This document shows positions 1 to 64,000 of a stretch of 64,000 bases of DNA, one piece after another. Each line of letters opens with the position of its first letter. Within the stretch, counting starts at the first letter, position 1. The notes beneath the pieces are model-generated. The model made no database searches, was not told where the DNA came from, and saw only the letters and a list, made by a program, of their open reading frames with translations. Where the stretch lies: positions 2,108,001 through 2,172,000 of the forward strand of contig OX439050.1 of the NCBI GenBank assembly GCA_949317995.1, given 5' to 3'. Position numbers and translations under genes: made by a program. Source of the DNA: Acholoe squamosa (Eukaryota > Annelida > Polychaeta > Phyllodocida > Polynoidae).

Positions 1-380
1 CAAAAGGTCACAGATTTCTTACCTGGATCTGCTGTAAGAATAAATGTATAGCCTATGACAAATACTTCTCTGAGGCTGGTTTTTTTCATGTTCCTATGAT
101 TGAAGATCATACATGCTTGTCATTGTGGGTAAACAAGTATGTGGACTGCTATGGCTATTGTATTCCATATAATTAGTGGTTCCAATCAACATTTTTGCTG
201 GTTACATTTCTTAGATTGTCCTGTGTAACCATAATCTATTAAAAGGTGAGGAAATAAAAACTAAGTGCATTGGCCAAAGGCAATTATTTGGACATGGATA
301 ATTTTCAAATACCTTTGAAAGAAGGGGGACAGGTCGACATCTATAAATATGGAACATACAGAAAGAAATGTTGAAACATG

Positions 381-424
381 GAGTCTAGACATTATTGAGT
401 CTAGACATTATTGAGTCTAGGCAT
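381..424. repeat. 16-bp tandem repeat, about 2.7 copies
   Basis: The unit GAGTCTAGACATTATT occurs twice exactly and a third, partial copy follows. The unit contains the palindrome TCTAGA. Confidence 0.9.
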
Positions 425-550
425 ATTTCCCATGATGTTTGGCTGTTTCTGTAGACTGCAATGTTTGCTCCTCCCTACAATTTGTGACTGGTGTTAAAAC
501 ACCTCCTCTCCTATGCCTTGGCGCTTAAGCCTTGCCCCAGTCATAGGTCC

Positions 551-800
551 GGTCTGCACACTAAATTGTATGTTGCACACTAGATTGTACGTTTGTACCC
601 AATTTGCACACTAAACTGTATGTTGCACACTAGATTGTACGTTTGTACCCAATCTGCACACGAAATTATAGGTTTGCAAACTAAAATTATCATTTGTGAC
701 CAATTACACGCGAAATTGTATGTTTGCACACTAAAACTGTCATTTATGCTCAATTTGCACACTAAATTGGACATTAATGCCAAAATTGCACGCCACAATA
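551..800. repeat. degenerate 50-bp tandem repeat
   Basis: The first two units (from about 556 and 606) are almost identical at a spacing of 50 bp, built on TGCACACTAAA(T/C)TGTATG and GTTTGTACCCAAT. Later units up to about 800 keep the TGCACAC and TTTG blocks but drift in sequence and spacing. Open frames through the array reflect the repeat and not a gene. Confidence 0.75.
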
Positions 801-3362
801 ATATGATATTTGCCAAATTGTATGTTGTACATAAAATTGGAAATTTGTACCCAAAATTGAGAATACATAAGCAAATACACCTATGTATGGTAAAAAGTAG
901 AATTACGGAAATGTATTTTTACCCAGAAAGAAAAAAAAAAATGTTATATATACTAACAAAGCTCTACAACAAAAATTGTATTTGAAGCACTCCCTATTAC
1001 TTCAAAACCTCTTACAAACAGTATATAACTTTAAATAAGGTAAAAATATATTGTACATTCCCTCGGCGAAATGACGGAGTTTCACATTTTTTCGGGGGAG
1101 AGGGAGTATTCTATCATATACCATTTCATTATTCCATAAATTGTAACATATTACTGTATTAATCAAAGAATATGTAAGAAATTAATACATAGGTTGGCTA
1201 GAAGAGCGCTCACTGCACACCAGAGGGGAGAGAGGGGGACCAATAGCCACATGGATGGAAACAGAGAGAGGGACTGACAGACAGGGATACAGAGAGGGAG
1301 ACAGGAAGAGAAAGATAGGGAAAGCAAAAGCAAAGAGTCAGAGAGGTATTGGGAGGTAGAGCTTGAGGTAGAGCTCACTGTCTGTGCAAAGAATAAGAGG
1401 ACTAGTAGGGATTGAAAGCAAGAAAGAGCTAGACAAAGAGCTCCTTGGCTGTTGGAGTGATGAAAGAAGAATGATAGATTATCTATAATTATTCTTTAGT
1501 GCTTGACTTAAATGGGTGTTCCACAAAAACATGTTTGTCTTTAGAAAATAAGGCACCATCAGCATGGATAATTTTCTGTTCATCTGTCTGATTTAAGATT
1601 GTAGGTCTTTATGTTTGTTTTAGGCACCATTGACATGAAAGGAGATATATGAGTAAAGTTATTTCTAACAATACAAAGAGCGTTCATGCTCGTAGTGGTG
1701 GAAAATGATTGTTTCAATAGTTCCAGTGGAAGGCCCATTTAAAAAGTAAAGAATTTTGTGCATGTGTGCTATATTATAGTCAAAATATCAATGTTAGCCA
1801 AAACATTAAGCAGTATGATATTGTAAGAATTTGCACATGAATCTTTGACATTTTCAATACATGTATATACTGACTGATATTGTAATTCAAACAAAAAATG
1901 GAGATAATTATCCTTTTCTAGACTTCCTTTGAAATTAGCCATTTGGCCAATAGAATGTTTGAAGATACTTTGCTATATATACTAGACAGCTGGCCCTGTT
2001 GGTCTGGGACCTGATCTTCCCTACATTACAGACATTCATATTTGACATACAGATGTTCCTCTATAAGAAACAAAAGACATGGTGGAGGATACCAGGTGGT
2101 ATTCCAATAATGGCACATGTACGTGAAAGGCACAATAGAAGTGAGCATTTAGAAGTGATAGTAAATTGTTAAACCCGCATATCAGGTGTGGTTTATACAT
2201 GAGGAAATACCCTTACAGTGATGTGCACATTATATATGAGGGGAGGATTTTCTCTTAAATCTTCAAAAGACACACACACACCCATATGCCCTGCAAACAC
2301 AATTACGTCTCTCAGAGGTAGAAAAAAAGATTCTTGATAGAATAAACGAAATTCTGCTAGGTTTTTTTTTACCTGCAACTAACGTTTTACTTGTAAGGTA
2401 AACATATATATATATATACCTCAAAGGGAGGTAAATATAGGTAGTAGATCTGTTAAACAGAGATAGAAATACGTTTATCTTCCTCTCCTGGAGGTAAATA
2501 AACGTTTTATACATTAGTGAAATGATGTAATTTTGCTACGTTATTTAACCTTCAAACGTTAAGGTGAACGTATAAACGTTTACACTAGGCTTGGTAGGTT
2601 GGAGACCAAACTAGTCTTCAAGATTGATTTGTGTTCCATTTTCACGTAGTTATACCTCATATATCAATGTGTATTTATGTTCATATTGAAATGTTCAGCA
2701 GAGGTATGGTTACTTGTGAGCTAAAATATACCAAAAAGTTACGTTGGAATTACGTAGTGTGTTTACAGGGTATGCATGGTAAAGGGGTGGAATCGGTTCT
2801 GAGATGCTCATAGACTTTTGAATTTTGAAAATCCATTGACTTGTGTCATTTTCAATTCTCAGTAGTTATACAAGCACAGTTATAGGGTTAACTACCTTCT
2901 TGATTTGTGCAATGCAATGTCATTATATGAATTCTAGTTGAAATGTATTAAAAGATAATCCTTTTCTCGAGGGTCCTCAAACATTTGCCGTTGAAAGTCC
3001 ATCCATATTCTTCTTTTTTGTTTAGAAGAAGGGCCTACGTTTGAATAGATGATGCAGAGGTGGCCTGAGGTGAGGGGGTGGCCTGAAATGAAATAATATA
3101 CGTTCCTCATATGTTTTGAAGTACTGCAAAACCCCAGTCATAAGTTGGCCCCAGTTATAAGCTGGGGTAGAGTTAGGGGGAAATTAAGAAGCCGGTTTGG
3201 GCCAAAAATAGGGGGGAAATATGCCTTATGACTTAGGTCTTATGGTAGTAATTAGGTTGAGGTGCTAAACACAAATTGGCAAATATTGCATATAGATTAT
3301 GTCCCAATAATTGATAAATGTTCATGATTTACACAATAATAAAAAGACACAGCAATGCATAC

Positions 3363-4601
3363 CCTCCATAAGGTGGTGGTGGTGGACCTCCATACTCAGG
3401 CTCTGAACCATGGTAGGTTGAATGATGGACTTCGGCATTTACACAGTACGGCACTTTGGGCCTGTCACATACAACACCATCATAGTTGGGGAAGCAACTG
3501 AAAATAACATTAAATGATATTGATATCACATACGGTGCTGAAGTGATTTTCACAGTCCTAACCTTTAGACTTAATCAGGTGTATCAGTATCCAAGCTGAA
3601 GTAGGTCACAGTGGTGAAGCTTTTCATCGTGTCACATGCAGACCAATGCTACATAGAATATGTACAAGGATAAGACCTGTGGCCAGAGTGACTGTTTTCA
3701 AACATATCACAAAGCAGTATTAAGAAAGAAATTAGAGAGGGGATCCTTATGATGATCACTTAGAAATTCAACAAGTGTGAAAGTCTGAAACACATCACTG
3801 GAAATTCTGAATTGCTAAATAGAACTAAAAACTCAATTCAGCATGACAAATATCCCTGAGTCCACAAACATTATCTTTATGAAAACTTTATTTCTTCCAT
3901 GCTTTGGACATGAAACATGTCTGACTCATCATCAAAGTTGCAATTCCTATTGGAATTTCAGCCTACTTCATGTAAAAAAAAAGTAAATCAGGACCCCCCC
4001 CCTTCCCTAGCCCATTAAAAGAATTTTATCCATTATTTCTCTCAAATTCAATCAGAATTAGGCTGATGTTGGGCCACTATTTGTCAATCTGCTTCAGTGG
4101 AAGCATTGTTCAACAGTACTTACCTGCAAGATGCCTGGCCACCCTTTACATGGCACTTGCCATTCTTGCATAAGCCCAGACTGTTCATCATGCCACAAGG
4201 ATCGGGGCTTGGTGTGGACACTAAAACAAGAAAACTTGTTAATAGATTTACATAGAAATGGCAAACAGGGGAAAAGCCAAAGTGCCAAAGCAAAGGTGGA
4301 GGGGACAAAGGTGATTCATCAAAAATTTGTCTCAATTCTGAACTTGTTAATAACTAAACTTCAAAATTCATGTTTATGTTATATAAGAGTTCCAATAACT
4401 AGAATAGAATTTATTGGAAATTCCTTCCTAATACCAGGTGTGTGCAGTCCTATTGAAATGTCCTACTGGCCCCAATACAAAAAAGGTGAATGAAATTCAA
4501 CTTACTTTCTTGAACAATACATATGTAGCTCCCCATGGTGTTGATACAGTCCTTGGCTTCCTTCCCACAAACACCTGGCTGCTCTGTGCACTCGTCAATA
4601 T
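3363..4601 (-). CDS. EGF-like domain protein, three internal exons (partial host gene)
   Basis: Three minus-strand exons with consensus splice sites join in frame. Exon 4601-4506 starts after a pyrimidine-rich acceptor and ends at GTAAGT; it encodes a calcium-binding EGF start (DIDECTEQPGVCG and further cysteines). Exon 4220-4124 (acceptor TTTTAG, donor GTAAGT) encodes DPCGMMNSLGLCKNGKC. Exon 3497-3363 (acceptor TTTTCAG, donor GTATGC) completes that EGF module with CFPNYDGVVC and then enters a Pro/Gly-rich stretch. The split of one EGF module across a phase-compatible intron is good evidence for a real gene. EGF modules of this type occur in secreted or cell-surface proteins. I found no further exons: upstream lies a Ty3-like fragment, and downstream exons below 3363 were not recognised. 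The first-exon to second-exon join was not proven, and family identity beyond EGF-like is unknown. Confidence 0.75.
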
Positions 4602-4899
4602 CTATGTCACAACAGAAACAGGTAAACAGAGTAATATTCTTTTCAAACAGCATTTGGGTATTGAATGCAAACACCATGATCACAGCCTGTAGAGCATACC
4701 AGCCTAATCTAGTCTTTCTGATATAAATTTTCATCCTGATGTAATGTCACCACCGTAATTTCTTTTTCACTGGTTCATGTGGGCAAACAGGACAAACCTT
4801 TCCCATGCTTCAATACTAGGCCCTAGCTATGGAAGGGGGCAAGAAATGTTAACTTGCAAGTTGGGGGGGCAACTTCTTTTTCATTCTTCTCTGGAAGAA

Positions 4900-5942
4900 C
4901 CTTTAACAACCTTCTCTGCCAATGGCACAAGGTACATGGCCAAGGTACTACCCATGGGCCTGAAAACTTCTGGTTTGTCATTTATGAATGTGATGGAACA
5001 ATTACTCATGAAATGCAAATACAGAAATGCAGTAGCCTATGTGGATGACGTGGCCATATACAGCCCCACATGGGAAAGGCACCTCCAAGACCTAGATGAA
5101 GTGCTAAAACTTTTCATCAAAGGAAACATCAAATTAAAATCTGAAAAATGTGAATTTAGCACCACCAAAATGGAATTCTTAGGTTTTACCTTAGATCAAC
5201 ACGGCATATCACCTTCCCCAGACAAAATCTTGCCGGTGAAAACCTTCCCACCACCTAAAAACATCCATGACCTTAGGTGTTTCAATGGCATGGCACAATT
5301 TTATAAGAGATTCATTAGAGGTTTTGCACATATAATGAAGCCCTTATATGAAGCCACAAAGGGTACCTTCAAATGGACCACTCAATGCCAAACAGCCTTT
5401 GAAAAAATCAAAGCATCAATTTGCACTGAGGCGATCCTGAAGTTCCCAGACTATAACAAACCTTTCATCATCCTTACAGACTCCAGCAATTTCAGCTTAG
5501 GGGCAGTTATTACACAAGTGGATGAACATGGTTTTTATAGACCAGATATGGAATAACTGACACAGAGTTACTTGGGATAATCTTCGCTGTTAAAACGTTC
5601 CACCATTATGTAGATGGCACTCACTTCAAGGTATATTCAGATCATACAGCCCTGGTCTCCCTCTTCAACAAAAAGGAGAATATCATCAATGGTAGATTGG
5701 CAAGATGGGTAGATACTGTTATGTCCTATGATTTTGAAGTGAAATACCTACAAGGTAGAGCTAATCTAGTGGCAGATTGCCTGTCCAGAAGAAAATATCC
5801 CCCTGGCTCTGATGATCCGATACCAATTAGATCACAAGGCAGAATTATTCTCCAACCAAAGAAAGTGCGATTCTCAGATATATCCATGATAAAGGTTTTC
5901 AGATCAGATGACCCAGTTCCCAATAATCCCATCCGCCAGTGA
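4900..5942 (+). pseudogene. Ty3/gypsy-like reverse transcriptase-RNase H fragment
   Basis: An uninterrupted stretch to 5556 shows the LTR-retrotransposon RT core: the YVDDVAIYS catalytic box at about 5038, then KCEFSTTKMEFLGF, and the RNase H start FIILTDSSNFSLGAVI near 5466. A frameshift at about 5550 moves the reading frame. The following part carries TELLGIIFAV, YSDHTALVSL and, up to 5942, the RNase H end VKYLQGRANLVADCLSRR, which is typical of the Ty3 group. Gag, protease, the early RT fingers, integrase and LTRs were not seen, so this is a relic. It sits beside the EGF-gene exons in the opposite orientation. Confidence 0.85.
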
Positions 5943-5968
5943 AGGGCACCTTGAGTGTCCACGCTGCC

Positions 5969-6865
5969 ATGGTCAAGCAGGAAGGAAGGTCACTCGCTGT
6001 CCGTGACAAATCCTGTTTTGACCCGTGCTGCTGGGTTGACCTTAGGTCCATGACTGGCTGCTCCGGATGGATTGAGCACGAGCTGGATTTCACCAAGGAC
6101 AAGAAACCTCCCCCACCAAAGCAAACACGGCAGAAGAAAACGCGGCCTGCCAGTGTCCCTGCTGAGGTGGACGACGCGGATGCCAGCACTACTCACCCGC
6201 CAAAGCAAGCCCTGGTTCAGATGAAAACGCGGCCTGCCAGGGCCCTTGCTGTGGCGGACGGCGACCCTGATTATGATCCTGTTGTGCGCACCACTGTCTG
6301 CAAGCGCACCAGGGACGGCTCAACAATCGTGGCACGCAAGCGCACCCGAAGTGACCGGGTGCCAACTCCTGCCACGGCTGACAAGGAGAACTTCACCCCG
6401 TGTGCCGCACAAAAGCGTGCCGTCTCCGTATCTACAACCAAGCGAGCACGACAGGATCCACCGACCTCGACCCTCCCTCAGGAGGATGTACAACCAACGG
6501 ACAGTGTATGGAAGTTGGTACTGGTGCAGGATGAGTACCATGTAGGTGACATTCTTATCACTGCCAGCCTGGCCAGTACCAGCTCAAAAGACAAGTGGTT
6601 TATGGGTAAGGTGGTAGGCAAGGACAATGGCTTCTACCAAGTGCACTACATGCTGCGCTACATGGCGTCGGACAAGAGAAGCTTCAAGTGGGGAAAGGAG
6701 ATTATCCCAGCTAGGGTCCACCCCCTCAACGTTCTTGGCAGAGTCACTCTGCCCAAGCCAAGTCGTTACGGCAATACCGAGAAAGCTGTGTACAAACTCG
6801 ATCCCCTCACCATCCAACTGGCGGATCGGAAGCTTCTCAAGTACCGCAGGGAGTGCACTGGCTAG
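5969..6865 (+). CDS. orphan basic protein with Tudor/SH3-like C-terminal segment, function unknown
   Basis: An open frame of about 298 codons from ATG 5969 that directly follows the Ty3-like fragment. The first two thirds are low-complexity and rich in Lys, Arg, Pro and Thr with repeated KTRPA and KRTR blocks, which suggests a nuclear or nucleic-acid-binding tail. The last third has an ordered look: GDILITA, then KWFMGKVVGKDNGFYQVHYM and KWGKEIIPARV. That pattern resembles Tudor- or chromo-barrel proteins that read the cost of W-x-G-K-V and YxVHY strands, but this is inference. G+C content is higher than in the neighbours. It may be a separate host retrocopy or cargo of the adjacent retroelement. 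There is no clear Kozak or polyadenylation evidence. Confidence 0.45.
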   Translation: MVKQEGRSLAVRDKSCFDPCCWVDLRSMTGCSGWIEHELDFTKDKKPPPPKQTRQKKTRPASVPAEVDDADASTTHPPKQALVQMKTRPARALAVADGDPDYDPVVRTTVCKRTRDGSTIVARKRTRSDRVPTPATADKENFTPCAAQKRAVSVSTTKRARQDPPTSTLPQEDVQPTDSVWKLVLVQDEYHVGDILITASLASTSSKDKWFMGKVVGKDNGFYQVHYMLRYMASDKRSFKWGKEIIPARVHPLNVLGRVTLPKPSRYGNTEKAVYKLDPLTIQLADRKLLKYRRECTG

Positions 6866-6996
6866 ATGTCATTGATCCTGGTTATCACCAGTTTAACATT
6901 GCCTACTATAACTTGTTTTTCTGCTTCCACTGTGTCAGTAAAATTTTTCGGTTATATTTGAAGTTTAGGTGGCTCTAGAATGGCATGAACTTTTAT

Positions 6997-8176
6997 TTAG
7001 CGATCGTTAAGGTGCGTGATTAAACGAACTGCTGCCATCTTAAATTTTTAAAGTGATCACTTTTAATATTCCTGAGGTAATCCAATTTTAATTAAACCAT
7101 TAATAGACCTATTTGGCTAGTAATTAAAGCCTTGTATGGTATTCCATGACAGATTTTTTTTACCTCAGGGTTGAGTCGAGATGGAAAATAGGTTGCAAAA
7201 TTCTGACATTTTACTTTCCGAGCACCAAGTCACACCCCATATGGGTAGCTATTGTACAGTTATTGGTTTTATTCAACAGCCCAAAGGGTCTAGTAGCTCT
7301 GTGTGTAATCTTATTAAGATATGAGAGGTTTAAGTGCCTCTATGAGGTGATCTACTTTGTCATAGCGCGTGTTAAGGCGCGTGATTAATCCCGCCTCCGC
7401 AGAGGGCATTTCAGATGGTGTAAGTAAAAGGCTTGTGGTGAATGTGATTGTAACCTGAGGTAATCCAATGTTAATTAAACCATTAATAGACCTATTTGGC
7501 TAGTAATTAAAGCCTTGTATGGTATTCCATGACAGATTTTTTTTACCTCAGGGCCGAGTCGAGATGGAAAATAGGTTGAAAATCTCTGACATTTTAATTT
7601 CCGAGCGCCAAGTCACACCCCATATGGGTGGCTATTGTACAGTTATTGGTTTTATTCAACAGCCCAAAGGGTCTAGTAGCTCTGTGTGTAATCTTATTAT
7701 GATATGAGAGGTTTAAGTGCCTCTATGAGGTGATCTACTTTGTCATAGCGCGTGTTAAGGCGCGTGATTAATCCCGCCTCCGCAGAGGGCATTTCAGATG
7801 GTGTAAGTAAAAGGCTTGTGGTGAATGTGATTGTAACCTGAGGTAATCCAATGTTAATTAAACCATTAATAGACCTATTTGGCTAGTAATTACAGCCATG
7901 TATGGTATTTCATGACAGATTTTTTTTACCTCAGGGCCGAGTCGAGATGGAAAATAGGTTGAAAAATTCTGACATTTTACTTTCCGAGTGCCAAGTCACA
8001 CCCCATATGGGTAGCTATTGTACAGTTATTGGTTTTATCCAACAGCCCAAAGGGTCTAGTAGCTCTGTGTGTAATCTTATTATGATATGAGAGGTTTAAG
8101 TGCCTCTATGAGGTGATCTACTTTGTCATAGCGCGTGTTAAGGCGCGTGATGAATCCCGCCTCCGCGGAGGGTCAT
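6997..8176. repeat. 383-bp tandem satellite, about 3 copies, with hairpin-forming ends
   Basis: The landmark CCTGAGGTAATCCAA recurs at 7071, 7454 and 7837, exactly 383 bp apart. The array begins with a diverged partial unit near 6997 and ends near 8170. Inside each unit CCTGAGGTAA pairs with TTTACCTCAGG about 90 bp downstream, and a second inverted segment (CCTCCGC-GCGGAGG in the last copy) lies near the end. Short open frames repeat in each unit but are not conserved as protein, so I treat the array as non-coding. Confidence 0.9.
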
Positions 8177-8701
8177 TTTTTGAGGGCAGATCCTTGATAG
8201 CATATACTAGAAGAGTGGTAAATGATGATTGTTACATAACTAACAGTAGGTAGGTAGGTAAGTAGTTGTTTTACGCCATTTCGACAGCTAGGGTCATATC
8301 CATGGCGGTCAAACATGTTTTAGGGAACTATTTTAGTTAAGTTTTATACTCAAATAGTAATGGTTTAAGTCATTGTTTTAAGAAGAAGGAAATAGAGAAT
8401 AACATAAAAAAGGATTGAAGACTGAAGAGGAAGGTTTCCTCCCACACCACAAAGATATGGTATGAGAGGGACAAGAGTTTGATATGCTGTTAGTCACACA
8501 GCACGGAAGAAAGGAGAAATAATGGGATTAGGATGCAAAGGAGGTACTCCAGATGCATACAACAGAGGCCATGCATTTGGAGTAGTACAAACTAACCCAC
8601 ATTTCTGCTGGCAACCATTTTTTTTTTTTTTGATTTTTTCCTTTTTTTCTGTGGTATAAAGTAGTAATGTGTTTTTCAATAACATACATTTTGAAAGGTA
8701 A

Positions 8702-11700
8702 TTAGATAAGGGTGTAAAGGCCAGCTTCCTTGAGGAAAGCTGTAATGCGATCAGGTCTGATGGTGTTAAAAAGGTCGCTTAGACTACCTGCTTGGTAGAA
8801 GCGTTGTCTAATAGGTGTAAAATCAGTGCATTCCAAGAGGAGGTGTTTAATAGTGAGATCTTCATCACATGCTATGCATGCTGGAGCGTTTTCTCCTTTG
8901 AGGAGATGGGAGTGGGTCAATCTGGAGTGTCCAATACGACAGCGTGATATGACTGTTTGATCTTTTCTATTTGAAGGAATGTGATGTCTTTTCTCCTTGA
9001 CAGACTTGCAAATCGAGAACAGTTTATTATTGGGATTTTCATCCCATTGTGTTTGCCACAGGTCCTCAGTGTATTTCTTGATTACTGGTTTGAAGTCTGA
9101 TGATGGTAAAGGGCATGGTTGTTGCGGGTAATCAAGTGCATGTCTAGCCAGTTTATCAGCATCCTCATTGCCCTTGATGCCCACATGGCCAGGGAGCCAA
9201 CAGAACCGGATGTCATATCAGGCCTGTTTGAACCCGATGAGGCCTTTCAGTATCTTCACTATTACTGGATGGTCGAGGTAGGTATTGTGCAGGTCTTCTA
9301 AGCATGATTTTGAGTCACTGAATACAATAAACTGTTTCCCTGGGGACTCTTTTATGCGCTTTAATGCAAGGAATATAGCACAGCCGCAGTGAAAATGGAG
9401 CTATGGTTTGGCAGGCGAGCAGCTACTCTTCTACCAGCTCCAACTGCAGCAGCTGCCACTTTTTCTTGAACCTTTGAGCCGTCTGTGTAGAAAGGTACAT
9501 GATGATTGAAGCGTATTTCTGCATATCTGGTATGGTATTCAATTGGCGAAGTTCCGGTTTTTGTGGTCATGGCTAGGCTGAAGTCTACATGTGGGGACAT
9601 CAGCTGCCAGGGTGGTATTTCTGGGATATGGGTTGGACTTAACATTGTCAAGTCCACTTCTAGTTGTGTTAGGTGTGTTCGTATTCGCACACCGAGAGGT
9701 TTGGCAATTCTTGGTCTATCATTGTACAGCTGATTGTTTTCAGGTTCAAAGACACACTTGTAGGCTGGGTTAGAACGATTTGTCTTCAGTCGGGTTGCAT
9801 ACTGTAATGAGAGTCTTGTGCGCCTAAGTTCTAGTGATGGTTCATTGCTCTCAACATACAGACTTTCATACGGGGAGGTCCTGAAAGCTCCAAGTGCCAA
9901 ACGTAAACCTTGACGGTGTACTGGGTCAAGCATTTGGATGCTAGATGGTGTTGCCGAACCGTATACTTGGCAGCCATAATCAAGTTTTGATCGTATAAGT
10001 GCTCTATATAGCTGGAGTAGAACAGTAGTGTCTGAGCCCCAATCTGTGTTGGCCAAAGCCTTCAGCAGATCAAGGGCCTTAGTACACCTGGCCTTAAGGT
10101 CTGTCATGTGTGGTACAAAGTTCAAACGTTTGTCAAATAGCATGCCCAGGAACCTGGTCTGTTCTACCACAGTGATTGGGTTCCCGTCTAATGTGAGAGC
10201 AGGATCTGGGTGAAGTTTTCTATGCTGGCAGAAGTGCACAGCAACTGTTTTTGATTGGGAAACCTTAAAACCATTTTCGTTTGACCAGTCTCGGATGTTA
10301 TTGAGGCAGAGTTGAAGCTGCCGTTCTATTGTGTGCATGTGTTTGGCCTTGTAGCATATGAGGAGGTCATCCACATACAAACTACATGGCATGTCTTGTT
10401 GAATTGCCTTCACAACACTGTTAATTTTGATGTTGAACAGAGTGACTGAGTGTTTACTTCCCTGTGGAACACCCAGTTCTTGTTTGTGTTCCAAGGATAG
10501 GTATGTTCCCATTCGCACCTTAAAACGTCTGTCAGCCATAAAGTTTGAAATAAAAATGGGCAGGCGTCCACGGAAACCCATTTCATACAGGTCTCTCATG
10601 ATGCCATGTTTCCATGCCATGTTGTACGCCTTTTCTAGGTCAAAGAAAACAGCGACGACATGTTCTTTTCTAACAAAGGCATCTCTGATATAGGCTTCGA
10701 GGTTGACTAGGTTATCAAGGGTGCTCCGACCTCTTCTGAACCCACTCTGGCGGTCAGAGATCGCATGGTTCTTCTCAAGAACCCACACTAGTCTGTCGTT
10801 AATCATTCGTTCCATGGTCTTACATAAGCAGCTTGTCAATGCTATTGGTCTATAGTTTGTTGGTTTTGTATGATCTTTGCCAGGTTTTGGGATGGGTATT
10901 ACTGTGGATTCTTGCCATGATGTTGGCAGGTCGCCACTTTCCCATATTTGATTAAACAGTTCTAAGAGTACTTCTTGTGAGGATACAGGTAGTTGTTTTG
11001 AAAATTCATAATGTATTTTATCTGGTCCTACTGCAGTGTTGTGAGACCTCCGTAGAGATTTCCTTAGTTCCTGCATTGTGAACTGTTGATTGTACTCCTC
11101 AAGGTTGGTTGAATGGAATTTCAGACGCTTTCTTTCTTCTTTAACTTTGGTGTTGAGAAAAGGTTGGCTACAGTTTTGAGAGGATGAGTAGTACTCAAAC
11201 GTTTCAGCTAGTTTGTTGGCTATGTCCATAGGACTAGTCAACAGCTGATTCCCATTGACAAGATGTTGGATTCTAGACCCGGCACTTCTGCCTTTTATTT
11301 TGCGGACCATTGACCAGATTTTGCCAATGGGTGTACTTGAAGAAATACTAGATACGTACTTCTTCCAACATGCACTCTTTGCTTCACTTACGATGCGACG
11401 AGCCTGCGTCCGTTTGATTTTAAAATTTGCCAGGTTTTCAGCTGTAGGGTTGGAACTGAATTTGCGCAAAGCCTTTTTGCGTGCCTTGATGGCGTTCTTG
11501 CAGTTATTGTCAAACCAGGGGTTTCTTGGACGTTTTGGTGATGTTGATGTTTTTGGTACAGTCTTTTCTGCTATAGAGTGTAGTGTGCTGGTGAAACTTT
11601 CCATTGTGACCTGGGTATTGAGTTTGTCCTGGCACAATGATTGGAATGTGTTCCAGTCAGCTTTGTTCAATTTCCAATTGGGTTCTCTTTTTCCAATATT

Positions 11701-12360
11701 GGGCTCTTGTAATTGTAAAAGGATGGGGAAGTGGTCACTTCCATGGAGGTCATCCAAGACTTTCCATGAGAAGTCTGGGAGGAGGGACGGATCAGCTATT
11801 GATAGGTCTATGGCGCTGTATGTACCATGTCCCGGATGAAGATAAGTATTTGAGCCATCATTTAGAAGACCCAAAGAGTTTTGAGCTAGGTAATTCTCTA
11901 TGGTGCGTCCTATAGCATCAGTTGAAGTTCCACCCCATATGGGGTTATGCCCATTCACGTCCCCTAGGATCATAAATGGGGTTGGGAGTTGGTTCGTCAG
12001 TTGGACGAAATCTTGCAGAGTGACAGGTGATCTTGGTGGGATATAAAGGGAGACAAGAGTGATGGTTTTATCTAGAGTAATTGTAACGGCAGTTGCTTGG
12101 AGGTTTGTAGTGAGAGGTAGTGGGCTATGTAAGACATCATAACGGACCAAGATTGAGGTGCCACCAGTGGCTCTATCACCATCTGGCCCGAGCGTGTTAT
12201 ATGTTTTGAAGTTTTTAAGTGATATAACATCTGTGTCCTTTAGATAGGTTTCTTGTAGGCAAAATGCTAGTGAGTTCAATTGTTGGCATAATATTTTGAG
12301 TTCATTGAAATTGGCTCGAAAGCCACGACAGTTCCACTGAATGATTCCTCCACTTATCAT
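8702..12360 (-). pseudogene. LINE A ORF2: endonuclease-reverse transcriptase-RNase H, broken near the C-terminus
   Basis: An open frame of 999 codons (12360 to 9361) holds an exonuclease-endonuclease-phosphatase domain (IIQWNCRGFRANF, FMILGDVNGHNPIWGG, GSDHFPILLQ) followed by an RT with YRPIALTSCLCKTMERM, FFDLEKAYNMAW and SLYVDDLLI. RNase H begins with PFYTDGS but the frame is lost near 9380. The remainder continues in another frame, meets a stop near 9208, and resumes to 8702 with GNEDADKLAR and a C-terminal Cys/His motif (CIACDEDLTIKHLLLEC). At least one frameshift and one stop therefore disable RNase H, while EN and RT look intact. It overlaps ORF1 by 4 bp. Confidence 0.9.
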
Positions 12361-13514
12361 ACCGGGTGGTGGATAGGGGAGGGAGGTCTATTAGGACCTT
12401 TAGGTGATGAGGAGCAGCGGACTGGGCCACTCTCTTCCATATCTATTTCTAGTGAGTTGAATCTGTTCTGGGTAGGGCAGGTGCGATCACCCGATTTGGG
12501 TGGTTGGCCACTGCTACTACGCTGGGGCTTGTTTGCTTTCTGACTATTGCTTCCGCTGGCTCTGTTTCCTTTGTTTGTTTGATTTCTGTTTGTTTGCTGG
12601 TCATTCTTTGGTGCGGTTTTAGTACCAGTTGTCTTCTGTGGGTTTGATCTTGGTTTCTCTGAATCAGTGACGACTCCAACTGAACTGCTTGTTGTAGCTT
12701 GCGCCTTGATTTTACAGTTGTGGGTCTCGTCGGTCTGAATTTCTACCGATGTAAACTTTTTCTTAGTCGTATACCAGGTTGGTGTCGGTGGGTTCAAAGC
12801 CTCAACCAACTTCCTCGCCTCAGGGTAGGAGATGTTGTTCTCAGCTTTTTTTGTTTGAACTTCCTTTTCTTTTTTCCATACTGGGCAGGACTTTGATATG
12901 GCCAAATGGTCGCCCTGGCAATTGGCACATTTTGCCTGGTTTTGACAGGTAGTGTTGTCATGACCATTTTGGCCACATCGAAAGCAGATAGTTTCCAGGC
13001 GACAAGAGTTCTTTCCATGTCCGAATTTCTGGCACTGGTAACAGCGCAGAGGATCCGGAATGTACAGGTTTACTTTCACGATCAGGTAGCCAATTTTAAG
13101 CCTTTGTGGAGGTTTGGGTACATCAAAGGTCATAAGGTACGTGTTGGTATTTACTAGTCCGTTATCAGTCTTCCTTTTGAAGCGTTTGACTGCAGTGACA
13201 CCTTCAGGCGCCAGCTCTTTCAAGATCTCTTCCTCTTCCATACCCTCAAGGTCTCTAGTGCGGATGATACCCTTACTTGAGTTGAGGGAACGGTGGGGGT
13301 GGGAATTGATGTTTATACCAGCGAATTGCTTTGCTTTGAGGAGGTTGGAAGAGTGTGCACGAGTGCCACACGCGATCAGAAGCTGATTGTTATTGGTTTT
13401 CTTTATCGAAATGACTTGGCCGGCTATCCCATGTATTGAAGTTGTATTATATTGATTGACATGCTTGTAGTCCAAGTTTTGAGCCACTGACATCAAAGTT
13501 AACATTATGTGCAA
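12357..13514 (-). CDS. LINE A ORF1: nucleic-acid-binding protein with three zinc knuckles
   Basis: A 385-codon frame. The centre has three CCHC-type knuckles (CYQCQKFGHGKNSC, CFRCGQNGHDNTTC, CANCQGDHLAISKSC), the usual RNA-binding part of LINE ORF1 proteins, preceded by an RNA-recognition-like region (HPHRSLNSSKGIIRTRDLEG). The C-terminal third is Lys/Gln/Ser/Asn-rich and disordered. The first roughly 25 residues do not match the other copy, which keeps a longer N-terminus, so the apparent start is probably a chimera with flanking DNA after 5' truncation. Confidence 0.85.
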   Translation of the reverse strand: MHIMLTLMSVAQNLDYKHVNQYNTTSIHGIAGQVISIKKTNNNQLLIACGTRAHSSNLLKAKQFAGININSHPHRSLNSSKGIIRTRDLEGMEEEEILKELAPEGVTAVKRFKRKTDNGLVNTNTYLMTFDVPKPPQRLKIGYLIVKVNLYIPDPLRCYQCQKFGHGKNSCRLETICFRCGQNGHDNTTCQNQAKCANCQGDHLAISKSCPVWKKEKEVQTKKAENNISYPEARKLVEALNPPTPTWYTTKKKFTSVEIQTDETHNCKIKAQATTSSSVGVVTDSEKPRSNPQKTTGTKTAPKNDQQTNRNQTNKGNRASGSNSQKANKPQRSSSGQPPKSGDRTCPTQNRFNSLEIDMEESGPVRCSSSPKGPNRPPSPIHHPV

Positions 13515-14334
13515 AAAATTTAAAAAAAATCTCAGTCTCCACTTTATAAGATATTGAATAATTTGGGAACTTTTTCAAGCCTCAGTTCTAAATTTTGGTA
13601 TACACTTGCTAAGGTATTGTACTAGTTAGGACATGACATTTGGTGATGATAGCATATTTTTTGAAGGTGTACTCCTGAAACTAATGTTTCGTTAATGCGT
13701 GTGATGAATCAATTTCATTGTTTTATGCTGCGTGTGATAAAAACTGATCCCCTGGGAGTTAATGACTTGAATGAACCTTTTCATAAAGCCAAGATATAGG
13801 GCTATCAATAAAATAAAGTCTTAAAATGTAATGCTGAGTTTGTCATGTTCACCCCCTGAGCCCCAAAGGTGGGGCAGTTCACAGGAATCACCCATATATA
13901 TCATGAAAATAAAATTATGGATTTCATTATCTGAAACCATCTGAAAGACTTTTTGGGAAATTAAATGTAGTAAAGGTTGAGAATTATTAGGAATTTGCAC
14001 ATGTCCATTACAAATAAATGGCCTAAAGGTCTCAGAATCTGTCTAATGAAGTTTGTTGACTATAGAAATGTATGAAAAAAAATTGGGACAACTAAAATAT
14101 TCTCGTTATATCCATACTCGTAGTAGCCAAGTTTTACTGTACAATACATTTTTCTTTTTACATTGCAACAAGTGAAGAATGTCTGAGGTGTAATAAACTT
14201 TGTCATCTTTATTCATTGGCGTTTTGTCTTTTCCTCCACTTAATCTACATTTAAAGACGCAAGGCAACTTCAGCAGCTAGAGCAGCTCCAGCAGACCCAC
14301 ATGTAGTCCAAGGCGACCACTCTTATTTCCTGAC
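13515..14334. other. non-coding spacer between LINE A and the Harbinger-type locus
   Basis: No gene could be supported. The region is AT-rich and probably includes upstream sequence of the transposase locus. A Gln/Leu-rich stretch near 14255-14310 may be coding for part of its coiled coil, but the frame is interrupted. Confidence 0.5.
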
Positions 14335-14517
14335 ATGTGGCCAAGGGTGTCTAGATGTGAAGGCAGAGCTTTTGCTCAAGATAGATCAATATTAACTGCA
14401 AAGATAGATGCCCTGACCCTATTACAGGCTGAACCAAAGCTAAAACCCTTTAGTATAAACAACATCAAGGACAGTGAGGAAAAGGTATACACAAGTGTAG
14501 TTCAGAGTTTATTTTGA
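14335..14517 (+). pseudogene. Harbinger/ISL2EU-type transposase, N-terminal fragment
   Basis: The frame reads AKIDALTLLQAEPKLKPF and then NNIKDSEEKVYTS, matching the segment that precedes the helix-turn-helix in DDE_Tnp_4 transposases (often THAP-linked). It loses the family pattern at about 14490 and the reading resumes at about 15307 with YTSLKYDVFRLLVE, so roughly 0.8 kb of hairpin-rich DNA has been inserted. The homology judgement is from recall of family patterns and not from a search. Confidence 0.65.
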
Positions 14518-14703
14518 CAACCTTCACTGAGAAATCATCTTATTCTCTTCTTGAAATTGAAAGTTGGCTTCTGGTTTGCTGTTCACCTTTTCATATACAC
14601 ATGATAGTTGTACCCGTAGCACTGCAGTATTTCTTCAGAGAATACTAAACCTCAATTACAAATGCAATCATCCCCCCCCCCCGCCATATATATATATATA
14701 ATG

Positions 14704-14837
14704 GTAAAGGTGAACGATGAGAAGTTTGAGCTGACCGTTTCTTCACGAGCGTGTCCTGCCCGTTCCGCACAAGGCCGGTAGGCTAACGACACGAGTTAAG
14801 AAACAGGAAGCTCAAACTGATCAGAGTTCATCTTTAC
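14704..14837. repeat. imperfect inverted repeat (MITE-like hairpin) inside the transposase
   Basis: Arms of about 43 bp at 14704-14746 and 14795-14837 are reverse complements with mismatches. Both arms share the blocks GTAAAG, TTTGAGCT and TTTCTT when read inward. A short TA run sits just before. It may be a terminal inverted repeat of a small non-autonomous element. Confidence 0.65.
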
Positions 14838-15090
14838 TTTTATGCTAAGGTGTTTGGGTTGATAATTAATCAATATTTCATCAATATAATCCATAATTAA
14901 CTCTTATTTACCCATCGTCATCGCGAAATCCTGACGGCCGCCATTTTGAATGTTTACATTTCAAAAATGCTGCGCATGCGCGGTGGACCTATGACGTCAT
15001 CGTGCGGATTTCCAGCGGGTTATTCAACGCAGGGGTGCAATACGGGGGTTCAGTGCTTTCTCTATGGAACTACGATATTCACCTTGACAT

Positions 15091-15227
15091 AAATAGACAG
15101 AACTAAACGACCATGGCTTACATTGGGATCGATCCACCCTGAGGGGGGCTGTCTCCCCCTGGGGCTTCGCCCTCTGGGGGGCCGGATGACCCTAATGTAT
15201 GCCATGGGAGTTTAGTTCTGTATTTAT
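15091..15227. repeat. second inverted repeat with G/C-rich loop
   Basis: Arms 15091-15127 and 15191-15227 pair over about 37 bp with few mismatches (shared core ACAGAACTAAAC and CCATGGC). The loop is unusually G/C-rich and itself partly self-complementary (GGGGGCTGTCTCCCCC). It lies in the same interruption of the transposase frame. Confidence 0.7.
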
Positions 15228-15306
15228 TTCATGTTATATTGATGTGAAAATGCCTCAATTCAATGAAAATAACATGTAAACAAGTCACATGACCATTCAA
15301 ATTGAC

Positions 15307-15511
15307 AGATGCTGCTCTACACTTCATTGAAGTATGATGTGTTCAGGCTACTTGTCGAGACCATACAGCGCTTCAACATCCAGTACTACAGAGGTTGGTC
15401 AGTAGTGTCTTTCCCACTCGAGGACCAGCTTCTGTTGACACTCATGAAGCTTAGGCTTAACCTAAGGGACTTGGATCTTGCTGAACGATTTCTCACCAGC
15501 ACTGCGACTGT
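15307..15511 (+). pseudogene. Harbinger/ISL2EU-type transposase, HTH fragment, cut by LINE B
   Basis: Encodes YTSLKYDVFRLLVETIQRF and the helix-turn-helix LEDQLLLTLMKLRLNLRD followed by LAERFLTSTATV, the HTH_Tnp_4 pattern of DDE_Tnp_4 transposases. It stops exactly where LINE B is inserted. The last 16 bp are duplicated at the far end of that LINE and the frame resumes there, so the interruption is an insertion and not the gene's end. Confidence 0.8.
15496..15511. repeat. target-site duplication of LINE B left copy (first copy)
   Basis: The 16-bp string CCAGCACTGCGACTGT here is repeated exactly at 21248-21263 and brackets the element. The length is typical of target-primed reverse transcription. 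Confidence 0.9.
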
Positions 15512-15595
15512 TAGTTAGTTAGTGTTTTACGGCACGTCAGCTACTGGTGATGGCTATTTGTGCCTAAAGGTTTTATGGAAGAAAGTTTCTACTGT

Positions 15596-18514
15596 TTAAA
15601 TTTGACTGTAGTATCCCAGGTTCTTGACATATGCAAGTATTGTATCCGGTCTGCAGGTATCAAATAACTCTTTCAGTGTTGTACATTGATGGTATTGTGC
15701 CCTGATGGGGCACTGGCTACATTCCACAAGGAAATGTTCCACCGTCAGGTGTTTTTGACACCTGTTGCAAAGCGGTCTGGGTTCTCTCTTCATCAGGTGT
15801 GAATGCGTTAGTCTGGTGTGGCCTATTCTTAGTCTGTTCATGACAATTTCTTCTCTTCTGCTCTTGCATTTGGCTTTCTTGGTTGTGCCTATCTTGGGCT
15901 GTATTTTGTAGAGTTTATTGTCTCTTTCAGCGTCCCATGACTCTTGCCACTTTTGGTGGATGTATTTCCTGATTTTCCGTTTGAGGTCCTCTGATGGTAG
16001 AGGCATATCTATTGGAACTTGATTTGTTGCATCCTTGGCAGCAACGTCTGCTAGGTCATTGCCATGGATTCCTTCATGGCCTGGTACCCAAGCATACACT
16101 ATCTTCTTTCCAGCTAGAGCAAGACTATTGTGTCGTTCCAACACTCTTTTCACGAGAGGGTGTGTCCACTTGCTATGCTGCATTGCTGACAGTGATAATT
16201 TGGAGTCAGATACAATCAGGTAGTTGTTGCCTTCTGATGTCTCAATGTGATCTTGTGCTAGGTATAACGCATGTAGCTCTGCTGTGTAGATGGAGGCTTC
16301 GTCTGGCAGGCGTTCTTTGAAGGCATGGGGTCCTAGAACGGCTGCAGATGCTGTTTTGTCTGCCATATGTGATCCGTCGGTGTAGATTGGTACGTGATCT
16401 CTGTAACTATCACGCAGTTCATTGAATGCTGCTTGATATGTGGTGCTAGATGTTACCCCTTTCTTAAGCGCGGTAAGGTCCATTCTGACCTCTGGTTTGT
16501 GATATGTCCATGGGGGCATTTCCGGGTACTCTACATTAAGTACATTATCCAGAGACATTCCCGCTTCTTCTAATAGGTGGGATACCCTCACCCGAAGGGG
16601 TGCAATGTATTGGTTCTTCTTTGCTTCATATTTTGCCTTGTGCTTGGGGTTTGTCAACAATGCTGCAGCTGGGTTGTTAGGATTTGTGGCAATCCGGATA
16701 GCATATTCAAGGGAGAGTTTCTCTCGTCTAAGGGCTAAGGGTAGTTCTCTAGCAGCGACTTGCAAACTCTTAATTCTGGATGTTCTGAATGCTCCCAAAC
16801 AAATGCGTAGTCCATGGCTCTGGATCCGCTCTGCCATTGCTAGGTATGTCGCCCAGGTTGATCCATAAATACACAGACCATAGTCCAGTTGAGACTGGAC
16901 CAGTGCTCTATATAGTTTGAGGAGTGTGTCCTGGTCTCCACCCCAGCATGGATGTGCCACTACTTTCAGTAGGTTGAAAGCTTTGTTACATTTATCCTTG
17001 AGGTACTTAATATGTTTATCAAAGATAAGTTTGCGATCTATGACTAGCCCAAGGAATTTGGTATTTTCCACTACAGAAATACGTTTGTTGTTGATTTCAA
17101 TATTTGGTTGTCTGTCTGTTGTAGTGCGGTAGTGGAAGTGCATAACTGATGTCTTGTCTAGAGAAAATCGGAAGCCATTTTGGTCTGCCCACTTCACTGT
17201 TTCATCTATGGCAAGTTGGAGGTGTCGTTCAATGGTTCTCAGGCTCTTGCCACGGAAACACATGAAGAAATCATCAACATATAATGTTCGGCCTATCTCT
17301 GGCTTCAGTTCCAGTTTAGAGACGTTGTTGTTGATCTTCAATAGAAATAGGGTCACTGAGAGAATGCCTCCCTGTGGAACTCCAGACTCCTGATTGAAGA
17401 CATCAGAGTGGATGTTGTTTACTCTGATCCTGAAGCAACGGTTTGATAGGTATTGGTTGATGAAATCAGGGAGCCGACCTTTCAGGTCTGCATCTTTGAG
17501 GTCCTTAAGGATACCATATTGCCAGGTGGTATCATATGCCTTCTCCAGATCAAAGAAGACTGCTACCACTTGCTCCTTATTTATAAAGGCATCTCGTACA
17601 TAGGTCTCGAGGGTAGTTAGGGCATCCTGTGTCGAGCGACCCTTTCTGAAGCCACATTGCTCTGTCTTAAGGATCTTTTTCTTTTCTAGGTACCAGACCA
17701 GTCTGGTGTTTACCATTCTTTCGAGGGTTTTGCAGATGCAGCTCGTTAGAGCTATGGGTCTATAGTTCTTTGGGTTTGACAAGTCTTTGCTTGGTTTTGG
17801 GAATGGAAGCACTATGGCCTCTCGCCAGTGTGGTGGAAAGGTACCTGTTTCCCAAATGTTATTCATGATACCAAGCAAACACTGTTTCGAGGGTTCTGGT
17901 AGCTGTCGTAGGAACTCATAAGGGATGTTGTCTGGACCTGGGCAACTGTTGTTACTGCTCCCCAGGGCTGTCTTCAGCTCATCCATTGAGAACTTTAGGT
18001 TGTAGTCTTCATCTCTGTTGTTGCCAAAGTCAATGGGCGTTCTTTCTGCCCTCCTCCGGTGAGCATTGAAGCTCTGTGTGCCTCCATTTAGAGAAGATGT
18101 TTCTGCCAGTGTTGAACCGATGCTATCAGCAATTTCTTTGGTATCTGTTATTTTTCTCCTACCAATTTGCAAATGGTGCACATATGTTGTAGTGTCTTTG
18201 CCTTTCATCTTCCTGATCATCTTCCAGATCTTATACATTGGTGTATTGCTGTTAACCTTGGAGACATAGGCCATCCAGGTTTCCTTCATGGCCTGGCGAA
18301 AGGTTCTTCGGGCGTGTGCCTTAGCCCTTTTCCAGGCGATGAGACTGGGTATGATTAGGTTCTTTTTGTAAGTCCTTTCAGCTTCTAGTCGCATCTTGCG
18401 GGCTTCTCGATATTCATCATTAAACCAGGGTTTATCTTTGGTTTTAGATTTGTTGGAAGTTTTTGGAATGCTCTTTTCTGCTATTGTTTGGAGGGTGGCT
18501 GTAAAGGTAGCCAT
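15596..18514 (-). CDS. LINE B (left) ORF2 C-terminal part: reverse transcriptase and RNase H
   Basis: A 972-codon frame. RT motifs: NYRPIALTSCICKTLERMV, FFDLEKAYDTTW, SGVPQGGILS and TLYVDDFFMCF. RNase H follows (PIYTDGSHMADKTA, ELHALYLAQDHIE, VSDSK, VPGHEGIHGNDLAD). The C-terminus has a Cys/His motif (CNRCQKHLTVEHFLVEC). The frame continues the endonuclease frame upstream but is separated from it by a single in-frame TAG, so the apparent ATG start is only the first Met after that stop. Compared with the right copy it has SDSKLSLS in place of SDSKSSLS and a few other substitutions. Confidence 0.92.
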   Translation of the reverse strand: MATFTATLQTIAEKSIPKTSNKSKTKDKPWFNDEYREARKMRLEAERTYKKNLIIPSLIAWKRAKAHARRTFRQAMKETWMAYVSKVNSNTPMYKIWKMIRKMKGKDTTTYVHHLQIGRRKITDTKEIADSIGSTLAETSSLNGGTQSFNAHRRRAERTPIDFGNNRDEDYNLKFSMDELKTALGSSNNSCPGPDNIPYEFLRQLPEPSKQCLLGIMNNIWETGTFPPHWREAIVLPFPKPSKDLSNPKNYRPIALTSCICKTLERMVNTRLVWYLEKKKILKTEQCGFRKGRSTQDALTTLETYVRDAFINKEQVVAVFFDLEKAYDTTWQYGILKDLKDADLKGRLPDFINQYLSNRCFRIRVNNIHSDVFNQESGVPQGGILSVTLFLLKINNNVSKLELKPEIGRTLYVDDFFMCFRGKSLRTIERHLQLAIDETVKWADQNGFRFSLDKTSVMHFHYRTTTDRQPNIEINNKRISVVENTKFLGLVIDRKLIFDKHIKYLKDKCNKAFNLLKVVAHPCWGGDQDTLLKLYRALVQSQLDYGLCIYGSTWATYLAMAERIQSHGLRICLGAFRTSRIKSLQVAARELPLALRREKLSLEYAIRIATNPNNPAAALLTNPKHKAKYEAKKNQYIAPLRVRVSHLLEEAGMSLDNVLNVEYPEMPPWTYHKPEVRMDLTALKKGVTSSTTYQAAFNELRDSYRDHVPIYTDGSHMADKTASAAVLGPHAFKERLPDEASIYTAELHALYLAQDHIETSEGNNYLIVSDSKLSLSAMQHSKWTHPLVKRVLERHNSLALAGKKIVYAWVPGHEGIHGNDLADVAAKDATNQVPIDMPLPSEDLKRKIRKYIHQKWQESWDAERDNKLYKIQPKIGTTKKAKCKSRREEIVMNRLRIGHTRLTHSHLMKREPRPLCNRCQKHLTVEHFLVECSQCPIRAQYHQCTTLKELFDTCRPDTILAYVKNLGYYSQI

Positions 18515-18580
18515 AGGGTCTTCCTTTTGTAGTAGCTTTTCGAGATTGAGTTCCTTTTTACTGAGTTCCTGGAATGTCTC

Positions 18581-19294
18581 CTAGTCTGCTTTATACAACT
18601 TCCATTTAGGTATTTTGTCCATGGGACCTTGATGGATGTGTTCTATGAGGATTGGGGTATGATCACTGTCATGACTGTCTTCTGCAACATCCCAGGAGTA
18701 GTCCAGGAATATGGATGGGCTGCAGAGTGTAATATCAATGTGTGTCCAGGTTTTAGAGGCTGCACTGTAATAGGTTGGTTTTCCAGTGTTCAGCAGGCAA
18801 AGGTTTTGTTCATTGATGAGATCCTCAATGAGAATGCCTTCCTGGTCATTTCTGGGGCTGCCCCAGATGGTATTGTGGGCATTAAAATCCCCAAGGAGGA
18901 AGAAGGGTTTGGGTAGTTGTTTAATTAGATTTGTCAAGTCCTGTAGACTTTGGTAGGGCAGTGATGGTGGACAATATAAATTACAGATAGTGACAGATTT
19001 TTCACAGGTGATTTGGGATGCTACTGCTTGCAGTTGGGTATTTAGTGGAATCTCTGACTGTATAACTGTTCCTTTTACTAGGATTGCCACACCCCCAAGG
19101 CTTCTGCCCTGTTGGTCTAGTGTTCCTTCTTTTTGGTATACTGTGTATCCTTTAAGTTTAACCTTAGTTTTAGTCTCTTGTAAGCAAATGGCTATGGGGT
19201 TGTATGTTTGACATAGTAGGGCCACTTCTTGGGGTTTGTTACGGAAACTGTTGCAGTTCCACTGAACTATTGTGTTATTATGTTTTTTACCCAT
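18581..19294 (-). CDS. LINE B (left) ORF2 N-terminal part: AP-type endonuclease
   Basis: 237 codons with the endonuclease landmarks TIVQWNCNSFRNKPQEV, ICLQETKTK, FFLLGDFNAHNTIWGS and HDSDHTPILIEH. The frame ends KLYKAD followed by TAG and then ETFQEL. In family A the same position reads KLNKADWNTFQSL, so TAG has replaced a Trp codon (one G-to-A change). The stop is also present in the right copy. The start lies 21 bp downstream of the ORF1 stop codon. Confidence 0.92.
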   Translation of the reverse strand: MGKKHNNTIVQWNCNSFRNKPQEVALLCQTYNPIAICLQETKTKVKLKGYTVYQKEGTLDQQGRSLGGVAILVKGTVIQSEIPLNTQLQAVASQITCEKSVTICNLYCPPSLPYQSLQDLTNLIKQLPKPFFLLGDFNAHNTIWGSPRNDQEGILIEDLINEQNLCLLNTGKPTYYSAASKTWTHIDITLCSPSIFLDYSWDVAEDSHDSDHTPILIEHIHQGPMDKIPKWKLYKAD

Positions 19295-19315
19295 AATTTA
19301 TAATTAGTTAGTGTT

Positions 19316-20664
19316 TTAGGGGTAGCTAACCAGGCGCATTGCCCCTTTGGTGACTCGCCCAGATGGGGAAGTTTTTGCCCCAGTATTGAGTTGAGGTTTC
19401 TGGTTTTTCTTATCCTTTTTGGTTTTCTTAGTGCTTGGCTGATTTTCTGGTGGTGTGGGTGGGCTTTTCTCGGTGAAAGAAAGTCTAGCCCCACCCCACG
19501 TTGGCTTATTAGAATGCTTAGGGGTTACCACCTCCTGGAGGGGGGCACCTCCAGGTAGTGACGTTTTCCCTGTTTGGTCAGAGGAGCTTGCCACAGGCGG
19601 TTCCCTCACATTAGGGGTTGCCAGCTGTGGGGTCTTCTCTTGGCTGTCTTCGTGGTGTCTGCTTGGTTTTTTGGTTGGTTCTTGGGTTTTAGCAGGGGTT
19701 TCCGGCTGTATACCTGCCGCCTCTTTTTGTTTCTTCTGTTGTTCTGGTTCCTTGAGTTTGGCTGCCTTAATAAAGTGGAGAAGGGCTTTGACTAACTCCC
19801 TCAATGTTGCGACCGGGATGTCCTTTAGGTCATCCAGGATCGACTGTGTGGTCTTTGTTGCCGCTGCAAAAGTTAGTTGCTGGGGATGGGGCTTTTGGGG
19901 AGTAACCCGTTTTCGTGCCTCCCACATGGGGATATCTTCATCCTCTTTTAGACGGATGGCTTTTTTCTCCAGCAGCCACTGAGGGCAAGCTGGGGAATTC
20001 GCTGCGTGGTCTCCTTTGCAATTGGGACAGAAAGGGGAAGATGTGCAGCTATCTTTTTCATGGTCCTGCGATGCACAATTAAGGCATCTGGCTTTCGACC
20101 GGCATCTGTCGCTGTGGTGTCCAAATGCTTGGCACTTGAAGCACCGCAAGGGGTTTGGGTAGAAGGTTTCTACCCGGAGTCTGTTGTACATTACATAAAT
20201 GTACGAAGGGCGCGCTGGTGAGGCAAAGGTGCACACATAAATGTTTGGTGGGCGCTGTTGTCGCTTAGAGTACAGGCGTCTGATGGCCACGACGCCTTGG
20301 TCCCTCAGCCCGTCTAAGACTGTTTGCTCTGAGCACTCACTTAGGATACCTGGGCGGTCAAAAAGAACGCCCTTTGAAGTGTTAAGGCTGGGGTGGGGTT
20401 CAACCTTCACCTCCATGCCATCAATCTTTGTAAGTTTCAGCAAGTTCGGGACTTGCGTTTTGGTTGCTACCTCAATTAGGACTTGGCCTAATTGGTAGAG
20501 GCATTTCACCTTTTTGGGTGTGCCTATCTGTCCCTCAATGGTTTTGGTGAGGACAAGGGGTTTACCCTCTTGATGTTTTCCTCTCCCGCAGAGGAGAGGA
20601 GGAAGAAAGAGGCCTGTTTAGGGTCTCCCTGGAATTGTTTGTAGGTTTTTTTGTTTGTATCCAT
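19316..20664 (-). pseudogene. LINE B (left) ORF1: zinc-knuckle protein with a 1-nt deletion
   Basis: Most of the frame (20509-19316, 397 codons) is open and has three zinc-knuckle-like motifs (CFKCQAFGHHSDRC, CLNCASQDHEKDSC, CPNCKGDHAANSPAC) and a Pro/Lys/Gln-rich tail. The native start, by comparison with the right copy, is at 20664 (MDTNKKTYKQFQ). A single base is missing near 20555 (GGACAAGGGG against the right copy, which has one base more), which shifts the N-terminal 35-40 codons out of frame. Confidence 0.88.
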
Positions 20665-21247
20665 GTTTTATTAGAAAGGGTTTCATCATTCTCCGGTCCA
20701 CCCACCAACTTCACGGAGCCCCAATTTGGGGATGCCACTGAGTCCCGCGGAAATCCTAGCAGACCTAGTTGCTACATGACGCCTTTCGGGGCCATGGGCA
20801 GGACAGGGCACCAGACTTAGTTTATTGAGAATGATATACTCTTGTGGGATATAATCCCTCCGCGATTAACCCACTTGGGCCGATTGGTTGAACTGGGTCA
20901 GGTCCAACCCCTTGTCTCAGGTAGAACAGGTGAGCCGAAGAGGTGTGTTAGCATGGAGGCTGTACTTTTGCTCTAGGCCCTGACAGTTGTCTCCATCCTC
21001 AACCTCCAGGATCTCTTTATCCTACCCTACAAGGACGCAACCCACGGCAAACAGGTTGCCCACTTTGTTTTGTTGCTACTAGCAAAGGCATAAGTAGGAA
21101 TTTGCCAGGAACCTATTTTTGTCCGTCCGGGTTCCCTTCGGTGGAGTTGAATCACTCTTGGTTTTTGGTTGATGACAAGGTATGTGTAAGAAGGGGTGAA
21201 AGGGTTGTCTTTCTCATGTAGAAAGAAACAAGATAAATGTTAATGAT

Positions 21248-21263
21248 CCAGCACTGCGACTGT
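21248..21263. repeat. target-site duplication of LINE B left copy (second copy)
   Basis: Exact match to 15496-15511. Immediately after it the transposase sequence continues for only a few codons (TVSN) before another LINE B fragment begins. Confidence 0.9.
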
Positions 21264-21270
21264 GTCAAAT

Positions 21271-21824
21271 AGTTAGTTAGTTAGTTAGTGTTTTAAGGCA
21301 CGTCAGCTACTGGTGATGGCTATTTGTGCCTAAAGGTTTTATGGAAGAAAGTTTCTACTGTTTAAATTTGACTGTAGTATCCCAGGTTCTTGACATATGC
21401 AAGTATTGTATCCGGTCTGCAGGTATCAAATAACTCTTTCCACAAGGAAATGTTCCACCGTCAGGTGTTTTTGACACCTGTTGCAAAGCGGTCTGGGTTC
21501 TCTCTTCATCAGGTGTGAATGCGTTAGTCTGGTGTGGCCTATTCTTAGTCTGTTCATTACAATTTCTTCTCTTCTGCTCTTGCATTTGGCTTTCTTGGTT
21601 GTGCCTATCTTGGGCTGTATTTTGTAGAGTTTATTGTCTCTTTCAGCGTCCCATGACTCTTGCCACTTTTGGTGGATGTATTTCCTGATTTTCCGTTTGA
21701 GGTCCTCTGATGGTAGAGGCATATCTATTGGAACTTGATTTGTTGCATCCTTGGCAGCAACGTCTGCTAGGTCATTGCCATGGATTCCTTCATGGCCTGG
21801 TACCCAAGCATACGCTATCTTCTT
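21271..21824 (-). mobile_element. LINE B, short 5'-truncated third copy
   Basis: Starts with the same TTAG-type tail and 3' UTR and runs through the C-terminal RNase H region of ORF2 (MPLPSEDLKRKIRKYIHQKW to the Cys/His motif). It lacks about 60 bp near 21438 that both full copies have, so the frame ends aberrantly. It stops abruptly at CTATCTTCTT, where transposase sequence resumes. I found no clear target-site duplication. About ten transposase codons seem to be missing at the junction, so insertion was accompanied by a small deletion. Confidence 0.88.
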
Positions 21825-22451
21825 GAGCTGCTCTTCAAGGGTATCATGGAGAGGGGGATACCCTTTCAGCTTAAGTGCATGGGCTCAATGCCCAAATCAT
21901 TTACCGATTTCAAGTCGGCGAGGGTTGCCATCGATGCAACGGAAATCACCTAAGACATACCAGCAGACCTCGATAAGCAGAATGCTTCCTAGAGTTCATA
22001 CAAAAGCCGCCACACAGTAAAGTCTGTGACAGGCGTGGCACCTAATGCGACAAATATTTATGTTAGCCAGATTTACCCAGGATGCACTTCAGATGTGGCA
22101 ATTGTGCGTCACACAGGTATGCTAAAGCAGTTCAAGGCAGGTGACCATATCCTAGCAGATAAAGGTTTTACCGTAAAGGATCAACTCCCAGAAGGAGTGT
22201 CCCTAAACATCCCTACCTTTCTTCGAGGAAAAACCTACTTCACACCAAAAGAGGCTGAAATGTGCTACAAGATCGCCAGGGCTCGCATCCATGTCAAGCG
22301 TGCTAACGAGTGCATCAAGAACTTTGCCATATTAGACCATATTGGATCTTCCCTGAGACCTCTTTCTTCAGAGATCTTTCAGGTCTGTTGTAGCTTGGTC
22401 AACATGCAAGAGATCTCAGAGAAGTATGAAATGTATACTTCTGAGATGTAA
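21825..22451 (+). pseudogene. Harbinger/ISL2EU-type transposase, DDE catalytic part (inactive)
   Basis: Resumes with ELLFKGIME, then reads ARVAIDATEI (first catalytic Asp) and, after a frameshift near 21950-22020, TGVAPNATNIYVSQIYPG and HILADKGFTVKD (second Asp). The third acidic residue, expected in a RIHVERA-type helix, is Lys here (ARIHVKRANECIKNF), so the catalytic triad is lost. The ORF closes at 22451. Together with 14335-14517 and 15307-15511 it forms one transposase gene split by at least three insertions. Confidence 0.85.
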
Positions 22452-22511
22452 AAGGTTGAGAAATTTATTTTCAGAAAAGCCATCCGTAATATATGATTTA
22501 CAATAATCTTC

Positions 22512-22524
22512 TTGCTTCACTTAC
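22512..22524. repeat. candidate target-site duplication of LINE B right copy (first copy)
   Basis: TTGCTTCACTTAC recurs exactly at 28422-28434, directly after the microsatellite tail of the right LINE B copy. If it is the true duplication, the element begins at 22525, about 147 bp upstream of where similarity to the left copy starts. Confidence 0.65.
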
Positions 22525-23256
22525 CCCTCCAAATGGGGCTTGGAGGGTCAACAAATTCCGCCCCGGCTTATGTACTGATCAGCCTGGTCCAAAGAGTACC
22601 AAAAGCAGGACAAACCTTCAACAGGACTAAGGAGGTCCATCTTATTCATTACTTTCCCCTCTCTGTTTTATGGATCATTAACATTTATCTTGTTTCCTTC
22701 TACATGAGAAAGACAACCCTTTCACCCCTTCTTACACATACCTTGTCATCAACCAAAAACCAAGAGTGATTCAACTCCACCGAAGGGAACCCGGACGGAC
22801 AAAAATAGGTTCCTGGCAAATTCCTACTTATGCCTTTGCTAGTAGCAACAAAACAAAGTGGGCAACCTGTTTGCCGTGGGTTGCGTCCTTGTAGGGTAGG
22901 ATAAAGAGATCCTGGAGGTTGAGGATGGAGACAACTGTCAGGGCCTAGAGCAAAAGTACAGCCTCCATGCTAACACACCTCTTCGGCTCACCTGTTCTAC
23001 CTGAGACAAGGGGTTGGACCTGACCCAGTTCAACCAATCGGCCCAAGTGGGTTAATCGCGGAGGGATTATATCCCACAAGAGTATATCATTCTCAATAAA
23101 CTAAGTCTGGTGCCCTGTCCTGCCCATGGCCCCGAAAGGCGTCATGTAGCAACTAGGTCTGCTAGGATTTCCGCGGGACTCAGTGGCATCCCCAAATTGG
23201 GGCTCCGTGAAGTTGGTGGGTGGACCGGAGAATGATGAAACCCTTTCTAATAAAAC

Positions 23257-24606
23257 ATGGATACAAACAAAAAAACCTACAAACAATTCCAGGGAGACCC
23301 TAAACAGGCCTCTTTCTTCCTCCTCTTCTCTGCGGGAGAGGAAAACATCAAGAGGGTAAACCCCTTCGTCCTCACCAAAACCATTGAGGGACAGATAGGC
23401 ACACCCAAAAAGGTGAAATGCCTCTACCAATCAGGCCAAGTCCTAATTGAGGTAGCAACCAAAACGCAAGTCCCGAACTTGCTGAAACTTACAAAGATTG
23501 ATGGCATGGAGGTGAAGGTTGAACCCCACCCCAGCCTTAACACTTCAAAGGGCGTTCTTTTTGACCGCCCAGGTATCCTAAGCGAGTGCTCAGAGCAAAC
23601 AGTCTTAGACGGGCTGAGGGACCAAGGCGTCGTGGCCATCAGACGCCTGTACTCTAAGCGACAACAGCGCCCACCAAACATTTATGTGTGCACCTTTGCC
23701 TCACCAGCGCGCCCTTCGTACATTTATGTAATGTACAACAGACTCTGGGTAGAAACCTTCTACCCAAACCCCTTGCGGTGCTTTAAGTGCCAAGCATTTG
23801 GACACCACAGCGACAGATGCCGGTCGAAAGCCAGATGCCTTAATTGTGCATCGCAGGACCATGAAAAAGATAGCTGCACATCTTCCCCTTTCTGTCCCAA
23901 TTGCAAAGGAGACCACGCAGCGAATTCCCCAGCTTGCCCTCAGTGGCTGCTGGAGAAAAAAGCCATCCGTCTAAAAGAGGATGAAGATATCCCCATGTGG
24001 GAGGCACGAAAACGGGTTACTCCCCAAAAGCCCCATCCCCAGCAACTAACTTTTGCAGCGGCAACAAAGACCACACAGTCGATCCTGGATGACCTAAAGG
24101 ACATCCCGGTCGCAACATTGAGGGAGTTAGTTAAAGCCCTTCTCCACTTTATTAAGGCAGCCAAACTCAAGGAACCAGAACAACAGAAGAAACAAAAAGA
24201 GGCGGCAGGTATACAGCCGGAAACCCCTGCTAAAACCCAAGAACCAACCAAAAAACCAAGCAGACACCACGAAGACAGCCAAGAGAAGACCCCACAGCTG
24301 GCAACCCCTAATGTGAGGGAACCGCCTGTGGCAAGCTCCTCTGACCAAACAGGGAAAACGTCACTACCTGGAGGTGCCCCCCTCCAGGAGGTGGTAACCC
24401 CTAAGCATTCTAATAAGCCAACGTGGGGTGGGGCTAGACTTTCTTTCACCGAGAAAAGCCCACCCACACCACCAGAAAATCAGCCAAGCACTAAGAAAAC
24501 CAAAAAGGATAAGAAAAACCAGAAACCTCAACTCAATACTGGGGCAAAAACTTCCCCATCTGGGCGAGTCACCAAAGGGGCAATGCGCCCGGTTAGCTAC
24601 CCCTAA
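23257..24606 (+). CDS. LINE B (right) ORF1: zinc-knuckle nucleic-acid-binding protein
   Basis: An intact 449-codon frame from ATG 23257 (MDTNKKTYKQFQGD). The N-terminal half resembles an RNA-recognition-type fold of LINE ORF1 proteins. The middle carries three knuckles (CFKCQAFGHHSDRC, CLNCASQDHEKDSC, CPNCKGDHAANSPAC). The tail is Lys/Pro/Thr-rich and low in complexity. It is expected to coat LINE RNA in the ribonucleoprotein particle. The stop is 21 bp before the endonuclease start. Confidence 0.93.
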   Translation: MDTNKKTYKQFQGDPKQASFFLLFSAGEENIKRVNPFVLTKTIEGQIGTPKKVKCLYQSGQVLIEVATKTQVPNLLKLTKIDGMEVKVEPHPSLNTSKGVLFDRPGILSECSEQTVLDGLRDQGVVAIRRLYSKRQQRPPNIYVCTFASPARPSYIYVMYNRLWVETFYPNPLRCFKCQAFGHHSDRCRSKARCLNCASQDHEKDSCTSSPFCPNCKGDHAANSPACPQWLLEKKAIRLKEDEDIPMWEARKRVTPQKPHPQQLTFAAATKTTQSILDDLKDIPVATLRELVKALLHFIKAAKLKEPEQQKKQKEAAGIQPETPAKTQEPTKKPSRHHEDSQEKTPQLATPNVREPPVASSSDQTGKTSLPGGAPLQEVVTPKHSNKPTWGGARLSFTEKSPPTPPENQPSTKKTKKDKKNQKPQLNTGAKTSPSGRVTKGAMRPVSYP

Positions 24607-24627
24607 AACACTAACTAATTATAAATT

Positions 24628-25341
24628 ATGGGTAAAAAACATAATAACACAATAGTTCAGTGGAACTGCAACAGTTTCCGTAACAAACCCCAAGAAGTGG
24701 CCCTACTATGTCAAACATACAACCCCATAGCCATTTGCTTACAAGAGACTAAAACTAAGGTTAAACTTAAAGGATACACAGTATACCAAAAAGAAGGAAC
24801 ACTAGACCAACAGGGCAGAAGCCTTGGGGGTGTGGCAATCCTAGTAAAAGGAACAGTTATACAGTCAGAGATTCCACTAAATACCCAACTGCAAGCAGTA
24901 GCATCCCAAATCACCTGTGAAAAATCTGTCACTATCTGTAATTTATATTGTCCACCATCACTGCCCTACCCAAGTCTACAGGACTTGACAAATCTAATTA
25001 AACAACTACCCAAACCCTTCTTCCTCCTTGGGGATTTTAATGCCCACAATACCATCTGGGGCAGCCCCAGAAATGACCAGGAAGGCATTCTCATTGAGGA
25101 TCTCATCAATGAACAAAACCTTTGCCTGCTGAACACTGGAAAACCAACCTATTACAGTGCAGCCTCTAAAACCTGGACACACATTGATATTACACTCTGC
25201 AGCCCATCCATATTCCTGGACTACTCCTGGGATGTTGCAGAAGACAGTCATGACAGTGATCATACCCCAATCCTCATAGAACACATCCATCAAGGTCCCA
25301 TGGACAAAATACCTAAATGGAAGTTGTATAAAGCAGACTAG
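24628..25341 (+). CDS. LINE B (right) ORF2 N-terminal part: AP-type endonuclease
   Basis: 237 codons, the same landmarks as the left copy (QWNCNSFRNK, LGDFNAHNTIWGS, SDHTPI). Ends at the TAG at 25339-25341, in frame with the RT below and located at a Trp codon position in family A. The active-site Asp/Asn/His residues appear intact. Confidence 0.92.
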   Translation: MGKKHNNTIVQWNCNSFRNKPQEVALLCQTYNPIAICLQETKTKVKLKGYTVYQKEGTLDQQGRSLGGVAILVKGTVIQSEIPLNTQLQAVASQITCEKSVTICNLYCPPSLPYPSLQDLTNLIKQLPKPFFLLGDFNAHNTIWGSPRNDQEGILIEDLINEQNLCLLNTGKPTYYSAASKTWTHIDITLCSPSIFLDYSWDVAEDSHDSDHTPILIEHIHQGPMDKIPKWKLYKAD

Positions 25342-25407
25342 GAGACATTCCAGGAACTCAGTAAAAAGGAACTCAATCTCGAAAAGCTACTACAAAAGGA
25401 AGACCCT

Positions 25408-28326
25408 ATGGCTACCTTTACAGCCACCCTCCAAACAATAGCAGAAAAGAGCATTCCAAAAACTTCCAACAAATCTAAAACCAAAGATAAACCCTGGTTT
25501 AATGATGAATGTCGAGAAGCCCACAAGATGCGACTAGAAGCTGAAAGGACTTACAAAAAGAACCTAATCATACCCAGTCTCATCGCCTGGAAAAGGGCTA
25601 AGGCACACGCCCGAAGAACCTTTCGCCAGGCCATGAAGGAAACCTGGATGGCCTATGTCTCCAAGGTTAACAGCAATACACCAATGTATAAGATCTGGAA
25701 GATGATCAGGAAGATGAAAGGCAAAGACACTACAACATATGTGCACCATTTGCAAATTGGTAGGAGAAAAATAACAGATACCAAAGAAATTGCTGATAGC
25801 ATCGGTTCAACACTGGCAGAAACATCTTCTCTAAATGGAGGCACACAGAGCTTCAATGCTCACCGGAGGAGGGCAGAAAGAACGCCCATTGACTTTGGCA
25901 ACAACAGAGATGAAGACTACAACCTAAAGTTCTCAATGGATGAGCTGAAGACAGCCCTGGGGAGCAGTAACAACAGTTGCCCAGGTCCAGACAACATCCC
26001 TTATGAGTTCCTACGACAGCTACCAGAACCCTCGAAACAGTGTTTGCTTGGTATCATGAATAACATTTGGGAAACAGGTACCTTTCCACCACACTGGCGA
26101 GAGGCCATAGTGCTTCCATTCCCAAAACCAAGCAAAGACTTGTCAAACCCAAAGAACTATAGACCCATAGCTCTAACGAGCTGCATCTGCAAAACCCTCG
26201 AAAGAATGGTAAACACCAGACTGGTCTGGTACCTAGAAAAGAAAAAGATCCTTAAGACAGAGCAATGTGGCTTCAGAAAGGGTCGCTCGACACAGGATGC
26301 CCTAACTACCCTCGAGACCTATGTACGAGATACCTTTATAAATAAGGAGCAAGTGGTAGCAGTCATCTTTGATCTGGAGAAGGCATATGATACCACCTGG
26401 CAATATGGTATCCTTAAGGACCTCAAAGATGCAGACCTGAAAGGTCGGCTCCCTGATTTCATCAACCAATACCTATCAAACCGTTGCTTCAGGATCAGAG
26501 TAAACAACATCCACTCTGATGTCTTCAATCAGGAGTCTGGAGTTCCACAGGGAGGCATTCTCTCAGTGACCCTATTTCTATTGAAGATCAACAACATCGT
26601 CTCTAAACTGGAACTGAAGCCAGAGATAGGCCGAACATTATATGTTGATGATTTCTTCATGTGTTTCCGTGGCAAGAGCCTGAGAACCATTGAACGACAC
26701 CTCCAACTTGCCATAGATGAAACAGTGAAGTGGGCAGACCAAAATGGCTTCCGATTTTCTCTAGACAAGACATCAGTTATGCACTTCCACTACCGCACTA
26801 CAACAGACAGACAACCAAATATTGAAATCAACAACAAACGTATTTCTGTAGTGGAAAATACCAAATTCCTTGGGCTAGTCATAGATCGCAAACTTATCTT
26901 TGATAAACATATTAAGTACCTCAAGGATAAATGTAACAAAGCTTTCAACCTACTGAAAGTAGTGGCACATCCATGCTGCGGTGGAGACCAGGACACACTC
27001 CTCAAACTATATAGAGCACTGGTCCAGTCTCAACTGGACTATGGTCTGTGTATTTATGGATCAACCTGGGCGACATACCTAGCAATGGCAGAGCGGATCC
27101 AGAGCCATGGACTACGCATTTGTTTGGGAGCATTCAGAACATCCAGAATTAAGAGTTTGCAAGTCGCTGCTAGAGAACTACCCTTAGCCCTTAGACGAGA
27201 GAAACTCTCCCTTGAATATGCTATCCGGATTGCCACAAATCCTAACAACCCAGCCGCAGCATTGTTGACAAACCCCAAGCACAAGGCAAAATATGAAGCA
27301 AAGAAGAACCAATACATTGCACCCCTTCGGGTGAGGGTATCCCACCTATTAGAAGAAGCGGGAATGTCTCTGGATAATGTACTTAATGTAGAGTACCCGG
27401 AAATGCCCCCATGGACATATCACAAACCAGAGGTCAGAATGGACCTTACCGCGCTTAAGAAAGGGGTAACATCTAGCACCACATATCAAGCAGCATTCAA
27501 TGAACTGCGTGATAGTTACAGAGATCACGTACCAATCTACACCGACGGATCACATATGGCAGACAAAACAGCATCTGCAGCCGTTCTAGGACCCCATGCC
27601 TTCAAAGAACGCCTGCCAGACGAAGCCTCCATCTACACAGCAGAGCTACATGCGTTATACCTAGCACAAGATCACATTGAGACATCAGAAGGCAACAACT
27701 ACCTGATTGTATCTGACTCCAAATCATCACTGTCAGCAATGCAGCATAGCAAGTGGACACACCCTCTCGTGAAAAGAGTGTTGGAACGACACAATAGTCT
27801 TGCTCTAGCTGGAAAGAAGATAGCGTATGCTTGGGTACCAGGCCATGAAGGAATCCATGGCAATGACCTAGCAGACGTTGCTGCCAAGGATGCAACAAAT
27901 CAAGTTCCAATAGATATGCCTCTACCATCAGAGGACCTCAAACGGAAAATCAGGAAATACATCCACCAAAAGTGGCAAGAGTCATGGGACGCTGAAAGAG
28001 ACAATAAACTCTACAAAATACAGCCCAAGATAGGCACAACCAAGAAAGCCAAATGCAAGAGCAGAAGAGAAGAAATTGTCATGAACAGACTAAGAATAGG
28101 CCACACCAGACTAACGCATTCACACCTGATGAAGAGAGAACCCAGACCGCTTTGCAACAGGTGTCAAAAACACCTGACGGTGGAACATTTCCTTGTGGAA
28201 TGTAGCCAGTGCCCCATCAGGGCACAATACCATCAATGTACAACACTGAAAGAGTTATTTGATACCTGCAGACCGGATACAATACTTGCATATGTCAAGA
28301 ACCTGGGATACTACAGTCAAATTTAA
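25408..28326 (+). CDS. LINE B (right) ORF2 C-terminal part: reverse transcriptase and RNase H
   Basis: A 972-codon frame with RT boxes NYRPIALTSCICKTLERMV, IFDLEKAYDTTW, SGVPQGGILS and LYVDDFFMCF, then RNase H (IYTDGSHMADK, ELHALYLAQ, VSDSKSSLSAM, HEGIHGNDLADV) and a terminal Cys/His motif. It is in the same frame as the endonuclease and separated from it by one TAG plus 66 bp to the first Met. All catalytic residues I can recognise are present. Confidence 0.93.
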   Translation: MATFTATLQTIAEKSIPKTSNKSKTKDKPWFNDECREAHKMRLEAERTYKKNLIIPSLIAWKRAKAHARRTFRQAMKETWMAYVSKVNSNTPMYKIWKMIRKMKGKDTTTYVHHLQIGRRKITDTKEIADSIGSTLAETSSLNGGTQSFNAHRRRAERTPIDFGNNRDEDYNLKFSMDELKTALGSSNNSCPGPDNIPYEFLRQLPEPSKQCLLGIMNNIWETGTFPPHWREAIVLPFPKPSKDLSNPKNYRPIALTSCICKTLERMVNTRLVWYLEKKKILKTEQCGFRKGRSTQDALTTLETYVRDTFINKEQVVAVIFDLEKAYDTTWQYGILKDLKDADLKGRLPDFINQYLSNRCFRIRVNNIHSDVFNQESGVPQGGILSVTLFLLKINNIVSKLELKPEIGRTLYVDDFFMCFRGKSLRTIERHLQLAIDETVKWADQNGFRFSLDKTSVMHFHYRTTTDRQPNIEINNKRISVVENTKFLGLVIDRKLIFDKHIKYLKDKCNKAFNLLKVVAHPCCGGDQDTLLKLYRALVQSQLDYGLCIYGSTWATYLAMAERIQSHGLRICLGAFRTSRIKSLQVAARELPLALRREKLSLEYAIRIATNPNNPAAALLTNPKHKAKYEAKKNQYIAPLRVRVSHLLEEAGMSLDNVLNVEYPEMPPWTYHKPEVRMDLTALKKGVTSSTTYQAAFNELRDSYRDHVPIYTDGSHMADKTASAAVLGPHAFKERLPDEASIYTAELHALYLAQDHIETSEGNNYLIVSDSKSSLSAMQHSKWTHPLVKRVLERHNSLALAGKKIAYAWVPGHEGIHGNDLADVAAKDATNQVPIDMPLPSEDLKRKIRKYIHQKWQESWDAERDNKLYKIQPKIGTTKKAKCKSRREEIVMNRLRIGHTRLTHSHLMKREPRPLCNRCQKHLTVEHFLVECSQCPIRAQYHQCTTLKELFDTCRPDTILAYVKNLGYYSQI

Positions 28327-28421
28327 ACAGTAGAAACTTTCTTCCATAAAACCTTTAGGCACAAATAGCCATCACCAGTAGCTGACGTGCCGTAAAACAC
28401 TAACTAACTAACTAACTAACT

Positions 28422-29800
28422 TTGCTTCACTTACGATGCGACGAGCCTGCGCCCGTTTGATTTTAGAATTTGCCAGGTTTTCAGCTGTAGGGTTGGAACT
28501 GAATTTGCGCAAAGCCTTTTTGCGTGCCTTGATGGTGTTCTTGCAGTTATTGTCAAACCAGGGGTTTCTTGGACGTTTTGGTGATGTTGATGTTTTTGGT
28601 ACAGTCTTTTCTGCTATAGAGTGTAGTGTGCTGGTGAAACTTTCCATTGTGACCTGGGTATTGAGTTTGTCCTGGCACAATGATTGGAATGTGTTCCAGT
28701 CAGCTTTGTTCAATTTCCAATTGGGTTCTCTTTTTCCAATATTGGGCTCTTGTAATTGTAAAAGGATGGGGAAGTGGTCACTTCCATGGAGGTCATCCAA
28801 GACTTTCCATGAGAAGTCTGGGAGGAGGGACGGATCAGCTATTGATAGGTCTATGGCGCTGTATGTACCATGTCCCGGATGAAGATAAGTATTTGAGCCA
28901 TCATTTAGAAGACCCAAAGAGTTTTGAGCTAGGTAATTCTCTATGGTGCGTCCTATAGCATCAGTTGAAGTTCCACCCCATATGGGGTTATGCCCATTCA
29001 CGTCCCCTAGGATCATAAATGGGGTTGGGAGTTGGTTCGTCAGTTGGACGAAATCTTGCAGAGTGACAGGTGATCTTGGTGGGATATAAAGGGAGACAAG
29101 AGTGATGGTTTTATCTAGAGTAATTGTAACGGCAGTTGCTTGGAGGTTTGTAGTGAGAGGTAGTGGGCTATGTAAGACATCATAACGGACCAAGATTGAG
29201 GTGCCACCAGTGGCTCTATCACCATCTGGCCCGAGCGTGTTATACGTTTTGAAGTTTTTAATTGATATAACATCTGTGTCCTTTAGATAGGTTTCTTGTA
29301 GGCAAAATGCTAGTGAGTTCAATTGTTGGCATAATATTTTGAGTTCATTGAAATTGGCTCGAAAGCCACGACAGTTCCACTGAATGATTCCTCCACTTAT
29401 CATACCGGGTGGTGGATAGGGGAGGGAGGTCTATTAGGACCTTTAGGCGATGAGGAGCAGCGGACTGGGCCACTCTCTTCCATATCTATTTCTAGTGAGT
29501 TGAATCTGTTCTGGGTAGGGCAGGTGCGATCACCCGGTAGGAGATGTTGTTCTCAGCTTTTTTTGTTTGAACTTCCTTTTCTTTTTTCCATACTGGGCAG
29601 GACTTTGATATGGCCAAATGGTCGCCCTGGCAATTGGAACATTTTGCCTGGTTTTGACAGGTAGTGTTGTCATGACCATTTTGGCCACATCGAAAGCAGA
29701 TGGGTTCCAGGCGACAAGAGTTCTTTCCATGTCCGAATTTCTGGCACTGGTAACAGCGCAGAGGATCCGGAATGTACAGGTTTACTTTCACGATCAGGTA
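28422..29800 (-). mobile_element. LINE family A, copy 2, part 1 (endonuclease to middle of ORF1)
   Basis: Nearly identical to family A copy 1. It includes the endonuclease frame (29403-28408, open to the LINE B junction) and, after the ORF1/ORF2 overlap, the zinc-knuckle part of ORF1. Against copy 1 about 330 bp of the ORF1 tail is deleted at about 29535, fusing the knuckle region to the last codons. RT and RNase H are absent: the sequence ends at the LINE B tail. At 29800 the frame is cut by the Polinton and resumes at 62322. Confidence 0.92.
29795..29800. repeat. 6-bp target-site duplication of the Polinton (left)
   Basis: CAGGTA here and at 62322-62327. The uninterrupted LINE A copy 1 has a single CAGGTA at this place in ORF1 (near 13083-13088), so the empty site is present in the same window and proves the duplication. 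Confidence 0.95.
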
Positions 29801-29902
29801 AGTAGTATCTAAGACGGTCTCCTATAAATCACACCTTTTGAATTGAAGATTTCAATTTAAAGTTTGATTTCAAAAGGTGTGATTTATAGGAGACCGCCTT
29901 AG
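29801..29902. repeat. left terminal inverted repeat, itself a hairpin
   Basis: An 8-bp outer tip (AGTAGTAT) is followed by a palindrome: arm 29809-29842 pairs with 29869-29902 with about one mismatch, around a 26-bp loop. The same structure is at 62220-62321. Confidence 0.93.
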
Positions 29903-31477
29903 AAATAGAACTTATACTAAGCTACTTTAGGTTTTAAATAAAAGAGGTCAAGTGGTACCCATGTCACGAGTCTTGTTCTTTTTCCGCTGAGCTTTTGGTG
30001 CAGAGGAATCAACTGATTAGTGAATGTGCTTTGGAGTGAGGAGGAGAGAGGATTATACTCGTCAGTAATGATCGACGGTTTTTAAGGTTTTTAGTTAGTC
30101 AGTAATGATCGACGTTTTATTAAGGTTTTAGTAATTCTTCCGGGTTAAGCCGGGCATCCGGGTTAAGCCGGGTATAGCAACATTCATTTTCAGCACAGAT
30201 CTGGAAGCACTCACTGGGGCTCGGCAATCTAGGTGGCGTTACCTGAGCACGAGGACCATTACGTATGGCTCAAGGGCCACCAGTGGAAGCAGAGGAGACA
30301 TTTTGACAGTCTCTGAAGGCTTCAGCTGGATAACCGCGGCATAGGCGGTATGGACATATCTCATGGTAGAGATTTTGTGCGCAGCGAAGCCAGACGCAGA
30401 CGCACCAGTGGCGTGAGCAGAAGTGAGGTGGCTCGTGACATGGGGGCCGGACCTCTCTATTTACTGTTTGACATCGGCTTTCTTATAAACCCCCTCACGT
30501 TGGTGAAACCACAGATGTGGTGTTTACTGTTAAAGCACACGAGCAAATACATTTTTAGTGATCAGGATATAGATTCTTTTAAATTCGGAATACTTCTCGT
30601 GTATAGCGCTCTTTCTCTTCTGTTTTTTGATATGTTTCATTCGTCTTAATGAAGAATATCTATTACGTTATTAAAGGAATTTACATTGGTAGCTTACAAT
30701 TGAGACGATAGATTTCGAATGCGTTCCGAACGCAGGACGCATTTTGTTGTCTCCCTCTTGCGATAAAAGCAAGAACTGTCAGGCGCATTTCGCCAATCTG
30801 CGTCGATCGCCAATTTCATCTTGCGCCAGGTACTAATAGTGTGAGATTTCAATAAAGTTAACCAAGATTTTCTTACAGCGCTAGCTTACAATTGAGATGA
30901 CAGATTTTCATTGCTTTCCTGAACGCAGGGCGCATTTTGTTGTCTCCCTCTAGTGGGAAGAACTAGCATTGATCTATATGTTGTATTTTTGGCAGACGCG
31001 CATGGTTTTTTAACTTTGAAAAATCACAGAGGTGTTTTACACCATGTTATGAAGTTAATATTTTAAGATAAACGAAGTTTTACTATTTTTTAAACGAATT
31101 TTGTAACATTGTAACATTGAGTAAGTATCTTTTGTTTTTTCGTTAGTTTTGTATAAGGAAAATTTGCTGGTATTTAAGGTGCTTTAGATCGAGGAGTTAC
31201 ACCCGCTGACTCTAGCACAGTGGTGGACGCTACCAATTTAGAGCTCCATTAAAGATAATTAAGCTGTCTTGTGAATTCTTTATTTTGTTATATGTAATAG
31301 GATCATTGGTAAATTAACATAGAATGTTTTGCTGTAATAAGATACGGCTATTTCTATGTGAATTCTTCACTGCCGCCGCGAGAAGGCTATCCTATAGAGC
31401 AGCATCTAAATTTTGATCTTAATGGTCTAAAATTTCCCTGTTTTAAAATGTAGTTTATGTATGGGAACTTAGATACT
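29903..31477. other. non-coding left arm of the element, with a direct repeat
   Basis: No gene supported. A 70-bp block starting AGCTTACAATTGAGA occurs at about 30691-30760 and 30883-30953 with substitutions. A short doublet (CAGTAATGATCGACG) occurs at about 30064 and 30101, and a CCGGGTTAAGCCGGG repeat at about 30138 and 30160. A 99-codon frame at 30350-30649 has no recognisable features. Confidence 0.6.
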
Positions 31478-32191
31478 TTATGATATAAACCCCTGATTTA
31501 TGTAGATTTTGTGTAATATATCATACACGTTGGGGTATTCAGTAGGAGCACATCCAGTGTGACATTTTTCTATTTTTTTTAAACACAATTTGAACAGATC
31601 GGAAGAATATACGAAACAACAGCCTTTGATAACATAAAGTTTTTTCTTGTTAAAAAATCTGCTATAATGCCAAAAGGTTCCTACCAGTGCTTCTTTTATG
31701 GAATTTTTGTTAAGTGATTCATTTTTTATCCAGCTTTGGATGATTGAACTTTTTACCCCATTGCGATGAGCACTGGTGTTAACCTTTAAGATATCTAATA
31801 TATCTTTAACTGAAATGCGATGACATAAGATGTGAACAAGCCAATAAACATGAGCATCGTCCATTATCCCATGGAACATGGTGGCTCTTATTAGCATTCT
31901 CAATGGTATACCATGGGCACAATCTGTGGCTGTATATGAGCTGTCTTTTTCTTCAATATTTTTTTGAAATTTTTCAACAAGAAATTTCAGATGGTTGTGA
32001 AAAGGACACAGGTTTTTTTTAGCTGGTTTCTGACATTCTGTTGCAGTACCATTAAGTGCTGAACACTTACCACGGTGTGTCACTGGATCTGCTCTCTTGT
32101 CTCTTAGCTCCCATAGGAATTTAGTATTGATGTTGTATTGAAAAACCTTCATAAAAGGTATAGTAGCCTCAAGTAAACCAAGGGATGCCAT
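31478..32191 (-). CDS. hypothetical 237-residue protein, possible death-fold-like segment
   Basis: A single open frame from a good initiation context (AAGATGG). The N-terminal 75 residues contain a Cys/His cluster (RGKCSALNGTATECQ, LCPFHNH) that could bind zinc. Around residues 120-170 the pattern ISVKDILDILKV then IIQSWIKNESLNKNSIKEAL looks like the last helices of a death-fold domain, but this is weak. The C-terminal part has more Cys residues. Its strand is opposite to the viral core and its A+T content is high. It may be single-exon element cargo or one exon of a spliced gene; no function is assigned. Confidence 0.55.
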   Translation of the reverse strand: MASLGLLEATIPFMKVFQYNINTKFLWELRDKRADPVTHRGKCSALNGTATECQKPAKKNLCPFHNHLKFLVEKFQKNIEEKDSSYTATDCAHGIPLRMLIRATMFHGIMDDAHVYWLVHILCHRISVKDILDILKVNTSAHRNGVKSSIIQSWIKNESLNKNSIKEALVGTFWHYSRFFNKKKLYVIKGCCFVYSSDLFKLCLKKIEKCHTGCAPTEYPNVYDILHKIYINQGFIS

Positions 32192-33693
32192 CTTGTCTCG
32201 CCAAGCAGTTATAGCAGAGTGAGTCGTTATTAAAAACTTGACCCTAATGAAAATTGGGGGTTGACCTGCATCTTTCTTTGTTGTAACGTTAAGTAAGGTT
32301 AAACAATATTAAAGTATTTGTTTCACAACATTTTGTTGTTTTTTTTACTTCTTTCTCTTTATAAACTTTTATGATGATAAAAATATTGGTTTTAGCTTTA
32401 AAATTTACACCTGTTTAAGTATAAAGCTTTAAAAAAATCATTTTCAATGTTTTTTTAAACTAGGTTTACAATAAATTTGGTTGGCCTTATGTAAGGCGTC
32501 ATGTGTGTTTCGAAATCATGTAGGGAGCGCCTTTAGCAAATTGCTGACCAGTGGTCATCTCATTATCACTCATGTCCTTAGTAAGGTCAGCATAGCTTAG
32601 GGCTAAAGCTGACCGCTGTTGACCATTTTTATGAGGGACACTACAACGATATAGCTCCAGGTAGTTGTCATTTCGAAGTAATTACATGCAACTTTTTTAT
32701 GGTCAGCTTCTTGCTTTGATTCATGTTCACATTTTAGATGTTGACTTTAATTTACATCATTTGGACATTGCATAATGGTATAATATTTCGTTATAATTAA
32801 ACATTAATAAAACACTATCTTGTTTGCTTGATAGCATTTATTTTAACTAAAAGATTCATACCATATATGAGTGCTATCTTAGCAATATAACACAGATATA
32901 AAATCTAAGTAAGTTAAGGATAACTAGAGACTATGGTATATATCCTGATTACTGGTTTTTAATATGCATTGATGAAGAAATAGTGAGATTGCTTTATAGC
33001 ACTTCATTGGAGCATCATGAAGACCAATGGGTATAATATATAAGCAGACTGATGGACACCACCACTAAACTAAAGATAAAAGATCGTAAGCAGCTCTGCA
33101 TGGTTTATAGGATGCTCCAATGAATTCTTGTTGAGCAGATTTATCCATATTTCATTGGAGCATCATAATGACCTATAGGTACAATATATAAGCAGACTGA
33201 TAAACACCAGCACTAAAGTATAGATAAATGATTGTTAGCATAAGTGTTAACCTAGGATTCCTTTGAACCTTTTTTGTACTGGCTGAAATCTAACACTACA
33301 ATAGCTTGCATATGTAGCACATATATAGGTAATTTAAGAGTTAACATGGAGTTTCCATGAAATCTTATACAATTTTAATAGCGCTTTATTTTTATATCAT
33401 ATAAAAAAGTTATGATATAGTTCTATTTAAGATACTTTTTGAGCTTAATATGATGAGTAAATAATTGCTTTTACATATTGCTATTTAAGGGTGAGATACT
33501 TTAAGATATCTTAAATAAGTGACCCATAGGATGGCGACTATGATCAGATCTAAATCATGATACAGAAATGATGTTATCATGATTTTTAGTGCTTAACTGT
33601 TTATAACTTATTGCTTTTTAAGTGATCCTTCCATTTGGGTTTTATCTCAAACAAAAATATGGTGGCTTTTACCATATAATATAGCAGGATAAT
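32192..33693. other. non-coding, contains a promoter-like direct repeat
   Basis: No gene supported. Two related blocks of about 92 bp (33001-33092 and 33149-33240) include TATATAAGCAGACTGAT, which looks like a TATA box with downstream sequence. CATTGGAGCATC at about 33006 and GATGCTCCAATG at about 33112 form an inverted pair. Confidence 0.55.
33001..33240. repeat. direct repeat of about 92 bp with TATATAAG boxes
   Basis: Copies at 33001-33092 and 33149-33240 (period 148 bp) align along their length, including TTCATTGGAGCATCAT and ATATATAAGCAGACTGAT. A duplicated promoter for a plus-strand transcript is one reading; no plus-strand ORF follows nearby. Confidence 0.7.
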
Positions 33694-35676
33694 TTATAAT
33701 TCCTGCATTTCCACTGATTCCCCACCAGACAGTGGTTCTGCACATTCGCTCCATAGTGATTCCCCTCTTTCCATGTATGCCATTCTTTTGGTTTTATTTT
33801 CTTTAGTTTTTTCCCTCTTCATTAATTTGATGCCAAAAGTTATAGCCAGAATGAGACAAATCATGAAACCCAAAGCAGTGATCACATTGGTATATACCAA
33901 GGTGTTAGAGAGCTGTTGACTTATACCTTGAGGCAAATTAGTTACTAAGGTTCCATCCTGCGTTGTGGCATATGTTGGAGACATAAAGCTTCCAGATATG
34001 GCATTTATGAGAGTAGTCCTATGGCGAAATGGAAGGTTAGTTTTTTTCCTCAGGCATTGGACTTGTTTCAAAATTAGCTGACACAGCGCTTATTTCCATT
34101 GTTTCACCTGCAGATGTGAAATTTAAATATGAGGTGACAGCTGCTTTCAAAGGCGAGGAGGGGAAAGATGTTGCAACATTTGCCACAGTGGTGACATCAC
34201 TTCCCCTGTCTATATAAATGGAGGAGCTCTGATCAGCATCATCATTCACACGGGTGGACGTCAACACGCTGTCTGCACGAGGAGAATTTTTCTCCAGAGT
34301 TTCTGAGCCATTGTCTATATAAGCTGAGGTGCTGTCTGATTTTGTAGTTAAGCTAGCACTTTCAGCGGTCAATTCTATATGATAATTTGCTGCTTTAGTA
34401 GTTGCTGATGACTTCTTTATGAAGAGAACGGTCTCAGTTGATGCTATCTCACTTTTGGGATAGATGCTAGCGCTGCTAGTTGACGCTCTCACACCTTCAG
34501 GATAGGTAAGTTGAATTTTCCTGTGGGAAATAATTATTTTCTATATTTTTTTATACGAGAAATTTTTTATCATCTAAGCTGGGGGGTCAAACTCATGTTT
34601 AGGATAGTTTACCTTCAGTTAGGTCTGAAACACATTACGGTTATACATTGTAGTTTTTCCCAGGTGAGAAAAATCGAAGCCACGTGTGTTGAAGACTGGG
34701 GGGAGATATTTTTTTTAAGCTAGCAGGGTTTTTGTTAGAGAGGATAACACTTAGTCGCCCTTTTTTTCCCCATTGAAACAAGAAATAAACTACAAAGGAA
34801 AAAGTCAGCTTTTTTTAGTTTAAGTTAGATAAATTCCGAGAATTTTTTTATTATCTAAGCCGGGGGGTCAAACTCATGTTTAGGATAGTTTACCTTTAGT
34901 TAGGTCTGAAACACATTATGGTTATACATTGTAGTTTTTCCCAGGTGAGAAAAATCGAAGCCACGTGTGTTGAAGACTGGGGGAGATATTTTTTTTAAGC
35001 TAGCAGGGTTTTTGTTAGAGAGGATAACACTCAGTCGCCCTTTTTTCCCATTTAAACAAGAAATAAACTACAAAGGAAAAAGTGAGCTTCTTTAGTTTAA
35101 GTTAAATAAATTGCTGCTTTTAAAATATACCATAGCATGCTTCATTGCAAACTTTTGTGAGGAGCTTAAAACTAGCTTTAAATTTAGTTTATAGATCTAT
35201 TGGTTTAGTACATGTATATTTCACAGGAGGTCGCCAGCAGCATGTAAGTTTACCTGTTACCTGACTGAAATCACTGGTGCATGACCTTACCTGCTACCTT
35301 GCTGACCTATTCTCAGGGCTATAACTTGCACATGCGCAGAGGACTTGACTTTGGCTACACAAAGGACATTGATCGTCATATTATTAAGTATCAACTTTTC
35401 ACAAACTTACCTACATGTTCCATAGGAGCAATAGAAAATAGGTATTCCTTTTATCTCAATTCTTCTTAAGAAGGGGAAAGTATTGGTGCTGTAATTTATG
35501 TGGTTTATATCAACGAAATCTTCCCATTCTACAAAGGAGCTTTTCACTGTGTCCACCGTGGCACGTGTTGGTAGACAGTTGTCACATTTTAAATGCTGTT
35601 TTTTTTCACAAAAACACGATTTTGCCTCTATGATAGAAACAGCAGAGAGCAGAACAAATATAACCATGCAGTACAT
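33694..35676 (-). CDS. spliced mucin-like single-pass membrane protein
   Basis: Exon 1 (35676-35411) starts with a signal peptide (MYCMVIFVLLSAVSIIEA) and a Cys-rich stretch (SCFCEKK, CDNCLP, YCSYGTC), and ends at a consensus donor AG/GTAAGT. Exon 2 begins at 34520 after TTTCCCACAG and joins in phase (the split Arg codon is completed). It encodes about 150 Ser/Thr-rich residues that look heavily O-glycosylated, then a membrane helix (VITALGFMICLILAITFGI) and a basic, then acidic, cytoplasmic tail. A frame break lies at 34041-34047, a run of seven T on the plus strand, so an assembly indel is likely. About 360 residues in total, a type I receptor-like layout. Encoded on the strand opposite to the viral core; origin (host capture or viral envelope-type protein) unknown. 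Confidence 0.75.
34561..35112. repeat. two-copy tandem repeat of about 280 bp inside the intron
   Basis: Copy 1 from about 34561 and copy 2 from about 34841 share long identical runs, for example around GGGGGGTCAAACTCATG and GATAACACT(T/C)AGTCGCCC. They lie wholly within the intron of the mucin-like gene. Confidence 0.85.
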
Positions 35677-38037
35677 GGTGCTTGCTTAGAATGAAGAAAG
35701 AATAGCTCGCTAAGGGAATTGAGGGAACAACAGACTCGACCCTATTCTTTATCTATGATTTAAGTAGAACGCATGGTGTTAACTTACATCTTACATTCCG
35801 CTCTGTCGATACTCTCCATTTAAGTTAGGTGTAAACAGCTTTATACACCAGCCATTAAGACCAGGAACATGACCCAGCTGTTCTGATACTCTAACCAAAG
35901 AATGGACCTGTTTACCGTATTTCCCCATGTATAAAACTGAGCTAATACAAGCAAAACTGTCAAATTAACTGGGTCTATATGTTATGCACCAAGTAGGAAT
36001 GGACACAATTCCGGAATTGCCCATTACTGATTTTGCCCAATTCTGGAATTGTCCTCTCTTAGGCTGCGCAGTTCAGGAAAATTTAACCCTTTAGACCTTA
36101 AAACGGCCAAAAACGGTCGGGTCTAGTCTCCTCAAAACGACCATTGACGGTCAATTTTTGAACAATTTTCACTGATTTTTCATGGCAAGACAAAAGCAAA
36201 TATCACTGATGAGAAATTAACAGAAGTTGCTGTTCCTGTTTGATACTGTTCAGCCGAACTTAAAAGTTGAATTCTTATCACCATATGAGCATTAGAAAAT
36301 TTACAAAGGTTTAAAGTGAGGTGAAGGGCCAAAAAAATGCCCATTTTTAGCTAAAATCGGTGAAATCTTGAGGAAATAAAGCATTGTTTCCTGCAATTGG
36401 TTGAGGTCTAAAGAGTTAAATGAAATAAACATTCTAACATTGCACAAAGGTTTGCAAAATGTCCATCCTTGAAAATTCCTTGATACCTTTGGTTTAAAGA
36501 GTGATGGGTAACTCATAATTGCACCAGAGTTTGTTGTTTGACAGTCCCAATGTGTCATTCTCACAGCTTAATTCACACCTAAAGTTAGATGTAAGATGCT
36601 TCAAACATACCCTATACAACACCCATTACAGCTTGTGGGCAAGGTGAAAAATAAAATGACACATAAATTTTAGAGATCTGATTTTAAATCAAATTGTTCC
36701 AACAGAATTATCTATTAGGCTTTATTATTCCTAAACTGTGCAAATTCCCATATTGTGCATAACATATACACAGGGTAGGGATATACATGGGCTAAGGACT
36801 ACAGTGTTTTTTTCACATATTTTGAATATAACTTAGTTAATACACGAGGTAGACCAATACACTTGACTAAGCCAATACACGGGGAAATATGCTACATAGA
36901 GCTTTAACTGAAAGGTGATGGAATATATTTATAGCAGAGATTTAGAGCTGTTAATTTTTTTATAAAAATGGCAGATATGCTGTATCTCAAGGGAATTTGC
37001 AAGCCAGAGTTAACACATGATAGCTCATATTGTATGTGAGATTCTTTTATGCTTAGGGGATTTTGGTTCATACAATTAGTTTTGAGAGCATGGATTGCTA
37101 TAGCAAAGACCAGTTTTACTAATTGGCTTTCCCATTTAGTGGGCTAAGGTTTCATATTGTGAGAAATTAAGTTACATTTATGTTGCAAGTTTACTTATTA
37201 TGCTTTGGGCAAACTGGGTTTAGTAGTTTGGCTTGCTTAGGGTCTCAAATTGCTAAAACCCACATTGGCAAGATCTTTTTAAGATAAAAAATAGTTATAG
37301 AGCTGAGTGACAAGGGACAAAAACACTTTATAAAATTAACAATTTGACAACAGCACTCAGATAATTGAATTAAACTGTCAGCGTGAATTTCTCCATGAAA
37401 TTGTTATATGATTTTAAATATCAAACTGTCAGCGTGTATTTTTCCTTCATATTGTTAGTGCGAATGCTTTATAGCTGTATGAATTCCATTATTCAATGAA
37501 CTTTTAGACATGTAGTAACTTATAAAAAATCTTTAAATGTGCAATGAAGCTCATACACACAAATGCATTACGGTATTGTTAATAACACTGAGAATTGTTG
37601 CTTTTTCTTAATTTAATAGCAGTTTAAAAACATTGAGTTATAAAGACAAAGAGCAAGAAACTGAACTTTTTGTAATAGCCATATAATATTTGATATGCTA
37701 AATCTACATTATTTGACTTACAGAAGAAAGCTGCGGTTCCATTCCTTAATGCTCGTTTGCTGAGAGTCACCTAGACGTTCCACAAATGGGCTACAGATGG
37801 TCTACCTTTAGACATCCATGAAAAGGATCGCTCGATTTAAGTGAAGCTGTTTGGACTCTGATCTTTTTCAGAAAGCGCTGAAAACTCGTAAAGCTTCACC
37901 TAGGATAAAAGCTGAGTCCACTTTTAAAGGTAGACACTGTAAACTTTTATCAAACTAATGCAAGTGTCCATTGAACAAGTGTTTATTCAAATTGTTCTTG
38001 AAAAGCGCTGAAAACTTTTAAAGCCTTATTGCTGTAA
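35677..38037. other. non-coding spacer upstream of the viral gene block
   Basis: No gene supported. Short motifs repeat: AAACTGTCAGCGTG near 37372 and 37425, and AAGCGCTGAAAACT near 37873 and 38004, the second just before the first viral ORF. The last 300 bp also contain TTTAAAGGTAGACACTGT, related to motifs upstream of other viral ORFs. This may be the early promoter region. Confidence 0.5.
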
Positions 38038-38496
38038 ATGGATTTGGCTAAACTAGAAGAGGATAAACCAATTGATATTTATTATCTTTTAATCAATTTT
38101 ACAACAAACGGTCAAGGATTTTGTGAATGTTTTTATTGTAATTTTCTTGGAACAACACATTTTCATGCATCTTTTAAACCATATGAACATATTTGCCCTC
38201 CTTATGAGGTTATAACTCACGACTTAGTTGAAAAAGTGTCAGAAATAGCAGAACAGATTAATCATCAGTTTCATCCAATTACTACTTTAAAAAATCTATG
38301 TTTAAGTTTATCTAAAGTTTACCTTAAAGACACTAGGAGAGAAAAGCTCCTTTCAATTTTACCTTTGAGCTTAGTAGATGATATTTTATCTGAAGAAGAT
38401 TTCATTAAAAAAACTAGGCGACTAAGCATAAACCATCTTCCTATTTTATTGAAACATCACATAGGAGAGCAAATTGTTTACTGTCTCTATGACTAG
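38038..38496 (+). CDS. Polinton accessory protein 1, Cys-rich, unknown
   Basis: 152 codons, first gene of the plus-strand block. Residues 25-40 contain GFCECFYCNFLG, a CxCxxC cluster that may bind zinc, followed by HFHASF. The rest is helical. The next ORF carries a related cluster in the same relative place, so the two look like diverged duplicates. Its stop overlaps the next start by 8 bp. No family recognised. Confidence 0.65.
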   Translation: MDLAKLEEDKPIDIYYLLINFTTNGQGFCECFYCNFLGTTHFHASFKPYEHICPPYEVITHDLVEKVSEIAEQINHQFHPITTLKNLCLSLSKVYLKDTRREKLLSILPLSLVDDILSEEDFIKKTRRLSINHLPILLKHHIGEQIVYCLYD

Positions 38497-38854
38497 GTTT
38501 TATCTCGCATTTAAAGATAGTCAAACTGAAGAACTTTGCTCTTGTCATAATTGTACATATATGCTACATACTTTAGACATAGCAGATTTTTCTGCCAAAT
38601 ATATTACATTTAATCAGATTATAACAGAAACATGTGTATACAATGCGAATTTAGCTCTTAATGATTACACCAAAGTAAATCCTCGAGATATAGTAAATAC
38701 ACCTTCTTATTATCAGGCTCCTTTTTTTGATTTTCACTTTACAACTAGCATTTTTTTATTTTCCATAGTTCAGCATGAGGGCTATATTCCTATGAAAAAG
38801 TTGCGTAGTGAAGCTGAATTTTTTCCTTCATTGGGAGAAATATCAAAGTTATAG
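38489..38854 (+). CDS. Polinton accessory protein 2, Cys-rich, possible paralogue of the preceding gene
   Basis: About 121 codons from ATG 38489, overlapping the previous ORF in another frame. FYLAFKDSQTEELCSCHNC matches the position and spacing of YYLLINFTTNGQGFCECFYC in the previous protein. An open upstream extension exists, so the two ORFs might instead be one gene split by an indel; no homopolymer sits at the junction. Function unknown. Confidence 0.6.
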   Translation: MTRFYLAFKDSQTEELCSCHNCTYMLHTLDIADFSAKYITFNQIITETCVYNANLALNDYTKVNPRDIVNTPSYYQAPFFDFHFTTSIFLFSIVQHEGYIPMKKLRSEAEFFPSLGEISKL

Positions 38855-38872
38855 ATTTTAGGCTTGCTTTCA

Positions 38873-39490
38873 ATGCCTATAGATTATTCTACCCATCTAG
38901 TTGTGTTAGGATTAACAGCATTACCTAAGTCATCTTTTGACATACTTTCATTTCAAAGAGAGGTGGTGAATTCTTCTTCTTATAGAGGTTCTATAGTGTA
39001 CTCTGAAAAAGATTACACTTTAAAATTTACTAAAAATAATTATTGTTATATATTTATAAAAAATAGTATCCCTCATATTTTATCTAAGATAGAAGACTTT
39101 ATTTATTCCTCATGCATTAATTTTTTTGAAAAATACAGCAAAGATAATATAATTCAATACAGTTTAGACATTGTAAATATTCAAATATCTTTTACTATAA
39201 TTAAAGAAGGAATTAAATTTCATGATTTTTGCTTTAAAATAGTGTCAAGTTTAGAAAAGGGCTATAGCATAGAAGTTAAAGAATCGAATTCATATGAGTC
39301 AATATGGTTGGAAATAAACCATAACTTATTAAACTCAAAGCAATCTTTTGATGCTATTAGGTTTTCTTCTCTTAGAATAAAAAATAAAGGAACAACTTTT
39401 TCTTTTACTCACACTTTTACTGGAAGTTGTATAACTAAAGATATAAATCAATTTCTGTTTTTATGCAATCTTGTTGAGAAAGTTATATGA
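38873..39490 (+). CDS. Polinton accessory protein 3, possible two-repeat TBP-like fold
   Basis: 205 codons. The protein seems to consist of two halves with similar strand/helix pattern. The second half ends SFDAIRFSSLRIKNKGTTFS then FTHTFTGS and a helix, which resembles the saddle of TATA-binding proteins (FPALIxR, ...FSSGKIVxTGAKS). The match is by eye only and weak in the first half. If right, the gene could encode a viral TBP for its own promoters. Otherwise unknown. Confidence 0.6.
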   Translation: MPIDYSTHLVVLGLTALPKSSFDILSFQREVVNSSSYRGSIVYSEKDYTLKFTKNNYCYIFIKNSIPHILSKIEDFIYSSCINFFEKYSKDNIIQYSLDIVNIQISFTIIKEGIKFHDFCFKIVSSLEKGYSIEVKESNSYESIWLEINHNLLNSKQSFDAIRFSSLRIKNKGTTFSFTHTFTGSCITKDINQFLFLCNLVEKVI

Positions 39491-39534
39491 AGCTAAGGTT
39501 CTCTGTAAACTATATTTTAATAATAAATTAATTC

Positions 39535-40692
39535 ATGGCTTCTGTCATAGATAATTTATTAAGGGTGATACTGGTTTATTTATTAGAGGATACTCCTAGC
39601 AATACAGAATATTGGGACAGGGTTCATTTATGTGAAGAACATAACTTAAATTTTGCTTTGCATCACCTATATAAAAAGTATCATCACAACAAAGAATCTT
39701 ACATAGATCCTTTAATTCAGGAAACTAAATCGTCTCTTCATTCTTACATTAAAAAAAATAAAAAAATTAGACAATTTTATGAGGTTTTATGCGGAGAAAA
39801 TAATGGTATAATAAAAGATATAACTTCTTCAGAAAGTATTTTGATAAAATGTTTGGTTGAAATTCTCCAAATAAATATCATTTTTTATTACAGCCACGAT
39901 AAATCTTCAGAATACAGAAGCTCAAAACAGAGTTTAAAACCAGGGAAAGGACTTTCATTGTATTTCAACTTTTTTACTTCATTAGTAGAAAAAGTAAATG
40001 ATGAATTGTATCACATGCCTTCTTTAGAAAAATTGTCAGATTCAGCTTTAAGTTCTTTTAATTCTTGTAAAAAAGAGAGCATCACGTCCACTTCTCAATT
40101 AAAATTAAAAGACAAAAATAAAAGCCGGTCTAACATTAAACAGCGACCATCCTCTTCAGAGCAAAACAGTTCTACAGAAAGTGAGAGTGACAATGACCCA
40201 GTAAAAAAAAAAGATCACCCTGCTTTCATTCAATCACAGCAAAAATTACTAGGTATTTTACATAAAGATTTAGAAGAAAGTGACAGTAATGAAGAAGATA
40301 TAAAAGGAACACATTCTCTTCCAAAAAGAAAGAAAGTTAGCAAAACTTTATCAGACAGCAATGATGATTTAAGTGAGGAAGAAATTACTGATTTTAAAAA
40401 TAAAGTTCAAAATAAAAAGATAAAAATTCCTTTATCAGTAAGCCATCAGGTAAAAGAACTATCTGAATTTAATCCAACATCTACTTAATTTGAACCACAA
40501 ACAGATACTTGCAGAGCAAATTTGGAAAGGACTATAGCTATATGCGATAGAATAAAGAGTCACGCAGAAGTATTTTTAAGGAATATTTTACCAGATAATA
40601 TAAACAGATGTGCATGTTGTTTTTTACATTGCACACCTCCTTTAATTAAAGGTACTAAAGGACGAAGAGGACCTAAAAGTAAAATCAAGTAG
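39535..40692 (+). CDS. possible OTU-fold pseudoenzyme with acidic tail; in-frame TAA
   Basis: The frame is open for 317 codons to a TAA at 40486-40488 and then stays open in the same frame to a TAG at 40690-40692. The first 150 residues recall OTU deubiquitinases: EEHNLNFALHHLYKKY sits where GDGNCLFRA is expected, and CLVEILQINIIFYY where the late alpha/beta core lies, but the catalytic Cys is absent. A long Ser/Asp/Glu- and Lys-rich tail follows, typical of acidic nuclear proteins. The part after the TAA has a Cys cluster (CACCFLHC) and a basic end (KGRRGPKSK). Either readthrough or a nonsense mutation explains the TAA. The OTU call is tentative. Confidence 0.6.
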
Positions 40693-40723
40693 CAGTTAAA
40701 AAACTTTTCATCTTTAAAATCTT

Positions 40724-40912
40724 ATGGATATTGATGATATTTTACGTTTCATTGATAAAAAAAAACTTAATGAAAAAATATTTCAATGTAATTTAAACAC
40801 AAAAAAATATTTAAAAAAAAAAGAGAAAGTAACTTGTAAAATGTTCCCCAATAACCATCTCCCGAATTGTATAGAAGAAAGCATCATTTTATGCGATAAA
40901 ATAAAAGACTAA
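40724..40912 (+). CDS. small basic protein, related to the tail of the preceding gene
   Basis: 62 codons, Lys-rich. The end, NCIEESIILCDKIKD, resembles NLERTIAICDRIKSH after the TAA of the preceding gene, which suggests a small duplication. The stop codon is two bases before the next ATG, so the genes are packed. Could be a real small gene or a relic. Confidence 0.45.
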   Translation: MDIDDILRFIDKKKLNEKIFQCNLNTKKYLKKKEKVTCKMFPNNHLPNCIEESIILCDKIKD

Positions 40913-40914
40913 CC

Positions 40915-41820
40915 ATGGATAGTTTTATAGAAATAGATTTAGATAGTTCTTTGTTGTATGAAAGATGTCACTATTTTAAAAGCTATCAATCTTTTTATGG
41001 TAAACAAAGGAAAGAGCTTAGCTTAGAAATACCTGCTATAAAATATATGAATATTTCTGAATGCTCCTATTTAATGATGACCTTATCAGAAGAAGATGAA
41101 TTATGTCACATTCTTTTAAATGATATTAGAGATATCAAAAGTATTGTTTTTTTTGCAATTTTTTTTCAAAGTGATTTCTTGTATGAATATATAAAAAGTC
41201 GGTGTATAAATAACGTGGAAAAAGTTCCTTGCGTTATAAAAATGGCTATTTTCTTTATGGGAGAATTTCACAAGTTTTCTTTAGAAATGATTTGGTTTGC
41301 GGCTGATTTTTTAAGAGTACCTCGAGTATATGAAATCCTTGAATGTATGAAAGACTCTGGGGTTAATTATAGCGAAACTACTGCATTAACTATGACTATT
41401 AGGAAAAGGAAATTTACTCAATATAAACATGTGAAAAAACTTAAAAAAAAGATGAAAATAGCCAATATGATATATAACAATTGCCTGAGATTTTTAACTT
41501 ATTGTTGTGCATCTTGTGGAAGATTTCACAAAGCAGACAGGACAAACAGAAAAAGAGCATTATCTAAAATAACATATATGCAATGTTGTGGGAGCCCAAG
41601 TAAAACAAGATGTCTCGAATTTTTACAATATTTTTCCTCTTATGTTGAAAACCAAAGGGTTGCGAGAAGTAAAAACTGTTTTATTCCTTGGTTTGATGGA
41701 AAACCTACTTGCACCCCTCTTTATGCTAAGTTTCAAAACAAAAAATATACTGAAATACGTAGAAATCTGATATTAGATAGGATAGATTTCTTTTGTAAAC
41801 CACTTAATGAAATAAGATAA
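40915..41820 (+). CDS. BTB/Skp1-like N-terminus with C-terminal RING-like zinc domain (paralogue 1)
   Basis: 301 codons. The N-terminal 145 residues read like a BTB/POZ domain: LLYERCHYFKSYQSF, LEIPAIKYMNISECSYLM and a late helical pair (FSLEMIWFAADFLRVPRVYEI) resembling the Skp1/BTB end. A basic linker follows. The C-terminus has CCASCGRFH, MQCCGSPS, CLEFLQYF and WFDGKPTC, the same architecture as the next gene, but several zinc ligands seem to be lost. Such a layout would suit a substrate-recognising ubiquitin ligase. The domain names are inference from pattern. Confidence 0.65.
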   Translation: MDSFIEIDLDSSLLYERCHYFKSYQSFYGKQRKELSLEIPAIKYMNISECSYLMMTLSEEDELCHILLNDIRDIKSIVFFAIFFQSDFLYEYIKSRCINNVEKVPCVIKMAIFFMGEFHKFSLEMIWFAADFLRVPRVYEILECMKDSGVNYSETTALTMTIRKRKFTQYKHVKKLKKKMKIANMIYNNCLRFLTYCCASCGRFHKADRTNRKRALSKITYMQCCGSPSKTRCLEFLQYFSSYVENQRVARSKNCFIPWFDGKPTCTPLYAKFQNKKYTEIRRNLILDRIDFFCKPLNEIR

Positions 41821-42096
41821 AAGATTTTTTCTTCTTATCTTTGTTGTAAAGTTGGTTTAATTTTAGTTGATATTTGTAAAGTATAACAAGTACATGTAAA
41901 ATTAAAGGTTTTTTAGTTATTATAGAGGTATAGATAAATTAGAATTTAGTTTGTACAGCTCCATTAAAACAGCTTTGATAAACAATATAAAAATAAATAA
42001 GTTAGGATACTAGTTCTCATGGTAGAAAGGGTTAAGGTAATATAATCATTTGTTAAGCATTTTATCATATTTAAACTTGTATTTATCTATGTAACT
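41821..42096. other. intergenic spacer between the two BTB/RING-like genes
   Basis: 276 bp, strongly AT-rich. No ORF, no repeat; probably carries the downstream gene's promoter and the upstream gene's polyadenylation signals (AATAAA near 41993). Confidence 0.5.
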
Positions 42097-42987
42097 ATGT
42101 TGCTTGATGTGAACATAGAGCTGCTTAAAGAAAGAGTAGAGTACATTTCATGTTTGTCCTCTTTTAACAATGTTACTTCAAATATGCAGAAATTTAAAAT
42201 TTGCTTAAATGTGAGCATACCAAATCAAACGTTTATGAGTGCCAAAGAATGTTCTAACATATTTTCTGTTTTATCTGACGAATTCATTGACATATCAAAC
42301 ATTAAAACAGAAGCTCTTGTATATTTTTCTCATTATTTCCAATGTTATTTTATGTTCTCAGAAATCAAAAATATGATAATACAAGAGGAAATTAAAGCTG
42401 CTAGAGTTTTAATCACATCCAGTATCTTATTAGGAGAGAATCATTCTTTTACTAAAGAAATATGTAAATTTATAAGTGATCTTGTTGGTTACAATGAAGA
42501 AGCAATATTTCATCTCATAAAAAATAAAAATAAACGTAAAGGCACAAGAAAGTATGCCTCTTCAAGGCTTCAAAGTAAAATAAAAGAAAAAGTGAGAGAA
42601 AAACGTTTATTTTACAGTAATGTGTATTTGGGATGTGCTTTATGTAGAAGGCTAGTTCTTGTAAGCAAAAAACATGAAAGTAATATAGAATACACAATAT
42701 GTTGTGGCAAACCTATTCATAAGCATTGCTACGCAAGTGTGGTTCATTGTCATTTAAAATATACCAAAAATGATGGTGAAGTAGTTGTGATTAATTTAGA
42801 AATCAATTGTCCATTTTGTCACATGAAATGGTTTAATGGGAATCCTGTTTGTGATGCTATGTTTCTGAAATGGAACCAAAGAGAAAATTTTACTTACCTG
42901 GTGAAATACACCACAGATCATTTAGCTCTATGTTTAAATGAGTATGAAACTAGCATAAATCGTCACATAAAAAACAAGTTAATGTAA
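42097..42987 (+). CDS. BTB/Skp1-like N-terminus with C-terminal RING-like zinc domain (paralogue 2)
   Basis: 296 codons, related to the previous gene along its whole length: ELLKERVEYISCLSSFN, SAKECSNIFSVLS, then WFNGNPVCDAMF against WFDGKPTCTPLY. Here the zinc domain is complete: CALC, ICCGKPIHKHC and CPFCHMKW give a C-x2-C ... C-x4-H-x2-C ... C-x2-C order, RING-like. The pair therefore arose by duplication inside the element. The likely role is a ubiquitin ligase acting on host proteins; substrate unknown. A BIR domain (IAP family) was looked for and not found. Confidence 0.7.
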   Translation: MLLDVNIELLKERVEYISCLSSFNNVTSNMQKFKICLNVSIPNQTFMSAKECSNIFSVLSDEFIDISNIKTEALVYFSHYFQCYFMFSEIKNMIIQEEIKAARVLITSSILLGENHSFTKEICKFISDLVGYNEEAIFHLIKNKNKRKGTRKYASSRLQSKIKEKVREKRLFYSNVYLGCALCRRLVLVSKKHESNIEYTICCGKPIHKHCYASVVHCHLKYTKNDGEVVVINLEINCPFCHMKWFNGNPVCDAMFLKWNQRENFTYLVKYTTDHLALCLNEYETSINRHIKNKLM

Positions 42988-43009
42988 ACCAAAATGAGAT
43001 TAAAAATAA

Positions 43010-43743
43010 ATGAAGCTTATGGGTAAACAAAAAATGGCTCACTCAGATGACTTTTATGTTACTCTACCTTCTAATACTATTCATTCATCTCGGATTAATA
43101 AAACAAGTCATTTTTTTGTAGAAATTCCTGGAAAATTTCATTTAGAAGGTCATTGGGAGGTGGCCATAGTAGAAATAAACCTTCCTGTATCCTGGTACAA
43201 TATTCCACAGGATCCTCCACAAGATCGAACTTTTGCTATTTACAGAAAAGAAATGGGGGTCAATGATGAATTACATGTATTAGAAGAAGGAGAAATAGAC
43301 ACTGTTAGAACAGACATGAGCTTTCACACTAAAATGATGCCATATGGAAATTATGGTAATATAGAGAATTATATAGATGTAATGAATAAGTTAATGAAAT
43401 CAATAGAGTTAGCTGAAAAAAATACATAAACATTATGCTTCTTATAAAGCAACAGGAGTACCTTCTTTAAGTTCTCGTTCTTCAAATATTTATTTATATA
43501 CCAATATAGTTTCTAATGAAGTTGTTGGAAATGTTCAAGTTCCTCTTTTAAGAGTTATAAGATGTAATGGCTTGTTTGGAGAAGATTTTAAAATGATATT
43601 TACTCCTCCCTATTATAAAAAAGTTAAAATGTCTGAGATACACGAAATAGAAATAGAAATAGTTGATGACCAAGGAAAACTTATAAAATTTGAGTATGGC
43701 AAAGTATTTGTAGTACTTCACTTTCGCCGTTGTAAACTCAGAT
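43010..43743 (+). CDS. penton-like minor capsid protein (single jelly roll), frame broken
   Basis: The first part (43010-43429) matches the N-terminus of Polinton minor capsid proteins: DDFYVTLPSNTIHSSRIN, HFFVEIPGKFHLEGHWEVA and LPVSWYNIP. The frame ends after a run of seven A at 43420-43426. The next frame is open to 43743 and continues with jelly-roll-like strands, for example LRVIRCNGLFGEDFKM. One extra or missing A explains the break, so an assembly indel is plausible. The protein would form the capsid vertices. The PolB ATG follows at once. Confidence 0.8.
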
Positions 43744-43744
43744 A

Positions 43745-46700
43745 ATGAATCGAAGAAATGGTTTCAGGAATATTGCAATAGAATATAATTTGGTCCCTAA
43801 AATATATAATCATGACTTAGAATTTTTTTTAAGATATATATCAAACAGAGTTACATCTAAAATAAAAAAGTGGATGTTAAAGCATGGTGGAGTTAAGTTC
43901 CAATTAGGTCTTAATACATTTTTAGCCAAATATAAAATAGAAACTAACCAACATTTTGAAATAAAACCTTGGTTTCAAAGTCCAGTAGCTGTAATTCTAA
44001 ATGTAAAATCTATAGAAGAAAAAGTTTATGAAGCCATCAGAATCATTTCTGCTTTTTTTGATTCTTTTATTCAACTAGGATCTGGATGGTTTTTAAAAGA
44101 AATTATATGTTTGCGAATTTCTATTTATAGATATAATCCTTTGGGAGGCTATAAGCCTTCTGATATAGACAGTATTTTGTTTAAGAAAAGATCATTGCTT
44201 AATATTAAAGGAGCAGGAAATAAATGTTTTCTTTTTAGCATATTAGCTGCCTTGTTTAAAAGTAAAACAAAAGCAAACAGAGCAAGCACTTATTTACCTT
44301 ACTTGCAAAGTTTAAATATATCTTGTCTTTCTTTTCCTGTAAAACTTGGTCAAATAGCTAAATTTGAAGAAAAAAACCACATAACTGTAAATGTTTTTGG
44401 TATATTTAAAAATAAAAATGAAAATTATCATCCATATCCTATGTATATTTCTACTAGTTTTAATGAAGAAAAACATTTAAATCATGTTAACCTTTTACTA
44501 TATCGGGAACATTATTGGCTTATAAGAGACATGAGTAAGTTTGTTAGACCCTTTTTTTATAAGAAAACAAGATATTATTGTCATAAATGTTTAACTTCTT
44601 TTTTAAAAAAAAATGATCTCCTTTTTCATACCCAAAAAACCTGTGACAATAATAGCTTCTTTGGTCAATCATATATAATGCCCATAAAAGGAAGCAAAGT
44701 TGAATACAAAGATTATTCTAAACAAATTAAAAACCCTTTTATCATATATGCAGACTTTGAAACATTTAATCAAAAATTAAAAGTGCCCGTTAAAAGGGGA
44801 AATACCACAATAAAAACTAGACAAAAATTAAATGCTATAGGTGCAGTTTTAATTTCAAAGTATGAGAAATATTCACAGACACCATTTTTATATATAGGAC
44901 GTTATGTTTTAAAAAAATTTGTGAATTACTTATATCAAAAAAGAGCAGAGATATCTCATATTTTAAATAAAAATAGGAAGCCGATTTTTTTAACAATGGA
45001 AGACATAGGCAGAATTCATGAACAAACAGAATGTTATTTGTGTCATGTTTCATTTAAAAATAAAAAAACTAAAAAAGTATTGGACCATGCCCATATAGGT
45101 CGAGAAGGAAAGGGGCGAGATGTTAACTATGCTTGCAATAGATGTAATTTAAGCCATTCTTCTCTTAGAATGGACACATTGAAAATACCAATTGTTATGC
45201 ATAATGCTATGAATTTTGATTTACATTTTATAGTAAAAAAGCTCTATAAATATATTCAAAATGATGATATAAGAGTTCTTCCTAGATCTTCTGAAAAATT
45301 TTTAACTTTACAATTTGAAAATTTTTACTTTTTAGATTCATTCCAATTTTTATCTGCCTCTTTGTCACACTTGGCAGATCTTTTAGCTGCTAATAATGTA
45401 GATAATTTCATAGAAACCAAAAAAAACTTAACCAAAAAGGAATTATTACCTTATGTAATAAAAAAGGGAATTATGTGTTATGATTACATAGATTCATGGG
45501 AAAAATTAAAAGAAAAAAATCTACCTGTTAGATCCCATTTCTATAATAAGCTAACTAAAGAAAATATATCTAAAGAAGCTTACACTCATGCTAAAACAAT
45601 GTTTAATTTGTTGAATTGTAAACCTTTAGGAAGCTATTTAAAAGAATACCTTAAAATTGATGTTTTACTATTATGCGATGTATTTGAATCTTTTAGAGAA
45701 AGAAGTTTAGAAAATTATGGTTTAGATCCTGCGAAATTCCTTACTGCTCCATCTCTTAGTTATCAGGCTATGTTAAAACACACAAAGATACAGCTTGATC
45801 TTTTAGATGATATAGATAAACATAACTTTATTGAAAAAGGTATACGCGGAGGTATTACAAACGTTGTACAACGATATGTTAAAGTAAAAAACGATTCCCA
45901 ACATTTGGTTTATTATGATTGTAATAATCTTTATGGCCATGCTATGTGTCAAGAACTTCCCACTCATGATTTTGTTTGGTTACCGTCTTCTAGTTATTCT
46001 AAGTTTAATGTATTAGAAGTAGCTAACAACAGTGATGAAGGCTATATATTAGAAGTTACTTTATTGTATCCAAAGCATTTACATTTTTTGCATGATGATT
46101 TTCCACTGGCTCCAGAAAAAAAAGAGATATTTCATGATGAGTTATCTCCATATGCTAAAGATTTATTACATAAATTAAATATTAAATACAAAAAAAGTGG
46201 GAATAAGCTAATATGTGATTTAAGAGAGAAAAAAAATTATGTTGTTCACTATAAGAATTTAAAACTATACCTTAAATTAGGGATGAAAATAGTTAAAATA
46301 CATAAAATTCTATCTTTTAAACAATCTGCTTGGATGAAAAAGTATATTGACTTTAATAACACTAAACGGAGAGAATCAACTTCTTCTTTCGATAAAGCAT
46401 TTTTTAAGTTAATGACTAATTCATGTTTTGGAAAATGCATGGAAAATGTTAAAAAAAGGAAAAATTTAACCCTTACTTCATGTAAAATTAAATGTAAAAA
46501 ACTTATTCGAAAACCTACTTTTCATTCCTTGTATTTTTTAGACAAAGATTATGTAGGAATACAAAATGTTAAAGAACAAGTATATTTGGACAAGCCGATA
46601 TATCTTGGATTTACTATATTAGAATTATCTAAAATGCACATGTTTTGGTTCCATTATAAGGTAATGTTACCTACTTTTTCTTTATCTGTTATTAACTTGT

Positions 46701-47235
46701 AATATTCAGACACAGATTCATTCATATATTTTATAGAAGATGAACATTTTATTGAAAAGCTGAAAAGTATAAAAGAATATTTTGATTTTTCAAATCTTAA
46801 ACTAGATCACCCCTTGCACTGTACTGAGAATTGTAGAGTATTAGGAAAATTTAAGGATGAAAGTGAGGGGAAAAAAATAAAAGAATTCATTGGTTTACGT
46901 CCTAAGATGTATTCTATTTTATTTGAATCAAATAAAGAAACAAAAAGAGTAAAAGGTGTTAAAAAAGTAATATAAGAGATATGAGACATGACCAGTTTAA
47001 AAAAGTATTGTTTAAAAAGAAATTTCATCGAGAATCATATCATGCTATGAGAAGTTACAATCATAAAGTACATGTAATAAAAGAAAATAAACTGGCTCTT
47101 TCACCTTTTGAAGATAAACGTTGGCTACAAAAAGATGGAATCAAATCTTTTGCTTATGGGAATCATATGATCAATGTGCGTAAAAGACATAAATATTTTG
47201 ATTCATCTGTAAATTTAAAAAAAAAAAAAATTTAA
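43745..47235 (+). CDS. POLB: protein-primed family B DNA polymerase, disrupted
   Basis: 985 codons are open to 46702. Order: conserved N-terminal region, a protease-like segment (GNKCFLFSILAAL at about residue 156 and EHYWLIRDMS at about 255), a zinc finger (YYCHKC), Exo I (IYADFETF, about 335), an endonuclease VII-like zinc insert (CYLC, LDHAHIGREGKGR, CNRC), Exo II (HNAMNFDLHF), Exo III (YLKIDVLLLCD), palm motif A (YDCNNLYG) and motif B (TNSCFGK). An in-frame TAA (46700-46702) comes just before motif C (YSDTDSF, 46703). A further break in a six-A run at 46961-46966 precedes the C-terminal part (46981-47235, LALSPFEDKRW). It replicates the element by protein priming. All catalytic residues are encoded, but the reading frame is split in three. 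Confidence 0.93.
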
Positions 47236-47456
47236 ATTAAACTAAAAAGGCATAACATTGTGTATGGAACAGTGAAAATATACTTGAGATTACTTGTGTT
47301 ATACTGTTTTAAAACAAATGAAATTCACCTTTTGGATCTAAACAGCAGGGTATTTTATATCAACATAAAGAAATCATTTCTAAGCACTTAAAAGTTAATA
47401 TTTTAAAAATCTATTTTCAAAGAAATCACAAATTAATTTAAAAGAAATTACTTCTG

Positions 47457-47768
47457 ATGGCTTCTAAATTTCACACCATTCCTTTTGGAAAAAAAAAGAG
47501 AATAGATATAACTAGATTTAGAGGAAAAGAATATATTCATTTGCATGATATGACTAAAGATAAAAATATGAGCTTGCAAAAATCTGAATATGATGAACTT
47601 ATAAAATTAAAGGTTAAAATAGAAAAAAGAATAAAAAAGATTAAAAGTCCTAAAGAAACAGAACTAAAAAATGAAGGTAAAAAGAAAAGTAAATCATCAG
47701 TTAAAAGAGACAGTGATGAAAGTGATAGCGATAATTCCTATGTAGACAGTAATTCTGACAGTGATTAA
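47457..47768 (+). CDS. PC4-like single-stranded DNA-binding protein
   Basis: 103 codons. Residues 7-60 match the PC4/p15 transcriptional coactivator pattern: FGKKKRIDITRFRGKEYIHL, then MTKDKNMSLQKSEYDEL and a helix. PC4 proteins are dimers that bind ssDNA and promote transcription. The C-terminal 40 residues are a Lys-rich then Ser/Asp-rich tail; in PC4 a similar Ser-rich acidic stretch lies at the other end. It sits directly after PolB, so it could serve replication as an SSB or late transcription. Fairly good match by eye. Confidence 0.65.
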   Translation: MASKFHTIPFGKKKRIDITRFRGKEYIHLHDMTKDKNMSLQKSEYDELIKLKVKIEKRIKKIKSPKETELKNEGKKKSKSSVKRDSDESDSDNSYVDSNSDSD

Positions 47769-47791
47769 AAATAATTTTAAGAAAAAGTCTG

Positions 47792-47810
47792 TGGGATAGA
47801 CATCTTTAGG
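47792..47810 (+). promoter_or_regulatory. candidate viral promoter motif TGGGATAGACATCTTTAGG
   Basis: A near match, TGGGATAGACACCTATAG, occurs at 53064-53081, about 47 bp before the major capsid gene. Here it lies about 84 bp before the zinc-finger gene. The shared core GGGATAGACA-CT-TAG in AT-rich DNA suggests a common regulatory element. Confidence 0.4.
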
Positions 47811-47875
47811 TGAACATAATTAGCTAAAAAACAAACTTTTAATGTTTGTTTTCCAAATATTTTTATATATTTAAA

Positions 47876-48325
47876 ATGGGCGAATTATGTATATATTGTG
47901 GTATTTGTGATGACTTAAAAACTGGAAAAAAATATTGTATTCCTTGTTATGAAAATATGTACAAAGAATGTATCCGCTGTCATAGACCCTTACATTCCGC
48001 TCATTTTTTTAGTCGACACCCATCTAGATGTAATTCATGTCATGAAAAATATGAATTAGAGAAATTAAAATCAAAGAGCAAAGATTCTTTTAAAAAAAAG
48101 GACGAAAAAGAAAAAAAAATAATTACTAAAAATCTGAAAAAAAGAAGTAATCTCCTTTCTAACAAAATTATCGATTTAACTGAAAAAAAAAGTAAAAAAA
48201 TTACATTAAGCAACAGTCAAAATGAAAAAGAAACAGGTAAAAACACATCTGCTTGTAAAGATAACAATACAGTTTTAAATTCAACAAAAAAACAAATGAG
48301 CCACTACAGCTTACTCTTAAAATAA
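47876..48325 (+). CDS. Polinton zinc-finger protein with basic tail
   Basis: 149 codons from ATG 47876. Residues 4-65 contain four Cys pairs (CIYCGIC, CIPC, CIRC, CNSC) with a His-rich spacer (HSAHFFSRHPSRC), a treble or double zinc-ribbon arrangement. The rest is Lys/Ser/Asn-rich and disordered. Small Cys-pair proteins of this sort recur in Polinton-type elements, where their role is unknown; DNA or RNA binding is the natural guess. Confidence 0.65.
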   Translation: MGELCIYCGICDDLKTGKKYCIPCYENMYKECIRCHRPLHSAHFFSRHPSRCNSCHEKYELEKLKSKSKDSFKKKDEKEKKIITKNLKKRSNLLSNKIIDLTEKKSKKITLSNSQNEKETGKNTSACKDNNTVLNSTKKQMSHYSLLLK

Positions 48326-49087
48326 GTTGCAAAAAGGGAAATATTTATCCAAAAAAATCTAAAACTGTTGATGTCATTCTTTAAAATATTTCTTGTTTGC
48401 TTTTAAATGTTTTTTCATGTGCCTGTATTGAAAATATTATTTTGTATTATTATAACAAGTTGTGTATATAGTAAAAGAGAATTCATATTTAGTAAGTATT
48501 AGCTGCTTATATATTAGTTTAAACCTAAAAAGTTTATTTTTTGTGTTTCTTTTTTTCAGTGAAATGATATTTTGTACTTTTAAATGATGTTTATTGATGT
48601 CATATATCTACATTGAAATGCTTAGTGAACAAATTAAATAATACGCTATCATGATACTTTGTTGTTGTTGTTAGGAATCTGGTATTTGTCCTTAAGGATA
48701 TTAACTTATTATTGGGTGTGTAAATACTAAGATCCTAACATTGTTTTTTTATGTAATTTTACTTTTAATTCATCAGGATACGTGCATTTGTTCCAAACAT
48801 AGTTTATAAATGTTTTCATTTCATGTACTAAATGTGACAAATCATATTTACCATCGCACACTAGTTAAAAGTAAAACATAACTTTTCATTTCATGTACTA
48901 AATGTGACAAATCATATTTACCATCGCACACTAGTTAAAAGTAAAACATAACTTAAGAATTGTAATGAGATGGTTAGTAAACAAGAGGGTTAAATGCATG
49001 CTTTAATGTTTTAAGGACTGCACCTGTTTCAAACATAACATGTTTACATCTTTATATGTTTATTCTTAAGAAGTGTTTAATTTTAAT
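48326..49087. other. intergenic region upstream of the integrase with an exact 70-bp duplication
   Basis: About 760 bp with no ORF. Contains the 70-bp duplication listed next and otherwise AT-rich, low-complexity sequence. Confidence 0.6.
48813..48952. repeat. exact 70-bp tandem duplication
   Basis: The segment starting TTTTCATTTCATGTACTAAA (48813-48882) is repeated without change at 48883-48952. Complete identity in a decaying neighbourhood implies a recent event or an assembly artefact. Confidence 0.92.
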
Positions 49088-50070
49088 ATGGCAAAAAAAG
49101 AAGAAATAAAAAGAAACCAAGAAATAAAAAGGTTGTTTGAAAGTATTTACTTTAACCCAAGTCATCCTTCATCTTTTAGTTCTGTGAAAAAGTTATATAA
49201 ATCTGCTAAAAAAAAGACAAAAAAATAACTTTAAAAGACGCTGAAATATTTTTACAAAATACTAGAACTTATACTTCACACAAACCTATACAATATAACT
49301 TTTTAAGACGAAAAACTATTGTAAAAGGATTAAATGATCAATGGCAGTTAGATTTAATAAGTACTTTCCAAATTAGACGATATAATAACAACATTTCATA
49401 TTTATTAGCTGCTATAGATTGCTTTTCCAGATATGCTTACATAGAACCTCTTAAAGACAAAAAAGCAGAAACAACATTAATAGGCTTTAAAGCTATATTA
49501 TTTAGGGCAAAACACAAGCCTAGGCTTATTCAAGTAGATGAAGGTAGTGAATTTAAGGGTGTTTTTAAGAAATATCTCATTAACCAAAATATTCACTCTT
49601 TTAGCACATCACAAGACACAAAGGCTGCAATAGTTGAACGTTTTATAAGAACTATACAAAATAAAATACATCGATTTTTAACCTTTAAAAAAAGCTTGAG
49701 ATATATCGATGATTTGCAAGACATTGTACTTAGCTACAATAAAAGTCCACATCGTACTCTAGGAATTAGCCCCTCTGAAGTTGATGAAAAAAACCAAAAG
49801 ATAATTTGGGACAAACAATACAAACCATATTTACATTCTAGAAGAATACAACTTCCTTTCTCAGTAGGAGATAAAGTAAAAATCACAACTAAAAGAAAAA
49901 CATTTACTAAAGGATATAAGCCAAATTGGCAAAAAGAAATATTTCAAGTAGCTTTTGTGCTTAGAACATGGCCACCTACTTATATATTATTAGATGAAAA
50001 CAATGAAATACTTACTGGTAGTTTTTATGCACAAGAATTAAATAAGATACAAGATGGTAGAAAAAACTAA
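49088..50070 (+). CDS. INT: retrovirus-like integrase, one frame break near the N-terminus
   Basis: ATG 49088 opens a frame for 46 codons that stops after a seven-A run near 49220-49226; the next frame is then open to 50070. The core carries the DDE triad: Asp in WQLDLIS, Asp in VDEGSEF and Glu in AIVERFIRTIQ, spaced as in retroviral and Polinton integrases. SPHRTLGISPSEV near the end and a C-terminal SH3-like part (VGDKVKI) follow. It would cut and join the inverted termini, giving 6-bp duplications as seen around this element. The end overlaps the ATPase ORF by 17 bp. Confidence 0.92.
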
Positions 50071-50728
50071 AACTAAAGACATAGAATTAATTGATGCGAG
50101 ATTAAAAACTCCATTTTCTATGATAATAGCAGGCCCTAGTAATTCAGGAAAAACCAGTTTTCTTCTTAATCTTTTAAAAAATATGGATCGCATTATAGAC
50201 AATGAATTTAAAAAAATAAACTGGTTTTATGGACAAAGTCCCCCTTCTGATGTAATTGATTTAAACTTAAAAAACATTAATTTTATTCAAGGGTTGCCTC
50301 ATACTTTTGATGATTATATATCACCTAATAATCACGAGCTTATAGTGTTAGATGATTTAATGATGGAATGTTCTAAGGATCCATTAGTTACAGATTTATT
50401 TACTAAGCGTTCTCATCATGATGGTTTAAGTGTGGTATTTATTACGCAGAATTTTTTTTGTGAAGGAAAAGAAAGAAAAACATTGGCAAAAAATGCAACT
50501 TACTTAGTAATATTTAATTCTCCTTTGGATCAAACAATATCCCATTCTTTAGGAAGAAAACTTATGCCTGATCGAGTAAAAACTTTTCATGATATATTTT
50601 CAGCTGCAACAAATTCTCCTCATGGATATTTATTTATAGATGGTCATCAAAAAAGAAACAAAGATCTCATGTTTAGAACAGATATTTTTTCTGATTCACA
50701 GCGAATATTTATACCAAATAAAAAGTAA
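50054..50728 (+). CDS. ATP: A32/FtsK-type genome-packaging ATPase
   Basis: 224 codons, intact. Walker A is GPSNSGKTSF (residues 27-36) and Walker B is LIVLDDLM (about residues 95-102). A later FITQNFF resembles the sensor region of packaging ATPases. Length and order match Polinton ATPases, which pump DNA into a preformed capsid. The start overlaps the integrase end. Confidence 0.92.
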   Translation: MVEKTKTKDIELIDARLKTPFSMIIAGPSNSGKTSFLLNLLKNMDRIIDNEFKKINWFYGQSPPSDVIDLNLKNINFIQGLPHTFDDYISPNNHELIVLDDLMMECSKDPLVTDLFTKRSHHDGLSVVFITQNFFCEGKERKTLAKNATYLVIFNSPLDQTISHSLGRKLMPDRVKTFHDIFSAATNSPHGYLFIDGHQKRNKDLMFRTDIFSDSQRIFIPNKK

Positions 50729-50816
50729 AAACTTACATGAGATAAGTGAAGTTAAGAAGCTTGCACAATAAAAAAAATCAGATTTTTTATATTGGATAAA
50801 TAAAATACTTTAAAAA

Positions 50817-51209
50817 ATGGCTAAAACACAGGTAAAGAAAAGGAAAGTTGGAGTTAAAAAAAAGAAATGTTGCAATATAATAAAACATCAGCATTTTCTT
50901 TCATTGCTAGCCTCAGCCAAAAATGCCAAAAAAAGAAATATATTAATTGATTTTGCATCAAAAAAAGACTTAGATGCAATATACCAATGCATATTTAATG
51001 TGTTAGCTGGTAATGTGCCTATAGATAAAAAAACACATTCAAAGCTAAAACGTCATAAAAATACTTTGAGGTTGCTAGTTAGCAAAAAAGGAGTTAGTGA
51101 AGCAAGAGGGAAATCAACTTTAAAACAAAAAGGAGGATTTTTACAATTTTTACTCCCATTGTTGTCTGGTATTATACCTGCAATAGCCGGTGCTATAACA
51201 GGAAGGTGA
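50817..51209 (+). CDS. small basic Polinton core protein, hydrophobic C-terminus
   Basis: 130 codons, intact. Very basic N-terminus (VKKRKVGVKKKK), a helical middle with KDLDAIYQCIFNVLAGNVPI and a Gly-flanked hydrophobic end (GGFLQFLLPLLSGIIPAIAG). This combination recurs next to the ATPase in Polinton/adintovirus-like elements. It may be a DNA-condensing core or membrane-active protein similar in style to adenovirus pX; that role is inferred. Confidence 0.7.
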   Translation: MAKTQVKKRKVGVKKKKCCNIIKHQHFLSLLASAKNAKKRNILIDFASKKDLDAIYQCIFNVLAGNVPIDKKTHSKLKRHKNTLRLLVSKKGVSEARGKSTLKQKGGFLQFLLPLLSGIIPAIAGAITGR

Positions 51210-51225
51210 AAAAATAAAATAAAAT

Positions 51226-51995
51226 ATGAGTCACAGTTTTAAAGAAAGTGTAATTATACCCTTATCTTTATATAAAAAATATGAAAAAATGTTAAATATG
51301 AATAAAAATGAAGATAATATATCAAATACTTTAAAAAACCAAAAATATACAAAGCGAAATAAATGAAAATTCAAAACAGGAAAATCCTGTTTTAAAAAGA
51401 CAGGAAGAATTAATAAATCAGCGAGTGTTTAAAATAAATCCCTACTCTATATATTCTACTGAAAACACTGATCAACTTCCTGTAGAAGTAAACAACCTAG
51501 AATCTAAACCTAAGGAAACATCACAAATAGGTATAACCATAAACTACATTCTTGACAAAGTACCCTTGGCACAAAGACCAAACATTAAAATGATCTTAGA
51601 AAAAATGTTAGAAAATAAGTACCAATGGGACACAGCTGGAGAAATTAGTTATGATTCAAAGAAAATAGCGAATTCAAATATCATTGATATAATGAAATAT
51701 TTTTCAAAATCTGGTTTTAAAAATGAGCCTACAGGTACGCAAACATTATATTCACATCTCATTACTATCTTACCCCCTTCTTGGATAAAAAATAAACCAA
51801 GTATGGTGCAAAAAAAAAGATCGAGCTCTTATATTCCTGGACCATATCCAAGTGAAGACATAATGACAGATATAATATATCATACTAAAAAACTGAAAAA
51901 AAAAGAAGATGAATTAAAACAAGGAACTCATGACCTGAAAGAGGGGGCAACTAACATATTAGATATAACTCCTCCTACTTTCACAAATGTGTCTA

Positions 51996-52057
<62 letters not shown>

Positions 52058-52441
52058 AATGATGAATATCCTTCAGATGATGAATATGAATCTAAGAATT
52101 TATTTTCTCCCAAAGATTTTTCCAAAAGTAAAATGCATACCTCAACTCCAAAAAGCATATCACTTGGAAAAATTTTAGAAACCAAAACTCCTGTTTTTTC
52201 ACCTTTAACTATAACATCACCTATACCTACTGTAAGTAAATCCCCTGTTTTACAGCAAAAAACATTATTGAAAAAAGACATTTTTACTAGAGAAGAAGAT
52301 GAGGACACAGAAGCATCTGTACAACTACATCCTAGACAAAAAATATATGAGCAAGAGTCTTTACTTTTAAGCAAACGAAAGCCTAAACCAAATAAATTGT
52401 TTTTAGGAAAAGAGTGGGTAACAAACTGGAGAAAAAAATAA
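51226..52441 (+). CDS. structural-type protein with poly-Asp tract, frame break near the N-terminus
   Basis: ATG 51226 opens MSHSFKESVIIPLSLYKKYE and stops at about 51366; the next frame takes over at about 51345 and is open to 52441. The change of frame falls near a short A run in CCAAAAATA. The central domain (VPLAQRPNIKMILEKMLENK then WDTAGEISYDSKKIANSNII) is a pattern I associate with uncharacterised Polinton proteins. A (GAT)n run at 52000-52056 encodes more than 15 consecutive Asp. The C-terminus is Pro/Ser/Lys-rich. Possibly a capsid-associated protein. Confidence 0.65.
51999..52062. repeat. (GAT)n trinucleotide microsatellite in a coding frame
   Basis: About 20 uninterrupted or nearly uninterrupted GAT units, translated as Asp. 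Apparent Met- or Ser-repeat frames on either strand are shadows of it. Confidence 0.95.
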
Positions 52442-52558
52442 GAGAAAATAAAGTTGAGATAAGATGAGATATACTTTATTTTAATAAATCTTTTCTTTTA
52501 ATTTATATATATATATATATATTATACGATTTTCCTTCATTTAAATTTTATTTAAAAA

Positions 52559-52999
52559 ATGGTTATGCACCAACATTACAGTTTAAACCAAAGGAAAAAC
52601 GATAGAGCATTATATCACAACTTATTTGAAAAAAAAAATGCCTATCCTCTTCAATACATTCAACATGGTCAAGGGCTCCCAGTTTTCATGGGGACTAAAT
52701 ATCAAAAAGGATATGGTTTAGGTAATATTTTTGCTGGCTTATTTAAAAAAGTTGTTCCACTTATAGCACCAGTGCTTAAGTCAGCTGCTAAAGGAGTAGG
52801 CAAAAGAATGTTAAAAGGAGGGATAAATGTTGCAGAAAATGTTTTATCTGGAGGGAACATAAAAGAGGCATTAAAAGATGAGGCTCAATCCGGCTTAAAT
52901 GATTTAAGTTCAAGTGCTTTATATTATGTAGGAAACAGAATAAATAAACCTAAAACCAAAGAAAGAATTAACTCTAGCACCAAAAGATCCAAAATTTAA
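52559..52999 (+). CDS. pVI/pX-like capsid-internal, membrane-active protein
   Basis: 146 codons. Contains GYGLGNIFAGLFKKVVPLIA, an amphipathic Gly-rich segment followed by KSAAKGVGKRMLKGG, then a Gly/Ala helix and a Lys-rich end. This resembles adenovirus pVI-like or pX-like proteins and the equivalents in adintoviruses, which sit inside the capsid and disrupt membranes or bind DNA. Located directly before the major capsid gene. Confidence 0.7.
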   Translation: MVMHQHYSLNQRKNDRALYHNLFEKKNAYPLQYIQHGQGLPVFMGTKYQKGYGLGNIFAGLFKKVVPLIAPVLKSAAKGVGKRMLKGGINVAENVLSGGNIKEALKDEAQSGLNDLSSSALYYVGNRINKPKTKERINSSTKRSKI

Positions 53000-53063
53000 A
53001 AAAAAAAAAAAAAAAAAACATACTCAAGAGATATTTTTGATTAGCCAAACTTAAAATATACTG

Positions 53064-53081
53064 CTGGGATAGACACCTATA
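53064..53081 (+). promoter_or_regulatory. candidate viral promoter motif (second occurrence)
   Basis: TGGGATAGACACCTATAG upstream of the major capsid gene; see the matching motif at 47792. Confidence 0.4.
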
Positions 53082-53110
53082 GAAAGTTAAAAAAGTAAAA
53101 ACAATTTAAA

Positions 53111-54460
53111 ATGTCACTCATAGATGAGAGTCCTTGTCACTGTATAAGTTCAGATTTAGATTTTGACAGTGTGCCTTTAGCAAATACTTCTGTTGAAAAA
53201 AACTATTATGAAAAAGTTGAGCCTACGGCATCTGCAAACAGTGGTACTGTTCAATTTTCTCTTAAGTCAAACAACAAGGATTTCATTTCTTTACATGACA
53301 GCTTTATCCAAATAAAAGCAAAAATATTAAAAGAAGACAAAACAGCTCCAAGTGCTCCTGATGCAAACACTCCAAATGTAATTAAAGACGAAGCAAGGGT
53401 GTTTCCAGTAAACTTTTTTGGAGCAAGCATATTTAAAAATGTAAAAGCATTCATCAATGGTATAAGGATATCAGAAAGTAATGACTTATATGCATACAAA
53501 GCTATGTTTGAAATGCTGCTTAGCTATGATCCATTAGTTGCTAGCCGACTGGGTATACTATCTTTATTTTACAAAGACACCAAAGATTTTAATGAAATAG
53601 AAAACGTAAATAGTAATACACACAATGCAGGTGTCAAGCAGCGCTATAATTTAACTAAAAACGGAACAGAAATAGAAATGTTGTGTCGAGTTCACAATGA
53701 CTTGTTCGCACAAACTAAGATGTTTCCAGGGGATTTACCTCTTATCATAGAATTCGATAGATCAGATGAAAAGTTTTGTTTAATGGCAAAAGAAGCTGAC
53801 AAAAAATATATAATTCAAATAGAAGATATGAATATGTTCATAAAAAGATATCGCCTAACAGATAGTTTTTACAATGAATTAATGAGAGCACGATTAGATC
53901 AGAATTTCACTTTAAAATATAATATGAGGAAAACATTAATGAAATATGTTACTTTTGGTCCTAATAAATCAATATTACAAGGATCACATATTGTAAATAA
54001 CACAGAATTACCAAAAAGAGTCATTATCTCTTTAGTAAGACTCGATGGCTTCGCGGGTCATTATAATCATAATCCATTTAAATTTGATAACTTCAATGTA
54101 ACAGAAGTAGAATTAAAAGTTAACGATGGAGGTACACCTTTTTATCAATATAATATAGATTTTCCCAACAATAAATATTTCATGGCATATTTAGCTATGC
54201 TAAAAGGTACAGGAAATATATTCAGAAATGAACCTGTGAATATAACCCCTGAAGAATTTAAAAATGGATATGCGCTTTACTGTTTTGATTTATCAAGAAA
54301 TGGAATTAATTCAGAAACGTTTGAACTATCAGAAAACGGATCTTTAAGCTTCACTTTTAAATTGGGAACAGTCCCCACCCATGGAATAGCAGCTGTTATT
54401 TATTTAGAATACGATTCTCTTTTAATATTGGGACCTAACAATGCCACTTCATTAAAATAA
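53111..54460 (+). CDS. MCP: major capsid protein (double jelly roll)
   Basis: 449 codons, intact, close to the length of Polinton/adintovirus capsid proteins. Landmarks: IKAKILKED early, then VKAFINGIRISESN, LDQNFTLKYNMRK, the strand HYNHNPFKFDNFNVTEVELK, NGYALYCFDLS and the final VIYLEYDSLLI. These correspond to the first and second jelly rolls of hexon-type capsid proteins. It would form the trimeric capsomers. Identification by pattern and by context (pVI-like gene before, protease after). Confidence 0.85.
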   Translation: MSLIDESPCHCISSDLDFDSVPLANTSVEKNYYEKVEPTASANSGTVQFSLKSNNKDFISLHDSFIQIKAKILKEDKTAPSAPDANTPNVIKDEARVFPVNFFGASIFKNVKAFINGIRISESNDLYAYKAMFEMLLSYDPLVASRLGILSLFYKDTKDFNEIENVNSNTHNAGVKQRYNLTKNGTEIEMLCRVHNDLFAQTKMFPGDLPLIIEFDRSDEKFCLMAKEADKKYIIQIEDMNMFIKRYRLTDSFYNELMRARLDQNFTLKYNMRKTLMKYVTFGPNKSILQGSHIVNNTELPKRVIISLVRLDGFAGHYNHNPFKFDNFNVTEVELKVNDGGTPFYQYNIDFPNNKYFMAYLAMLKGTGNIFRNEPVNITPEEFKNGYALYCFDLSRNGINSETFELSENGSLSFTFKLGTVPTHGIAAVIYLEYDSLLILGPNNATSLK

Positions 54461-54464
54461 TAAA

Positions 54465-54993
54465 ATGAACGGTGAGGAATTAATAAGCATTTTAGAAAAA
54501 GATAAAAATATAACCAAAGGAAATTATGGTATTTATGCAGCAGATAAAATCCCCATTATAAAATCTTATCCTACAGCTTTCATAGCAAATACAGATGTAA
54601 GCTATCTTCCTGGAGAACACTGGGTAGCATTTTATTTTAAATCTAAAAATAATATTCCTGAATATTTTGATTCATATGGATTACCTCCAATAAGATATTC
54701 TTTTTAAAAAAAAATTATCCAAAAAATACAAATATTCTTCACATACTATACAAGCACTAACATCTTTAAGATGTGGAGAATACGGCTTATATTTTTAAAA
54801 AAAAAGAGCCTCTAATATAAGCATGCAAAAAATTATATCTAGTTTTTCTTCTGACACTTTGTGGAATGAAAAAAAGATTCAACTCTACATAAATAAACAA
54901 ATAAACACTCCTGTGAATAAAAAAAGAAAAGGATCCAACTATGGACAATATAGCATTAAACATTGTGATTTCATAAACAACTTAAAAAAATGA
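54465..54993 (+). CDS. PRO: adenain-like maturation cysteine protease, two frame breaks
   Basis: Starts 5 bp after the capsid gene's stop codon. The catalytic His is in GEHWVAF, the acidic partner in YFDSYG and the Cys in LRCGEYGLYF (all seen in the DNA, the Cys in a second frame). The frame changes in a nine-A run at about 54706-54714 and again in another A run at about 54798-54806; each change is a one-base event. Ends at a TGA at 54991-54993. In adenoviruses and Polintons this enzyme processes capsid precursors. Both breaks sit in homopolymers, so sequencing error is likely. Confidence 0.82.
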
Positions 54994-55085
54994 AAAGCTT
55001 TATATAAAAACAAAAATTTAAATGTTTTTTTTTCACAATTTCCACACATTTATTGTTAAAAAATTAAATAACTATTAAAAACACT

Positions 55086-55372
55086 ATGAAAGGATTATCA
55101 TCAATTAATAAAATAAAAAAAAAAAAATTGGAACAGCTGGAGCACTACTTATTTTTTTCCTTACAACCATAGGCATTTTAATAGAAATTAAATATGGTAT
55201 ATTAAATGAAGAAATATATCTCACATGTTCTGAATCGGGGTATCAATTTAAAAATAATATAAAAATAAAATCATTTTTTAGCTGCTCAGTTCAAAAAAAT
55301 GATACATCCAATGATATATTTGTTCCTTACATTGAAATGAACTTAAAAAAAAACAGAATCATCAGATATTAA
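55086..55372 (+). CDS. small single-pass membrane protein, frame break at poly-A
   Basis: ATG 55086 gives about ten codons before an A13 run; the next frame then reads TAGALLIFFLTTIGILIEI, a membrane helix, followed by an extracytosolic-type region with three Cys. About 93 residues. It could be a virion or host-membrane protein. No family recognised. Confidence 0.6.
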
Positions 55373-55500
55373 TTTTAACAATGAACACAAAAATGACTCC
55401 TATGAAACTTTTTAAAAGAGAAGTAATATCATATGAGAAACTAGGATGAGATTAAAAGCAAAAGCCTTCTTCATTCAAAAGTAATACAAAGTTTATTGAA

Positions 55501-55893
55501 ATGGACAACCACAAAATTATTCAAGATGAGGATGAATTACATATTTTAGAAAAGATCACAAATGCTCAACATAATTACATTTTCAAGCTCATACAAATTA
55601 AAAATAATTTGCAAAATCAACTAAAAGAAGAAAAAGGTATAAATAACATATTAAAAGAACAACTCCAAGATTCTCAAAAAAAAGTAATGGAGGGCTTTGC
55701 ACAAAAACGAGCTGCCACTTTGGCTCGATATAACATGGAATACGAGCGAAAAAACAGAAATTTTAACTACATGAAAAATTATGGAAAAATAGTATGTGAT
55801 GGAGAAAACGATGAAAGTGAAAATAATAAAACACAGGCTTGTGCTTCCATTGCTAGTGATAGTTATATATCCAATGAAGATGAAATAGATTAA
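55501..55893 (+). CDS. coiled-coil protein, unknown
   Basis: 130 codons, intact. Residues 10-90 are strongly helical with a heptad pattern (ILEKITNAQHNYIFKLIQIK and onwards), followed by an acidic, Ser/Asn-rich tail. May oligomerise. In position (after capsid genes and protease) it might be a minor structural or fibre-type protein, but there is no direct evidence. Confidence 0.6.
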   Translation: MDNHKIIQDEDELHILEKITNAQHNYIFKLIQIKNNLQNQLKEEKGINNILKEQLQDSQKKVMEGFAQKRAATLARYNMEYERKNRNFNYMKNYGKIVCDGENDESENNKTQACASIASDSYISNEDEID

Positions 55894-56103
55894 AAATAAA
55901 AATAAGCATTTTTAAAAAATCCACCAACAGTATTATAAAAAGTTTAGGTTTTTCTTCAATTTCATTGTAAAAATACATTTGGGATAAAGAAAAAGCGGGT
56001 GGAAATAAGGAAAGAGTAACTATTTTTACACAATTTGATTGTGGTTTCATCTTAAATATACATATAAGTAAAACCAAAAAACATTTTCATAAAATAAACA
56101 AAT

Positions 56104-56700
56104 ATGGATAGCTATATAGTTACTCCTATCATCAAATCTTATCCTTCTGATAACACTCTTAAAGAGATAAGCTCCATGTTTTATCATGACTGGAAAAAAA
56201 TGGGGATATATCTAAACGTCTCAAAAGTAGATTTGATGTCACTAGAGGATCAAAAATCTTTGTATGATATGTCATTAGATATATTAAATTTATGGTGGGA
56301 AAATAATCATAGCCTTAATGACCTTAAAAATGCTTTAGAATTAAGCAAACGAAAAGATCTAATTGAATTGGCTAACATATTTTGTATAGAAAACAATATA
56401 TATCCCTTTAATATGAATGAAAAAAAAATTCAAATATTATTGTCAAAAATAGCAGAAAATATAGGAAAAGAATGGATAATTATAGGAATTCAACTTGATA
56501 TACCATATGAAACACTCAACATGATAAGAAGTCAAGCATCTTGTAGTAATCCTTGTAATCGAGCATTAGAAGTATTAAAACTGTGGAAAAAGAAGCAGAC
56601 TTTACCTGCCTCAGAATTCATAAATGTCCTTAAACATGATATGCGTAGAAATGATATTGCACATTTTTTACAAACTAAAATTATAAATTCCTGCTATTAA
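56104..56700 (+). CDS. tandem Death-domain protein
   Basis: 198 codons, intact. Two death-fold units. Unit 1 (about 15-90): HDWKKMGIYLNVSKVDL then LDILNLWWENN and LKNALELSKRKDLIELA. Unit 2 (about 115-190): LSKIAENIGKEWIIIGIQLD, IRSQASCSNPCNRALEVLKL and FINVLKHDMRRNDIAHFL, the canonical Death-domain order with the conserved Trp of helix 2 and W-containing helix 5. Death domains assemble apoptosis and innate-immune complexes (FADD, MyD88, IRAK, RIPK types). A free-standing pair without an effector domain would be suited to act as an adaptor or decoy. The host pathway is unknown. Confidence 0.82.
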   Translation: MDSYIVTPIIKSYPSDNTLKEISSMFYHDWKKMGIYLNVSKVDLMSLEDQKSLYDMSLDILNLWWENNHSLNDLKNALELSKRKDLIELANIFCIENNIYPFNMNEKKIQILLSKIAENIGKEWIIIGIQLDIPYETLNMIRSQASCSNPCNRALEVLKLWKKKQTLPASEFINVLKHDMRRNDIAHFLQTKIINSCY

Positions 56701-57159
56701 AGAATTTTATTTAGTAAAAATATTACTTGTAGTATGGTTATAAATGTTAACATTGATTATAAATATATGTCTATTTTTTGTTAAAATGTAATTGTATTTT
56801 ATTTTAAATTTAAGTAAAGTGTCTTGAATGTAGTTTATTAAAAATATATAGTATGTCTTATGTAATTGATTATATCTGGTTACCTTCTTTGTAATGTATA
56901 CCTTATATGTAATTTTTATATCATCAAAAGTAGTTATTAAATGGTTGCCTTCTTTGTAAATATATACTTTATATTTAATTTTTACAATAAGATTAAAAAT
57001 ATGTTTTATTTTTAAAATAATAAACGATAAAAAATGTATATGGTATTTCTCGTGTTTTTTTGTTTTTTTAAATCAATTTTTTACACAAAAAACTTTAAAA
57101 AAACCACAACATATGTAGCTGAGACTAAAATGAAACTATGTAAAGCATAAAAATCAGCA

Positions 57160-57666
57160 ATGGTTAAACACATATGTAAATACTATGAAAAAGTGGAAAA
57201 TTCTTTTGATGAATGTATACTTCCTTTTAGGACATGGTCAGTTATGTGTTCATATACATGTAAGCAATGGATAATGCTTCAACCACAGTGGAAGCTTAGA
57301 TTAAAACTTGAAATAATTTTATACTTATTTTACAATTTTCACCATAAAAAGTATTCAGAATATCATGATATATGCACTTTTTTAAAAGAAAAAAGTGTAA
57401 AAAATATGATGTATGAGGCATATGATCATATTTTTAAAAAAACTGGGTTTGATATTAAAAATGAGAAATTGGTGGAAAATATAGCTAAAAACATATCACA
57501 AAAATATAAACTCAAAGAATATCATTTATGTTTAATGATACAATGCAATGTATCAATGTACTTAATGATAGAATGGTTTGCGTCAAAGCAAAAAACTAGT
57601 TGGAATACTTTTACATCAAAAATGTCGATCAAAGCTGAACCACTAAAACAGTTTTCATATCAATGA
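57160..57666 (+). CDS. hypothetical protein, possibly a diverged death-fold relative
   Basis: 168 codons, intact, Tyr/Lys-rich. The end part (LVENIAKNISQKYKLKEYHL to MIEWFASKQKTSWNTFTSKM) aligns loosely with unit 2 of the Death-domain protein (LSKIAENIGKEW to EVLKLWKKKQ...FINVL), but with a shorter middle. It is the last ORF of the viral block. A partial duplicate of its 3' end follows at 57971. Confidence 0.55.
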   Translation: MVKHICKYYEKVENSFDECILPFRTWSVMCSYTCKQWIMLQPQWKLRLKLEIILYLFYNFHHKKYSEYHDICTFLKEKSVKNMMYEAYDHIFKKTGFDIKNEKLVENIAKNISQKYKLKEYHLCLMIQCNVSMYLMIEWFASKQKTSWNTFTSKMSIKAEPLKQFSYQ

Positions 57667-59456
57667 AATAAAATCATTTATAATAACAGTTTTTGCAAAA
57701 GTGCTTTTAATCATTATTATCTTTTAAAGGAACCAACCCAAAAACAAGACATAATCCATACCCTGGAAACAATTTCTCCTAAATTTATGTGATTTTACCA
57801 AAAGATTTAATGCATTTCACAATATTGATCATAGGAATTCATGTGAATTTGTGAGCAGCAATTCACGTGAAATTCAACAGACACATGAAGGTCATGTGAT
57901 TTCACGTGAATTTCACGTGTACATCTAGCAATAAAAAGAGAAAAACTTGTGAAATCCACAAGAATTCATATATCAAAAATCTCAATGAAAGCTGAGCCCT
58001 TAAAAGAATTTGCACATGAAAAAAATCAAATTATTTTCTATTCCGGTCTCTACAATGCTGCTTTAAATCATCTATAATCATCTCAGTTCATAGGATTCAG
58101 TACAAATCCACCTTTTTGAATTTCATCGGTTCAGGTGAAACCTGCTGATAAGAAATATAGGAGTTTCAGCATAACTCACAAGCGTCTGTCAAAACTCCTG
58201 TTGTAAGAATGCAAGCATCACGCTATTCTACATAAGCGCGCTCCATATAGATATCGCATAATGAATGCGATGTACATTACTGCCCTAAGGAGATAGGTGG
58301 ACATAACAACTGCATCTACCACACTCGCTCTCTATTTGCAAACTCGCATGCGTCCTTAGAAAGGAAAATAGCAGTGAACCAATTTTTATAAGAAGACATT
58401 TGAAAAACATTTTAACAAAGAGCAATCCCAAGGCAAAGGATGAGTATAAATAGGCTTCTTATTTGTTACTGCACTTGTAACATGTGTTTTCATAATGATA
58501 TCATGGTTAAACAGAGAAGAGTTATCGGCTTCGCTATTAATTATAGATCACGTGACGACGCCGATGAGCAGTCCACCATCTTGCTTTATCTTGAAACCTG
58601 CTTTAAACCTTGGAAGCCTGAACCTAAAAAGACGCTCAACTTTCACGTTAAAATGAGGTAAGAAACTTTCCACACATGGCTTAGGCATAGCAGAACATAG
58701 AGCGGTGGTATGGAAGCCTTTACCTCACCATAAAACTAAGCAAAACGAACCAATGACGTAAACTAATGCGTGCACAAATGATCATCCTTTCCCGCCTTCT
58801 CGCAGCCTCTCTCACCCAGGGCCATATAGGATCTAACCCGGTGTTTACTTAAAACTGACAATTGAAAATGGGCGACCTAAGATATTCATTTTCACCAATG
58901 ACATTTGATTGACCAAAGGTAGCAACAGTAGGGACATGGTAGTTAGAAATACAGGGTTGACCCGGGGTGCTATATTCCAATACTGTCTGGGGGTTAAAGG
59001 GTAACTTGCTCGCTGTCCTACACTCTTGCTGGGACATTTTAGAATTAATTGACCTTTACTTCATAAGGAGCCAAGCCAACTTGACATGTGTGCGTTCCTT
59101 TTCCCATAAAACCTGATATCATTCGTGGCTTCATCCCTTGTTACAGTTTGACCGTAAAATGGGGTACTATAGCTGACATAGTCATTGTCAGCTGGAGACC
59201 TTCATTAGCCCCCCGAGGGCACTATGACTAACACCTTCAGTCTCCGTCTCCGCAGTAAATACCGGGGATGCCTCCCATTGGTTAATAACACAATAGCCAT
59301 TTGTCATATAGTATTATGATATGGATACCCATATGCATCTCTTAACTTGCTGCTCACAGTTCAGTATGGAAAATAAAATAATGTTTAAGGTACCTGTTGA
59401 TCGAGCGTATGAATTACAAATAGGAATTAAAATATTGTATATGCTATCTTTCACAG
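57667..59456. other. non-coding right arm, with CACGTG palindromes and a gene-end duplicate
   Basis: No complete gene supported. At 57831-57925 several AATTCACGTGAA-type palindromes and CACGTG sites cluster. At 57971-58034 the sequence repeats, with changes, the last 60 bp of the preceding ORF. From about 58050 composition becomes less AT-rich. A 73-codon frame at 58440 has no recognisable features. Confidence 0.5.
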
Positions 59457-60939
59457 TTCTCCTCAAGATAGCAACATGAATAAGTCCCAGCCAAAGGAAC
59501 CTCAAGACAGCGGCATCATGTATGAGTCCCAGCCAAAGGAGCCTCAAGATAGCATGTAAGAGTCCCAGCCAAAGGAGCCTCAAGGCAGCAAGATATATGA
59601 GCCCCAGCCAGACGAGCCTCAAGATAGCAAGATGGATGAGCCCCAGCCAGAGGAGCCTCAGGATAGCAAGATAGATGAGCCCCAGCCAGAGGAGCCTCAG
59701 GATAGCAAAATGGATGAGCCCCAGCCAGAGGAGCCTCAGGATAGCAAGATGTATGAGCCCCAACCAGAGGAGTCTCAATACCCTTTGCCTCCTCTCATTA
59801 CTGAATCGCTGTGGGACATCATGCCTGAAGAAGAAAAGGAGGTATGTGGAAAAATTTTGAGCCATTTTTAACATGGATACCATTGATCAGATATCTTTGC
59901 TGATGTGGCAGTAGGAGCATGAGATTTTTATGAAAGAAAAAAATTCCCCCAAAAAACTTTCTCTTTATTTGGAAAAAGCCATAACAGAAAGTACATCTGA
60001 TTTTGTTGTTGTAGGATTGGCGTCACCAACAAGTAGAGGAATATCTAAAAGAGAAAGAAGACTATTTAGCCGTGAGTAAATAAATGTTATTTCTTATAAG
60101 TAGTTTTAAACAGTGCTCCTAATATTTTTTAGTTAGGGGCTTCTCAAGTCATTGTATTGCTATATCAGTAAATACCCCCCAAAACAATTAAGCTAACCAA
60201 GAATAAAATCATGTGTCATGAGCCAAAAGAAGTGACATATCGTAAAGTCTCTCATATAAGCCTAGGCTTATACGAGAATTCGAATGAAATTGAATCTTAT
60301 AGAATAGTCCTACAGAGGGGGTAGACTTATACGATGGTGTTCAAAACTAAGGAATAGTGCTAAAACATCCATTTTCAGGCCACAGATTAGACCTATGTGG
60401 TCTTCCCAAAGAGGGAGTCGGCTTATACGAGGGTTTGGCATATAGAAGAGGTTTTACGGTAGTCATAATTTGTTTTTCCAGCGGCTTGTGGGATTCCATC
60501 GCGCAAAGCTACATTGGGCCAAAGAAAAAGGCGATCCACAGGGAATTCTCATCAACCAGGTAATTTTTAATTTTTATTACAACACAGTGTATTATTTTTA
60601 TCTTGGACATAGGGTTAAACTTGAAGCTTTGTAGCCAAATTGCAAAATTGTATTTAACCTTAAAATCAAACTTTGGAACCTCACAAAAAATGTACAAGCA
60701 AATTCAAGATTGGTTTTCAAATTAATATTTTTCTAAGTTGTTGTCTCCGCTGGTCAGCCATTAAAATAATGTTTATTCACCATATCTGAATCCATGTAGC
60801 CTTTAAATTTTCATCATTTAAAAGTTGCTTTTCTATTTTAATTTCATAGGCTGCCCTGGAGGAGGCTACTCACGGTTTGGAAAATGCAGAAAAATGCCAC
60901 CACGACTGGAGAAAGATGAGAGAAAACGCGAACAAGTAG
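59457..60939 (+). CDS. four-exon gene with 39-bp coding repeats (partial, one in-frame stop)
   Basis: Exons 59457-59841, 60015-60071, 60482-60559 and 60850-60939 have GT-AG borders (donors GTATGT, GTGAGT, GTAATT; acceptors TTTCACAG, GTTGTAG, TTTTTCCAG, TTCATAG) and all internal joins are phase 0. The first exon carries about eight 13-residue repeats of the type DEPQPEEPQDSKM. The rest encodes a charged helical protein (WRHQQVEEYLKEKEDYLA, LVGFHRAKLHWAKEK, ending WRKMRENANK and TAG). A TAA at 59558-59560 interrupts the early repeats; translation could start after it at ATG 59632. An upstream exon is implied by the first acceptor. Not recognised. It lies between the viral core and the right terminus. 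Confidence 0.65.
59470..59785. repeat. 39-bp minisatellite in coding sequence, about 8 units
   Basis: Units follow GATGAGCCCCAGCCAGAGGA with a spacing of 39 bp; early units have AAGTCCCAGCCAAAGGA in the same place. Unit length is a multiple of three, so copy-number change keeps the frame. Confidence 0.9.
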
Positions 60940-61439
60940 ATATCATCAGATTTTTTGAATAAGTTTATTAATCCAAGCTGATGTAAACATGATACATTCC
61001 ACCGCACCCGTCATAACGTGGAAAAAATAGTAATGTATGAGAGTGGGACATGTACATATATTGATTATAACAAGTCAATATACGGAAAATATTGTCATTT
61101 AACTAACATCTTTGACTCTATATAGTTTGCGAGAGTCTTTGTATGTCCTGTAAGGTGAGTTGTTATCAACCTTTGCATCACTTTGTAGTGTCTAACTGTT
61201 TATATATTCATGTATACTTAGCAGAAATACTATAATACTATCTGGATTTTACATGAAAGGAATATAAATAGAGTCATAGCAACACAGCCTCAGGGGTGGT
61301 ATTTTACTTTGTGTATTCTTCTATTAACCATATATAGGGAGTGATTTTAGTGGGTATGCACTTTCACTTTACATAGTTGACTAATTTAGTCTTAAACTAA
61401 TGAATAGTTTCTAGGTGATGCAGCTCAAAGCTTAGGTCG
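60940..61439. other. non-coding spacer
   Basis: No ORF or repeat of note. It includes sequence downstream of the four-exon gene; an AATAAG-like stretch near 60957 may serve polyadenylation. Confidence 0.4.
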
Positions 61440-62115
61440 TTCCAAGCCATTAAGTTTAAACACTGCTCTTGTATATCTTTCCAACCGGGATATAACTCAT
61501 ATGATTCATAAGGGGCTTTAACTGTGGTCTTCCATGAGCGCTCTGCTTACTGTAAGTTTTAAAAAGATTTGATATATAGCAGTATATTTGTAAAGATTTT
61601 CTCTTTTGTATATCAGCATAATTGTAGTAGATATCATGAGATTGGACAGTGCTTCTGTATATCTTTCCAACCAAGATATAACTTATATGATTCATAAGGA
61701 GCTTTAACTGTAGCCTACCATAAAGCCTCTGCTTACTGTAAGTTTTAAAAAGATTTCATCAGTATATTTGTTAAGATTTTCTGTAATATATAGCAGTATA
61801 TTTGTAAAGATTTTCTCTTTTGTATATCAGCATAATTGTAGTAGATATCATGAGATTGGACAGTGCTTCTGTATATCTTTCCAACCAAGATATAACTTAT
61901 ATGATTCATAAGGAGCTTTAAAGATTTTCTCTTTTGTATATCAGCATAATTGTAGTAGATATCATGAGATTGGACAGTGCTTCTGTATATCTTTCCAACC
62001 AAGATATAACTTATATGATTCATAAGGAGCATTAACTGTAGCCTACCATAAAGGCTCTGCTTACTGTAAGTTTTAAAAAGATTTGATCAGTATATTTGTT
62101 AAGATTTTCTTAATC
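61440..62115. repeat. irregular tandem repeat, about four units
   Basis: Blocks containing TATATCTTTCCAACC and ATATGATTCATAAGG recur at about 61469, 61658, 61870 and 61982, together with GTAAGTTTTAAAAAGATTT. Spacing varies because of internal deletions. It borders the right terminal repeat. Confidence 0.85.
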
Positions 62116-62219
62116 TGAATTAAACATATAATTTGAAATTTGATATCTTTGTCTTTCTTCATAGTATTCAAGTATAGGATAATTACAACATTCACCTAAA
62201 TGCAAAGTCAAATTTCAAT

Positions 62220-62321
62220 CTAAGACGGTCTCCTATAAATCACACCTTTTGAATTCAACATTTCAATTCAAAGTTTGAATTCAAAAGGTGTGATTTATAG
62301 GAGACCGTCTTAGATACTACT
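62220..62321. repeat. right terminal inverted repeat, itself a hairpin
   Basis: Arm 62220-62258 pairs with about 62275-62313, followed by the outer tip ATACTACT, the complement of the left tip. Loop sequences of the two ends run in the same direction on the plus strand, not inverted. Confidence 0.93.
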
Positions 62322-62327
62322 CAGGTA
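62322..62327. repeat. 6-bp target-site duplication of the Polinton (right)
   Basis: CAGGTA, matching 29795-29800; LINE A ORF1 continues directly with GCCAATTTTAAGCC. Confidence 0.95.
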
Positions 62328-63560
62328 GCCAATTTTAAGCCTTTGTGGAGGTTTGGGTACATCAAAGGTCATAAGGTACGTGTTGGTATTTACTAGTCCG
62401 TCATCAGTCTTCCTTTTGAAGCGTTTGACTGCAGTGACACCTTCAGACGCCAGCTCTTTCAAGATCTCTTCCTCATCCATACCCTCAAGGTCTCTAGTGC
62501 GGATGATACCCTTACTTGAGTTGAGGGAACGGTGGGGGTGGGAATTGATGTTTGTACCAGCGAATTGCTTTGCTTTGAGGAGGTTGGAAGAGTGTGCACG
62601 AGTGCCACACTCGATCAGAAGCTGATTGTTCTTGGTTTTCTTTATCTTGGCCGGCTATCCCCTGTATGCCTTTCTGGATGGCAAAAGGGGACAGCTTAGT
62701 CAAGGGTGTGTCTGGACTGGTAGATTCCAGGATCACAAATTTTGGCCAGTTCGAGGTCATTTGTTGGGTTAGTCGAGGTTCGTCGTCCGAGTCGTCCGTT
62801 GCTGGTTTCCTTCTTTTCAATGGTTGGTTAGTTTGTTGGGGTGTAAGTTGATTATCCATAGTTAATAATCCAAGTATTTCATCATTCTCGCTCCCCACCC
62901 GCTTATGTTGGAGCCCCAATTTGGTTGATGTGTATTCACACACCAGGGACTACGACAATGACATACTTAAGTAATCATGTATCCCTCTCAGTGCAAAACA
63001 ATGAGAAAATACAGTACTCAATTGTCCCTAAGCCATCGCTGTCCAGGATAAAGTATTTACAATACTAGACATTTCATGAACGAACAAGTTTGTTGAAAGA
63101 ATAAAGGTAGTGGTAACACGTAGTTAGTATGTTAAATATCCTGAGGCATGGGCACGACTGCCAAATAATTGGATCGGGACGGTCCAATTGCTCGTCTAGC
63201 TGAAGTAGGAGCCAAAGCTGCCGTGTTGCCAGCCAGAGCAAAACTAGGCCCCGTTGCTCTGGGGGCTCAGACAGCCAGGATCTCTTCCTCCCATTCACGA
63301 GTAAGCGACTCACGGCAAACAAGTCGCCCTCCAAGAGAAACATGCTGGAGGGAGCATGCCCCCCAATGGAAACATGCTGGGGGAGGCATGTGGATAGAAA
63401 AGAAAAGATCAGACCCCTTTCGGCTGGGGATGCCAGAGATCCAGCATGGGTAGTAGAGAAAAGGTCACAGAGAAGACAGAATAAAAGAGAGAATGAGCGC
63501 CCTTCAAGATGGTTGGGGAAATCCCAGTCCTGCTGTTGGTACTCTTTGGACCAGGCAAAA
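62322..63560 (-). mobile_element. LINE family A, copy 2, part 2 (ORF1 N-terminus and 5' UTR)
   Basis: Continues the ORF1 interrupted at 29800. It matches family A copy 1 as far as CTTGGCCGGCTATCC (about 62660) and then extends beyond it, giving an N-terminus that starts near MDNQLTPQQTNQP. A small deletion around 62646 disturbs the frame. Further on (about 63170-63330), on the minus strand, the sequence resembles the 5' UTR of LINE B (shared AAGAGATCCTGG and GGGCCTAG blocks), so the element probably reaches the T-rich run at about 63565. The end point is an estimate. Confidence 0.75.
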
Positions 63561-64000
63561 TAAAGAAAAAAAAAAAAAAAAAAAGAAGAATCCATTGATT
63601 TTCCAAACTGGTCCGAAATTTTCGGCGTCTTCCTCGTGCGACGAGCAGATGACCTATATCTACATCCGGGCCACTGACACAATTTCGTCGGACAAGGAGG
63701 CAGGTGGGAATGGCCGGACCGCGACTCCTGTACGTTGGAAAATCAATGGATTCTTATTTATATTGAAGAAAATGGAGAAAATTAGCACGCATTCCTCGTC
63801 TATAGATCAAATACTTATTGGGACTTTGATATTATAACATGTCATGGTTGGATTCCATACGAAAAGTGAGTGTGAACACGGCGGTACCTCTCCCGGCAAG
63901 GAACAAAAACAACGGCTTCGCACAGAGCAAACCGGGCCGCGACTCAATGGATTCTTCTTTATATCGAAGAAAATGGAGAAAATTAGCACGCATTCCTCGT
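63561..64000. other. flank with a 53-bp direct repeat, no gene
   Basis: After a long A run (63567-63586) there are short frames only. A 53-bp segment starting ATGGATTCTT occurs at 63747-63800 and again at 63947-64000 with very few changes, followed by the window edge. It may be part of another repeat family. Confidence 0.55.

Follow-up and report, generated by a model that had tools for sequence, protein, structure and literature searches.

The window analyzed here, a stretch of 64,000 nucleotides, raises the question of whether the 32.5 kb of DNA interrupting one copy of a LINE (LINE A) is a Polinton that was inserted as a single unit, outer arms included, or an ordinary element that grew in place. 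Direct reading placed an element of 32,521 bp at 29801-62321, bounded by the sequence CAGGTA on both sides (29795-29800 and 62322-62327). The left junction reads CGATCAGGTA followed by AGTAGTATCTAAGACGG, with the element starting at 29801, and the right junction reads CCGTCTTAGATACTACT followed by CAGGTAGCC, with the element ending at 62321. In the alignment, LINE A copy 1 runs uninterrupted over CAGGTA at 13083-13088 and thus provides the empty target site. Positions 29536-29800 differ from 12824-13088 of copy 1 at 3 of 265 bp, and 62322-62646 from 13083-13407 at 6 of 325 bp; the two matches share exactly 6 bp of copy 1, the length of the duplication. These results confirm the original prediction that LINE A ORF1 is cut at CAGGTA and resumes with CAGGTA, and the 6-bp duplication goes with the element's own ends, which start with AGTAGT and finish with ACTACT around a single CAGGTA pair. 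A near-perfect inverted repeat of 5.7 kb adjoins the locus. An assembly join of unrelated contigs within LINE A repeats, for which the position of both junctions inside a repeated LINE and the adjoining inverted repeat could speak, is scarcely credible, since chance would not yield a target duplication and Maverick hexamers at both joins.

The terminal inverted repeats (29801-29903 on the forward strand and 62219-62321 on the reverse strand) are 103 nt each and 91% complementary. The left repeat consists of AGTAGTA and a 96-nt hairpin (29808-29903), while on the right a hairpin at 62218-62315 is followed by TACTACT at the end. At both ends the sequence is palindromic nearly throughout, over about 97 bp, and the ends match each other at 95% in direct orientation; in the hairpin loops, the direct orientation agrees at four of six sites and the inverted orientation at none of the six. 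From these palindromes and their direct match, one could take the ends for copies of a short hairpin element that were inserted separately, but this explanation is disfavored and highly improbable, as AGTAGTA flanks the hairpin on its outer side at each end, in mirror image, and the lone CAGGTA pair, common to both ends, fits one empty site. Additionally, a 19-mer of the hairpin arm (up to three mismatches) has four matches in the window, two at each end, against 0.01 expected, and no further copy is present in the 64 kb. The same 19-mer had no match in viral_contigs. The 15-mer AGTAGTATCTAAGAC was found in 77 stretches of bacterial and archaeal records (257 Gb), fewer than a rough chance estimate of about 480, and two longer patterns were found in none of the 79 loci examined after that search. 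The 103-bp hairpin ends probably serve as the origin and integrase-recognition ends of this Polinton lineage.

The core of the element (38.0-57.7 kb, a span of 19.6 kb) harbors genes encoding pPolB, an RVE integrase, an A32-type ATPase, and a double-jelly-roll capsid protein, and all assigned core genes share a single strand, the forward strand. Six core ORFs occupy 38038-42987 (starting at 38038, 38465, 38855, and 39532, with paralogues at 40915 and 42097). They are followed by a region split over two frames (43010-43745), which we take, from its resemblance to such proteins, to be a penton or minor capsid candidate; family searches with it gave nothing above the cut-off. The RVE integrase (49210-50070) matched rve in Pfam (9.2e-10) and a Ty3 integrase region (E 7.7e-4), and a candidate N-terminal part lies in another frame at 49070-49228. 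An integrase pattern search of sequence collections matched one stretch, which encoded no relative. The packaging ATPase of A32/FtsK type (50054-50728) matched Pox_A32 above the cut-off (1e-7). An interrupted adenain-like protease candidate (54456-54993) comprises two pieces in different frames, 54456-54707 and 54799-54993, with 91 bp between them; it had no Pfam match, and its best match, to S273R protease, was weak (E 0.4). Downstream, a death-domain protein (56104-56700) was identified (Pfam Death, 4.6e-12) with a weak match to FADD (E 0.043) and a poor structure model (pLDDT 40). The last core ORF ends at 57666, and downstream of it its C-terminus recurs in part as a diverged repeat (57160-58077 together). 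Neither Rfam at the gathering threshold nor a tRNA scan gave a match.

The pPolB gene (43745-46975, forward strand) consists of a 985-aa ORF up to an in-frame TAA at 46700-46702, beyond which the palm motif YSDTDS continues in the same frame, with a frame change near 46.97 kb. We found 360 relatives of pPolB, and PF03175 was present on several of the 120 relatives listed. One listed relative, 37% identical, is named as the PolB of a spider adintovirus. PF03175 matched 6 of 33 aligned members and gave no match in the ORF of the window itself. In the pPolB tree, the set including this element stands apart from the sampled named adintovirus, mollusc, and cnidarian sequences. The nearest relatives, P0001 and P0029, lie on a 57-kb contig. 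Of 52 stretches obtained by a pattern search based on the pPolB alignment, two encoded relatives (31-34%); their loci were examined over 15,546 of 17,398 and 13,783 of 15,128 bases, with one contig end outside each. Several core genes are interrupted in this copy, which therefore either is decaying, was mobilized with the help of another copy, or contains base-calling errors in A/T runs.

The ORF at 53111-54460 (forward strand) encodes a double-jelly-roll major capsid protein, as judged from its structure model and Foldseek matches. The model (pLDDT 85) matched the major capsid proteins of Sputnik (E 7.5e-18) and mavirus (E 4.3e-15), with TM scores of 0.55-0.63 on the model, as well as an Adintovirus sp. 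capsid protein (E 9.3e-18). The Pfam double-jelly-roll match (1.2e-3) was below the cut-off, and none of the 28 sequence relatives bears an adintovirus name. Pattern searches based on the capsid alignment matched 62 and 47 stretches, none of which encoded a relative. Together with the ends and the duplication, the core genes support well the proposed identity of the element as a Polinton.

Outside the core, the flanks total about 12.5 kb, in agreement with the predicted 'some 12 kb': the left flank, from the terminal repeat to the first core ORF (29904-38037), measures 8,134 bp (8.1 kb) and the right flank (58078-62218) 4,141 bp (4.1-4.6 kb). A 237-aa ORF on the reverse strand (31478-32191) has no detectable relatives, including in a large protein set, against which it alone of the flank proteins was searched; no flank protein had a match above the curated cut-off or a named relative. 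By eye, a spliced gene could be predicted in each flank. The left gene, on the reverse strand, would comprise exon 1 (35411-35676), with a signal-peptide-like start and a GTAAGT donor at its end, and exon 2 (33694-34520), with a Ser/Thr-rich stretch followed, in a different frame, by a membrane-like segment; its single predicted intron is of GT-AG type, and the phase of exon 1 fits exon 2. The right gene, on the forward strand (59560-60939), would consist of four pieces, all in phase 0 (59560-59841, 60015-60071, 60482-60559, and 60850-60939), separated by three predicted GT-AG introns, its boundary at 59560 being merely the end of an upstream stop. Because the repeat exon of the right gene has an in-frame stop upstream and the left gene a frame change, both genes are at most putatively functional.

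The original prediction had called these flanks non-viral. The predicted spliced exons agree with this, as does GC3: five flank pieces have values of 0.31-0.60, whereas eleven ORFs of the core have 0.16-0.25 and three ORFs of LINEs 0.42-0.49. However, the dinucleotide signature lends no support to a host origin of the flanks. The right flank lies at distances (x1000) of 64 and 67 from the two halves of the core and of 76-126 from three host stretches, and the left half at 33650-37700 at 39 and 56 from the core and 68-139 from the host, so that the right flank and half of the left are nearer to the core. The other left half (29910-33650) favored neither side (82 and 100 to the core, 78-130 to the host).

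We consider it likely that this is an endogenous Polinton/Maverick in LINE A of which nearly all 32.5 kb, spliced-gene arms included, was inserted as one unit; with one duplication pair and no inner Polinton ends found, movement in a single piece is the most parsimonious interpretation. No inner termini were seen at the core edges when 35700-38100 was compared with the complement of 57600-59500 (three common 11-mers, against a mean of 2.7 and a maximum of 10 in 30 mononucleotide shuffles), and low-word blastn of flank against flank gave the termini alone, besides matches of E 0.08 or worse. In this proposed course of events, an RVE-type integrase would have attached the AGTAGT/ACTACT ends at a staggered cut in LINE A, producing the 6-bp duplication, after a protein-primed polymerase had presumably copied nearly all 32.5 kb with both outer arms and their spliced genes; the copy would then have been inserted as one unit.

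The alternative that an ordinary Polinton of about 20 kb was inserted at CAGGTA and then grew through repeats and duplicated host segments between its ends and core is a real but rather unlikely one. The 19.6-kb core has an ordinary Polinton length, the flanks contain tandem duplications (34556-35112, 59461-59778, and 61405-62110), and the dinucleotide affinity of the right flank and half of the left with the core counts against host cargo moved as one unit. Moreover, the longest inverted repeat pair of the flanks (35973-36771, about 0.8 kb), with 45-nt arms (35973-36017 and 36727-36771) that are 76% complementary and 709 nt apart, may be a decayed nested element or may be due to chance. On the other hand, each flank has seven pairs of short inverted repeats, the remaining pairs being 16-37 nt, and none of at least 60 nt was found in either flank except the element termini; the two spliced genes, one on each side, would have to have been acquired separately; and the two LINE A copies differ at only 9 of 590 compared bp, which leaves limited time since the LINE insertion. 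The claim that the whole 32,521 bp moved as a unit is backed by the single duplication pair and the lack of inner ends, and is tempered by its derivation from a single copy and by the candidate nested segment. Taken together, the element is a real, large Polinton, probably integrated as a single unit, as judged from this one copy, and its flanks may have grown somewhat after insertion.

The ends could also derive from another transposon, non-autonomous and of hairpin type, later invaded by a Polinton and its neighborhood, given the large flanks and the fact that hairpin ends were not found described for Polintons in the portions of the literature consulted. This is very improbable, as the ends bear the Maverick hexamer motif and the 6-bp duplication, and inner Polinton ends were not found.

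The core gene set of this Polinton is usual for Polinton/Maverick elements; its hairpin ends, by contrast, are unusual, and each outer arm apparently bears a spliced gene. Polintons occupy an intermediate position, with transposons on one side and adenovirus-like viruses on the other, and according to the consulted parts of the nematode work (PMC10680173, PMC12941216) they carry genes from one species to another. Cargo capture can be tested directly on a large element of this kind, whose ends are exact, whose empty site is at hand, and which contains two predicted spliced genes; the hairpins, if true, bear on how protein-primed linear elements maintain their termini.

The hairpin telomeres of parvoviruses and poxviruses are terminal palindromes with an asymmetric loop, in either of two orientations. 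The ends described here likewise combine a terminal palindrome with an asymmetric loop; they differ in that AGTAGT integrase-type ends precede the hairpin and in the integrated state, and no resolvase or nickase was recognised in the element. It is conceivable but unlikely that this Polinton lineage has parvovirus-like hairpin genome ends that invert (flip/flop) during replication, and that spliced host genes, in blocks at either end, travel with it from genome to genome in a 32-kb transposing, possibly packaged unit.

Adintoviruses are defined by PolB, an rve integrase, and adenovirus-like virion genes in the consulted part of PMC11071296; further criteria are an integrase C-terminal chromodomain, a PolB N-terminal OTU-like domain, and a hexon that is BLASTP-reciprocal to adintovirus hexons. 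The present element resembles them in PolB (37% identical to that of the spider adintovirus), rve integrase, and adenovirus-like virion genes; in contrast, its pPolB set is separate from the spider virus clade in the tree. Pfam searches with its ORFs gave no match to a chromodomain or OTU. Nematode Mavericks with cargo (Widen et al. 2023, as cited in the consulted parts of PMC10680173 and PMC12941216) similarly combine a Maverick with host-type cargo, which is predicted here; the predicted cargo is different in our case, and transfer between species is not claimed. Among vertebrate Mavericks, the end most often published is AGTAGT//ACTACT, accompanied by a 6-bp duplication, and intact elements are 12.7-24.6 kb long with terminal repeats of 46-1,447 bp, as given in the sections of PMC8097293 consulted. 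Our element is alike in these ends, in the duplication, in a terminal-repeat length within that range, and in having pPolB, integrase, ATPase, a capsid protein, and accessory regions beyond the core, but it differs in its 32.5 kb, its hairpin terminal repeats, and the predicted spliced genes in its outer regions. Its one-strand arrangement of assigned core genes is given for Xenopus tropicalis, and not as a rule, in the same sections. The predicted size of about twice the usual is fair against these vertebrate elements, but the Polinton length published in PMC6431247 (part consulted) is 15-25 kb and up to 40 kb, within which 32,521 bp falls. Overall, the element combines an RVE integrase, an A32/FtsK-like ATPase, a double-jelly-roll capsid protein, terminal inverted repeats, a 5'-AG start, a 6-bp duplication, and a length that are features of Polintons.

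The 32,521 bp of the element are bordered on both sides by the 6-bp repeat CAGGTA. The original prediction called the junctions exact, and direct reading of the window upheld this, with CGATCAGGTA followed by AGTAGTATCTAAGACGG at 29800/29801 and CCGTCTTAGATACTACT followed by CAGGTAGCC at 62321/62322. The interrupted host retrotransposon, LINE A, encodes a 999-aa protein with endonuclease and reverse transcriptase, and its copy 1 is unbroken at 13083-13088. The LINE A sequence bordering the insertion on the left (29536-29800) differs from this copy (12824-13088) at 3 of 265 positions, and that on the right (62322-62646) differs from 13083-13407 at 6 of 325. Because a single duplication pair and no inner ends were seen, we infer that the whole 32.5 kb moved as one unit.

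The host part also contained a 383-bp unit in 2.9 head-to-tail copies (7071-8178, 97% matches) and a very large inverted repeat (15510-28412), whose arms of 5,742 bp are 99.7% identical and separated by 1,420 bp. In the one arm scanned, ORFs encode endonuclease, reverse transcriptase, and RNase H domains. Two LINEs lying head to head may explain the repeat, as may an artefact of assembly.

The element starts with AGTAGT and finishes with ACTACT. In a description of vertebrate Mavericks, 5'-(AGT)2//(ACT)2-3' is the most frequent end motif and the 6-bp duplications are perfect (PMC8097293); therefore, the ends were taken as Maverick-type, which settled the question of their ownership. Past base seven, each terminus (29801-29903 and 62219-62321) is a hairpin, with DNA folds of -36.7 and -45.7 kcal/mol (z = -14.9 and -16.4; 0 of 200 shuffles equally stable). 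A 19-mer of the hairpin arm occurs four times in the 64-kb window, always at the element ends, against an expectation of 0.01. The two ends are 91% identical along 103 nt when aligned as inverted repeats, and the hairpins in direct orientation are 95% identical along 97 nt; ordinary terminal inverted repeats are expected to agree better in the inverted than in the direct reading. Where the two readings of the right hairpin differ (six positions), the left hairpin matches the direct reading at four, the inverted at none, and neither at two. With so few sites, the better direct match is only a pointer. Such a match could arise if a terminal hairpin inverted as the element replicated, as happens in parvoviruses, or if each end gained its palindrome independently. 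Among the titles and abstract openings listed from the open-licence literature, no report of a hairpin-ended Polinton was found.

Members of the Polinton family have a linear genome copied by protein priming, and the integrase joins its ends to a target cut with a stagger of 6 bp. What is observed here, namely the genes, the ends, and the duplication, is consistent with the same route, in which protein-primed copying would be followed by integrase-mediated end joining.

The core had a GC content of 24-31% per 1-kb window (38001-58000), and all ORFs assigned to core genes are read from the + strand. Two stop-to-stop ORFs of at least 100 aa on the opposite strand were left aside, one at 56707-57072 and one at 51928-52497, where it runs antisense to a triplet repeat. 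Pfam matches included rve (9.2e-10), Pox_A32 (1e-7), and Death (4.6e-12), as well as a double-jelly-roll match under its cut-off (1.2e-3). The Death match lies in ORF 56104-56700, with a weak FADD match (E 0.043) and a possible second death-fold domain; the product is perhaps a cell-death modulator. In the open-licence literature, we found no paper pairing a death domain with a Polinton or an adintovirus. Additionally, two adjoining ORFs within 40915-42987 are paralogues (25% identity, E 4e-20) sharing a Cys-rich C-terminal part, for which no match to a known family was found. In ORF 51335-52441, some 22 consecutive GAT triplets (51998-52065) encode a long poly-Asp tract. The last core ORF is followed by a diverged repeat of its C-terminal part (57600-58077; SIKAEPLK / SMKAEPLK), which suggests a local duplication.

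The capsid protein had 28 relatives, the closest at 77%. Its model (25 sequences, pLDDT 85, pTM 0.86) matched the major capsid proteins (MCPs) of Sputnik (E 7.5e-18, TM 0.63) and mavirus (E 4.3e-15, TM 0.55), with PBCV-1 capsid proteins likewise among the structural matches. Viral models that it matched included the capsid protein of an Adintovirus sp. (E 9.3e-18) and, by E-value, a bracovirus protein (E 1.1e-25, though TM only 0.37). The polymerase, pPolB (43745-46975), had 360 relatives at E <= 0.001, the closest at 71% among the matches listed (best 120 of 360). In a tree of 33 rows, comprising the window ORF and 32 hand-chosen from those 120, it paired with the relative P0029 (100/99) inside a 14-row set (100/99), and the named mollusc, cnidarian, and spider-adintovirus pPolBs belonged to another set, of 13 rows, whose branch (100/100) measured 0.56 changes per column; support was weak at the deepest forks. 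Since relatives of the capsid protein and of pPolB come from contigs of the same lengths (57,043; 119,694; 1,190,570; 19,765), the lineage would also occur elsewhere, the two genes sharing a contig.

The pPolB gene carries an in-frame TAA (46700-46702), with the palm motif downstream in the same frame, and its frame shifts near 46.97 kb. The frame also changes in exon 2 of the left flank, in the N-terminal part of the integrase, and in the penton candidate, and 91 bp separate the two pieces of the protease candidate, which lie in different frames. Pieces overlap at four places (17, 13, 19, and 53 bp). A homopolymer run of A or T, 6-8 nt long, lies in or touches every overlap, and another lies where the first protease piece ends; the nearest such run to the TAA is 161 bp off. 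This association is descriptive, the spots having been picked after the frames were seen; positions no more than 5 nt from a run of 6 or more make up 13% of the core. Evolutionary slippage and base-calling error are both possible causes.

The flanks measure 8.1 kb (left) and 4.1-4.6 kb (right), and their exons are predictions picked by eye from the sequence. In the left gene (- strand), predicted exon 1 (35411-35676) has a signal-peptide-like start and ends at GTAAGT, and the Ser/Thr-rich exon 2 (33694-34520) follows a CAG acceptor in matching phase. The right gene (59560-60939, + strand) is predicted as pieces of 282, 57, 78, and 90 bp, all in phase 0, with three GT-AG introns. Its first piece starts at the end of an upstream in-frame stop, within a 39-bp minisatellite of about 8 copies (59461-59778). 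GC3 was 0.31, 0.35, 0.375, 0.49, and 0.60 in five flank pieces; 11 ORFs of the core had values of 0.16-0.25, and three ORFs of LINEs had 0.42-0.49.

Dinucleotide distances (x1000) count against a host origin for the right flank, which is closer to the two halves of the core (64 and 67) than to three stretches of host DNA (76-126), and for 33650-37700 on the left (39 and 56 against 68-139); those of 29910-33650 favour neither source (82 and 100 against 78-130). No flank protein passed the Pfam cut-off, a membrane-like piece having sub-threshold matches at E 0.008 or higher; the 237-aa left-flank ORF (31478-32191, - strand) had no PHROGs match and none of 116 candidates at E <= 0.001 in a large protein set, and left exon 1 had no significant PDB match (best E 0.9). 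Within these searches, the missing relatives may likewise count against a host origin. The left flank also contains imperfect 45-nt inverted repeats (35973-36771; 76%, 709 nt between) with an inner 21-nt pair (90%), possibly a decayed nested transposon.

Intact vertebrate Mavericks are given as 12.7-24.6 kb (PMC8097293), and a review gives Polintons as 15-25 kb, some up to 40 kb (PMC6431247); the element, at 32.5 kb, is therefore large and not a record. Vertebrate Mavericks are described as normally having accessory regions beyond their core modules (PMC8097293); the unusual claim here is the predicted spliced content of these regions, not their presence. Nematode Mavericks, as described in two reports, provide a precedent for cargo (PMC10680173, PMC12941216).
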